From Lagopus muta (taxonomy: Eukaryota > Chordata > Aves > Galliformes > Phasianidae): 64,000 bases of DNA. The stretch spans positions 15,500,001 to 15,564,000 of the forward strand of contig NC_064443.1 of assembly GCF_023343835.1 (NCBI RefSeq), written 5' to 3'. Position 1 is the first letter of the stretch, and the number at the start of each line of letters is the position of its first letter. The notes under the pieces were generated by a model. The model saw only the letters and a list, made by a program, of their open reading frames with translations. It did no database searches and was not told where the DNA came from. This document shows, one piece after another, positions 1 to 64,000 of the stretch. The position numbers and the translations under genes were made by a program.

Positions 1-3950
<3,950 letters not shown>

Positions 3951-4066
3951 CAAAAGCTTGGCACACCTTTCATAAACTGCTTTGGTTCTTGATCAGTAGA
4001 TTAAATATTTTGCCTTTTGTAGAATTTTTTTGATTTTTTTTTTTCTTGTGCTTCATCAGTAGCCCA

Positions 4067-4100
4067 GTGTGTGCGTGTGTGTATATATTATATATATAGG
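4067..4100. repeat. TG/TA dinucleotide repeat in the MITF 3'UTR
   Basis: A short alternating GTGTG then TATATA tract. It includes TGTATATA, a Pumilio-type element if transcribed. Confidence 0.7.
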
Positions 4101-5112
4101 ATTTTTTTTAGAATTTTTGTGAAGAAACTTGTATATTCTATTTTAAAACTACCAATGCCTCCGATCATATTGTACAGCATATGTACAGTATCTGTGAACT
4201 GGATTCGACAAGAACTTTTGAACTGGTCAAATCTACTCAAAGCAATAGAATTACAAATGACGAGTCTGCTTCTATTTGGGGGGAAGGAGGAGTCATAGAA
4301 TTGTAAATGCAACCTATTTACGTGGAGACAAAATGTAAAGTTACAGAATGTAAAGATACCAAAAAAGTCCACTTTGTAATTGTATTGATTTAATAGTGCT
4401 GCCTTAAAGATACAGTGTCTCTCAAACTTTGATCCTTATAGACAAGTGTTTAGAGAAGGAAAAAAGCAAACCACTCCGTTCCATTCGGAATACAAGAAAT
4501 AACAAAAGTGTTATGAAATCCTCTTTGTGTCGATGGTGATATAAAAAGCTCTTGCTGAAAATGAAATAGAAATTACAGGGAGATGTGAGACTCTTCAGAG
4601 TGCTCTGAGCTGATTTGGGTTTTCCTTTTGATCACGGTACGACTTTCTTTTAGATTTTAGTTCTGTTTTGTAACAGGCATTGATGACTTGCCACCAGTAA
4701 ACCAAGGAAGGAGCACTATGGGTTGGTATGCACTCTTTGGACGATAATAATTGATAGGTTTTAACAGCTGGGCACATTACGTTGTACATATCTAATTGGC
4801 TTTATTTTTTTTAAATTGCGTTGTACAGTTTATTCTGATTTGCATGGGTTCCTCAGTTACCTTCAGCCTTTCGTTTTAAATATGTTTGTATTTCCTTTGT
4901 AAGAATTTGCCTCTTAATATTGCAACATTTCTTTTTTTGACATTTTAAAAACTCATTGGAAGTTTTCTGCGTTCTTTGTAAACACTTGAAAGGAAGCTTT
5001 TATGCAGGGTTCTGTGTTTTAAGAGAGATTTTGAGAATATTTTGTATATTACAGTCTCACTTTGAAAATGTTTTTAAACACGTTTAAGGTAGAGTTCAAA
5101 TGTAGATTAGGT

Positions 5113-5118
5113 AATAAA
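5113..5118 (+). terminator. MITF: Possible proximal MITF polyadenylation signal (AATAAA)
   Basis: A canonical AATAAA about 1.16 kb after the MITF stop codon. The sequence downstream is not strongly GU-rich, so use is uncertain. If used, it would make a short 3'UTR that lacks the miRNA matches at 5401, 7238 and 7367. Confidence 0.3.
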
Positions 5119-7237
5119 CAAAACTTGTAGAGAAACTGAACTTACGTATTTATTTTTAGTGATACAGAAGAAGTAGTAACATGCTTGGAAACATAACTAT
5201 GTAGTAGATATACCCGTCATAGCAATTTGTGTTTTATTTCAGCACTGGCGCTGACAAAAAAGAAAAAAAAAAAAAGAAAAAAAAGAGTAAATTACTGTAT
5301 CTGCAAATAACTGTTACTTGATAACAATGTTATTAATTTTTAACATGCAACAATGTTGTAAAAGTAGTTTGGTGCATTATCTACTCAAGTGTAGTCCTAT
5401 GCAATAACAGTAGTTATACTTGTATTATATCAAGCCTAGATGTTTTACAGAGATGACATATGGTGTTAGGAGCTAGACTGGTTGAATGGATTTCTCAATA
5501 GCAGCCTACAAATGACTTGCAAGTGGCAGGCAAGCATATCTCATTCAGAATGAAGTGCCTTAAACTCTAGTTGTAGTCTTCCCCGACTAGCACTGACTGA
5601 AGTGTGACAGAGGAGAGAGCAAAGGGTGTTGTTTGTAGGAGGTTGAAGTACGGCGTGGTGCCTACGTGTAGAAAACAAGAGCTTCCCATTCTCCTTTGTG
5701 CTACACTGGAAATGATAGAGAATAAAAAACAAACAAACAACCTAAAATAACATAGCAGAACAGTTAATGACTTGAGCAGTCAGTTTGGCAGGCTCTGTAA
5801 GGAAGCCATGGTCACAATGGTTGCGGTGTTCAGAACTTCAATGTGAATTGACAGGGATGGGGCAGCACTGTAGCTGGGGAGTTCTGTAGCTGTGCTGGGG
5901 CTCGCTGAGCTCTCAGGTGAGCGTTTTTCCTACAAAGGCATCCTTGGAGTGCCCGGCCCCATGACTCCTGGTGCTGGCAGCAGTGGTTGCGGGGCTCGGC
6001 AGGGTTGCAGCTTTCTGTGGTAGTGCTTTGGGGGTTGCTCTGTCCCTGCGTTAGCCTGGATGCAGCTGCTGGGTTGTGGCTTTTTTGAAGGAGGATCTGG
6101 AGTTATGTGATAACGATGCCTCACCCCAGATAGATTTTGAAACTGTGTCTTTCCTTTGGTGGGTGAAGCTCTGACCCGGGGAGGATGTGCTACATTCATC
6201 TGGGTACTCAGGGCAGGAGGTGCTCTGCTTTTGCTGCTCCAGGCTGAGTGTACAGGTATGAGCTTCTGGTGTTGCTGTTTTCTAATGGTGGCAGGTGAAG
6301 AAGATCAGGGCTGTGACGTGACACGATTGTGGCTGTAACACAGGGCTGCGTTGCCTTTCCTGATGGTAAACGGTACCTTAAAATGGAGCAGTTCTGTAGC
6401 GTTATGCAGTGAAATCAGGGTGTGCTCCCAGGGGTGTAGAAACTGAAAACCACTGAGTATATTGAATAAGGCTTTAAGTTTGATGTCTATGCTGGTCATT
6501 CAGAAACTGAAGTCTAAACTGTGATATATAAATACCCTTCATGCTTACACAAAGCCACTGGTACTCAGTGGCAGCCCTGACTTCTGAATTTTTGGCTCTG
6601 TGCTGTGTGGAGGTGAGTTAGGACTCCACGCTGTTGTATCAAGAGCTGTTTCTTGCTAAAAGCGACAGTGACAGCAGCAGTGGGACCATGTGTTCTGTGT
6701 GCTGTGTTGCTCTGGGGTAACACACAACTCAGCTGTGACATTATGTTGTTCCCCCACCCGTTCCTGTAGGCCACAGCCCTCTGAGTTTTCTCATTTTTGA
6801 GTGGAGACGACGTTCCTTGTGCAGTGGGGACATCTCCAGGAGATGCAGACCTCTCGGGTACTTGGTGATGTGTTTCCCCTTTTGTGCATTGTGGGATGTG
6901 TGTGACTGTGATATTTTACAGGGGATCCTGAACAGAGGGCAGAGACAGCAATTAGAGGCAGAGATGGAGCAAGATGGACAGTTGTTGCCCCTCTGCCTCT
7001 CTGATGCCATTGTTGTGTGTGACACTGGGCCCCAGGGGTTGGGGTGCTGACCAGTTCTCACTTTGCCAAAGCTATGCTACCACCAGGAACGTGCAGAGCA
7101 CCGTGGAGTTCTTCCTTTCTGCTTTTGGCCTAGAAAGCAATATTTAACTCTTACGACCTGTAAAAGCAAAAAAGGTACGCAAGGAAAGCACAAAGCACAA
7201 AATAATGCACTTACGTTTATATTTGTTTGACATAAAA

Positions 7238-7244
7238 TGCACTG
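7238..7244 (+). promoter_or_regulatory. miR-148/152 seed match in the MITF 3'UTR
   Basis: TGCACTG is the 7-mer complement of the miR-148/152 seed. Regulation of MITF by this family is reported in mammals. The site lies about 220 bases upstream of the inferred polyadenylation signal. A 7-mer can occur by chance; the known biology and the position support it. Confidence 0.45.
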
Positions 7245-7366
7245 GGGGGGAAGCTGATGTTGATAATAGTATAAATACCTATATTTCTTGAAGAAGTGAC
7301 ATTAATTACTGCCTCTTGCTACAATGCTTGGTACTGTAATGTTGATATTCATCTGCTGTTGACTGC

Positions 7367-7374
7367 AGCAATAA
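7367..7374 (+). promoter_or_regulatory. miR-137 8-mer seed match in the MITF 3'UTR
   Basis: AGCAATAA is a full 8-mer match to the miR-137 seed (UAUUGCU plus A1). A weaker GCAATAA match is at 5401-5407. miR-137 is an established repressor of mammalian MITF. The location close to the inferred transcript end is favourable for function. Confidence 0.5.
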
Positions 7375-7461
7375 TTTGTGTATGGTCCATAGCACTGTAA
7401 ATTATGGATCAATATTAATGTATCCAATGAAATAATTTGAACTGTTGTTCTTGATAGATGG

Positions 7462-7467
7462 ATTAAA
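7462..7467 (+). terminator. MITF: Probable MITF distal polyadenylation signal (ATTAAA)
   Basis: ATTAAA at 7462-7467 with a GTGTGTGTAAG-type GU-rich element starting near 7488. It is preferred as the main end because the miR-137 and miR-148 seed matches lie just upstream. It is an inference from motif spacing only. Confidence 0.5.
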
Positions 7468-7485
7468 GCATTTGGTTTTTCACAT

Positions 7486-10204
7486 ACGTGTGTGTAAGCC
7501 ACTCGTTTTCTGTGTAAGTGAACCTTGTTGATTTCTTTGTGCGTTCAAAGTCCCAGCTGTGCTCCTGTGTCCATGGCCTGGCAGTGAGAGTCTCCATGTG
7601 CCTGGTGTCACCCTGCAGATCTGGCTGCACCAGGGCTGTCCAGTTGTGTGTGTATTGCTGTAGCACCAGGGGCTGGAGCCATGGAAAAGATCCCGCTTGG
7701 GAAATACATGCTGAAAGCAATGTTTAACTCTTAAACTTGTCTACCAGATTGACCCAAAATTGTGGCCCAGTGTTAAGAACAAAATGTGGACATGTGTCAT
7801 TCTGTCTGTCCCCTTCATTGGCCTCCTACCCCAAGGGGCCATCTGCCCAGACCACCACCACCAGCTCCCACATGCCAGGCATGGGGCTTGGCAATGCCTT
7901 GGGACACCCACATCTGTCCCACTGTCACTGCTGCTGGGCCACATCCCCTGCACAGCCTGCCTGCTGCTCACCCCCAAAACCTCCTGGGTCACGCCTGGAG
8001 CTACAGCCAGCGCTGATGAGGAGACAACATTTGTTTTGTCTTCCACCCTCATGGCTTTCCTGTCGCAGATGTTGCTCTCATCCATCCCAGTCCTGTTCCT
8101 CCACAGGCTGTGCTCACACCGTGCAGTCCTCGCCTTCTCTGTGGACGTTGCTGTAGCAGCAGGTGTAGTTAATGTGTCGTCTCAGGGCTTTTGAGCCTGA
8201 AATAATTACAATAAAATGAACGGAACTTTTGAAATTGGCCCCCTGAAAATCCGTTGTCTATTGAGGTACACAAAATGCTTGTTAATTCAAGTTAATTTAA
8301 TCTGCAAACAAATCGATCCACCTGACTTTGCTAGGAAGAAGCAGAAAAGTGCTGCACACTCTTTGCAGAGGATATTTGAGTTAGATGATGCGAGTGCTTC
8401 CAACAGGCTTTGTAGGGCTGCCCCTTTAGAAGTTCAGTTCGCTGTTAGGATGTGGTGGTGTAGTTCTGCAATGGTCAGTTTGGGTGTCAAACACAGGATG
8501 GCTTTTTCTGAGTTGAGTGGTTTGGTGTATTTTGGCTTGCATGGAATCAACTCTGTCAGTATTTTGAGAGTTCATTTCTTGCTGGTGGTGATGGGACCAG
8601 CTCTGCTATCTTCATGCATTGTGGCTGGATTGCAGAACCGCGAGAGGAGTAGGAAGAAAACTTGGCTGGGTTAATAGCTGTAAGAAGTTGGTCAGTCTAT
8701 TCCAGTGGAAGATGGCATCAGTGCTCCTTAGGAGCCTTTTATTTCCTTTGGACAAACCTGAAAAATTCTGTACAGGAGATGACAATGGATGGATGAAGTT
8801 GCCAGCACAGGTAGGGTCTGGCTTGCAGGGAAGCCCAACTGTGTGGGCATTGGGATTCTGAACTGCAGGGCTGGACCATGCAGTGCTGCATTCCCATGTC
8901 ATGCTTTCCTCCCAAGGGACTGCCTGGTGTCCCCCTGTCCTATTTGGATGGAACGTTGGACATTGATTAAAGCAGAGGGAACAGTGGGTGTGCAGTTTTA
9001 ATGAGGGCAGCTTCCTTCAGTGGGCTCAGAGCTCAGTGACGATGCTGGCTGCACCTCAGTGCCTGCAGACCCACAGCTGCTGTGCTCGGAGATGTTTGCT
9101 CAGCCAATTTAAATACATTTAGCCAGATTCTTTCTGCACCTGTTCCAGATCCCCGGCCTGAACCCTGTTCTACATAGGGTACATTGAATACTGCTATTGA
9201 TAGTTACAATAACTGTTGTACAGTTGGTCATTAACATGTACCAGAGCCCTGAGAACAGCTGAGAAGCAGTTTGCAGAGCAAACAGATGGGGCAGAAGTGG
9301 CTTCAGAACATGCAGGTAGTAAAGGATCCCCAAAGGCTCTCTCACCACTGATGCAATGTCGTGCAAACAGCTCTATGAAGAACTTGCATTGGGCAGAGTG
9401 CAGCTGGGTCCCGCATGACTTTCTGTATCTTGGAGCAATGCACCATGGAAGGTAATGGGAAAATAAGATGTTTCTAGGTTTAATGATGATAGTTCAATTT
9501 GAAAAGCAGGAATTAAAGCTGAATAAATGAAAATAAATAAATTCATACTAGACGTGCACGCACACAAGTGCATTCCATGCAATGAGGTGTATTTTAAAAA
9601 GCTCCTGCTTTATTAATAATATTTTCTGCCTCCTTCCCCTGATCTTTCAGTGACAAGCCTGGCAGAGGCACTCTTTATCAGATGCTGAAGCAATTTAGTT
9701 GCTGTCACATGCCTTTCTTGATATACACATATTAGTCACACAGCCTTTTTATGTTTCTTAGCATATTTTAGTATGTAATTAAAAACATGGCTGTCTGCTG
9801 CTAAGCAACCAAGCGTGTCAGAGGTTGATTGTATTCTGTCACCTGCAGGAGGAGGATGATAAAATAATAATTGGTGCTGTTTTTTTCAGTCTTAATTGAG
9901 CTCTGGCTCCTGTGATGTGTTGTTACAGCTGTGTATGGGGACAGCTGGCAGTGACCCACAGCTGTGTCCCCATCACCAGCATCAAGGCTCTTATCTGTTG
10001 GGCTTCTGGTGGGAATGTAAGTTGTGGCTCTTTGGGTTCCTTCCTGTTGGGCTGTGCAGAGTTGGCGTCCCATGGGGCCGAAGTGCCTTCAAGTCTCTAA
10101 GTGTTCACAATGAGTGATGAAGTGGATGTTCATCAATCTGTCTCTTGAGCATGTGCACATATACAACAAGTGTTGCATGCAGCAATGGAATCATTATTCT
10201 AAAA
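7486..10204. other. Intergenic DNA between MITF and EEVS 3' ends
   Basis: The two genes converge here. It holds several overlapping open frames of 114-152 codons (7737-8674) in C-rich sequence with no recognisable domain, and an AATAAA at 8210. I see no supported gene. Confidence 0.5.
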
Positions 10205-10224
10205 GTTGTCCAGTATTAATAGCT

Positions 10225-10230
10225 TTTATT
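10225..10230 (-). terminator. EEVS: Probable EEVS polyadenylation signal
   Basis: AATAAA on the minus strand (TTTATT on plus) about 700 bases after the stop codon. A TTGTTGTATATGTG-like GU-rich stretch follows at lower coordinates. I see no competing signal closer to the stop, but this rests on motifs alone. Confidence 0.5.
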
Positions 10231-10926
10231 ACTTCAGCAAAACAGAATCCAGTACATCAGCACAAACTGATAAGATAGAAAGAAAGAAACAAACAATAAC
10301 GCTGTAAATAATTTAGAGGCTGTTTGTAGATTGTGATTCTTTTGATTCAACCTCCAGAGAGAAGGATGACATTGCCTTTACATTTTCTACAATCAGCCTG
10401 TGATACATTGCTTGTCCAGTGCCTGCCAGGACCCTTGACGTGGTACTGAGGCTGCTCGGAAGTGACAAACTTACTGGGTGTCCCCTGACTTCTCTTGGCT
10501 GCCCCAGGTGAACCTTCCCACCTGCAGTGAAAAAGCCCACTGCTACACCTATTGACTGCAGGGCCCCAACGGGCAGCAGTGTGACAGCGCTGGACAAGGC
10601 CATGGATCAACCAATGGAGGGACCAAGTCCCACTTCCTACCAAAGGAGACACAAAGCTACTAAGAACTACAGAATGGGCATTGCTTTGACTGTGAGCGAT
10701 CCCTTTGTGAGCACAATAGAACTCTAACAAGTTCCTTTCCAATTACAGCAATCACAGTAGGCAAACTAGGCTGATATACTTGCTTCAGAGAGCTCAGAGG
10801 CTTTCATAATTCTGCACAAATTCATGCTGCTGTATTCATTCTGCCTTAAATTCAGCCCTGCCCACCCACCCGTGGAGCTGAGCAGCTCCAGGAGCAGGCA
10901 GGATGCTGGGCAAAACTGTGCAGCAC

Positions 10927-11027
10927 TCACAGGGTGGCTGTCTCCTCCTCCAGCACCGTCCTGCAGTCCTTAACCCACAGCTTGTAGGCACCTTTCAGTG
11001 TCTCCTCGCTGGTGTCATTGAATATCT
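10927..11027 (-). CDS. EEVS: EEVS exon 5 (C-terminus)
   Basis: A 101-base exon found by phase and homology. The acceptor TTTTACAG ends at 11028. It reads (E)IFNDTSEETLKGAYKLW, continues to EEETATL and stops at TGA 10929-10927. The IFND start and the charged helix fit the C-terminal helix of the family. A GTGAGT overlaps the stop codon; I judge that to be coincidence. Confidence 0.9.
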
Positions 11028-14000
11028 CTGTAAAACAAAGCTTGGAGTTAGCTGGGTATCCAGGGAAGCTTCTCCTGCTTGTTCATGATAGTTTGCTAGG
11101 AGGAGGGCAGCTCCTCTGGGCAGTTTATAAAAGCCTGGTTTCTTGTGAGTGCACAGGTTGGTGGAAATATTCTGGGTACAGGTGTAAGGCTGCAGCCTGG
11201 TCCTATGCATTGCTTCTGCATTCAGATTTTTTAATGTCTTATAGGCAAGAATATCTCACCTGAGTTGCTGAACAGATATTTTTCTTTCCATAATTAGTTA
11301 TAGACATGAAATTCCTTTCTGCAAGGACAACTTAACAACTATTTTCAAATGTAATGAAGGGTCTTTTTCCTTGTATGACTGATGGTTTGTCTGTCCTAGC
11401 ACTGTGTTTAGGCTGTTGGTTTGCATAGCAAAACCAGTGCGCATCCAACTCCTGGTTCCATACTCAAACACTCTGGCTGAGAGAGATGTCCCAGCACTCC
11501 CAGAGCTCCGGCAGCTTGGGGCTGTGCCCACCTTTCCGTAACACCCAACCAGAGATCAGCGCCTGCCTTTATGAGGGACCTGTAGGCTGCCACGATGCCT
11601 CCCCTCAGATGTGACCCACTGGGTCTTGGTCCATTCTTAGGACTCACGCAGGAGGCCTCAGCCTCCCAGCAGGATTGCTGAGATGCCAAGGAAGCATCAC
11701 AGACACCTCCATCGTGCTCTTCAGCACATCCCCATGCTTTGTACCTGCCACGCCGAGGCCGGTGGGCAGCGGCATGCGGGGCTGCCCCCCTCCGTGCCGC
11801 AGGCGCTCCCTCAGCGCCGTCTGGATGAGGGCCCAGCTGCAGGCGCCGTGCCACACGGGCAGCTCCAGGCCCTTCATGCACTGGATGATCTGCTCCTTCT
11901 CATCCGCCGTGATCAGCCCCCGCACATGCGCCACGTATGTCATGAAGGCCATATCAATGGTCACGGCTTCTCCGTGCATCAGCGATGGCAAAACCCTCTG
12001 AAAATGGAGCAAAGGGGAGGTGGGAGAAAAGGGTTGGGTTGCCAAGTATCTGAATAACTACTTATTTTCTGAAGAACCTATGAAATTCAGCTCCGAGCTG
12101 CAGTAGCATGTGTATGCTGAGGGTCAGTACTTTGTGATTTATGGTTTGCAAAGGATGGTCTCTTTTACATGTGATTAATGGCATGTTATATCTCCCACAG
12201 GGATCCAATTCTCCTCCTGTTCAAATTACTGATGAAGTGCACAGTAGGATGGAGGGAAGAGCTCTGAATTTTGCATAAGCTCTGGATCTCCCCACTCATT
12301 TCTCAGTGGCAATTTTCCCCCCAGCAATATGGGCTGTGGTCTCTGTGCCTTTGCACTTCTATAGTTAGTAGGTGGTTTCTAATGGATCCTCTGAAACCTG
12401 GTCACCTCTGTGCGTTGGTAAATGCTTGGCAAGAAAGCAATAGCAACTTCCTGAATAGAAAACACAGCTGGGCTGTGGGGGAAATGGGGCAGCAAAATGC
12501 ATTCCCTGAGCCAGCAGGACCAGGCTGGTTGCATTGGGTGCTCTTCCATTGTTTGTTCAGTTATTGTGTTTGGCTGAGCTACATTTACACCAAGTTTTCA
12601 TGTTGCTGTTTGGATATGACTTTTTTTTTTTTTTTTTTTTTTAAATGAAATAAGGCAGCATGAAGCCTGTCACTCACCATTTCCAGCTCTGGGCTTATAA
12701 GGTGACCAAAATCCACCAGTCTGTCCAGATCATCTTCCCAAAGGTTGGGAGCCAGCTCCTCCAGCATGGTTTCAATGGCAATCCTGGTGGTCTGCAGTGC
12801 AGCGTCCCCACGGTTGGCAGAGCCACTGTAAGACTGGAACTTGGTGTCCAGCAGGTATTTGCCATGGCTCTTGAGCAGGTCAAACAGCCCTTTGTGCTTC
12901 ATGAGTGCCATCTAGATTAAAGAACAGAAGAGGTAATCATAAACAACTACGCGATCCTTGTATGTGCTGCTGACAACAGTGTTTCAATAGAGTGAAGTAC
13001 AGTTGTACGTAATCACATGTTAGCAAAGAAATACCTGTGCATTTGGCACAAGGGCAAATTCTACTCTTTAGGGAAGAAAAGTTGGGAAAGTACTGCAACG
13101 TACAGAATGTGAGGGGTTCAGAAAGGATTTTTTTCCTCCCTTTCTGACTCTGCCATTACAGCTCTCCCGCATTGGAAACTGGGTTTCCCAGTGCCTGCCA
13201 AAAGTTTCCAGACATCCTCAGGGAGTTCCCACAGTGCAAACACAGAAAAATGCTACTGATGAGCTTTTATTCTAATACACTTGAACAGCTTGAACTCTGC
13301 TTTATCAAAAGTTTTCCAAGCTCTTCAGGCATAAAGTCATTTACAGTGCACTTCCCAGGTAATTTTAGAAGTAGAATTTGTCTCGTAGGAGATTGATTGA
13401 CCCCAATCATCATACCCCTCGAGGTAGGTGCGAATGATTTTGCAGATTATTAATCCCCAGAATAATGAGCCTCAAATCGTTTGCGAGCAGTTCATTTAAA
13501 TGTGCTATGGATCAGTCTCCTTCTTACCTGGTTGTGCCTTTTGTCTGTCGGGTTTTGAGTTTGGGAGTTTGTTTACATGGTGTATAAAGGAAAAATTTAG
13601 CAAATTTAGTGGCTGTAACTGTGTAGGCACATATAGCTATGTAGATATATAGCTATATGTATATATAAATATACTATATGAATATATATAGAGAGAGAGT
13701 TACAAGCACCATTGCAGACTTGGTGGCCCACCTTGGAGTCCACGAGGCTGCCTAAATAATGCTGTAGATGCTGACAAATATCTTACCATTATTTCAGGTT
13801 TAAAAGCTGCAGTTGCAGGAGTTCATACCTTTAAGATTTCCCCAAGGCCATTGGAGATGTGTCGCCGGGGAATGCTCTGAATGAAGGATCTATCCAGAAA
13901 GCTAGCTACTGGGGGGGTGTAGCCCCCAAGCTTGTTCTTGCACTGGAGGAAGTTCACTCCATTCTTTGCTCCCACGCTGGCATCAACGTAGGAGAGGAGG

Positions 14001-15848
14001 GTGGTTGGGACGCGGATGTAAGGGGTGCGTCTTCTATAGAGGGAAGCAGCTAACCCCACAATGTCCAGGCAAACACCTCCTCCGATGGCAATGATGGGCT
14101 CTGTTCGCCTGTCAATGCTGAAGTTCTGAACTTCTTGCAGGATGTTCAAGACCAGGTCCATGGATTTCGTCTCTTCTGTGGTAGGCAGGGCGAGGATTTT
14201 GTGCTGCACGTTGTTCTCTTCAAAGTAACGCCGGACTTTGGTGCCATAAAGTTCATTCACGACTTCATCTATGACGATAAAGCGCCTCAGCCTCCTTTTG
14301 CCACCAGTGGTTAGCTCGAGTTGCTGGGTGTCAGTGGTGTGACCCCAGAGAAGAGTAGTGTTAGAGGGATCCAGAATGTTGTTTGTTTCTACCACTTTGT
14401 AGCAGAAATAGATGGGAGCTTCAACTGTCCAGGAAATCCCACCTTCAGAGACACATTCACCTCTAGCAAGGATGAGAAAACATAGCTTGCAATCATTATA
14501 TTTCTCTTTTATACCCTGCATGTCTGAACTGGTTTAAGGAGGTAACCAAAGGTGGGGAACGCGTAGCATCTCTGCCTGTGCACTGCAGAATCGTGGGGCC
14601 GCAAGATGGATAAACCTCATCACATCTAAGTGAAAAGTCAGATGGATGAAATTCCATGTGACAATGACAGAAAGGAACCATAAGGGTTGAAGAAATAAGA
14701 AATTTCCCTTCCAGTTCTCGTCTGTCAGCAAAACAGCAGAAAACCCCAGACCAATAATTTCAGCTTCCCAGAAGGGAAAGGAGAAGTGATTTTCAACATT
14801 TTTTCAAAGATTTTATCAAGGAAACCTTGTCTTCCTGGTAGATTTTGATGGTAAGAATTGACTTACTCCCATCTACCTTCACGCACCCACACACAAACCT
14901 CCACAGAAAGCTCTCTACCATATATTGGTAAGAGTGAATTGATGCTTCTCAAAACAAACATGATAGAAAAAGGAAGTGCTGCTAGACAGCGAAAGAAAGC
15001 AGGGAAGATTTGAGAGATACTTAATAATAGCAAGAAAGGACAAAATGAAACTGTGAAGTGTATTTTATGAGACTCTTCATCTGCAGATGGAGAAAAATTG
15101 AAAGTTTCTGTGAAACTTCAGCTTGTTTTCTGAATGGATGGCTCATTGGATAATCAGGTTTCTCCACATGCCTGATTTCTTTCCACATGCCTGAGCATCC
15201 TCTTGGATGGCGTCTTGGGGGCACTTTGCTTTCTTTGATACCAAACTCCCTCTGAATCTGACCCTAACTCTTTTAAGTGTTAAAGAAAAGCAGTGTGGAT
15301 TTATACCTTCCAAAAAATTCTTCTGACCTTTTAAAACACAATATTACTGAAAGTATTATTGTGCACATTTTAATGCACAAACTTATGCTTTCAGTTTGTA
15401 ATTTTGCTGCACCTGCATTCATCTCCAGCATGTGACCCTTAAGAGACATGGTAATTCTGGATGTTAGTTGGTGGAACTGGCTTTGGATGGCACAACCAAC
15501 ACCAATCACAGCCCCTCAGCTGTATGAAAACAGCAGAGAATTTGCAGCTGACCTTTCCCTTGTTGAAAGAGAGCTCAGCTGAGGTGCATCCCACTGGGGA
15601 CACAGCACACTTTGCACAGCCAGAGCTGTCCAGCCCTATCACCAATGTACTGGGAGCAATGTGAGCTCCTATACTTACATTTTTGCTTCGGAAAGAATGA
15701 TCTTGTCCTCGGGATCAGAAAGGGTTTCTCCTTTCTTGACCCGGCACCACGTGCTCTTGACTCGCACCAGTTGGAAGTCTGTCTGCTGGGGCTCCTTGGG
15801 TGCTGCAGCTGCTGCCATCGGTACAAAACCCTCTTCTGACACTGGCAT
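10927..15848 (-). CDS. EEVS: 2-epi-5-epi-valiolone synthase (EEVS), five spliced coding exons
   Basis: A sugar-phosphate cyclase related to dehydroquinate synthase. It uses NAD and a divalent metal to cyclise sedoheptulose 7-phosphate to 2-epi-5-epi-valiolone, the first step to gadusol. Coding exons, 5' to 3' on the minus strand: 15848/15818-15679, 14462-13829, 12911-12678, 11997-11745 and 11027-10927. All phases fit, giving 453 aa from the inner ATG, or 463 aa from the outer. Visible motifs (inner-ATG numbering): NAD glycine motif GGGVCLD 174-180, PTTLL 199-203, DASVGAK 207-213 and KNKLG 222-226. The expected metal ligands are all present: E255 in GEILK, H328 in DFGH and H344 in MHGEAV. No stop or frameshift is seen. 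Divergent from MT-Ox; placental mammals lack it. Confidence 0.93.
11028..11744 (-). other. EEVS intron 4
   Basis: A 717-base intron. Open frames on the minus strand here extend exon 4 past its donor and have no family similarity. Confidence 0.85.
11745..11997 (-). CDS. EEVS: EEVS exon 4
   Basis: 253 bases between acceptor TTTTCAG (AG at 11999-11998) and donor GTACAAAG (11744). It opens RVLPSLMHGEAVTIDMAF with the third metal-binding histidine and continues LELPVWHGACSWALIQTAL to RMPLPTGLGVA plus one base. It is notably GC-rich compared with the surrounding introns, so the opposite strand and the other frames also show long open stretches, which are shadows. Confidence 0.94.
11998..12677 (-). 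other. EEVS intron 3 with T22/A22 tract
   Basis: A 680-base intron. It carries a T22 run at 12621-12642 on the plus strand, which reads as an A tract in the EEVS transcript shortly after the exon 3 donor. Confidence 0.85.
12678..12911 (-). CDS. EEVS: EEVS exon 3
   Basis: 234 bases (78 codons, phase 0 at both ends) between acceptor ATCTAG (AG at 12913-12912) and donor GTGAGTG (12677). It reads MALMKHKGLFDLLKSHG, continuing GEILK of exon 2 exactly as in the cyclase family. It carries RLVDFGHLISPELEM with the second metal-binding histidine. A T22 tract lies just beyond the donor at 12621-12642. Confidence 0.95.
12912..13828 (-). other. EEVS intron 2 with TA-rich microsatellite
   Basis: A 917-base intron. 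A TATA/TAG-rich tract at about 13625-13703 ends in GAGAGAGAG on the plus strand. Confidence 0.85.
13829..14462 (-). CDS. EEVS: EEVS exon 2 (NAD-binding and active-site core)
   Basis: 634 bases between acceptor TTGCTAG (AG at 14464-14463) and donor GTATGA (starting 13828). It encodes about residues 47-258. It contains WTVEAPIYFCYKV, LDPSNTTLL, the glycine motif GGGVCLD, VPTTLLSYVDASVGAKNGVN, KNKLGGYTPP and the metal ligand in GLGEILK. The open frame running up to an ATG at 14521 reads through the acceptor and is not the start. Confidence 0.95.
14463..15678 (-). other. EEVS intron 1
   Basis: A 1.2-kb intron between the first coding exon and the core exon. No repeats or extra exons are recognised. 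Confidence 0.85.
15679..15848 (-). CDS. EEVS: EEVS exon 1 (N-terminus, two possible starts)
   Basis: The donor GTAAGT is at 15678-15673. There are two in-frame ATGs, at 15848 (A at -3, C at +4) and 15818 (C at -3, G at +4). An in-frame TAG lies a few codons above the outer ATG, so no longer start exists in this exon. From the inner ATG it reads MAAAAAPKEPQQTDFQLVRV and ends LSEAK plus two bases. DFQLVRVK is the start of the family-like sequence. The first ATG met by scanning has the better -3 base, so I include it, but either is possible. Confidence 0.8.
15748..15753. promoter_or_regulatory. CACGTG E-box within EEVS exon 1
   Basis: The palindrome lies in the coding part of exon 1, so coding constraint alone could explain it. 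It matters mainly as part of the cluster of CACGTG boxes at 15748, 16026, 19588, 19680 and 20736. Confidence 0.3.
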
Positions 15849-17824
15849 GTTTCTAGGAAAGTCAAACCTCTGCTAGGAGATCTCACGTAGCTTGGTGACT
15901 TTGAGGTGCTTTTTAAAGTCTCCAGGTGACCAGATGTTGGAAGGGGAGGTGGCACGGAGAGCAATTACAAAACGAAGGTTATCTAATCTGAGACGTGAGT
16001 TAGGAGTGTGAGGAGCATCTGAAGACACGTGCAGGCTACGGGATGGGGTTGTATAATCAGCTAGTTTTATAATGCCTGAGGAGTACAATGGGAGACCGTA
16101 GATTAATACCTAACATCATGCCCTACAGCAAATTTGATCTTATGAAAGCAAATTCTGTGATCTTCATTGCTGTTAAGGAACTTCCTTCTTTTTGCATGGA
16201 GACTCTGGGGCTCTGACCTGCTCTTGTGAGAGGGAGAGGGGAGCGGGAGCGCAGGGATTGGTTTGACACTGGCTGCTTTGAGCTCCCATTCCCAGCTTTG
16301 CATTAAGCACTGAAAAGAGTTTTTTTATTGTTTTCAGATATAGCTACAGGTTCCAAAAAGCAATCAGAGGCTGTTTGATCCCTGAAGGGCTGTTTGGGGG
16401 ATGAGCAGAGTTTTGATTCATTTGCCCAGCTTCCCTGGGATTCTAATGCACTGAACTTTCCCTACAAAGGGATAAATTAGGTCTGAGTTACAGAACCTTC
16501 TCCTGATCTGCTGGGCTCATGCTGCAGTTTTCACTCAGCTGTGTTAAGAGAATGCCAGATCTCCTACACTGATGAGCAGAGCATACTGCCCCAACCCAAA
16601 GGCACAGGGGTGCTGTGGGGAGGGCTCCAGAAGATGGGTCCCTGGCGTGGTTTCAACAGCAAGGCCTGGAGGTACAGACTCAACTTTGCCTTCTCCTCAG
16701 CTATTTCTTAGAAATCTGTCCTTTGAAAGCAGAAAGAAAACCCAGGAAAATTGATCACAGGTCTAAAAGCAGAGGCTGGGAAATATTGTTCTTCAAGAGC
16801 CTGCTGAGCAAGAGCTAGGTCTTGTTGCTTTGAAGGCTTCATGGCAGCCAAACTCATCAAGAAACTTAGATTTATATCGAATTTCAGTTTGGGAAAGAGA
16901 TGCAAGAACAAACTCCCCTGAAGTCGTGCACTGCTGCTCCATGGAGGGAGTACCACCTAACACAGAGTTTCTGCTGGCTTCATCTGCAGATGGCAAAGCA
17001 CTTCACAGAAGGGATAAGATGTTATCCCCATTTTATGGAATAGGAGAACAGAATCCACCAGAAGAGAAGCAACATGCTCAAAGTCACCTCCAAAGCTAGA
17101 GGAGGGAGGAATAGGTGGCATGTTAAAGCTCTTAGCCTGTTTATCAAATACTCATCTGAAATTTTAACTCCCAATACAAACACAATTTGCATCTCTTTCT
17201 ACAGGGGCTGCAGGTTTAATGCAGTTTGTTGTTTACTGAATTATAAACTGGAATAATCTTAGGCATGCAAGGAGATCTGCCCTCTACATCTTGTTTATTT
17301 GTTTTGATTAATAGCAATCTACTGAGTGTTGGGACTTCTTTTATTTGCTTTTCTTCTACTCTTTTGTCCTGAGCATTCACTTATTTTCCGTTTATATTTT
17401 TTAACCTATTTAGGTGGCATCTAAATGACTTGTATTTCATTTCAGAAGGTGACAAACATATTTTCCAACGTTCATCTGTTTGTTGTGGCCAAAGGCTGCC
17501 ACCTCCTTGTGCCACCCCAGCTGTAGCAGCTGTGGCCCATAGGACAAACTTGGATGTGAGTTGTGTTTCTCCCAGGCAGGAGATGCACAGGTTGCTGTGT
17601 GGGGTAACCTCCTCTACAGGCCACTTGTAAATAAGCAGGGGTTCAAAGTCCTGGAGCATTTGCAGCTCCACACCTGATGGTTTAGCTGGGACATGTCTAT
17701 GCTATATTATGAAATTGCTGATTATCTCCTTGAGAACCAGCAGCTTCTCCAGGTCCGGATGTGAACACTGCTGTTACATAAAGCACAGGCACTGAAAGTT
17801 GCTTTTTTTTCCCCTCTTCTCCAG
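15849..17824. other. Intergenic region between the divergent EEVS and MT-Ox genes
   Basis: About 2 kb separating the 5' coding exon of EEVS (minus) from the first recognised exon of MT-Ox (plus). It should hold the EEVS promoter and perhaps a shared or second promoter. I see one CACGTG (16026) and no convincing TATA box. Small open frames here have no recognisable content. Confidence 0.5.
16026..16031. promoter_or_regulatory. CACGTG E-box upstream of EEVS
   Basis: Palindromic CACGTG about 180 bases upstream of the outer EEVS ATG. This is the core bound by MITF/TFE, USF and MYC-type bHLH-zip factors. A second copy is inside EEVS exon 1 at 15748-15753. No flanking T/A typical of the best MITF sites (TCACGTGA) is present, so factor identity is open. 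Confidence 0.4.
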
Positions 17825-17970
17825 CGTCAGACGCCGTTTGATCTCACAGCTGTCCGGGAGCAGCCCAACGTGGCGCAGTGCAGCATTGCAACAAGAAGCT
17901 CAAGAGCTCACCTGGTGAACCTCAACACTGCCACATCGAAGGACAAGAAGCAACATGCAGTGTCCTGCAG
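17825..17970 (+). CDS. MT-Ox: MT-Ox exon 1 (5'UTR plus the first 16 coding bases, 17955-17970)
   Basis: The coding start ATG at 17955 has A at -3 and an in-frame TGA upstream at 17916, and it reads MQCPA then a split codon. Joined to the next exon it gives [20 protein letters not shown]. The exon is preceded by a strong polypyrimidine tract and CCAG (ending 17824), which looks like a splice acceptor, so a further non-coding exon probably lies upstream. The donor is GTAACC at 17971. Confidence 0.7.
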
Positions 17971-19297
17971 GTAACCTTCCTGCTTGGAGCTTGCAGCCCT
18001 CCATGCATGCTTTAGCCCTTAGCAGCTTGTGTTTGCAAACCGGTGACTAAGATGGTCCATGGGCGCTTTCTGATTTCTCCGGCAGAGAGCAGGGAGAGAT
18101 TTTTACCTAACAAGCAAAACTGGCATGAGTGCCATAAGACAGCCAGGGTGACAGTTGGACTGGGTGTACAAAAGGGTTCTGGTGCCTTGAGTGAGAAGAG
18201 CTCAGGAGACTGTGTGGGTTCCTCCAGGAGAGGAGGTGTGCCAGGAGGGGACACCATGGGATGTGTCAGACCTGCCTCCCAGGCTCTGTGGCTTGGCAGA
18301 AAGGAAGAGAGAAAGGTATGTGTGGGGAGAAGTGTTTGGAGCTGAACAGTGGAGGAAGGTCTGCGTGGATCTGAAGTGGGAGGAAAAGGTCTGAACTGGG
18401 AAAAAGGAATGAGAAAACGGGAGAATGGTGAATTGGAGAGTAGACATTGCAGTGCCAAGAGGAGATCTGGCTGTAATTTTGGATGGATTGAGATGCTTGT
18501 TTTATACCAGTATGTTTTCTGCCACCTTAGCCTCTGTGCTAGCTCTGGTAACTGAGTACACTGGGCATACTCCCAATTGCTTGGGAAGATAATATGAGGC
18601 TTCCATGCCCAAGGTTTTATCAGATTTGCAGGTGTTTGGTGCCAGGCAGCTCCTACCAAATGCACCTGGGGTGCTTCAGTGCTCTGCATGGCCAGGAGCA
18701 CTCTTCCCAGTTGACACTGGGGCTGCACAATCAATGTGAAGACTGGAAGGATAGCCCCAGATGGGAAATACTCAGTCTCATATCTCTGAATGCAGCATCT
18801 TTGCTTAGCTTTTATCAAATTCAGACTCGTTTTTTGCATGTTTGTCACCACTCCATGCTTTTTACTGGGCAACTCCCTGCAAAGAGTGCAACATCCTCCT
18901 CTTTCCTGGTTGAGCTCCCCCCATCCAAGTAAACACCATCTAAACCCATCCTGGAAAGGTTTGGTTTCACCTGTAGAATAGATTTTATTCCCTATATTCA
19001 CAAAGAAGATGATGCACAATTAGGTTGGGAAGATGTCTGTGCATAGATAGAACCACGGGTAAGAAACCAGGCGATATAATTTAGTGCTTATGATGGTCCA
19101 GCTGCAGAGCTGTGCACTAAAACAGAAGGACTTTCCCTGGAGTTATGCAGGAAAAAAGCAGTTGCAAAAATTTTCATTCACCTTATTGCTCAGAAGCCTG
19201 AGAGCAGCCAGCCTCAGGCTCTGCTCCAGCTTGTCAGGCCCTTGTATAAACGAAGGCAATTCTGACCTCTGCTGTTGGCCCTAAGCATCACCAGGGC

Positions 19298-19335
<38 letters not shown>

Positions 19336-22300
19336 TAAAAAAAAGGCAGCACTTCTTGAAAAGATTGTATAATCCTTGGCATGGAGGTGTGGAGTTGATT
19401 TTGGCATGTACTGCATGTTGCTGCTGTCTGGGAGCACTTTGTGATGCTTGCAGTTGGTGTTATAACACAGGTTACAAAACAGCTGGAGCTAAATCTTTTC
19501 CCCCTCCCTGAGTGACAGTGCACCCTTGTCAGTTACTCATCCAGGAGTGAAACATGTTGATTGCTGAAATCCGACATGGATTATAAACACGTGTTTTTTC
19601 CGCTAAATTAGCAGGAAGCCTCGGAGTGCTTGACAGGGCAGATGGAGAAGGCAGCTCCTGACACCCAGCATCTTGCAGACACGTGGCAGGAGCCTGGAGG
19701 TGGTGAAAATGTAGCAGAAAGACACTGCGTTGTCACACAGCACATAGCTGGGCTGCGGGGGGTTTGCTGAAGTCAACAAACTAGCAAGGTCTGGGAAAGC
19801 AGCTGTTACTTCTGTACTGACCATTAATTTAGAAATTGCTGAAAGAGGAGCGAGATGCCCGTGATGGTGAGACACCAACATGAGCTGTAAATCAGGGGCT
19901 GCTCTATCTACTCAAAATCTGCTTTTCTTCTGTGTAAGGCTGGGCTGCTGCCAGGAGTATGGTGCTGTATAGGTGACCTCCAAGTCTTCTCCATTAGGGC
20001 AATTCCCGTGTAAAATGAACATGTGTTATTTATTTTCCTGGTCTGCATTCCTACTGTTTGTAACTTGGGTAATGAAAATAAGTTGAAGTTGTCCCAAAAA
20101 ACGGTGTTGTTCTCTTAATATCTACAGAAAGCTGAGATGCCTTGCTCTGAGAAGCAGCCCTTTGGGGAGGTTTAGACCTTTCCCCATTTCCAAAGATGTG
20201 AAGTAGGAGACGCTCAATGTTGCTCCATCCTTAATGAGAAGACCTGACTATCCCCATATCTCTGGTTGAGAACGTGGAGTTGCTCCTGTATCCACCTCAG
20301 ATTTTTCCCCTGAACCCCTCAGACAGAGAAGATATTAAAAAAATAAAATGACATTCCTCTGTCCTGCTCCCATTTGGCTAGAGGTTAACACCAGATCATC
20401 AACAAGGCAATGACAGCAGGTAGGACACCAGTGAGACCCAATGTTTGATGAGTATATCCAAGATGGCATTTTGGGTAGATAGAAAAGAAATGGAGAAGAG
20501 AGAAATCAGAGGTATGTGTCGTGGATGGCCCCACAGCTGCTGGGCTGGTTTGGGCCAGTCCTCCTGAGGAAACATGTCCTTGATGGTGGCTCTGGCCTGC
20601 ATCACTTTGTTTTCAGCAGCTTTTCTGCCACAGAGAATAAAATCCTGCCAGGGGCAATTTCTCCACCCTGGGTGTGCATACAGCTTGTTTGCCATGTGCC
20701 TCAGAGCTGCTCTCACCGGTGCTTTCATAACCCCACACGTGCTCTGACACTTGAGGAATGGGGAATATTTCAGATCTCACTCTGTGTTGTCACAGCTCAC
20801 CGGGAGCCAAAGAGAAGTGAATTAGAAGTGTGTATTCTTTTCAGGTTGAGAAACTTTCCATGGCTGTTTCCATATTTGTTCAAAAACCTGTACTATGTAT
20901 GACTTCTGGTTTAAATGTCTGCTGATTTGAACAGTTATCATTGTTCTTTCTTTTTCCATTTCAGAAACCCCAATGGGAAGCATTGCAGAGAACCTTCTTA
21001 AAGCCCAAGAAATAGCCCTCAATGATCCTCGTGTACCTGAACAACTCAAGAATTACTTACAGAAAGCTCTTCTTGTTGCCCTTGGACTGGACCCTTATTT
21101 GGTTGCAATGGCAACTTCAAAGAGGTATGGATCCCCTTTTATAACTTTGTGCTTTTCTTCTCCGACTGTATGAATATGTTTCTAGATTCTCTGTTCAAAA
21201 TGTGCCATAAATGTGGAGAGCAGAGGAGAGAAGGAGAATGAGAGTTGACTGTGTTCAAATATATCGTGACACTTGCACTGACAAGTGTGTCTGAGTGCAC
21301 CCATGGCCTTGAGGAGAGGAGGTGAGAAGAAGAAGTCTAGCTGTAAGTTGTGTGAGCTGTTTTACCTGATTGCTGCTAACTATGGCAAAGTATTGCACCA
21401 TATTCTTGGAAAAATAAGCAAGCCAGCTTCCAGAAAGGGCTGGCTGAAAAACCCAAGGAAACCCTGGATTGAACCAGTGCTGGGATAAATAAAATATGAC
21501 GAAAAACTGCATCACAATCTCTGACTGCCCCTATAATAACAGCCTTTAAATGCAGCTTTTATCTCCAGCGCTCAACAAACACTAATTAATCTGCTAACTA
21601 AATAACTCTGCTAACTAAACTAATTAATTAAACTAATTTAAGGTATCATTAATTCAGAAGTCCAACTGAAACCCTCATTATTCTTTTTTCTCCTTTTTTT
21701 CAGTATATTACCCAGCCATGTGGGGTCTGCTGAACAATTCCCATTTATCAGTGTACATTCTGATATGTGGAAAAAGCCAGTTCTGTCTTAAATTGACAAT
21801 GTGTAAACTGTTCCAGGCTGTGGATTATGGGAACACTGAGTGTTCGTTCTGTTGCTGAAATAATAGCTGATAGTTGTTTGACTTACGCTTGCTGTATGAT
21901 AATAGCTATACATTATCTTATTAAAGTTGTTAAAGCATTTGTGAGGGGCAGAAAAGAGGTTATATGAAATGTTCTACTCTTTAAGACTTGGATTATCTGA
22001 GTGTGGCTGACACGGGTTATGAATTCTTTCTCATTTTACTGGTGAGTGGTGGGAGGAGAAGAGGGAGGGATAAAAAAGCTCAAATGACTCTAAATTCTGG
22101 CCTGCAGAAGTATCACCAGCCATTTCTGGTGGTTGCTTTCTTCAGATACGGTAATCTAATCTGTCTCCAGGCTATGGACTTTTTACAGTCATCTTTTTAT
22201 TTCCCACTGCAATAGGCAGTATCTCACTTTATCCAGACTTCTCTCAGACATGGGTTCTGTGAAATAGTGTCTGGAGGTGCCCTGTTCTCTTTGCAGTTTG

Positions 22301-25300
22301 GGAAGAAAAGATTTTTCTTTTCTCTTGCAGAAAATTTAAGGTTCTACTTCTCTTGCCCCGTTCTGAGAAGAAATCTTTTTTTTCAGCTGGAAAACAAACA
22401 CACCACCAAACAAAAACTGGCCTTGAAAACTGGAGCAGTTTACTCTGAAACAGACAGTAGGCATTTGCTTGGTACCAATGGGAAAGATTTGGATTTGAAC
22501 GCAGTGCTCCTCTTGGAGTGTGTTCTTCCTGGGACACACAGCCCCCTCTTCCCAACCCAACACAGAAAGGCCAGGAGTCATGGCCAATCTGCTCTTGCTT
22601 ATTACAGAGCCAGGCTCCCCTAGGAGTTCAATTCAATGATATTTGTGATGTCTCTATGCTGCTTTTACATGCTCCTAAGCAGAGGTACTTTTTCTCCAGG
22701 AGTTCCCTGTTTCTTTTACTCTCTGAGATATTCAGATTTTGGTTGCCACCATAACATTGAAATTTCGTTTTCCAGAAAAGTGTCACCTGCCCATGGCTCA
22801 AGGGATGCTGGAGGAACCAAAGCCAGAGTTAAGCCACTCCAAGAGGACACTTCAGGCTGTTTGAATGGCAAGTTGATCAAACAAAATGATAAAATGGCTC
22901 CCAATCAGTGTCAACAAAGTTCCTCATATTCTAGTCTGTTTAGAGTGGGGATAGGATGAATGCCATGGAAAAGTTCAGAACATGTGAAAAAATTCTTAAA
23001 AAGAGAAAGGGGATTTTCCTGCCGGTGCCAACCTTCCTGTTGTATGCATTTTGTCCCTCCCCCACCCCATACCTTTGTGCTCATTCATATATGCTCACAC
23101 ATGCGCTCATGAGTGCTCTCTGTCTTCTCTACTTCATCATGCTTCATGATGCCCATCCCTTACAGAGCAGCAAGGAGATGGTTGTCCTCACTGCAGGGAG
23201 GGGGAAAGCCTTGGTTTTGTTTTGGTGGTGCCTGCTAGGGTGTTATGTGCTTTAGTGTTGAAGGTGGTCTGTGGCAAAGCACTTCACCTTTTCAAATAGC
23301 AGTACTCAGGCTTGGATTCTCATATAAAGCTTATTACACTAAATCTATTCCTAGATTCATTCTTCCCAGATGTTCCCATCCTTTGAGTAATACATCATCA
23401 CAGTGAAGTACTCTTATAATGTATTACACTAATACATTGTTCGAAGGACACCACTGATGATAAATTTCTTAAATGATGGTGCTGTCTAGGGATAATGACT
23501 CTAAGAGCAAACGCAAGGTAATGTAGTGATTTTTTTTAACCGGGTTCCAGAAAGAATATGGAGACATCTTAAAGCCATTTTCATATGGGGGGAATGTTAA
23601 AATATGCAATATTTCAAGCACTATTTAACAAGCACTTGAACAATAGCAGCATTGATGATAAAGGTTCTACATTTCAAACTAGTCCCTCTATTCTGTTGTC
23701 TTCTTGCTGCATTTTAGATAAAATTTGGAACGTTTCTGTTGTTAAACCCTTATCTGAAAGTGTTTTAAGATGTGATTTTATTTTAATGATGACTTAAAAG
23801 GTACGTCTAATTTTCATCGTGAACAAAGAACTGTCTTTCTTAGAGCTTTATTTTTATATTTTCACTTTTGTCTTTCCGCAGGCCACATTTTTAGGATGTT
23901 TATTCATCTGATCAGAGCCAGGAAGATTTTATTAATTGGCAAGCTTAAAGGTTACAGTATCCTTGCTATCGCAGAAGAATTGCCAGATGATGGCAAAATC
24001 TTTGCATGTGCAGAAGTGCCGTATCTCGGAGTGAACAGCCAAGAAGCATTTGATTATTCTTCAGATGGTAAAAAGATAAGCATGCGAGTGGGACCGATAG
24101 CAGACACGTTGGAGGTAAAGTCTGTTGGAAGGGGAATTTGGGAGCTCTTGTTCAGAGCAGATTAAGGAGGTTTGGGCAGGGTCAGCTTGTCCTATTTCCT
24201 GCCCACAGGTTTCTGAGTGGTGACCCTAATTCGAGTGAGCACAACCTTGCACTAGAGTTATTTCTTATTCATGATAATGCATGGTGAGGCTCTGTCACAC
24301 GAAATAGCTTGTTTTCCTTCTTAACCAAAATACTACAGATTTTTGACCACAGGAATCCTTTAAATTTAGGTATGGTGGCAGATTTTTATTTGACTTGGCT
24401 GCTCATTGGATTGGGGTCTCTAATTCCAAACATAATTGTGCACTGCTGGAGGTGCCCCAGTGCTCCCAACAATGGGAAAGTCCTGAAGATGTCTGTAAAT
24501 CACCCACAGCCCATCATTGTTTTCCTCCCAGTGATAACACCACGAGGAGTTGGACCCTGGGTTTTTCACTTCCAGAGCAACGTGATAAGCTTAAGATGTA
24601 CAGACACATTAGATAAATGTGTTTCATTCTGAGTAGTGACTTTGTCCCAAGAACAAGAGAATCTTGTGGATCAAGCTGGAGGAGTTTCACATTTAATTCT
24701 ATTTTATGGATCTCTGTGGCATTGCTGCAGGTCCAGAGTACCAACATGAGAAGCCAATACCAGGTTCATTAAATACAAGGCATTTCTATCATCGTTGCAA
24801 ACCAATTTGAGATGATTCCATCTTCAATCTGGACGTGTCATTGTGAGCTTGATTGTAACTTTATTTCCATTAACAAGTATCTTAATTTTTTTTTTTTTTC
24901 CAAAATGAGGTGGCCAGGAGCTCCCTCGCCTCTGGCTTTCATGACCTCCAAGTTTGATAAGAAAGAAACAAAGAGCTTTGCCAAGTATGTGAATAAATGA
25001 AATGTTACAGATCACCTGCAATGTGCAGCATTTAAAATCCCAGCTCCCTGCAGTGAGTGTGAAATTAATTGAATTGCTGTTGCTCTCTAGTGCCCATTCT
25101 GTGCAACTGACTTACTGTGACTGAATTGAAATATCTAGAGGCAGGCAGAGTACATGCTGTGTAGAGATTAAAGAAGGGAGCAAAGACATGAAAATTAAAT
25201 CCTTAACACATGATGTTGCAATTGATTTTATAGCCTCTGATTGCAAAGCGCAGGCACGTCCTGACCCCAGTTCTACAGGTTCTTGGGGCTTCCAGAATCT

Positions 25301-28300
25301 CTTTGAGATGCTCATGTTTGGCTGGTGAGATCTCTGCACTGGGATGTTTCTCTCTGGAAGGATTTCCACGCTGGCCTCTGAACTTGTGTTGCTTAATCTG
25401 ACAGATATTTTATCATTGGCACCACGATAATCAGAATTGCTTTACTTGGCCTCTAGGGCTCTGGTTGCAATGACTGTAAATGATGAAGGGACACATTTGG
25501 TGGCCTCTCTGGGGCCTTTATGCGCTGGGGTCATTGGGGTCTGTCTGGTGCAGGGCCACCATTGTGGCAACACATGGAAGAGGCTCAGGCTGTGAGTAGT
25601 GCTCTGCTTTCCCCCTAGAGAAGACCAGCTTAGATGGGAGAGAAAGCAGAAATAAAGCAGAAATGGGTAATGCTGCCAAAAGTCATGGAGAGATTAAAGA
25701 GATTTGATCCCAACTGCAGGTAGTGGGGCCAGCATGTGCTGAACCAGAGTGCTTAAAATCTTTTCCCAACAAGCTGCTTAAATCTGAAGTGCTGTGCCTG
25801 AGCAACATGCCTTGCTTTGCATCAGCTGTTAGCAAAGGGTCTGATCCCTCCCAAACAGCTCCCTTTAATTCCCAGTAGACGTTTTGTGGAACAGTGAAAG
25901 CAGGATTAAACCCTGTGGGGAATGCAAACTACCAGCAAATTATTCCCATCCATGATTTCAATCCTTCCACTTTAAAATCGAAGGCACAACACAGAAAATA
26001 GCACTGTGTTTGCAGCAGATTCTGCTGATTGCAAGGCATTGTGTAAGCATGCCGGGGGTTTCTTTTTTCCTTTCTTCCCTCCTTTTACCAGACAGAATAG
26101 GTGAAGAGGTTGAGCTGCAGATCTCATTTCTCCTGTTTTGCTGCTTGTGAAGTCTGCCAACAGAATCCACCTTGACAAAGTCAAGGACTCTGCGTTTAAT
26201 GTTGAACTGAGTGAATAAATTATGCATGAAATTGTGTCGGAGTCTCTAGTGTGCAGAATTGCTCCTTTTGATATGAAAGGTTAATTCAGAAAGGAGTCCA
26301 AAATAGCTGGAAATTGTGGGGATAAGTGGATAGTATTCACTGTTGTGAGCTGTTATTACTAGAAATTGCATTCCCTCTCTGGCTTCCCCAGAGATTTAGC
26401 TTTGCCGGTGAATATAAACTGTACTCAATAGAATAGCATTTAGGAGTAACAAGAGTGTATGTCCACATACAGTAAAATATTCTAATGGTGTTTTAAAAGG
26501 AAGCTGTACTTCTTCATGTATTCTGTGTACTCTAAGGATGGATTGCTATTGCATTTAGGTCAAGAACACAGCGTAGGGAAGGTAATAAGTTTTGAGTACA
26601 TCTTTATTACAAATATGCTGACTGTGATCCATTTCAAAGGAACTGGACAGTCGTTTGTGTCTGATTGAGTTTGTATGTGCCTTATGAGAGCACGTTGTCT
26701 CTGATCTGAGCTGCAATCAGGTTTTCTTTCAGTCTGCCAGAAGATTCATTCATGTTTTTATTCAGGATGTCCTCTCCCTGATCTTTTGCTGTATCTGTCA
26801 ACAGTGTTGCTGTGCCCTTCTTGTGCTGGCTTTTGGTGCGTCTCTTCTGTGCAATGCAGTGCTACAAGTTCTTTTTTTTTTCCCTTCTTTTCCAATCCAA
26901 AAGGAAGTTAATGATTCACTGTAAGTAAAAGCATTAATTTTAGCCAACTTTGCTCTGAATTAAGACATTTCTTGTTGCCATCTGTTACCATCTATGATGC
27001 CTCTGTAGCAAGGAGCAAGGATTGCACTGTAAACATTCAGGAAATTAGTTTCAGCAGGATATTTTGCAGGCAGATTATTTCCTTCTGGATCTCAGTTTTC
27101 CTCACAGTTGGAGATGTTTGGGCTCTGCCTCTCCCTTAGCAAAGGACAAAGGGACCTCTGACGTGCTGTGAGGTCCCAGGCAGGAGCAGGCACGATCTGC
27201 TCAGTCCCACAGAGAAGAAAAAGATGGTCAATCCCATTTTGAGAGGAGTAGCAGTGAGCTCTCCTGCTCTCTCCATCACTGCATTGCTGCTTCAAGCTTG
27301 AAGCTCTGCACTTGGACCTGCTGGGAGGTCCCAGTGTGAACTCGAAGGGAGTGTTTCAGGCATTCGTATGTAAGTGTCTAGTTCTGCTTCAGCTGCCTTA
27401 GACATCTGACTTTTCCATACATGTTTGGGGTATATATGAAACAGGATACTTGGGGCTGCACATGGAAGCTGTGTGGTGTAACGTGGACTATACAAAATGG
27501 ACCTATTTGCCTAAACCTTGAAATCTAAAATCCACCCCCAAGTTGTCACAACACATATTAGTGTCTTGCAAAGCTCTGCAACACACAAAGAATGTAATTA
27601 GAGTAGGAGACTGCAGAGGGCTTGATTTGGAGGAAATGGAAGGTGACAAGTGAAATTTGAGGCTGTTTCTTCAGGACTCAAAGCGGCTGAAGTGAAACAC
27701 CTTCCAGCAGTGCAAGGATAACACAGGCTTGTGCTAGATGCACACTGAGCACAGGGGTCCTCCTGGGCTGAGAGCTGTGATGCTGAAGGATGGTTTGGCT
27801 GCATGAGAAGGTAGATAAGAAAGGGATAAACTGTCAGCAGGTAGACAGTGCAGAAAGAGGGTTGAAACAAGATGTCCAACAAATATCCTAGGAGCTACAC
27901 AACTCCATATGGACCTAATGAAGCCATTGCATAAAAGTGAGATTCTTTTTCATTAGGGAGCCATAGCACAAAGCAGTAGTAGCATATGTTTAGAGATTGC
28001 CACATCTGCTTCTGAAAACCTGCCCCCCACCTCCTCCACCCAGGAAGGTTACAAGTCAGAAAGTAGTGATAAGTCATGGTAATTGCTTGAATTTGCTTTG
28101 GCTCTTCTCTCTGGAGAATGAGACCTCTAATCTTTCTTTCCTCCTCCCAGCTTCCATCCTCTGACCCCTCCTGAAGCAGTGACATTGAGCAGACTGGCTG
28201 AGTTGTGGTTTGATATAAGATGTTCTTCCCCACATCAAAAATGTCTCTGCTGCTTTCCACCAGTATCGCCCAAGAGGGAAACGAGCTTCATTTCTTACCC

Positions 28301-31300
28301 ACTAACAAGCTCATAATGACACCAGTTTGCAAAATAGAATAATTCAGAGCTTCAGTGATCCACTCCCTGCTATTTTCTCATCAGAACAGTGTGCACTCTG
28401 TTTCTGAAAGGTTCCTGAAATCTCTGTTTGGAACTATCAACCTTACTCCTGAAAACAAATTAGTTTTTCAAATATTCCATTGCCATTTGTTCTTGATGCT
28501 TTCTCTCGTACACCTCAGGGGATCGCTCATCACTCATTGTACACAATGTCTCCAAACACAAAAGGGAAATCTGGACTCAAGAACTGCTGTTAAAAGTTGT
28601 GGTAGAAACAGTGAGTTCTGGAAAACATAATTGTTTCTCTTTTCACTTGAAATGCCAAGACTTGAAAGCATTTATGCTTGCCTGAGAAAGGTGGATGAGC
28701 CGTTGTTTCATTGCAACGCACACAGATGCAGTTAAATAGTCCCAGATGGAATCTGAAATATTCCATAGCAGCCTCTTGGGCAGCGAGTGCATTAACTGCC
28801 ACAGGAGAAGGCTGTAAAGGCTCCCATCTGGTCATCCATCAACACTTTTATACATTATCATCAGCAGCCTGCTTGGAGGGAAGGTGTGCCACATTTCTGA
28901 AAATCCAATTAGATGATAGAAGCCAGTTCTCTTTTATCCTCTGTTGCTGAGCCACCCAAAGCATTTTTTTAGATTAAAGAAACATCATTTTCCTTCACAG
29001 GAGCTATGCTGCTTTATCTCTACCATGACCTGTTCTTTTATGTGCTTTGTAATTCTATTATTAATTGGGATTTCAACCATTTGCCTGTTATTGAAGTGGG
29101 ACTCGCTAGTTTGCAATTCCCAGGATCAGCCTGATGTCTTTTTCCCAAAGACTGTTACAATTGCCACTCTTTGGTTTGTGGATAGTTACTCTTTGGAGAA
29201 GAGAGAGCTTATTGCAGCAGCTCAGCTGCCACAGGGTTTGATGTGAGTCTCCCTTACCCTGATGGCTCAGTCCCCTTTGACTCAACGTGCAGGTGTTTCT
29301 GCTGTGATTCTCAACAAGACAAGCTGGGATGAGCAATCATCTGTTATATCCTGATTGTCTGTGAGAGGTTCAGAGATCTGGGCACCGGGGCTGCTGAAGA
29401 ATTCTTTGTGAAGCATGGGAAACTCCCAAGATCTCCAGAAGTAATTTCAGCCAAAAAAAAAAAAAAAGTATAAATATAAAAAATAAAGACGTCCAGAGTT
29501 CTTCATATTTGAGTTTTTTATATAAAGGACATTTAAATGGTAAGTTGAAACTGGTATTCAGACAGCAGGTAAATAATTAGTGTTTTCTCCATCCTCATTT
29601 TTTTTTCCAGGCATTACATGCTGAGGATGAGCACTTTGATATAGTCTTTATTGATGCTGATCAAAGGAATGCTGTTAACTACTACAGCTTTGTCATGGAT
29701 AACCACTTGCTGAGAATGGATGGAGTGATCTGTGTAGAGAATACACTCATGAAAGGACAAGTCTACCTGGAGAACATATCTGAGGAAAATGTACTAGCTG
29801 TCAGAAAATTAAATACAGTGATTAATTCAGATCCTCGTGTTGAGCAGGTTGGTGCAATGCAATTGGTTAGGCTGCCTGTGGTACTGTATCCATGGATTTT
29901 GCAAAGTACTCGTCAGAATCTTTCTTTCATCGGTGTCATTTTTCAAGGAACCTAAAATGAACCCAAGTTTTATTATAGTTTACCTTTCCTGAGTTTCTAT
30001 ATTCAGCAAAAGTCCCTATTCTCTGTCTACATCATCTCCAGTGTTAAAGGCAAGTTAAATTTGAGCACTTGAAGGTGAATAATCAGCTCTAAACATAACC
30101 AAGGAACCACCACTTGCTTAAGGCTTCTGGAGGCTACAAGGCATTTCCAGCACAACAGGAGTCAGTGAGGCTTTCAATGCACTTGTTACCAATGCTACCC
30201 CAACACAGTGGCACCAGCATACAAGGCTCACACTCATGTACCCACTCTTCTAAGAGCCTCCTCTCAGTTGCCATAATACAGGATTTGGGCTTTGTGCTCC
30301 ATAAGCTCATCTTTGTCTATCTGCAGGACAGAGAGCCTCTAGAGGTGCCTCCTGTCATATCCCATTATTCTGTCATCAACTCAACCATCAAACACCAAGA
30401 GCAATGACTTTTCTTTGTAGAAAAGGGAAAGACTCACAGTGGATTTCCATGCCCTGAATATTACCATTAGCCATTTAATGAGTGTAAACAGCATGTTGTT
30501 TCTGTATTTAATTTTGTAATAGTTTGATCCCGGCGTTGAACCTCCAGCACTGAGAGCCTCTTTCACTGAAGTGTTATAACAGTATCAGAGGCAGTTGTCA
30601 AAACCCACTGAAATTCACCTATGGGTTCCTGTGAATAGTGATGAACACTGAAGTGTTCATTGAAGTGAAGCTATTATGGTTTGCTAAGTTCTGAGAATGA
30701 TTCTGGAATGTCTTCATAACGGCATTAGCCAAGCAGTGGAAACCCAGAGATCTCAGCAGCTGACACTCATTTAGGAAATGGAGAGGCAAAATTGCTTTTT
30801 TTTTTTTTTTTTTTTCCTGGCATTTGTGGAAGTTGGGAGTTTGGGAGAAGAATGTGAGCAAATATAGATGCCTGACATATTTGGGTTGGAAGGAATTTTA
30901 GCTAAAGAATAACAGTAGGAGAAAAACTGCTCTGGCCTAATGAAGGAAGGACTTTCCTTAACTGTTTATGCATTATATCTGCAGATAATTTTACCTGTGC
31001 AAAGCGGGCTGAGCATCATTCGAAGGATCCCTGTACCACCAGATGCAGTGATTGAATCAAAGGTGTGTATTTTCTCTTCTGTGAACATTTCTGGGAAAGT
31101 TTTGACTTTGCTGAGAACAGTGATAAGAGCAGGGATTTGCTGTTGAGGGCCCAGACTTATGCTCTGCTGTGCTGTTAGTGCCATACAGATTTAGTTTGTC
31201 CTTATGGAAAAGATGGTGATTTTTCTTTTCTTTTTTTTTTGTAGGAACTCCATTTTATGTAATGGGTATCATCCAGCTATAATGAAATTCCCATCTGGAA

Positions 31301-34300
31301 TTGTAATTGCCCAATTCTGTAAATCCAGACCCAAATGTCTTGATTATTTGGGGGTTTCTGACTGCTCCCAAAGCTATATCCACTAGTAATTCCTGGCATT
31401 TCAAAACCAATATTTTAAACATCTTGTATTTTCCATTGTGATTCCAGCCAGGGGAAAATGATGTATGGCAGCTGATCAGATGACAGCTTGGTTAAAGTTA
31501 TTGGCTGATATCTTTATTTGCGCACCAGCCCTGTGAAGATATTTTGACTGCACAGCATTTGAGCCAAATCCTGCTTTTGGAAACAGGTTCTCAGCCTCCT
31601 TCTTCCTGGAGGCAGCTGAACTGGAGGGCAGGACTTGGTCCAGGGAGTGAAATAGATGGAAGACTTAATCAATTCTTTTCTGAGAGGTCATACCTGCTCA
31701 TGTCATTGTTCTTCACAGCAGAGGTAGTGAGGTGCTGGAACAAGCTGCCCAGAGAGGCTGTGGTTGCTCCATCCCTGAAGGTGTTCTAGACCAGGTTGGA
31801 TGGGGTCCTGGGCATCCTGGTCCATTACCAGACCTTGAGGTTGGTGGCCTTGCCTGTGGCAGGAGAGTTGGAAGTGGATGATCCTTAAGGTTTCTTCCAA
31901 ACCAAGCTGTTCTGTGATTCTATAATCTCCCATGGGAAGCTGGGCCAGGAAGGATTGCGCCCTACTCTCATGTATTTGGAGTGGTCAGTGCATCTTCCCA
32001 AACATAGCCCTTCTGCTATCTCACCTTGCACCTTGGTGCTCTGGTTGAGAATAATATCAGTAGGGGTAAGGATTTTATTTATGTATTTATTTATTTATTT
32101 ATTTTGGCTTGAATTAATCACATCTTTGCATTAACTAATGGGTCAAGAAGACACGGATCCCTGTACACATTCTCACGTCGTCCTCACAGACAAAGCCCAT
32201 AGCAGCAGTTCTGGTACTGAGCTTTGCCCTGGTTTGTATTATGTGTATCTGTCTTCATTTTAGAAAGAAGTGATAAGGGATGATGTTTTCTGGGGTTATA
32301 ACAAGAACCGCATCCTTGACCGGCTGCGTTTGGATGACAAGGTGGCCTACGTCACCGGCGGTGGGCAGGGAATCGGGAGGGCCTTTGCTCACGCGCTGGG
32401 AGAAGCTGGTGCTAAAGTGGCTGTGGTGGACCTGGTCCTTGCAAAGGCAGAAGCAGTGGCGTGTGAGCTCAACCTCAAAGGTAAGCATGACACTGCCCTC
32501 AAACTGGGGCAGTCACTATTGAAAACTTACGTCTATAGTTCTTTCAAACATGAATATGAGGTCAGACAAGGAACAGAATATTAGTAGACGTAATAACTAA
32601 AGTCCAAAATAAGAGGTAAAATCCTCTACAAGGCACTTCTATTTTAGCAGTAAAAACACAAAATGTAACATAAAATTGAATTTCCCCCTAGAGTCATGCT
32701 AACCTGCAAAGGGGAAAAAGAAAACTGGAAATATAATTTTAATGAGAAAAGAAAGGAAGTGTTACTCATTTTATAATTCCATTTGTGGGATTACAACCAA
32801 GCTTTCTTCAAAGTTCACTACTTCATCGCCTCTGAAGATGGAACGTTGCCGAGGAAATTTTCACAGTCCCAGTTGGACACAGACAACAGAATTTGTGTCC
32901 ACTCTGGTTTCAGGAAGGGTTTGATCACCAGTGGATGATCTGCGCATTAAAATCTGGAGTCTCCACTCTGTCTTAAGAACTGTAAAGCTTTTTTTGCCAA
33001 ATGGAAAATATTCATGAAAACTGTGTTTGTGCAACTGGAAACTGTATTATCCAGCAAAACAAGCCCTTGCAGATACATTTCTATTACTCATCATTCTGCA
33101 TCTATCAGCTTTTTCCTAGGGAAGGGGCAAGGGATGGTTCGTTTCTGGTTTTGACACCATCCTGAGCTTCTGCAGAGAATGCTTGAAACAACAGATCCCA
33201 GACTGTATGATGCCAGCTTCAGTAAGGATAGGACACTTCACAATGAGGATTGGTGCAATGGTTAGAGCTTTGATTGCTGGTCTGATCCCTAACAATGACA
33301 CAGACTAGAGTGTCTCCAGTTCCTATTACAAATTCTTAAATAATCCAGTCCCTCTTTCCCTGAAGCTTTTCATTTTCTTATGCTCTGAAGCCATATGGTC
33401 TTGGCACACAATAGCTGTGCCCTACAAGTTAACTTGCCTTTTGGATATTTTTTTACAGTGAGATCCTGCATATCAAGCAGAGCTGTTCAGAAATAAATGA
33501 GATAGTTGATAGAGCCGTGAGACTTTGGATGCCAGTGGTCCATTTGAAAATGAACTTAACTTTTCTCCAGGGCACTTTCAGTAGGAGTTTGATCATCGGT
33601 CCTTCAATGGCTGTCCTATCTCTGCTCTGTTGCTGGTGGGTTGCAAGCCCAAAGAAGGTGGATGTGGTGGAGGGGTTATGCAATGCAGTTGGAGGGGTCA
33701 TGAGGCACTGCAAATATTATTGCAGCCTAAAATAAAGAAAATCTCACTTTTCAGTCTTCACATATCTTTATCTTTCAAGGTCAGATGCTCTCTGTCAACT
33801 TGACCGGTGCAGCTGGTCAGGGCACATCTATTCCATCTCATGAGGGTTTTTAAGGTTTCAAATTTATTGTCATTCCTTGTTGGAACAAAACCCAAACTTT
33901 GTAATGCTTTTGTGAAAGAGAATTATATCCAAATGCCCATTCTTGGAAAGGATATGGAAAGGTCAGATTTTCAATCTCTTTCTCCCCAGACGTAACTAGA
34001 GTGCCTAGCCTGGACCTCAGAAGCTTTTCCTTGAAAACTTTTGTTGAAATCAATATGTTTCCATGAAACACTTTGGCTTCAAAGAAGCAACGTACTCTGT
34101 TGGAAATAAATTTTGACAAAAAGGTTCAGCTAGCTTTACTCTCACAATATTCACATGTGTAAATTAAAGCAATACTATAGTATAGTACTAATACATATTT
34201 TTCCTGCTATAATAGACAGAAAGGATCTGTGATTTTTTTTCCCCCACACTCTTTGTGGATCTCTTTCTCAAAGTTGGAAATAGCGCGCCCCAAGTCATCC

Positions 34301-37300
34301 CCGTACTGAATACTTATTCAAAACATTTTACTTAGCTTTCTTAAATCCACTTTGCTTCTTATACCAAGGAGCCCTTTGCTGTCTTCCGGGATGGTGCCAT
34401 CATTTCATGATGGATTTTAAACATCAGAAACTCTGTGATCTCAGTTTTAGCTTTGTTAGACATCTCGGGTGTATCTCCCTTGGCTACAGGGGTCTTTGTT
34501 TTTACATCCTGAGTGAATACCTTTTTCAACTGTTGCTAATGGATCCTGACAGAAGAACCAAAAATGATGAAACAGAACCAAAAACTCCTAAGGGTTACCT
34601 TCCTATACATACTCCTCTGTCTTCAGGGGGAACTGCTTCTTCTACCTTAAGGGAAGAATTAATCTGATGGGATTTTTAAAATGTGCATTTTCACTGTAAA
34701 CTATGCAAATGCCTTCCCCACAATGTCACCTCTGATCTTCATGTCTGTATGCAAGGTATTACTTCCATTTATGCTGAGAGCCAAGAGATGGAGCCCCGTG
34801 GCAAAGGGGCTCCCCTGCAGAAGGGCAGATTGGGCATGCTGGGGCTCCTCTTCTGCTCCTTTCATCACAAAACTGCCCCCACTAGCTTCACAGAGACAAA
34901 CTGAAGACTGAAGAGGTGCTTTTGTACCATCATGCGTGTAGCTGCAGGGCCGTGTGTTTCTTGCTTCTGGTTGATACTACAGATTTAAGCTATTTTTCCA
35001 CTGTTTGTTTTGTTTACTTATTTAATCAGAAGGTTGGGGTAACAGTGGAGAGAAAGAAACTGTTTATTTTCTTCCCACAGAGTGCAGAGATATCAGCTGA
35101 TTAAGGTCAAGCATGGGATTGTTTGAAATGAGCATGCCTTCACTAATTCTTCTCTAGACACTCAGTGCACCTTTTGTCTTGTTTTTGTGAACTATCATGT
35201 AGGATGAAGCTGTAAATGGGGTGAGAGTTGGAGGGCAGGTGAAGAGCCTCGTTCTGTTGCCCTTAGTTACACCCATTTTGCCTGTAAATTGAGTAAGAAT
35301 GACCACGATGGTTTCCTCTAAGTCTCAATAACAATTAGGAGGAGCCAAGTAGGCTGTCCAGATATTCTTATTCTTCCAGCATGTTTATCATATAAACTGT
35401 GATTAACTAAGAGGGCTTGTTCATTTTTTGTAGGTGGCTCCCTGCATGGGGAGATTATCACAGGGCTGTTATTGCTTTGCCTCCATTTTAAGACATTGTT
35501 TGGGGGAGCCTTCTCTTCTGCTCAGAAATATTTGAAGTTTTTTTGAGGAGGGATCTGAACTCCATACATGTTCAAGAGGGGACAGTACAGCAGTGCCCAT
35601 AGCCCTTTGGGGACTGGTTTCTGAGCATTCTCGTGAGGTCTGAAGCATCGTCTGGGAGTTTAGATACATCTTGAATGCTGAAGAATGCATATGGTATTGA
35701 TCAAATGGTCTCAAATGTCCATGAAAAATGGGTAAGATACCAGTCAAATGGTCTCAAACATAGACAATCAGCACTACAAAAACGAGCCAGCCCTTCCTGT
35801 CTGCAGTAGGAATCACCTTTTCTTCTTGCTTTCTAGGAGAACTGCTTATAACACACAATCTTTCCCCAGTCCAGTGGTTTGCAATAACCTTGTTACAGTG
35901 GCTTAATAATAAGGATATTTAAAACAGAATTTGGTATTAAATTAAATGAAGCTAATTACAAATCAGCACTGGAGCAATAGTCAACATCTGGATTGTTTTT
36001 CTAGGAAAGGAAAGCACAACTTTTACATAATTTGATATCCAGCAAATCTTTTCCCTTAAGAATGTTTGTGCTGCTTACTCTGACAGTGTGATGTGTAGCA
36101 AGTAAGGCTTGGCACCACGACCACCACACCTGTGAGCCTGCAGGTATTTCCAGTTAGCTCCCACCTAAAACTGGGTTAGTTTTCTCTGAAGCTCCATGCT
36201 GACCTGCGTCGCAGTTCAACAAGAAAACACTTTTTTGGACAAATTGGTTGAATTTCTGTAGCATCTGGAGATCTGTTGTATAATATATGTGTATGTGTTT
36301 GCATTTGAGCAAATGAAGGAACCCATTGCTTTGTCTTGCTCCGGAATTGCACTTTCTGGTCCCCAGCACCCAGGAAGTGCTGGAGTTGCTCCCCTGCTGG
36401 GAAGCTGCAGTTGAGTGTTTGGACAGAAGATGGTGCAGTGTTCACAGCTTCGTCCTGCTGGAACGCTGAGCTCTGCTTTCAATCTCAGTTTTATGTTGGC
36501 TACCAGCAGGCAAACCAACTCCAGTTAGCAACTTAAATTTCATTGCAGTAACAAATGCACAACTGGCTATGGTTTGTTAGCAGCAAATTAAAGTGGCAAA
36601 TATATATTTAATACATACATACATAGAAAATACAGATATATAGTGCATGGAGATGAATTAATAAACAATCATAAGACTGATTTCTTTTTTCTCTCTGAAT
36701 TCCCATACTGATTTCATCACCTCTGTTTCAATTCAGGGATTAAAAGCATTGCCCTTGCAGCAGATGTGAGCAAACCCGAGGATGTGCAAAGGATTGTTGA
36801 TACCATTGTAGCTCGATGGGGTACAATTGACATTGCATGCAACAATGCTGGAATCAATATGAATTCTGCAAGTGAAGATACTTCACTAGAAGAATGGGAC
36901 AAAACTTTCAATGTCAATTTACGAGGACTATTTTTGTGCTGCCAAGTGAGTGTGAATTGCTGTACAGGTTTGATATGCAAATGGGCAGCAATGTTCTCAG
37001 TGTTTAATTTACCAAGATTTTATTGGTTTTTGGTATTATTTATTAACACCATTTTATTGTTAATGTCATCATAATGGGGTTGACTTCATGGGATTAATCA
37101 ACTTACAGATTTTGGTCAATATTTTCAGAACAGCTGGTCATTACTGGCCGTCCCAGCTCAGGTGCTTAAGAATGGCCTGATTCTGGGGGGGGGTGATTGT
37201 TTGACACTGCCTGAAGAGCAGAAAGCTTTGGGGAGCCATTGCCAGCATCAGTGATTTAAAAAAAAAAAAGAAAAAAAAATTGCCAAAAGCAAAGTGGGTC

Positions 37301-40300
37301 CAAAATGGCAATGGAATTTTTCCTGCATCAGCCATTTTTATACCAAGTTTTTATATTGAGTGCTTAAAAAAATGTGTGAGAGCATACACTCTTCTGAAAA
37401 GTGAAGACTAATTTATTATCATGTCATTATTAGCACAATCACAAAAAGGGTCACTGGTCTTTCCTTTAATTTCTGTCACAGGCTGCAGGCCGCATTATGC
37501 TGAATCAAGGATATGGGAAGATAATTAACACAGCATCTATGGCAAGTTTAATAGGTGAGTGATGAGAGCTAACAGTTGTGCTTCAGAATCCATATTTTAA
37601 TTACTACCGATGCTATTTGAATCAATTAAACCTGTATTGGGAAGGAGTAAATCACTGACATTTTGTATTAGAGGAAATGTACTACAAAATTTTTATTGAT
37701 ATCATTTTTCAACATTCATCTGTCCTCTATGTTTTAGAGCACTTACTGCTTTTTATAGAAGAGGTGGAGTCACCTCTGTGCCTGATGCAGGGATGGCATG
37801 GGAGAAGTGCTGGTGCATTCCCCACTAATTTCAGGAAAATGTGTTTCAGTGCAGGAAGTGGTGCCCTGCTGATGTTTACAAGACACCCAAAAGCCATTGT
37901 GCCATTCCTTGCCACAGTACCATGGTTATATTTCATTGCCGTTGCCAACAGGTGTCTCCACCGACGCTGCTGATTCAGCAGCGTCGTCAAAAGCACCAAT
38001 AAACCATTGTAACATATGGAATGAAATCCCTACTGCTGAGCTAATCTGGAAGGCAGTTACATGCTGGTGAACTGAGGCCCATGTAACAAAAATTGATCAA
38101 TTACACAAATTAAGCATAGCCCTTTAGGAATTTATTTTATTGGTCTGGACATCTGTTGCAGTATTGTCCAAATCCAAAAATCAAATGGTGCCTTGGGTTG
38201 CCAAGTTAGGCAAGAAAATCTAGTAGCTATAAAAGTACAACTGAAAACCCCTGTATTAATATCATGTCCATCTGCTGAACGTTACATAAATATGCAGTCT
38301 TTTATTTTCCTTGGGAATAACATTTATTTTTATAGTGCCCAGTTTGACTTTCTGTGACATTCTGTTCAGTTTATTGCGTAGTAACTTTAAATGTTTCTTC
38401 AAAAGTGCATTCATAATATTGTTGTTAATTTTTGTCAAGTGTCTTTACCAGCTGTTTCACTTATGCTCAAGCGCAGGCACCATACCCCTGCCCCAGCTTT
38501 GTGTAACAAAACCTCCTGAAACAAAAGTAGATTTGAAAAGACTGCAAAGCTGTCGACTTCAGGTGCCCTCATGAAGTGCAGCTCTGAGTGCGGCCCAAAA
38601 GGGGCATTGTGCATCCTGTTTAAATGGCACTGAAAGTTAATGCATGTGGGCATGGGTAGGCCAGAAGTTAGGAGACAAAGGGATGTGTTTACCTTCTGAA
38701 CCTGTTTGGATCTTGGCATGAGAAAAATCTAGTAGTTATAAAACTACAACTGAAAACCACGATGTTCATATCATGTCCATCTGCTGAATGTTAAATAAAT
38801 ATGTTGGTTGGTTGGTTATTTAAGTATGTTGGCCAACTGGCAAAGTATGAAATGTTTCTAGAAATAGTTAGGGGATATATATATTTTTTTTTGTAGGTTG
38901 AGTCCTTCCTAGAGATAGAGGAAAATGAGGAGACTCTTTGTAGGATAGAAAGGTTTTTGTTTGTGATTTTTTATTTTCCAGATACTTTGCTCAGAATCAA
39001 TTTTAATTAACTGAAGATAGGCTGCATACATTTTGCATATGTGCATGTTGATTCTGGTGTTTGACTGGAATTATTCCAGACGTATGCTTCAGCAGCAGAG
39101 AGGAGGCTGCTGCTGCTCTGTCATTTGTACAGGTGGAACTCCGCTCTAATTTTTACAGCAAATATCTTTAGTGGGAAGTGATCTGTTCTTCTCTCTGTGT
39201 GTGCTTCTCATTAACATTATGCGGCTGCTTCAAGGTCAGGCGAGAAGCCTTACGAACAAGGTAGCAAAAACATTGTGTCAGATGTTTAAAATGTAATGCA
39301 GCTGATCTTGGCAGCATTTTTATCTGTTCGCCTCCTGCCTTCTCCATGCGAAACAGGGGCGAGTGTTCTCCCTTCATGCAGGCCTTATGAACTCAGAAAT
39401 CCTGATGACACCACTTGAGGCATGGCTTCCTTCACAGGCTCTGGTTTGGAGCGCTGAAGATTTGTGGGTCTACGAAGCATTACCCAAAAATGTGGCTCGG
39501 GGAATGGAGGAAGTGGTACAGATGCTCAACAAAGTTTTTGTGTGTCTCAGGAGAAGAATATCCCATCTTGGTTGCCTTCTTTAGCCATTCCTATGAAGAC
39601 AAAAGCACTGACATGGAGAGAGCCTTGTAAATCCTAACACCCCCACCCCAAATCAGAGTGCTGACTGCTGGCAACCACTAGCTGCTCTCACCCGTGTGGG
39701 CAAGAGGTGCAGAGACAGTGCCAAAACTCTTATCCTCTGAGCAAACTTCCAGTGATTTATCACAGACAGACGTGTTTGGAAAGTTTAGCAATGAGATGCT
39801 TTGGGGAGCTTGTGAGGTTAACTACCGAAGTTGTACATAACTTGAAGCTGATGTGAGGCAATTAATCAGGAAATTAGGTGCCACTCCTGCTCGAGAGCCC
39901 ACACAGAGCACTGTGTTTGTGGGGTGATGGGGACATGGATAGCAGCAGGGTTCTGCAGGTTGGAATGGGAGTCATTTGGTACAGAACAAAAAATTAGGAC
40001 AGAAGAAATGCTGGCAAAGGCGACAGTGTCAAATAGTTTTAATTCTAAAAAGGCCCAGTTCTCAGCATACCCTCAGCAAAAGGAAGCACTAATTCTTGCC
40101 ACAATTTTTTATGTTCTTCAAATCCATTCGTAGATACCAAACTCCATTCGTAGGTACTGCAGATATCTCTGTTTGTAGATGTTCTGTGTTCAGTGAGGCA
40201 TTGGCACAGGCTGCCCACAGAGGTGGTGGAGGTCACTGTCCCTGGAGGTGTTCAGGAAAAGGGAATATGTGGCACTGAGGGCCATGGTTACTGGGAAGGG

Positions 40301-43300
40301 GTTGATGGTTGGACTAGATGATCTTTCCTACTATAATGATTTCATGGTTCTGTGATTCAAGGCAAAGGTTCTTACTGGCTTGCTCAGCACTTTGCATCAG
40401 GGGTCTTCACTGTTTCAGAGTTTGATTAACTCTGTCACTGTCTTCTTTTCACACTTGAAATCAACACACTTGGAAATAATTGTTTTAGACAAAAAGTAGT
40501 TGTGAAGGTGTTGGGGTACCCTAGACAGCAGTGGTTTGGAACTTATTCACCAACTTCGTAAATTCGACAAAGCTTCATGAGTTAGGCCAATGTAATGTCA
40601 ACTTCCAGTGACTCCACGTGCTTCTATCCATGTATTGTGAGTTTCACCAGAGGCTCCCAGGGTGCAGAGCTGCCTAACTGTACAAGTCACCAATGCTTGT
40701 TGCATGGTTACTGACATTCAGACTGATTTTCCCCGCTTTCACAAAGTTCCCTTTGATGTCCTATTACATCAGTGCCTTGCACCAAATTTATTTAAGGAGA
40801 TCACGATAGCCAGCAGGTCCTCAGAGAGACAATGTACAGGTGGAAATCCCAACAGCCACACTGACTCAGGTTGGTTCTGATGGGTTTAAGGCACTTTAAA
40901 CCCACTGTGGATTTGTCCTTAAGCAGCTTTCTGGGAATGCTGCAAGCACGAGAGCTGGCAGAGGGGCAGAGCCACCAAGCACACCGCACTAACGAGCTTG
41001 AACATTGTAATTAGCAAGCCGATCATCTTCCCTCCGTGACTGACATGTGACATCCCTGAAACATCTTCAGAAGCTTTAGACTCTGAAAGTGGTGGGTGTT
41101 CAGGATTTTTGGGATGCACCTGTGCTCACATCCATACAAACACTGATTAGATAATGTGTTTGCTTCAGACTGTGGGTAATTTAAAAATTAAAGTGAATAA
41201 TTTGTTCCAGGGAGATATATAACATGGTATGTTATATACAAATCTGTAATGCATGCGTATTATATCATGTGGTATGGTTTTATATCAGTATTGCACTGTA
41301 TGCATATTTTCCATAAAATATACATGTGTATAAAACGTAAACGTGCAAACATCAATGTGATTATTTATCCTTCCTGGAAAAAGTCAAACACTTGCATATA
41401 TGCTTAACACACTGCTTTTGGCTTTGCCAAAACACAGAATGATTTGAGTTCATTTCTTTTATTTTTTTTTGCGTTTCTCCCAGATGCTGAAGCAAAAATG
41501 TGAGGTGACCACAGGTTCAGTTTTGCTGTGTGATGGCTAAACTCTTGTTGCTCCCTGCCTGGTACCAGGGAAAACGCCAAAGAATTCATTTCAAGGCAGG
41601 GAACGGCGCTGGAACTTCCCTGCACGCCTTAATTTGAGGAGAATAAATATTTTCCTATTTCTGAATCTCTTCCAGTTCCGCACCCGCAGAAGCAGTTGGC
41701 GTATAATGCCTCCAAAGCCGGGGTCGTAAAATTAACACAGACGTTAGGAACGGAGTGGATTGACAGAGGAGTAAAAGTCAACTGCATTTCCCCGTAAGTA
41801 AAATGTAGTCTCGTTCTGAAGGTACAAAGGGAATGAAATGTTCTAAAAAGCTCAAATGAGCAGTATCTTGGAAAATAAAGTTTCTAATTAGTAGGTGGAT
41901 TGCATCCCTTTTTATGTTGTCTTTTCCTTAACAAAGGTTTAAATACTTATAACCGAGCCTGCTCTGTTGCTGTGTATACTCAGGGATTTAAGAAGAGGTT
42001 TTAGCATTTGATAATAGGTTTTCCAATAATGTGAAGGGTAGTTTTTAGCATTTCTCTTCCAGATGAAATATTTCCTTAGTCTGTCCAAGCCTTCCGCGGT
42101 TAAAGAAAAGGCTTTTGACACTTAATAGACAATACTTCTTTCCCCTTTTTGCTTGAGACAAATATATAGGCACTTAAAACGCCACATTGCAGCGCTGTAA
42201 TTGAGATAGTGTTCAGCTCTGACAGTTGCAGGAGGCCAGGTGTAATTTTGTAAATATATATCTATATTTATTACAAATTACATTTTCCTTATTTTTGGAG
42301 GCTTAAAGCTGCACGTTGTATTTTACGGTGTTTATTCACAGAGCAAAGTTTTCTTGCCATCTTTTCTCTCCCTGTTTCTCGCAGTCATGACCAACACAGT
42401 CGTTTTATTAAACAATTAACAGTGCATGATAGTGCTAAGCAGAAACCCAAGTGGATAGCACTAATTGGAAGCGGTCAAATTCCGTAGACCGTTGAAGTCA
42501 ATCAGAGTAAGTAAGAAGGGCAGGATTTTAACCCAGGAGTTAAATTGTAATAATGAAGTTATAATGTATGTCAAATTAGGAAAAACAAATTACATATTTT
42601 AATCCACAAAGTGGAAGAGAAAAAAAACCACGGAGCTCAATGGCAAGTGCCCGTGTTTTTACTGTCAGTTCGACTCTCCACTTCCTTGTGCTAGCTGTCT
42701 TCCTTATGATTATTTATTACTAATTATAGCAGTGACTCCAGCCTTTGCTTGATGTGATCCATGGATTCTTTAAACAGCATCTCACTTGCTAGTAGGATTT
42801 TCCCCATGCCAGTACTAGCAGCTCTGCTGTAGCTTTCTCACAGCTAGGTCTGCTGAATTTACACAGGCTTTTGCAAGCCAGGGGAGATGAAGGGAATTAG
42901 GGAAGCCCAGCAGGACCTGGCAGGAACTGTGCCTGCAAATGCACAGGTAATCGTTACCAACAGAGATGGGATAGTATGCCACATTTACTGTGATCACAGG
43001 TGAGAAGGCTCTTAGAGGAGGAATTACCTATTCTTAAGGGGTTTACATAAATTTTAAAAGTCTCCACTGAATGATCAAAACTCATTGTTTTGTGTAAGTT
43101 GGAAACTTACACTCTTATTTGAAGAAGTTATGCTTTTAAAGGCAGTTGTCAAAGCATTGGGAAAAGAGAGTCATGCTTCTCTTTTTCTACTTTATAAGCC
43201 AAAATGAGGTTGCAGTTTTATCATCATGTCTTTAACTCTAACTCTAGCTCAAAATCCTATGATAGCAAGTGGGATTTTTCTTTGCAAAGTAATAGCCAGG

Positions 43301-46300
43301 AAGGGCACAGAAAGGACAAAGGTTTTGGCTGTACTGAATGTCTCCAGCTCTTTCTCTCCAATGCAGTCCAATGCATGGACTGAAAGGCTCCCAAATCCTG
43401 GCAGAGTTTTACTTCAAAGCTTTGGTTGAGCCACTCCTGTCCAGACACATGTGGAGATCTGGGTCAGTGTTTAGTGTGATTTGGTCAGATCCCCATCACT
43501 AAAAGCAAACTCTGCTTATGCTTCTGCCTGTATGAGAGATATGAAGCTTGTTTCTGTGATGCCATCAAAGCACTTTGCTGGGTTGGAAGAAGTTCCAAAT
43601 GCACAAGTCTATCTGAGTGTGGATGTCCAGTGTAATGTGCAACATTTTGAGATATTTTGAGGGCTATGAGAAACACAAGAGCTGGATATAAGCTGTGATG
43701 GAAGACTCACTCTGGATAATCTATGGAGAAGTAAAATATGTAGGTGTGCCCTTAAGTCCTTTGCTCTCCCCACACTTGATTTCTTTAATGCTTTAAGGCA
43801 TTCACAGCACACATCTGCCTGAAGCTCCATACACTCCAGTCTGGCCTTGATCATTATTTCACCATGCAAATCTTTTGGCCTTTTTTCCTCTTCCTATCTG
43901 GTCACTTTTTATCAACTTAATTTCTTAACGAGTGCATAAAACTTATGCAGACCGATGCATAAAAGTTATCAATGCATAAAATGTTATGGCAGAGTCCTTA
44001 GCATAATTTATTGCATTTATAAAACTGAAGATCCTTTTCTCACTGGCCAAGCAAGTCTCAAGCCCATGGGGAGAAAGTGACTGAGGTTCCTTGTATCACA
44101 TGGGATCCAAGGAACCTGATGGATGCTCCATCCCTGGAGGCATTCAAGGCAAAGCTGGGTCTGGGCAGCCTGGTCTGGTGGTTGGCGACCATGCACACAG
44201 CAGGGGGTTGGAGCTAGATGGTCATTGTGGACCTTCTCAAGCCAGGCCATTCTATGATTCCATGACTTTGCCTCTTGTTTCATGCAGAGCAAGCATCTCT
44301 GTGCTTAGTCCTTTTGCCATTGTCTATTCTGTTACTTCCTAGCTTGTTGCACAGCTGGTGCCAGGCAAAATAAAAGTGCTGGACTTCATCAAAAGAGACG
44401 TGCAGTTTGGGCCACAGAGGGGACTATGTGTAAATGGGGAGCTGCTCATGGTGTGTGTGTTTGTCTTTTTCCTGGTCCCAGCAGATATTTCAAGTTAGGT
44501 GGGTGTGATGAAGCAGGGAACTTTGGGGACTTCGGTTCTCAGCTCGCATGGTGTTGGGATGCCTCATTTTGCAGCCAGCATGCTTGACCAATGGGCACTG
44601 TGTGAACAGGATGCTTTCAGCCCAGTGGGAACAAGGTGTGAGAAAGCAGGTAGGGATCTCCCCGAAATTTGGGGTCACCAAATTTGGGGGAAGGAATGGC
44701 AGGAGAATGAGCAACCCAGAATCATCTCAAGGCATCCCAATTAAGAGGCATTACCATCCCCATTAAGCAGCAGTCATTGCTGGTAAGTATCTTTGGACTT
44801 AAATCTAATTCCTTGGGAGATGTCCCAATTAAGTGGATCTCTTGATTAAACACTTCCTGATTAAGTGGAGTGTACTTAACTCATTCAAATTAATAACTCA
44901 TCTGAAAGAAATCAAGTTACACACAGATGGAATCTCTTTTTGCTCTCATTTGGGGATTGAATGCACGTAACAATTCCAGTTAAGTATCTGGTAAGTGATA
45001 TTTTTCCTAATGTGTCTCTCGAAGTGGAAATGTTTTAGGCAATTGTTTTCTTTTTTTTTTTTTTCTTTCTTCTCCTAATGTCTCAAATTGTCCTGTGTAT
45101 CAATAATTAAATATTGATGCTCATGTCTAATGTTAAGGAACTAGCAGTTTGATATTACATTGACATGCAACAGAAAGTACTGATAGGCTCAGCACTGCAT
45201 ACGAGATGAGGTAGGGAATTAATGCATTGGCAGTTGTCTTTGCTGGAACTGGTTAGAAGCCAACTAAAATCTGCCTAAAAGGGTTCAACAACATTAAATT
45301 GCCCAACTTGGCACCAAAGCTTTCCCAGAAGATGTGTAGTATCAATGACATGCCTAATATTTATAGTGCCATCAGTATGTGTGTTTGCAACTTTAAGTTT
45401 TGTGCTACGTTTTTTTCTCATTTACGGAACAAAAAAATTTGTAACAAAGTTTTGTCACACATCAAAATTTTTACTGCTCGATGTGAGCTTAGGGAAAGGT
45501 CAACCAAGAGGTGCAGCCCCTGGCTGAAATCAGACCAAGGATGGTTTTTCCAAACATTGAAAAACCATCCTCTTTTAGTGAAATCTGCTGTACTGGAGGA
45601 ATGTATGCCGTATTGCCTAATCTGCATTCCCTTTGGGTTAAAACTAAAAAAAAAAAAAAAAAAAAAAAAATGGCAAAAGAATTATAAGGATTTAAATTTG
45701 ATGTCTGATAGTGTAAAGCCAGAAATGATTATGTGGGTGGTTTTGTGAGCGCAGTGAGAGGCACGTGGGGGGACGGAGTGCGATGTGTTCTGCTGCTCAT
45801 AGCATGGTTCTCTCTAAAGAAAACCAGCTCTTGAGGAGCTTGGGTGAGCAAGGGGAGAGACTAGGAGCTGCACTTAGGGGAAAGAAGTAAAATCTGCAGC
45901 CCTATGCTGGAATGCATTTGATATTATTACACCGCCAGAGCCTAACCAAGCTGCGTTGCTCAGTGCTGTGAACTGCTGTAGTGTTTATTGTCAATTACAA
46001 TAAAAAATAAAGCTGATCTTTAAATCCTGCCTGATTAATGAAAGCAGAAATGTTTGGAGGAAAGTCTGAATTAGTTCCACTTTGTAACAGAGTAAATAGA
46101 AGATTTCAGCCTTCATTTAAAACAAAAGGTAAATCTCGTACCCAGAATCCAGCATGTCTCAAAAAATAATTTCCTTGGAAGTATAAATTGGGATGCCGAT
46201 GAAGTTTCAGAACAAAACGGGTATTTTTATACTTTGTTCATTTCATATTTATCACTAGCTTGTTTGCTAATTTTCATTTGCAAGAGGCAATTCTTCCAGC

Positions 46301-47719
46301 TAACTGGCTGCCTCAATGGGCCACTGATTTCTTTGAAGTGACAGTCTGTAAATATGCATAAAAAAGAGATGCAATTAGCGTGTGTGTGGTTCAGTGCAGC
46401 CTGATTTCATTGGCAAGTTTACCCACAGTGTTGATAAGCTACATTATCTAGAAAATTGGCCGCTGAAAAACAGCACCTCTGATTGCCAGCAAAGGTTCCA
46501 GATAACAGGGTGCTGAAGAGAAATATAATTGAGGTTGAATATGTTAACCAAGGTGTCACATGCTCCTTAGAAGCGCTAATTTATCAGCATGTTGGAATTT
46601 TTATTAACATTTGGAATGCATTTCTACCACACTAATGAAGTGGAATTGGCAGTTCAGGTTTTAGTTATTGTCATTTCTGAGAAGTTAAATGTAATTTCTC
46701 GTTAGACACAGTTATGTAAATATATTTGTTCAGGGGCTGAAAAAATTATACATTTCACAAAATACAAATATGTTGTTAAGGAGGAGTATGACAAATCAGT
46801 CGTAGTTAAAGTCATAAAAGCCAGCCAAACATTCACCATGCATTGTGCTTTCCGGAGCATCACTCATTTTTAGGGCACCAAGAGAAAATGTACTTAGCAG
46901 AGTTTTAATAAACGGTGTTGTCTCATTAATGTAAAGCAGGCAAGACAGGTACGTGCTTTGCTGGGGTATTTGTTTGATGGGATTCCACTGTGATGTGTCT
47001 CTCCTTTTTTGTGTGGAAAGAGTTCAGGGCTGAGAAAGGTGCTGGCATTTGCTTTCCTTGTATTTAATGTGTGGGAAGTTGGGCTGTTTTCAGTTTCTGG
47101 GCAGGATATGAACATACTGTGTAACATCATGCTGCAAAAAGAGAAATCAGAATAAGGACAGCAGTTCCCAAGTATAGCGACAGACCTGGTTGGAGGCACT
47201 TTCAATTTGAATGCCATGTTGTCTTCTATAAGAAAATGTAAATTGGAGTTGATGATGAGTAACCCGAAAGTTAGGGGGTCTTGCTGTTAGCTAAGATGAC
47301 AGTGTGCGTGTGTTCTCCTTTTAAAATAAATTCTCTAAGCCTGCCCAGTGGTAGTGCAAGGCAGTCGGAAAACAGCGCTGCTGAAGTTTGCATTATGAGC
47401 TTCGTTCAATGCCAAGGCTCTCCATGCTACTCCCCACGGCTTTCCTTCTGAATTAACACCTTGCACTGCCTTTCCACTTGGGCCAACAAATCCTTAAACC
47501 CACATCGTGTGTGCTCTTCGCAGAGGCATCGTGGACACGCCGCTCATCCACTCCCCGGAGCTGCAGCCATTGGTGCAGCGCTGGCTGGCAGACATCCCTG
47601 CTGCCAGGCTGGCACGGGTCACCGACCTGCAGGCTGCCGTTGTCTACTTGGCCTCCGAAGCTTCAGACTACATGACGGGTCACAACCTGGTCATTGAGGG
47701 TGGCCAGAGCCTGTGGTGA
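17955..47719 (+). CDS. MT-Ox: MT-Ox: methyltransferase/oxidoreductase fusion for gadusol synthesis (one exon unresolved)
   Basis: A two-domain enzyme that oxidises and O-methylates 2-epi-5-epi-valiolone to gadusol with NAD and SAM. Recognised coding exons: 17955-17970, 20965-21124, 23882-24114, 29611-29847, 30985-31062, 32264-32480, 36737-36945, 37482-37554, 41676-41793 and 47524-47719. The first part is a CCoAOMT-like class I methyltransferase (motifs [20 protein letters not shown]). The rest is a classical SDR with [16 protein letters not shown], catalytic S in NTASMAS and YNASK. Phases agree from 23882 to the stop. Between 21124 and 23882 a bridging exon of length 3n+2 (about 110 bases) is required but not convincingly seen; without it the frame breaks. 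The methyltransferase key residues are altered. The gene may be functional, partly decayed or a pseudogene. Confidence 0.88.
19301..19344 (+). repeat. Poly(A) tract (A30)
   Basis: Thirty consecutive A, then TTAATT and a second A8 run. It may be the tail of an old retroposed insert, but I cannot recognise a parent sequence upstream. Confidence 0.7.
19588..19593. promoter_or_regulatory. CACGTG E-box in MT-Ox intron 1
   Basis: It lies in AAACACGTGTTT, an extended palindrome. A second CACGTG is 92 bases away at 19680-19685 and a third at 20736-20741. Together with the two EEVS boxes these form the densest CACGTG group I found in the window. Confidence 0.35.
20965..21124 (+). CDS. MT-Ox: MT-Ox exon 2
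   Basis: 160 bases between TTTCAG (ending 20964) and GTATGG (21125). It encodes [20 protein letters not shown] and then a leucine/alanine-rich helix ending VAMATSK plus AG. This matches the N-terminal helical region of the methyltransferase domain. It ends with two bases of a codon, which does not fit the phase of the next recognised exon. Confidence 0.85.
21125..23881 (+). other. MT-Ox interval that should contain the missing exon
   Basis: 2.76 kb between two phase-incompatible exons. It contains a 17-base tandem duplication (two CTGCTAACTAAA units, 21591-21625) and a strong acceptor at 21703. A weaker homology-like reading lies at about 23609-23701 (LFNK, then [17 protein letters not shown]) and lacks proper splice sites. 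No clean exon of length 3n+2 is evident. Confidence 0.6.
21704..21816 (+). pseudogene. Candidate degenerate MT-Ox bridging exon
   Basis: A strong acceptor (pyrimidine tract then CAG at 21701-21703) opens a frame in the phase exon 2 needs (AG|T gives Ser). The reading [11 protein letters not shown] is loosely like the serine/valine, His-Asp and Trp-x-Lys pattern expected here. The frame stops at TAA 21789, and the expected donor GT near 21817 reads CT. The end coordinate is where a 3n+2 exon of expected size would close. It could be a decayed exon or chance. Confidence 0.2.
23882..24114 (+). CDS. MT-Ox: MT-Ox exon with SAM-binding motif (altered)
   Basis: 233 bases between TTCCGCAG (ending 23881) and GTAAAG (24115). 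It starts with two bases of a split codon, then [20 protein letters not shown]. It includes motif I as [10 protein letters not shown] and the second strand as [10 protein letters not shown], and ends GPIADTLE. The frame is fully open. In the family the strand-1 motif is normally E-I-G-x-x-x-G-Y and the second strand carries an acidic residue after Ala-Cys; here these positions are Leu and Ala. Confidence 0.88.
24115..29610 (+). other. MT-Ox intron (5.5 kb)
   Basis: Large, mostly unique intron. No gene or recognisable transposon was seen. A short A run at 29454-29467 lies near its 3' end. Confidence 0.8.
29611..29847 (+). CDS. MT-Ox: MT-Ox exon, methyltransferase C-terminal half
   Basis: 237 bases (79 codons, phase 0 at both ends) between TTTTCCAG (ending 29610) and GTTGGT (29848). 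It reads [20 protein letters not shown], then [31 protein letters not shown] and SDPRVEQ. FIDAD holds a predicted metal ligand. The usual Asp-Asn metal pair appears as Glu-Asn. Confidence 0.95.
29848..30984 (+). other. MT-Ox intron with T20 tract
   Basis: A 1.1-kb intron. A T20 run is at 30796-30815. Nothing else recognised. Confidence 0.8.
30985..31062 (+). CDS. MT-Ox: MT-Ox exon, end of the methyltransferase domain
   Basis: 78 bases between ATCTGCAG (ending 30984) and GTGTGT (31063). It encodes [20 protein letters not shown], the last strands of the domain, then VIESK at the start of the linker to the dehydrogenase. Phase 0 at both ends. Confidence 0.93.
31715..31924 (+). repeat. CR1 LINE 3' end, about 210 bases
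   Basis: It has the typical CR1 order: GGTGCTGGAACAAGCTGCCC, then CCATCCCTGAAGGTGTTC, GGTTGGATGGGGTCCTGGGC, GGATGATCCTTAAGGTTTC and a TGTGATTCTAT tail. Plus orientation, inside an MT-Ox intron. Confidence 0.9.
32071..32105. repeat. (ATTT)n microsatellite
   Basis: Repeated ATTT/TTTA units with one interruption (ATGT), upstream of the SDR Rossmann exon. Confidence 0.8.
32264..32480 (+). CDS. MT-Ox: MT-Ox exon, linker and Rossmann motif of the SDR domain
   Basis: 217 bases between CATTTTAG (ending 32263) and GTAAGC (32481). It encodes the linker [20 protein letters not shown] and the dinucleotide-binding start [20 protein letters not shown] (TGxxxGIG). VVDL follows, where an acidic residue favours NAD. 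It ends with one base of a glycine codon. Confidence 0.97.
32481..36736 (+). other. MT-Ox intron (4.3 kb)
   Basis: No gene, CR1 or long repeat recognised. A TA/CATA-rich stretch occurs just before the 3' end (about 36598-36650). Confidence 0.8.
36737..36945 (+). CDS. MT-Ox: MT-Ox exon, SDR NNAG segment
   Basis: 209 bases between AATTCAG (ending 36736) and GTGAGT (36946). It encodes [39 protein letters not shown] and [17 protein letters not shown] and the NVNL asparagine are standard SDR core features. Confidence 0.97.
36946..37481 (+). other. MT-Ox intron
   Basis: A 536-base intron with an A-rich run at 37258-37278 and a G7 run near 37185. No other content. Confidence 0.8.
37482..37554 (+). 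CDS. MT-Ox: MT-Ox exon, SDR catalytic serine
   Basis: 73 bases between TGTCACAG (ending 37481) and GTGAGT (37555). It encodes [20 protein letters not shown] then ASLI and one base. The serine in NTASMAS is at the catalytic-serine position. Confidence 0.95.
37962..37986. repeat. Perfect 12-base inverted repeat, 1-base spacer
   Basis: CGACGCTGCTGA at 37962-37973 and its exact reverse complement at 37975-37986. It is CpG-containing and GC-rich in AT-rich intron DNA. Possible remnant of a transposon end; no element identified. Confidence 0.85.
38215..38294 (+). repeat. Direct repeat copy A (80 bases)
   Basis: It starts AAAATCTAGTAGCTATAAAA and contains ATATCATGTCCATCTGCTGAA. It is nearly identical to 38724-38803, 509 bases downstream in the same orientation. 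Confidence 0.85.
38724..38803 (+). repeat. Direct repeat copy B (80 bases)
   Basis: Second copy of the block at 38215-38294, with roughly ten scattered substitutions and no length difference. It is followed directly by a (GGTT)n tract. Confidence 0.85.
40123..40157 (+). repeat. Two tandem copies of a 20-base unit
   Basis: TCCATTCGTAGATAC and TCCATTCGTAGGTAC start exactly 20 bases apart (40123 and 40143), just upstream of the CR1 at 40190. Too short to assign. Confidence 0.7.
40190..40358 (+). repeat. CR1 LINE 3' end, about 170 bases
   Basis: AGGCATTGGCACAGGCTGCC, then GAGGTGGTGGAGGTCACTGT, CCCTGGAGGTGTTCAGGAAA, GGTTGGACTAGATGATCTTT and a TTCTGTGATTC end. These are the hallmark segments of a CR1 tail. 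Confidence 0.92.
41676..41793 (+). CDS. MT-Ox: MT-Ox exon, SDR YxxxK active site
   Basis: 118 bases between TCTTCCAG (ending 41675) and GTAAGT (41794). It encodes [20 protein letters not shown], then [21 protein letters not shown] is the SDR Tyr-x-x-x-Lys. It ends with two bases of a proline codon. Confidence 0.97.
44118..44265 (+). repeat. CR1 LINE 3' end, about 150 bases
   Basis: GATGGATGCTCCATCCCTGG, then GGCATTCAAGGCAAAGCTGG, GGGCAGCCTGGTCTGGTGG, GGGGGTTGGAGCTAGATGG and a CCATTCTATGATTCCATG tail. Plus orientation. Confidence 0.92.
45538..45571. repeat. Inverted repeat, 13-base arms, 8-base loop
   Basis: AGGATGGTTTTTC at 45538-45550 is the exact reverse complement of GAAAAACCATCCT at 45559-45571. 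It lies about 75 bases before the A25 tract. Confidence 0.85.
45646..45670 (+). repeat. Poly(A) tract (A25)
   Basis: It follows AAACT without an AATAAA nearby. It might mark a retroposed insert; the upstream sequence is not recognised. Confidence 0.7.
47524..47719 (+). CDS. MT-Ox: MT-Ox terminal coding exon
   Basis: 196 bases after acceptor CTTCGCAG (ending 47523). It encodes [20 protein letters not shown], then [20 protein letters not shown] and [16 protein letters not shown], closing with TGA at 47717-47719. The C-terminal GG-x-x-x-W is typical of this SDR group. The exon is GC-rich relative to the flanking DNA. Confidence 0.97.
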
Positions 47720-48140
47720 GAGCCCACCAGCCTCCCTTCTTGGAAAAGCATTCACTTAGAGTGGTAGAGTTAAGTGCAATCACAGTTTTGGTCTCTGTGG
47801 ATGAATGACTGGCTAATGGGTGTTTTCCTCTTCTGGGTGTTTCTTTGGAGATTCATATTCTGGGGGGGGGGGAAGCCTTCATTTTCAACATTTTCATGTT
47901 TTCTACTATGCAATCATATTTCTGTTAAATTATACTTAATCATATAAGGGTGCATTTACTGTATTTACTGAGATTTGGCTATTATTTAGCTTAATAGAGG
48001 GCATTTTTAAAGCAATTAATATTAGCTGCTCTGTGCAGGATATTGTTCTTAGGCTGTTGGTTTTTTTTTTTTTTTTTAATTCAAGTTGTTCCAGTGACAT
48101 CTGCGAGTGGTGAAAAACAGTTGGATGTACTGTTGAAAAG

Positions 48141-48146
48141 AATAAA
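48141..48146 (+). terminator. MT-Ox: Probable MT-Ox polyadenylation signal
   Basis: The first canonical AATAAA after the MT-Ox stop, about 420 bases downstream, followed by T/G-rich sequence. It sits after a T17 tract at 48061. This is a motif-based guess for the end of the 3'UTR. Confidence 0.45.
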
Positions 48147-50380
48147 TTAGTTCATTGCATTTGAACCTGAATGTTGCCATTTTATATTTACTGGTGTTCT
48201 TAGTTTTTGACAGTGTTTTTATACAAACACCCACATAAATGCCCCTAAAAGAAAAGTATTGCATTTAATAGAGAATCATGGTTGGCAATTACAATGGCTG
48301 CGATCCAAAGCCCTTTGAGGTAAGTAGGGGCTGCTCGTGTACTTTAAATACACATATAAGTGTTGATATAACTAGCTCTGCGTTCTCCTTGATAAGCAGC
48401 AGTAAGCAAAGGTCTTCTTTTACTTTCTTTTCCCTCCGTAAAATTCTCCAGACATTTCCTGATTGTATATCAGGGCCATTTCCAATGGTCTCATGACAGC
48501 TCTGCTGGCTGAGGAGCCCATCCCTGCTAGACCACTGGGTTCACGACTTACAGGCAGTAAAATGTGGCACAATAACAACACCGGTGATAACGCTCTGAAT
48601 TTATACAGATTCCTGAGGGCCTTTAAGCATAACCTTAGCAGAATTTACGGGAAGGAATTCACTTGCAAGTCCTCATGTCATTTGTTTTGCATTTGGCAGC
48701 TCTTTGTTACCATAACATAAATAATTGTGGATGAATGTCATTACTTTGATTAAGTGCTACAAGTCCATACATTGGCTAGCCATTATTGTGGTGAATTGCT
48801 ATAATGGCCTCAGACTTGACATTTCACCGCCACACTGTAAGGTATGCATTTCGCTGACGTACTATCATAGTTATCATGGATAAAGTGCAAGAAGATACTT
48901 GTCTTCATTAAATTTCCTATTAGACCATTGATAATTAATACATATCTTGTGCTTCATCTCCAGTCGTTTTTCTGGGGAGTGTTGCTATTAAGCGACTCAC
49001 GGCTGGAGCTTTTTGGCTTGAAATCCCTGCCTTGTGTGCATGATCTAATTTATTGACAATGCTCTGCAAACTCACAAGCTTAAGGAGAGCTCAATTTTGG
49101 ATAAATCTTCAAGAAAAACAATTAAGGATTTAAATGTTTTATTATTTTTCTGGGCTCGCACAACATTTTCTCTCTTAGCTCCCACACTTGCATCATTTTG
49201 TGTCATGCTCTGGAGGGCTCGGAGCAGTTCTCACATCTCTCTGGCTGGCTTTTCACCCAGAGGTTAATGTATAAACATCGGTGAACTCATCAGGAGCTCT
49301 TCCAAGGGATCCTAGAGGGGCTTGTATACTATCGCTGGGACTGCTGGTGAGCAGTTTGTTGCAGCTCCTACTTAAAGTGTAAAATAACAAACTTTAGCTA
49401 ATTTGAACCATGAACTGGAGTTGGCACTGTGACTATAACCAATGTTCTTGCTTTTCTAGCAGGAAGACAAAGGGCTGAGCTCCCTCTGGCTGCCTGGTGA
49501 TGGCTGCAGGTTAGCTCCGACAGGCGTGGGCAGGGTGATGCAGGAAGCCAAAGTTCATTGCCCTGGTGCCGGGTGTTTTTGGAAGGTTTGCAGTTGGCGA
49601 GGGTGATACTGTGACTTTCGTAAGCTCCAAAGTAACTTTAAAAACAAAACTCAGACAAGAAAAAAAAAAAAAAAAAAAAGACCCAGACTTAAAAAAAAAA
49701 GTTATATCAAAGTGATCTCTTAACTGAGCAACCTTCAGTGTTTGGACTAGAATCCGTCTTGTTTCAATCTGTTTACCCCCGGGCTCTGCCTTTGAAGGGT
49801 GAGTGGAGTAAGTTTATCTGCACACAGACTGATGTGGGGCTTGGCCCCTGTTTGTGGGCACAGACATGCACCCACATGGGCCTGGCTCGAAGAGACTGCA
49901 CTCATTGGCAGTGGCCCCATGGGACAGGATGGGGTCTGGTCAGCCAGCCCAAGGTACCAGGTCTCCACTGCGACTGGCAACTGCACGTGATGTTTTCAGC
50001 TTGAATGGCAACCTTATGTTGGCCAAAGAAATGAATCCTGGCGGTGTCAGAAGACGTGCTCAGCCCCATGCACACGCTGAGCTGCCCTGCATGCTGCTGA
50101 GGATCAGTTCTCTCCTTTATTCTGCACACCTCCACCCTAGAATTCACGGGTTGAAATAGCATCATGGCTCTTCAGGGTCTCATATGTAATTTTTAGAAGG
50201 GTTAGGGGGATGGGTTTACTGGTTTCCATTCAAAGATGGTGGTGATTTCTGCTACACAGGGCTCCTCTGGCAACACGACCCTACAGCAAGCGGAAACCAC
50301 AATTTCCCCTAATAAGGGAAAAGTGCAGCGCCAGAGGGATGGTGGAAAAAAAGCCATTTAGAATTGAAGACCTGGGGGAA

Positions 50381-50432
50381 GCAAAAAGAAAAAGAAGAAA
50401 AGAAAAAAAAAAAAGGAAAAAGGAAAAAAGAA
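50381..50432 (+). repeat. Purine-rich GAAAA tract
   Basis: Almost pure A/G over 50 bases; a polypurine stretch in intergenic DNA. Confidence 0.7.
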
Positions 50433-53400
50433 ACATGCTTTAGAAAGAAGGCACCTCTCTGGGCTGCGCAGGCGGCAGCGAAGCCGTTCCCGGCGGCACC
50501 TCTAGGAGGAAACCTCAACCTGTGCTGTGCCTGCAGGAGCTGCGTTTCCCCGGAGCTGCTGCTCGACTTCCACACTGCTGCTAAGTTGGTACTTTTGATA
50601 TTTCTAAGTTTTTCTTTTTTTTTTTTTTTTTAACATTTATGTAGAACACCACATAATTGCAGAAAAGATAATAGTCACATACCCTAGGGCTTGGTGTACA
50701 CTTATGTTAAAAGTACAGCTTTTATTGGCAACTAAAGTAATAACCTTTCCATGTCAAATTGCTTTAAATTAAACTTAAAAAAAAAAAAATGCTGGCTGAT
50801 ACCCACACTTAGTAATTGTCAAACATTAGCATAATGTGGAATACTAAAGCTGCCTAAATCTTGGGCTTAAAAATAATTATTTACTTAGGTAAATTCTCTA
50901 TTCTAAAACATAATACTAGGGTTTTTTTTTTAAAGGCAGTCTCCTTGATGCAGACTTAGGCTTGACACTGGAAGTGGGTCTGACTTTTACTGTGGTCTCT
51001 GCAAGGAAAAGGATGGACGTTATTCCTTTAGCTCACCCTTCCATCACTGGTCACCACAATGGAAAGGTGTGAAGGTGACATCTCCAAAGAATCAGGTGCT
51101 GGATGACTGGTGATGATGCAAGACTGACAACCTGGCATAGCTGCTGGTCGAAGCCCCCCTCCCACCTTCTCACATGTGTCATGTGCTGGAGGACATCTGG
51201 GAGACAGGTGTCTCAGGTATGTCTGTGCTCGAGGCCAAGGGCAGCAGGTCAGGAAGTGTTTCATACAGATGAGTTTTGCTTATCTGTTTCAGTGCATTGC
51301 AAACACAGAGGGCACCATGCAAATTTCTGGCGTAGAGGAGGAGAGGAACTTAGGAGATGTCAGAGGTAGTTTTCAGGGTTCTTTGCTGCATGTGATGGAA
51401 ACCGGACCTTCCAGGTGCCACAAAGATGCAAGTCCTCATGGTTTTATGAGGCCCAGAACCTGAGTGCTCAGCTGAGTACATCAACCCGTCTTCCACCCGG
51501 CCCCTCTCCAGCTTGCTGCCTATTTGTCAGTGGGAGTCCACCAGTGCTTCCCGGAAACACGTCAACATTTTGCTGGAAGTTCAGCAAAGCCCCCTTTGGA
51601 ACACTGTTTTAGAGAAATCAGCAATTTCCACAGAATTTAACGTTTGCAGTAAAATCCTGGTCATCTTCAGCTAGCAAGGTAGAAAGGTATTGCAATTCCC
51701 AGTCCTTTAGCAAGCAAGAAATTTTGGGAGGCTCTTGCTGCTTTTCCTGCCAGAAAAAGTAAGAGCAGAAGAGGTTTCTGACCTTCATTGAAAGAGCATT
51801 GGGCAGTATTTGGGAAGGGAAGTACAAAGAGCTGGGACTGAAAACCAGATACCTTCCCCAGCCTTGCCTAATACCATTTGTGTTCTGTACTGTGCTTGTA
51901 AATCTGAGCATGTATTAATTTCCACACTGTTTTAACTCTTTAAAGCAGGGAAAGACAATTTGTGTCCTTGAAGAGCCTTGCTGCCAGACTTCTACCTATC
52001 TAGTCTCCTTTCTGCTTTCTCCCTTTCTCCATCCTCTTTGCTTTTGCCCTAGAGCTCTCCCTTCCCCTGCTGCCTGCCCTTGCTCCTGTAGTCACTCTAT
52101 TGCACAGAGGCAAGTGATAAGAGTGGAGAGAGTCCAAGCAGAGTCTATTGGCAGTACATGTGGGCTGCCCAGAAATATCTCAATGCTAAGGCCTAGACAT
52201 AACCTTCATTTACTTGCCCTCCAGTAACAGAGACATGAGAACCACTTGGGGATGCCTGTCATGTGCTGTATCACCACCCACAAAGCTTGTGGTACCAGGA
52301 CTTTATCAACAGGAATGAATGTGGGAAGACTCTTGTTCCTTAGTGAGTACAAGTAACTCCCACCTCATATGTTCTTGAATGCAGGGAAGTATATAGCTCC
52401 CATTCCCACTTTTGCCAATGTCCTTTCTCTAACTTAGGCTCATTGAGGACTACTTCAGCCCATGCTGGCTTGGTGCTGGGGACAATGAACCCTCCTCTGG
52501 GGGTTCTTCAGGGCAGAACCCTGCACTGGCAGCTGCAAGCTCTTTTTGCCGTGCTCTGCTTGCTCTCCCTTCACCATCACCGCATGCTGTGTACAGACAC
52601 AGTTTGTATCTTTAGGAAGCCTCATTAATTCACAAGATACATATTTTTTGTTTGACAGTTTGTAACAGCTTCTTAAATGTGTAAACTAGCATTTTCAGAT
52701 CAGTATTAAAATAGCGACATGTAGATGCGTATTTCAATAGGCTGCTTCCTATGTCCAGACAGACTACTGACACCATCTTACGTGTACATTTGGTGCATGA
52801 ATGATATGTTAACGCATGAAAGGAACCATTCATTTGAAACTGTTCAGAATGATTAAGGGCTTTAATTACAGCCCTGATTAAAACAAGGCTTTTGGTAAAC
52901 AGCAAAATGGCAAATACAATGCTATTTCATTACAAACCTCTTTTGATGACAGCCTGGTTTGTCTTCGTTGCTTCTCTTATTGTCATATCGCTCATCCAGT
53001 TCCAATGTTCAAACCCCACCTAAGAAATGGTAGCAGGCTTTGTTTCAGCGCTGCATTTGGTGCTGAAAACGCCGAGTAACTTTTGTCTCACTGCACAGCA
53101 CCTATGCTGTAGTAGACGGCTCAGTTGTGGGGCTGAGTTCACTGCCACATATAGCTTTTTCCAGATTTCAGGTAGTTGTACTCACCGTCTTGCTTGAAAC
53201 CAGACTAACACTCCTCGGCGAGGTTTTTAGGGCAGTGCAATAGCCTGGGAGATCAGTTTTCCCTCTTTTTGTGGGGCATTATTGCCCCTGGTGGTAGAAA
53301 TGTTGGTGATATTTAGAGCCTCGAAGCAGGACCAGGCAGAACACAAGCTTCAATGAACTTCAGCATCTTTCTGTCCGAACATTTTGCATGCTCCTTGATC

Positions 53401-56400
53401 TTCTACATAAACTTTATCTTTATTTCTGACTTTAAATGGATCTTTCACTGCAGAAATGTTGGGAAGTTTCTTCTGAGCGGTAGAATGGCTTGAGTGGGTC
53501 ACCAATGTTGGGAAGTCATCCTCTCTCCTTCTCTCCCCTGGTATTTTTCAGAGTTTCCAGTGGTCCTGAATGAAGAAGCAAATCTTCTCTCTCCCAGAGC
53601 TCCTCATAAATGTGCCTGCAGTTAATATGAGTCCTTTTATATTCTCTCCTTTCAAATTCTTTGGATTAAAACAAATACCGTCTGGTTCTTCTAGCTCTTT
53701 TGATTATATATTCAGTACTATTGTGTATCCTGGAAAATGAGTTCTTTTCAGTTTTCACTTTTCTTGACAACAAGCTGAAAAATTTCCCCAAATGAAAATT
53801 TTCTGCAAAAGTCTTGGTTTGTTCCAAGACCCATTTTTCAAATAAGTAACGTTTTGATGAAAAAATGCCAACCTGTTCTACTTAACAACTGTTCGTAGAA
53901 CTGACGAGAGAAAAACAAGGAATTGGAGAAAAAAATTACTGAGTCTTTTATGTAGAGTTAATCTTTGAATATTCCTGTTGTTTCAGTAACAGACAAGATG
54001 TTGGTACAAGTAGATGAATATTTAAACATTAGAGTTGACACTGACTTATCTTCTCGATAACATATTGATCGCATTCTTTCTGTAGACATTATTATGGACT
54101 TCCCATAGAGTCTGTGAGCATCTAAATGAAGTCACTGGCTGGATGTTTATGCAGATATTTCCTTAGAGGTCGGTTATACAATGTGTGCAGTGAATAGCCT
54201 CCTCCTCTGTTTCCCCCCATACATCTCCAGTGTAAATTTGGTTTGTGCTTCCATCTTTTTATTGCCACTACTATGTATGATAAGGCAGAAAGGTTGGCAC
54301 TGTGATGCAGTTTTATCTTGATACCTGTTATTAGCTGCTTTTTAAATAACCACTAGGTGTTATCTTTACTAAAGCTGGTTTAGATTGTTGTTTGTGTGGT
54401 TGTACTGAAATAAATGTTTTTCAGACATTAAAATTACGCCTGGGAAGTGGGAATCTCTTTCCCATGGATTCCTGCAAGCCTGTGCCTGTACTCTCAGTAG
54501 CTCTGTGTTCACAGTGTCCCAGCCCATCCCTGTCACTGTGGCCAGGGAGGTGACTGCTGCTGCTGCCATAAGGTGAGAGGATGACTGACAGGCAGCTGTC
54601 CCTGCTCTGAAACCTATCAGTGTTGCAAGTATGCTGCATGGATGTAGGGTCTGTGTGATGTTAGTGGCACCGAATAAATTCTGCAGTAGATGGAGATGTA
54701 TGGAAAGGGAAGTTTTAAAATGGAAAACATCTTTAGCACAGTAGAATATATGTTAGTGTCTTTCAAGAAAACGTTAAAAAAAAAAAAAGAGCAGCACGAG
54801 GAAGGAAAAACATAAGTACATAATAAATTTATGACTCAGAGCAAAATTCTCATCTACTTTAAAGGGAAGACAGTATTTAATTTTCACTGGAGTTATTAAG
54901 AAATGCCTCTCATTGACATGAGGAGGGGAGGTGAACAACGCTGTTCTGTGGGAGAATGAACACTTATTAATTCCTTTAAGATTTAAACTGGACAATAGGT
55001 TTGGAGCAATTCTTGTTAGTAGGTGCTTTCTACAAGTCTTGCAAAGCTGTACAAATGCTCCAACCTTTCAAAGATTTCCAAAGAATAATGTTTGGGCCTC
55101 AGAGTTCTCAGCTTGCAACTCTGCACACCGGGAGGAAGAAGAGTGTCATATAGATAAAAGGACTCCTGCAGGTGCTCAGAACTGCAGCAGTTTTGGGCAG
55201 CTGATGCTGGCTTTGCAGGGAAGGAGCACCCCTGTAGGTGGGCATCCTTTCTCCTTATTGGTGCTATGATACACAAGTGTGTGGGGGAGTTAAGCTAGGT
55301 AACATAGACTTATATGGTTCTCCCAAATCTCACCTTGCTGGTATCTCATGCTGAACACTGCCATAAAGTGATCTTGGAAATGATCCATTCCCCAGGGCAT
55401 GTGCTCACATCTCTGAGAGTGAGTTTCAGGCAACAGCAGAGACTTTGTGTCATGGTCCTGCTCTAAATATAGTTAGCCAAACTGTCTTGCTTGGCTGGGT
55501 TCCGTACAGACTTTTTAGGTTTCAATCCATGTAGGTTTGTCCCTAATTTGGACTCCAGCCGTGAATGAACCCTAGATTTGGAGTCGAGCTGGAGATGTAT
55601 GATACCATTTTTGACAGTGTGAGGACCTGAGATTTGGACGATGCCAGAATAAATGCATATATTGATCCAGGGTTGTTTTAAATTAAACTGGGCTCTCTTA
55701 AAATATTCATGATCTGGAAGAGGTCAGTTAAAATCTTCAAGCTGTGAGATTTATAACAGGCTTATCAAAGCAGATGCGTTTTGCATCATTTCTAACTTAT
55801 GACTGGTGAGAAGTTTGGAATTTTTTTATAAATACATATACATTTCCCCTAGCAAATGTGTGTGTATATTTATATATATATAATTTTTTTTTCAAATGCA
55901 TCCCCATATGCACCCTCACTCTCAGAACATTTTGCTTTTACTCTCCCTGCGATTCAGTAACTTGCCTCAGCTGTGCACCGTGTTGCCTTCCAAACGCAGT
56001 GCATCATAAATTCACCATGGCTTGCCAAGCAAAAGAGGGCATTGAGCTTCTTTATGAAGAGGGTATTTTTGCAAACCGGACCTCAAACATATCCCAGTGG
56101 AATTTTCTGATGCTTCCATACTACTCTTGCACAAAACTTTTAGGCAGTTATAGATCAGACATCAAAAACAGTAATTAAAGTCCAACTTACTCTTCAATAT
56201 CTATCCTTTTCATTAGGGAGCAGAAACATACATTTCCTCTCCTATAATGGCCAGATACAGGCAGTCAATCTGATGATCAGCCTGGATATGTGCTTCTGCA
56301 TTTCCAAGCCCTTCTAGCTGGATGCTATTACTTATAACTGTTGTATGTTCCATTAGGTGCCCATCACGCAAGTCCCATGTACAGAGCTGGGTGCTCATAA

Positions 56401-59400
56401 GTATTTATAAGTAAGTTCACAATGCTGAAATAAGTCTTTTTCTTTTTGAGTACTGGTAGAGCATCACTTTGATGAATGCCACCATCTACCCAGATGCTCT
56501 GTCTGGTTTGGAGTATGCACTGGCTTCTGAAATGCCTGGACAGAGATGTGCCCAGAACCAAGAGGCAAGCCTTACCCCTGGTACCACTGCAGTGCCTTAA
56601 GGAGGAAAAACCACTCTGTAATGCAGGTTTGATAGATCTGACCTTTCTCACAAAAAGAAAGGTTTGGATTTGTAAAGATCTTACAAACTTCTAACAGCTG
56701 CCTTTAACTTTGGGAATAGGTCTGGGAAATGCATTGCTATGGCATTATCTGTACTGGCTCCAGAAGGAAGCATATGAAGCTCTCCAAGCCTGGGTCTCCC
56801 TGCTTCAGGAGCCACATGAACCTTTATCATCAGCTCATGGGCAATATAGCTGAGGACACTTCAGTAGGCTGTGGCCTCTACTTTAATGTCCTCAGGAGCA
56901 TAGAATCTCCTGGAGCTCTTCTGGAACAGTGGGCCTTTGCAGAGGTCTTCCTCTTTGCTGCTATTCAAGCCTCAGAGGGGTAATTATGCTGCAGCTGACT
57001 CATAAGCAAGAGAAAGCTTGTAGGCTTTCAGCTATCTTTAATTTTGCATTAGACAAAAAGTGATAAAGAATTTGTTTTCTGTAATCTATGGATTTAACTT
57101 TGAATAGCAGGTGGTAAATGTTCCAACAAATATGTACATATCTCTCAAATCTGTGAGTGCCCAAATATTTACATCTTCAGCCAAACAAAGGCTGGAGACT
57201 CTACATTGCCTGAGGGGAAGATTGTTTTAGAGAAACAGGTTGAAAGGAAATCAAGAACGAGAATTACGAATTTTCTTCCAGAGATGGGTGGTTGTGTTAG
57301 GGAGGAATCACGTTCCTGATAGATCGCTGGCTTAGAGATTGAAGCCGGCTTGCAAAAAGGCGTGTCCTGTTGTCTACTGCAACGTGGTCTTGTTTCTTTG
57401 AGTACTGCACACATTTGAAGTCTGCACAAGGAACACGCCAACAGTAGTCATAGTTTGTACTGGCTTTCCCAGCATGGGCTGTCAATCTTGGTATATGGCA
57501 AGGATGCATGATCTCTAGCTGATGTATGTATCCATATTGGATGGCAGCAACAGTGGGTTTATCAGTTCTCCATTGCTAGGGCAGGAATATCAGTAGATTG
57601 ATGGTAATCAAGAACATTAGCAGTCTGGGAACACTATTTGTGTTGTAAAATGCAACAACAGAACCCAACTGGTTCTAATATTCACCAGGTTTTGTTGTTT
57701 TTTCTCCTAAAGACTGCTTGAACTGCAAATGCTGAACTTCAGTTGGATTTACAGGACCCAGCAGTGTAAGGCAGCTGTGTATTTCTCTGCTGGGAAACTC
57801 CATTTTTCAGGCAGTTTTGCACATTTTTGTCACTAGGCTATTGCTAGTACATAACAAAGATTCATCAGTGAAGAAGTGGGAAGTCTTAGACTGAGAGGGC
57901 AATCTTCAGGAAAATTTTGGAGAGTCTGGAGAAAAACATCTCTTGCATAAGATGCAAAGAACGGAGGTTGCCTTTGACTTTTACTTGTGGGTTATTTACA
58001 GCAGAGCCATACAGACTCTATAAGCTGTGCCAGAGCCAGGGTGAGTGCTGGAGAAGTGCCAGGGCAAGCTGGTATATTTTGCTAAGCTTTTGGTATGTTC
58101 AGTGGCAGATAATGAAACCTGGAGTTTTGCATGGGTATGTAGCACTTGTCATGAGCTGCAGTAGATTGTGATGTGTACTTTTTGTCAGCTTATTATGATG
58201 GTATAGAAGCTTCCCCATACTTGGGTCAAACTTTCCATAACAATAGGCAAAATCCATTTTCATCCTCCAGATTCATCCCTTGCACAAATAGAGATGGCTA
58301 CAGTTCCATGATACCTACCCTCATTCCAGGCATGAATAACTGACACAACACTTACAGAACTGATAACTGGTCCTTCTTGACTGGTGCAGCTGAGGCAATG
58401 ATGAACATGTTAGAGGTCCAGATATAAAAATAGCAGTTGGAAATGCAAAAAATAAACCTAGGATATCTGCTATTGACCATGTCACGTGGAGAGAATTCTG
58501 AGTAGCTTGCTAGAAGAGAAAAGAGTAGATGGAAAAAATGAAATGATTAACTGCACGAACCTGAGATACAAGTAGAACTTAATGGTGAAGTTAAAGGGAC
58601 TTTTTTTTTTTTTTTTTTAATTAGATTCCAATGTCTTCATCTCCTTATGAAAAGAAAGATAAAAACATTCTGGAATTCAGCTTTTCAGTTTGCTACATTT
58701 TACCATATGATTGAGTTTAAATGTATTGGTGTATTGGATATGTTTTTCCATTTAAAAAGCTCTTGTAATGGAATTATTTATTTACATGGAAGAAAAGGAT
58801 TCCCAGAGCAGCCCACGGTACTTCTCCGTTCAAGCTTGCCTTGAAAGAAAGTTGCCCTTTCTTATTTGGATCCAGGTTTCAATGTTCTCCAAATTAAAAA
58901 TGTATTCTTAGAACTAAATAAAACATAGATATCAGTATTTCTGGCTGAATAAATGAGCACACTTCCTCTGAATAGACCTATTTGAATGGCTCTCGATGTT
59001 TTGTTAGGAAAGTATATTAAAAAGTCGAAACAACCTGCTGAATGGAGGTGAGGGACAGAAACAAAATGTAAAATATGTCATCTGAAAAAGGAGTCCCTTA
59101 TCCAAGAAGATCTTGGTGAAACTTTAAATGGAAAAGTGACACTCATCAAACGATTTCTATATCATCTGCACTGAATAATTTACTTTTGGGTGAGATTCAC
59201 TAACATCACTGCAGAGGAAGTGTAATTGAAAATTATGAAAGCTATATCTTTATTGTGTATTACAGCACATGCCTTTGATACGGCGTTATGTCTGCCACAG
59301 CGGGAAGTGTTTTTCAGGAAAAGTAGAATCTTTGGGGCTGATTCTGTGTGGTGTAAACCAGTTCCTCCACTGACAGCATCCTGTGTGAGCAAGTGTGCCT

Positions 59401-61850
59401 GTACACCCAGAGCCCTATATCTCTAATCAATGAGACAAATTAATGACCCACCTCAGGGGAAGTTTACCCGGGCAGAGCTAGGCAAAGGCTCTGCTATTTT
59501 GTTTCTAGTAGACATCTCCAAACTGATTTTAAATTTTCAGGGTCTTCTGATAAAGAAAGTATATAAATACACGTTTTCTCTAAGGGCAATTTAAGTAAGT
59601 TTTGTTAACGTTGGCTGCCTAATGTCACAGGTCCCCGTGGCCATGTGTACATCCTCCATCTAAGCAGCCTACTGTTTGAGGTCTTGACCAGGTGCTGGCT
59701 TTGATAGAATAAACCCTTCACCTTCAAAATGTGCTTCAGAAGCAGGAGTCAGTAAGAGCTGGTCTGAATACAGAGCTGTTGTTGTAATCAATGAAGCTGT
59801 TCTAGCTGAAGACTTACTAAATGTCTCTCACAGCATACACTGCAAGTCCTAACTGCTTACTAAATTTCTCCACGAGTATCTGAACAGCTAAGGTTCCTGC
59901 CCCAAAAGATTTATCCATCCCTTGCCAAGGGCTGGCACATGGGGAATACTGCTATGTGCTGCTTACATGAGCTCTGAATAAAGGGTTTTTGTGTGGCCAG
60001 GTGCATCAGGATGAGCTCCAGTTGGGCAGAGCCTGGTGCCCAGGAGAATGACCACCAGCTCCTCTGAGCTCAGACATTTCCCTGATGACTTGTGCTGGTG
60101 GAGAAATTCTGCCCAAAGTAGAACACCATGAGTGACATTAGCATTCAGAGAGCATCTGTTCAGCCATCCCCAGTTAGCATGTGACTGTCAAACTGAGACA
60201 CACGTCTATTCCCCATCCAACTCCTTAACCCCTGCTTTGCCTAACCCGCTGCCATGTCTCCCATGGCCATTTCTATGGGAGCGACAGTGTGCTCTAACCA
60301 TTGGTAGGTATGTGAATTAATTATGAAGTCTTGACTACTTTATTAGCAAGCATTTTTCTTGCCATTGCAAAGAGTGTGTGTGCACCCTCTCTGGACAGGT
60401 CTTTGATGTACCATATATATGTCCTCTTGGCCATATGCCCTACTGGAAATATTGGTAGCCTTGATAACAAGGAGGTGTTGACCATCATATGTGAAAATGT
60501 GTCATTGTGGTTTAAAGGACCTTCAGATTTCTTCCGATCTCTTCAGATGAGTCTTGGTTAAAGGAAAGGCAAGCAACCACTCTTGTAGACATTGTCAAGT
60601 ACTGCTTGAAATGGACAAGGATGTAGAATAGAGCACCTGAATTTCCAGGTTTTACCTGCATTTTTCCAAAAAGGGAAATTATACAAAATGCTTTTTAATG
60701 TGGGCTTCCACGTCTCCTCAGTGCAACTCCATTTCCATTGCTGAAATATGTTCTCCCCTCCTTGTGTATCTGTGTGTACGTGTAGATGTGGTGCAGAATT
60801 TAAATATGAATCAATGTTTGTATAGTGCTTTGGGGCTTTTTGCACAGCAACTGCCTGTTTAGAAGAAAGGGCGGGAATTTTGTTTCTTTGAGAGACTGAT
60901 GGAGAAGACTTCTCTTGTTGGCTTTGTGTCAGAAAAATCTCCAGAGTCTTCACCATTAAATTGTCAGCACTTGCCAAGAGACACCACACAGTAACCACAA
61001 GTTTTACTGTGCTACCCTCTAGGGAGTGCTGGTTCCCTCATTGAGCACCATGCAGAAACAGGATCTGTGATATTAACCCAGAGAAACTCTTGGCCTTCAA
61101 TCTCCTTTTGATGGCAGTCATCGCCAGACCTGTGAGATGTTAACACCCTGGTTCCCATCATCACATCGTGAGTTTTGTCACTAGGCCAGTAATGATGTTC
61201 AATTAGCGGCAAACCTTGCGGTAGCAGTATTGAATTGGAACTCCTGGGCCTGCAGATTTGACTATCCTTGTGTTACCGTGGGCAACAGCTTAATATCTCT
61301 GCTCATATGGCCATCAGCACCCCAGCCGGATGTGTGAGGAGGTCCTGGCACTTCTTCCCTGATCTTCTTCTAAGCTCCTGCAGTACAACTGCAATATGAA
61401 TGTCCAGGGTGCACTGCATGCTTTGCTTCCCTTTGAAAGGCAAAGAAATTTTGAACTTTCTGTGAATTCATGTATTTATTTGCACAAAATGATTTTAAAT
61501 CAAGTTTGCTACTTAAAACTTTGCAAGCAATTATGTGAGTTTGCTCAACAATGACAAATTGTTATTTTCCAAGAGGTGAAAAATGAGTTTGCTTACGTTC
61601 CAGTCCCCAGGCTGTTAAAAAACATTCTCATAGGTGTTTTAAATGTAATTAATTTACAGATACCATTTATAAATGTCCAGTGGATGGAATTTTTTTTTTC
61701 TTTAATTTCCTTCATCTGATCTAGGTCTTTGATAAATACTACAGACAAACTGAGTGCTGTAGGATCAATCTTGACAGTTCTTCAATAAAAGGCTGTGTGG
61801 TTCTTCGTCAGTGTCTTCCTTTCAGTGACAGCTGCTTTGTTCTTTTTCAG

Positions 61851-62003
61851 TCAGATTTTCTAGTTAACACATCAAAAGTGTATCTGTGTACACGCAGTAC
61901 TGAGAAAACAGTTCAAAGAGGCAGGAGATTCACTTTTAACTCTTCACTGCATCTCCCTGCACTTGTCACAGAAGATAGCTTATACAGAAAGATTCTGAAC
62001 AAG
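61851..62003 (+). other. Possible exon of an unknown transcript
   Basis: 153 bases, open and in phase 0 at both ends, between TTGTTCTTTTTCAG and AAG|GTGAGG. It reads SDFLVNTSKVYLCTRSTEKT and ends LYRKILNK. No known family recognised. The same frame stays open past the donor to 62204, so the signal may be chance. Confidence 0.2.
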
Positions 62004-64000
62004 GTGAGGAGTTCACCGAAGAGCACTGTGAAGTACAGCACATGTGGATTATTCTTAAAACACAGATTGGTCAGTCAATCCACTTACTGTCCCAAATTAG
62101 ACTGCTTTCGAGCCAAGCCATTAAGCGATAAGAAATTTTCAGGCTTAGGCAGCAAAAGCTTCACACTGGACACAGATAAAGGTATGTGTTTGATCGAGCA
62201 CTGAAGTTCCATCTGATGGTCCTTGCTGCCGTGTCAATACCTTATAACTAATTAAATTGAGTTCAGTGTTCAGCTTAAACTCATTTCTTTGGAGGGCTGC
62301 CACCATCTTCTCAACCAAGGTAAATAGTAAGGACAAGAAACTGCTTTGCATATCTCTAATCTGTTGTAGCTGAGAACTTATTTCTGACTACATTTTTAAT
62401 GCCCTATGTTTCGCCCACCAGCTCGACAACAGAACACACATCTTGAAACGTTTTCTGATAACTTATGCCTATTAAGCATTGTTCAGGTAAGGAGCCAGAT
62501 CAGCAGAATAAAGTGCTAAATTGTGAGAATATATTCTACACGTCATATCCTAGTCTGAGCAAGGTGTTAAACTGTGCTAAAATTCAGTAATGTTACTCCT
62601 TACAGGAAGGCCTATTTCTGAAAAAAGGGGAAAATGTAATGATTAGTAATGATGAAAGCATATCCATGATTTCTGTCAGCCTTAAACTCCAGCAGCCTGT
62701 TGCAAACTGTTGTATCCCCAGGTATCTCCCACCTGGAGAGGCATCACCTGGTGTCACTTGGTGGGTGTTGCTGCCTGTTGAGGGGCACTGTGTCCCCTTC
62801 AAGCCTCTCACACGTTGATGGGAAGCAAGCAGAGATCTCCTTGTTCCCAGCAGTGAGGGCAGTGAGCAGTGAGCCCTTCCTCACTCACCCTCCACGTGCA
62901 ATCTGTGCTGACAAGTAGGGGCTACAGCATCTGGCAATGACATTCCCTATGTTACCAGACCCTGCCTGTTAAGCTGGAATGGCCCACCAGTGCTGCATGT
63001 GTTCTCCTTAGCTCAGCAAAACCCATCAGCCCTCACTGACATGTCCTCTGTGTGACTCTTGCAGATAATAGAGATCAGAAATGCTCGTCTTCCAGAACAG
63101 TCCCACCAGACAAACCCTCCCCAGGCTGCCTTTGCTGAACCCATCTGTGGTATGTACAGTCCCAGACATGAGGCAACAAAGCATGTGGGAAGCTGACATC
63201 AAAGCCAGTGCTTGTTACAAACCCTTACTTCTGCCTGTCATCTCAGGAGTGGGCTGGGATAGCCTGGTGCCAAAATCACTGCATTTACTACATGGATTTG
63301 TACAGTCTGGAGATGTGGTGCAGCAGTCTTGGTAGAGATCATCAAAAGGAGTCGTACATGAACAGATATAGAGGTATGTGCCACAGAACACAAACTGGCA
63401 AACAGGGATGGGCTGGAGATTTATGTGTACTGAAAACGAGCCATCATTAAAGCAGATGGGTTGGAGGAATGAGAAGGGAAGCTCAGTCCCAGGGTGGACT
63501 CCTAGGAGGAAGTGTGCAAGTCCAGCAGATGCATCTTCCAGGAGAATCACAAAGCTGTGTCGGGTTTCTCTTGGGTAGAAATTAATTACATGAAATTTGT
63601 TGGTTATACAACAAAATAAAAAGTACTGCGGATATGATTTAGGGTGGAATACTAGGCACCAGGCAGTTATATTTAAAAACGCCCACTGAATAGATGGGGG
63701 AACTGGATATATGTGTATTTGCTTTGTAGAAAGATGACTTTGCAACAAGCTGGTGGTGAAGCTTCATGCACTACAGCTTGCACCTCCACCCCTGCTTCTG
63801 ATCCCTGCTCTGGCTGAAATATGAAGTATTCTGCATTGGATTCAATTTTTGGAATCTGTTTTCCACACTGGAAAGCAGCAAGAATAGTTCTGCTAAGCTC
63901 AGTGGTCCTCTGACAACAGCTGGCATTAGCAGTAGCAAACGAGAGACCTAGAGAAATGTTTCTATATACTGTCCACCAGGTAGAAAGGTGGGAAAAGGAG

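What the first reader, a model, noticed from the sequence alone, without database searches (positions are those of the whole stretch)
10927..47719. Gadusol biosynthesis gene pair (EEVS and MT-Ox) in a bird-like genome, beside MITF
EEVS and MT-Ox together are the known animal route to the sunscreen and antioxidant gadusol. Both are here, divergently arranged and next to MITF, as reported for fish where mitfa and frmd4b flank the pair. EEVS looks fully functional: five exons join in phase with all predicted metal and NAD residues. Here the pair lies beyond the 3' end of MITF. In human, as I recall, FRMD4B lies at the 5' side of MITF, so local order or orientation may have changed.
Basis: partly seen in the sequence, partly recalled or inferred. 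Interest (0 to 1): 0.8.

Follow-up and report, generated by a model that had tools for sequence, protein, structure and literature searches.

The report
Bird gadusol genes, methyltransferase probably dead
A gamebird-like genome carries, next to MITF, the two-gene pathway that fish use to make the sunscreen gadusol, but the methyl-adding half of the second enzyme has lost key active-site residues, so birds and other land vertebrates may make a different molecule.

Summary
In detail: a galliform-like bird window carries EEVS (5 exons, 463 aa, minus strand) and MT-Ox (11 exons, 553 aa in one model, plus strand), head to head, beyond the 3' end of MITF. The pair in birds was already published (Osborn 2015), and no rearrangement is indicated. 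Its oxidoreductase (SDR) half keeps its catalytic residues. Its O-methyltransferase half does not: in COMT numbering the window has E64L, E90A, K144Q, D169E. Among 185 listed database proteins, 70 of 70 fish keep all four; among 115 tetrapods, E64 and E90 are never kept, K144 and D169 in one doubtful row each. Checked EEVS and SDR active-site positions are kept in both groups. Yet in birds the methyltransferase domain evolves, relative to the SDR, about as slowly as the fish domain; in frogs about six times faster than in fish. Best reading: a working oxidoreductase fused to a conserved pseudo-methyltransferase, so the pair alone probably yields oxidised, unmethylated EEV, not gadusol. No activity was tested; the product is inferred. 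This bears on the question, raised in 2015, whether other carriers make gadusol.

The parts
3558..3950 (+). MITF C-terminal part, last coding exon (neighbour gene)
   Evidence: PF11851 (DUF3371) at E 4.8e-42 on the ORF 3342-3950, residues 73-197, stop at 3950. Pfam gave nothing for the small ORF at 1802-1963, which I read as MITF bHLH-zip by eye.
10927..11027 (-). EEVS exon 5 with stop
11745..11997 (-). EEVS exon 4 (HGEAV, second metal-ligand His)
12678..12911 (-). EEVS exon 3 (VDFGH, first metal-ligand His)
13829..14462 (-). EEVS exon 2 (GGGV NAD motif, metal-ligand Glu)
15679..15848 (-). EEVS exon 1 with ATG (MPVSEEG)
20463..20511 (+). MT-Ox candidate first exon ([12 protein letters not shown])
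   Evidence: Matches the Centrocercus model P0121; other relatives' models start differently; uncertain
20965..21124 (+). MT-Ox exon 2, N-terminal part
22776..22867 (+). MT-Ox exon 3, variable linker; end uncertain (GC donor after 22867, or GT donors such as after 22909)
23882..24114 (+). MT-Ox exon 4: methyltransferase motif I ([11 protein letters not shown]64 to L) and ACAEV (E90 to A)
   Evidence: PF01596 1.7e-12 on the ORF around it; residues
29611..29847 (+). MT-Ox exon 5: FIDADQ (K144 to Q), VEN (D169 to E)
   Evidence: PF01596 1.5e-14 on the ORF around it; residues
30985..31062 (+). MT-Ox exon 6, end of the methyltransferase domain
32264..32480 (+). MT-Ox exon 7: SDR dinucleotide motif GGGQGIG
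   Evidence: PF00106 1.2e-09
36737..36945 (+). MT-Ox exon 8: SDR NNAG
   Evidence: PF13561 2.4e-17
37482..37554 (+). MT-Ox exon 9: SDR catalytic Ser
41676..41793 (+). MT-Ox exon 10: SDR YNASK, catalytic Tyr and Lys
47524..47719 (+). MT-Ox exon 11: SDR C-terminus and stop
   Evidence: PF13561 3.8e-10

Best explanation
The window holds the orthologous EEVS/MT-Ox pair of a galliform-like bird. EEVS is predicted to cyclise sedoheptulose 7-phosphate to 2-epi-5-epi-valiolone (EEV). The SDR half of MT-Ox is predicted to oxidise EEV with NAD+. The N-terminal half is homologous to O-methyltransferases but is probably a conserved pseudo-methyltransferase: it has replaced the residues for SAM ribose binding and the catalytic base. 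The pair by itself therefore probably gives oxidised, unmethylated EEV (2-O-desmethylgadusol or a tautomer), not gadusol; in birds the altered domain is kept under constraint, perhaps as a structural or ligand-binding part. Shown here by sequence: gene structures, orthology, residue replacements, domain rates. Inferred: loss of activity, product, role.
For: EEVS: 16 catalytic-site positions that I chose on ValA all match in the window and nearly always in 44 tetrapod and 76 fish(-like) EEVS rows. SDR: all 8 motif positions kept in the window; the only substitutions in 185 rows are Tyr and Lys in three bird models with garbled SDR halves and one Asp in a fish. MT: E64 kept in 70 of 70 fish and 0 of 108 tetrapod rows with a letter there; E90 70 of 70 and 0 of 112; K144 70 of 70 and 1 of 113 (frog P0281); D169 70 of 70 and 1 of 112 (bird P0196, one of the garbled models); no tetrapod row keeps two of the four; the window has L, A, Q, E. 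Roles in COMT: E90 holds the ribose hydroxyls, K144 deprotonates the substrate (PMC3164188, passages); D141, D169, N170 hold Mg (PMC5001633, passages); K144A dramatically reduces or abolishes transfer, depending on substrate (PMC5462536, passage). Fish-invariant columns kept in the bird consensus: MT 46 of 69, SDR 141 of 145. Constraint: MT/SDR branch-length ratio, bootstrap median (2.5-97.5%): birds 1.17 (0.78-1.65), fish 1.29 (0.96-1.98), turtles 1.94 (1.24-3.00), squamates 2.63 (1.81-3.96), frogs 7.70 (5.24-12.84). EEVS and MT-Ox rows of Cyrtonyx, Numenius, Spea and Ascaphus show equal contig lengths, in line with linkage.
Against: No activity was measured. D141 (111 of 113) and N170 (110 of 112) are kept in tetrapods, and Glu at 169 could still hold a metal. 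The eight named MT positions were not lost significantly more often than other fish-invariant MT columns (birds 4 of 8 against 23 of 69 overall, P 0.25; turtles P 0.19; squamates P 0.13). Strong constraint in birds could also mean an altered but active enzyme. A separate methyltransferase could finish gadusol. Pfam still scores the turkey MT-Ox for PF01596 at 126 bits (cut-off 22; herring 189). Many compared proteins are gene predictions, and rows are best-scoring hits, not a sample.
Confidence: 0.68

Rival explanations
1. An ordinary gadusol pathway: bird MT-Ox still methylates, with altered cofactor contacts, and birds make gadusol as Osborn et al. 2015 supposed.
For: Orthology and shared locus; MT core identical at 163 of 170 positions between the window and Gymnogyps californianus; D141 and N170 kept.
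Against: E64, E90 and K144 replaced in nearly every tetrapod row; no report of gadusol in birds was seen in the listings of four searches of the held library, which lacks most subscription papers.
Confidence: 0.15
2. Gadusol or a relative is still made, but methylation was handed to a separate methyltransferase, for example a COMT-like enzyme.
For: Vertebrates have COMT and relatives (general knowledge); EEVS and SDR sites are kept.
Against: No candidate was identified; the search of this genome for PF01596 genes did not complete, so this is untested rather than excluded.
Confidence: 0.12
3. The bird pair was recruited to another pathway; the SDR half acts on something other than EEV.
For: Source names for these proteins are unspecific (D-threitol or D-arabinitol dehydrogenase-like, uncharacterized).
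Against: EEVS and the SDR stay together and keep their active-site residues.
Confidence: 0.05

Closest known systems
Vertebrate gadusol pair EEVS + MT-Ox, zebrafish LOC100003999 and zgc:113054 (Osborn et al. 2015, PMC4426668; section 4 part 1 and section 5 read)
   Same: Same two orthologous genes, same two-domain MT-Ox, same MITF neighbourhood; birds already named by the authors.
   Different: Here the methyltransferase half has E64L, E90A, K144Q, D169E; the parts read and the word search show no discussion of tetrapod MT residues.
Bacterial EEVS ValA (PDB 4p53)
   Same: 166 of 372 aligned residues identical; 16 chosen catalytic-site positions kept.
   Different: Bacterial, from the validamycin pathway.
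COMT / caffeoyl-CoA O-methyltransferases (PF01596; 3tr6, 3cbg, 1sui)
   Same: Sequence homology of the N-terminal half.
   Different: Cofactor and base residues replaced here.
[quoted passage not shown] section 13 read, discussion passages)
   Same: Precedent for a vertebrate COMT-related protein that works without the canonical active site.
   Different: Unrelated gene, membrane protein, no SDR half.
Green-algal EEVS/MT-Ox neighbourhood (PMC7826186; passages)
   Same: Related EEVS and double-domain MT-Ox.
   Different: Further enzymes beside it; its MT residues were not compared here.

Membership tests
[quoted passage not shown] 3 rows are unnamed. Solved structures: ValA 1.7e-97, next 5.2e-59.
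[quoted passage not shown]
   which residues are ligands is recalled from dehydroquinate synthases.
[quoted passage not shown]
   The list of 14 is in figures not held; 16 positions of my own choice match.
MT-Ox (fused methyltransferase-oxidoreductase) | PF01596 and SDR in one open reading frame | tested here: met
   Exon by exon in the window; whole protein in the turkey orthologue.
MT-Ox (fused methyltransferase-oxidoreductase) | Linked to EEVS and MITF | tested here: met
MT-Ox (fused methyltransferase-oxidoreductase) | SDR glycine motif and catalytic Asn/Ser/Tyr/Lys | tested here: met
Gadusol-forming MT-Ox | SAM-binding and catalytic residues of the methyltransferase | tested here: not met
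   Window L, A, Q, E at E64, E90, K144, D169; 70 of 70 fish keep all four. COMT numbers assigned by motif.
Gadusol-forming MT-Ox | Makes gadusol from EEV with NAD+ and SAM | not testable with these tools
   Needs an enzyme assay

The most novel reading that the evidence does not exclude
The animal gadusol pathway was rewired at or near the origin of tetrapods: the methyltransferase half died, EEVS and the oxidoreductase stayed, and land vertebrates that kept the pair make an unmethylated, ascorbate-like cyclohexenone reductone; in birds the dead domain then gained a new constrained role, while in frogs it is decaying.
Probability: 0.35. Interest if true: 0.85.

Novelty: new variant of a known kind. 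Interest (0 to 1): 0.62.

Why it matters
Birds, reptiles and amphibians have been put down as carriers of the gadusol pathway on gene presence alone, and Brotherton and Balskus asked in 2015 whether the other carriers really make it (PMC4428005, whole text read). If the tetrapod enzyme cannot methylate, that inference is wrong and many land vertebrates make an unknown small molecule. The difference is a handful of residues and can be tested directly with two recombinant proteins.

Tried and rejected
Changed gene order around MITF: not supported. FOXP1 and MDFIC on the right were sought, but those searches did not complete. An MT-Ox without the MT half in amphibians: not in the four frogs listed (P0241, P0244, P0249, P0281; 452-523 aa, all with PF01596); one bird row, P0272, is a 296-aa model without PF01596. 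Preferential loss of the eight named MT positions over other conserved MT columns: not significant. Rates: 185 proteins plus the window were thinned by gaps and identity to 63; that first run gave birds a ratio of 0.67, inflated on the SDR side by three garbled bird models, and its fish figure was invalid (rooting). Dropping P0192, P0196, P0200, also P0157 and P0174 (runs of MT mismatches; this lowers the bird MT length) and the squamate P0205 left 57 sequences and a bird ratio of 1.09. Tree topology was constrained to the accepted clades. AlphaFold on the condor protein P0127 was middling (mean pLDDT 65; 59-89 by block over residues 91-260) and the 50 listed of 2000 Foldseek matches are SDR-type structures, so it says nothing on the MT pocket. 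No Rfam family. No crocodilian, lungfish, coelacanth or shark name was seen among the rows, so the timing of the loss is open. Of the 70 rows counted as fish, 6 are unnamed metagenomic rows placed by similarity. dN/dS could not be computed for want of a second bird's DNA. No statement of methyltransferase loss in tetrapods was seen in the listings (40 of 101 listed); only the papers and passages cited were opened. Rice et al. 2023 is not held; known to me only as a reference in PMC12920782 (passage).
Full report
What is there. The window is C14:15500001-15564000 of a 1.03-Gb assembly. EEVS lies on the minus strand, exons 15848-15679, 14462-13829, 12911-12678, 11997-11745 and 11027-10927, introns GT-AG, 463 aa. 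MT-Ox lies on the plus strand, 11 exons from 20463 to 47719; one model gives 553 aa. Its third exon has several possible in-frame ends and its first exon is taken from one relative's model; both lie outside the catalytic domains. MITF, plus strand, ends at 3950. The closest rows (Cyrtonyx, Colinus, Numida for EEVS; Centrocercus, Meleagris, Excalfactoria for MT-Ox) point to a galliform bird; the species was not identified. A PF11819 match taken for FRMD4B lies about 208 kb left of the window on the same contig.

What is known. The accompanying commentary asks whether the other carriers make gadusol (PMC4428005).

What is new here. MT-Ox was compared across the 185 distinct proteins listed by two searches (each lists the best 120 of thousands): 85 bird, 10 turtle, 15 squamate, 1 tuatara, 4 frog and 70 fish rows. 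Clade labels rest on the names shown; six unnamed rows were put with the fish by similarity. Every fish row keeps E64, G66, G70, E90, D141, K144, D169 and N170 (COMT numbers, assigned by motif). In tetrapods, of the rows that have a letter, E64 is kept in 0 of 108, E90 in 0 of 112, K144 in 1 of 113 and D169 in 1 of 112; D141 in 111 of 113 and N170 in 110 of 112. The two exceptions are a frog with an otherwise ruined motif I and a bird model whose SDR half is garbled. No tetrapod row keeps two of the first four. Squamates with a letter there also lose G70, and the frogs most of motif I. The SDR motif positions are kept in all rows but for gaps, one fish at Asp, and Tyr and Lys in the three garbled bird models. 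The chosen EEVS positions are kept nearly always in 44 tetrapod and 76 fish or fish-like rows.

Why it is likely inactive. In COMT, E90 bonds both ribose hydroxyls of SAM and K144 takes the proton from the substrate (PMC3164188, passages); D141, D169 and N170 bind magnesium (PMC5001633, passages); alanine at K144 dramatically reduces or abolishes transfer, depending on the substrate (PMC5462536, passage). In the five alignments printed for the herring domain against solved structures (of 73 matched), each structure has an acidic residue at the E64 and E90 positions and lysine at K144. The window has L, A and Q. That E64 matters is general knowledge of class I methyltransferases, not from these papers.

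Why it is not simply decaying in birds. Between the window and the California condor the MT core is identical at 163 of 170 positions and the SDR at 241 of 254. On a fixed, clade-constrained tree of 57 thinned sequences the MT/SDR ratio of summed branch lengths is 1.09 in birds (19 sequences), 1.29 in fish (22), 1.91 in turtles (7), 2.56 in squamates (4) and 8.14 in frogs (4); 60 bootstrap replicates put birds at 0.78-1.65, fish at 0.96-1.98 and frogs at 5.24-12.84, frogs over fish at 6.1 (3.8-9.9). Six sequences had been dropped for suspected bad prediction; before that, three garbled bird SDR halves gave birds 0.67. So the replacements are shared across tetrapods, and bird lineages hold the altered domain about as firmly, relative to the SDR, as fish hold the active one. 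A conserved pseudo-enzyme would show this; an enzyme with a new, unrecognised active site would too. The named active-site positions were not lost more than other conserved MT columns by a significant margin (birds 4 of 8 against 23 of 69, P 0.25): the whole catalytic domain drifted, not only its centre.

Proposed mechanism. Sedoheptulose 7-phosphate to EEV by EEVS; EEV oxidised at C-2 or C-3 by the SDR half with NAD+, as postulated for the fish enzyme; no methyl transfer, so the product stays an unmethylated enediol-type cyclohexenone. The altered MT half may steady or regulate the SDR, or bind a ligand. [quoted passage not shown] Product and role are inference only.

Limits. No expression, enzyme or metabolite data; no second bird genome at DNA level. 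The search of this bird's genome for other PF01596 genes or a second MT-Ox did not complete, so a partner methyltransferase or second copy is not excluded, although no listed tetrapod row keeps even two of the four residues.

Noticed in passing
31496-31789 (+) and 44017-44304 (-): Open stretches that look, from memory, like tails of avian CR1 LINE reverse-transcriptase ORFs inside MT-Ox introns.
   Followed up: no
22860-22920 (+): MT-Ox exon 3 has several in-frame ends, one with a GC donor; related models differ in this linker (53 or 67 residues between GLDxYL and motif I in four birds measured, 61 in all eight fish measured).
   Followed up: partly
P0241, P0244, P0249, P0281 (frog MT-Ox, not in the window): The MT halves of four frogs have lost most of motif I and evolve about eight times faster than their SDR halves, yet the fused frame stays open.
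   Followed up: partly
window 13631-13688, 50379-50433 and others: Thirteen tandem-repeat rows, none overlapping the exons modelled here.
   Followed up: no
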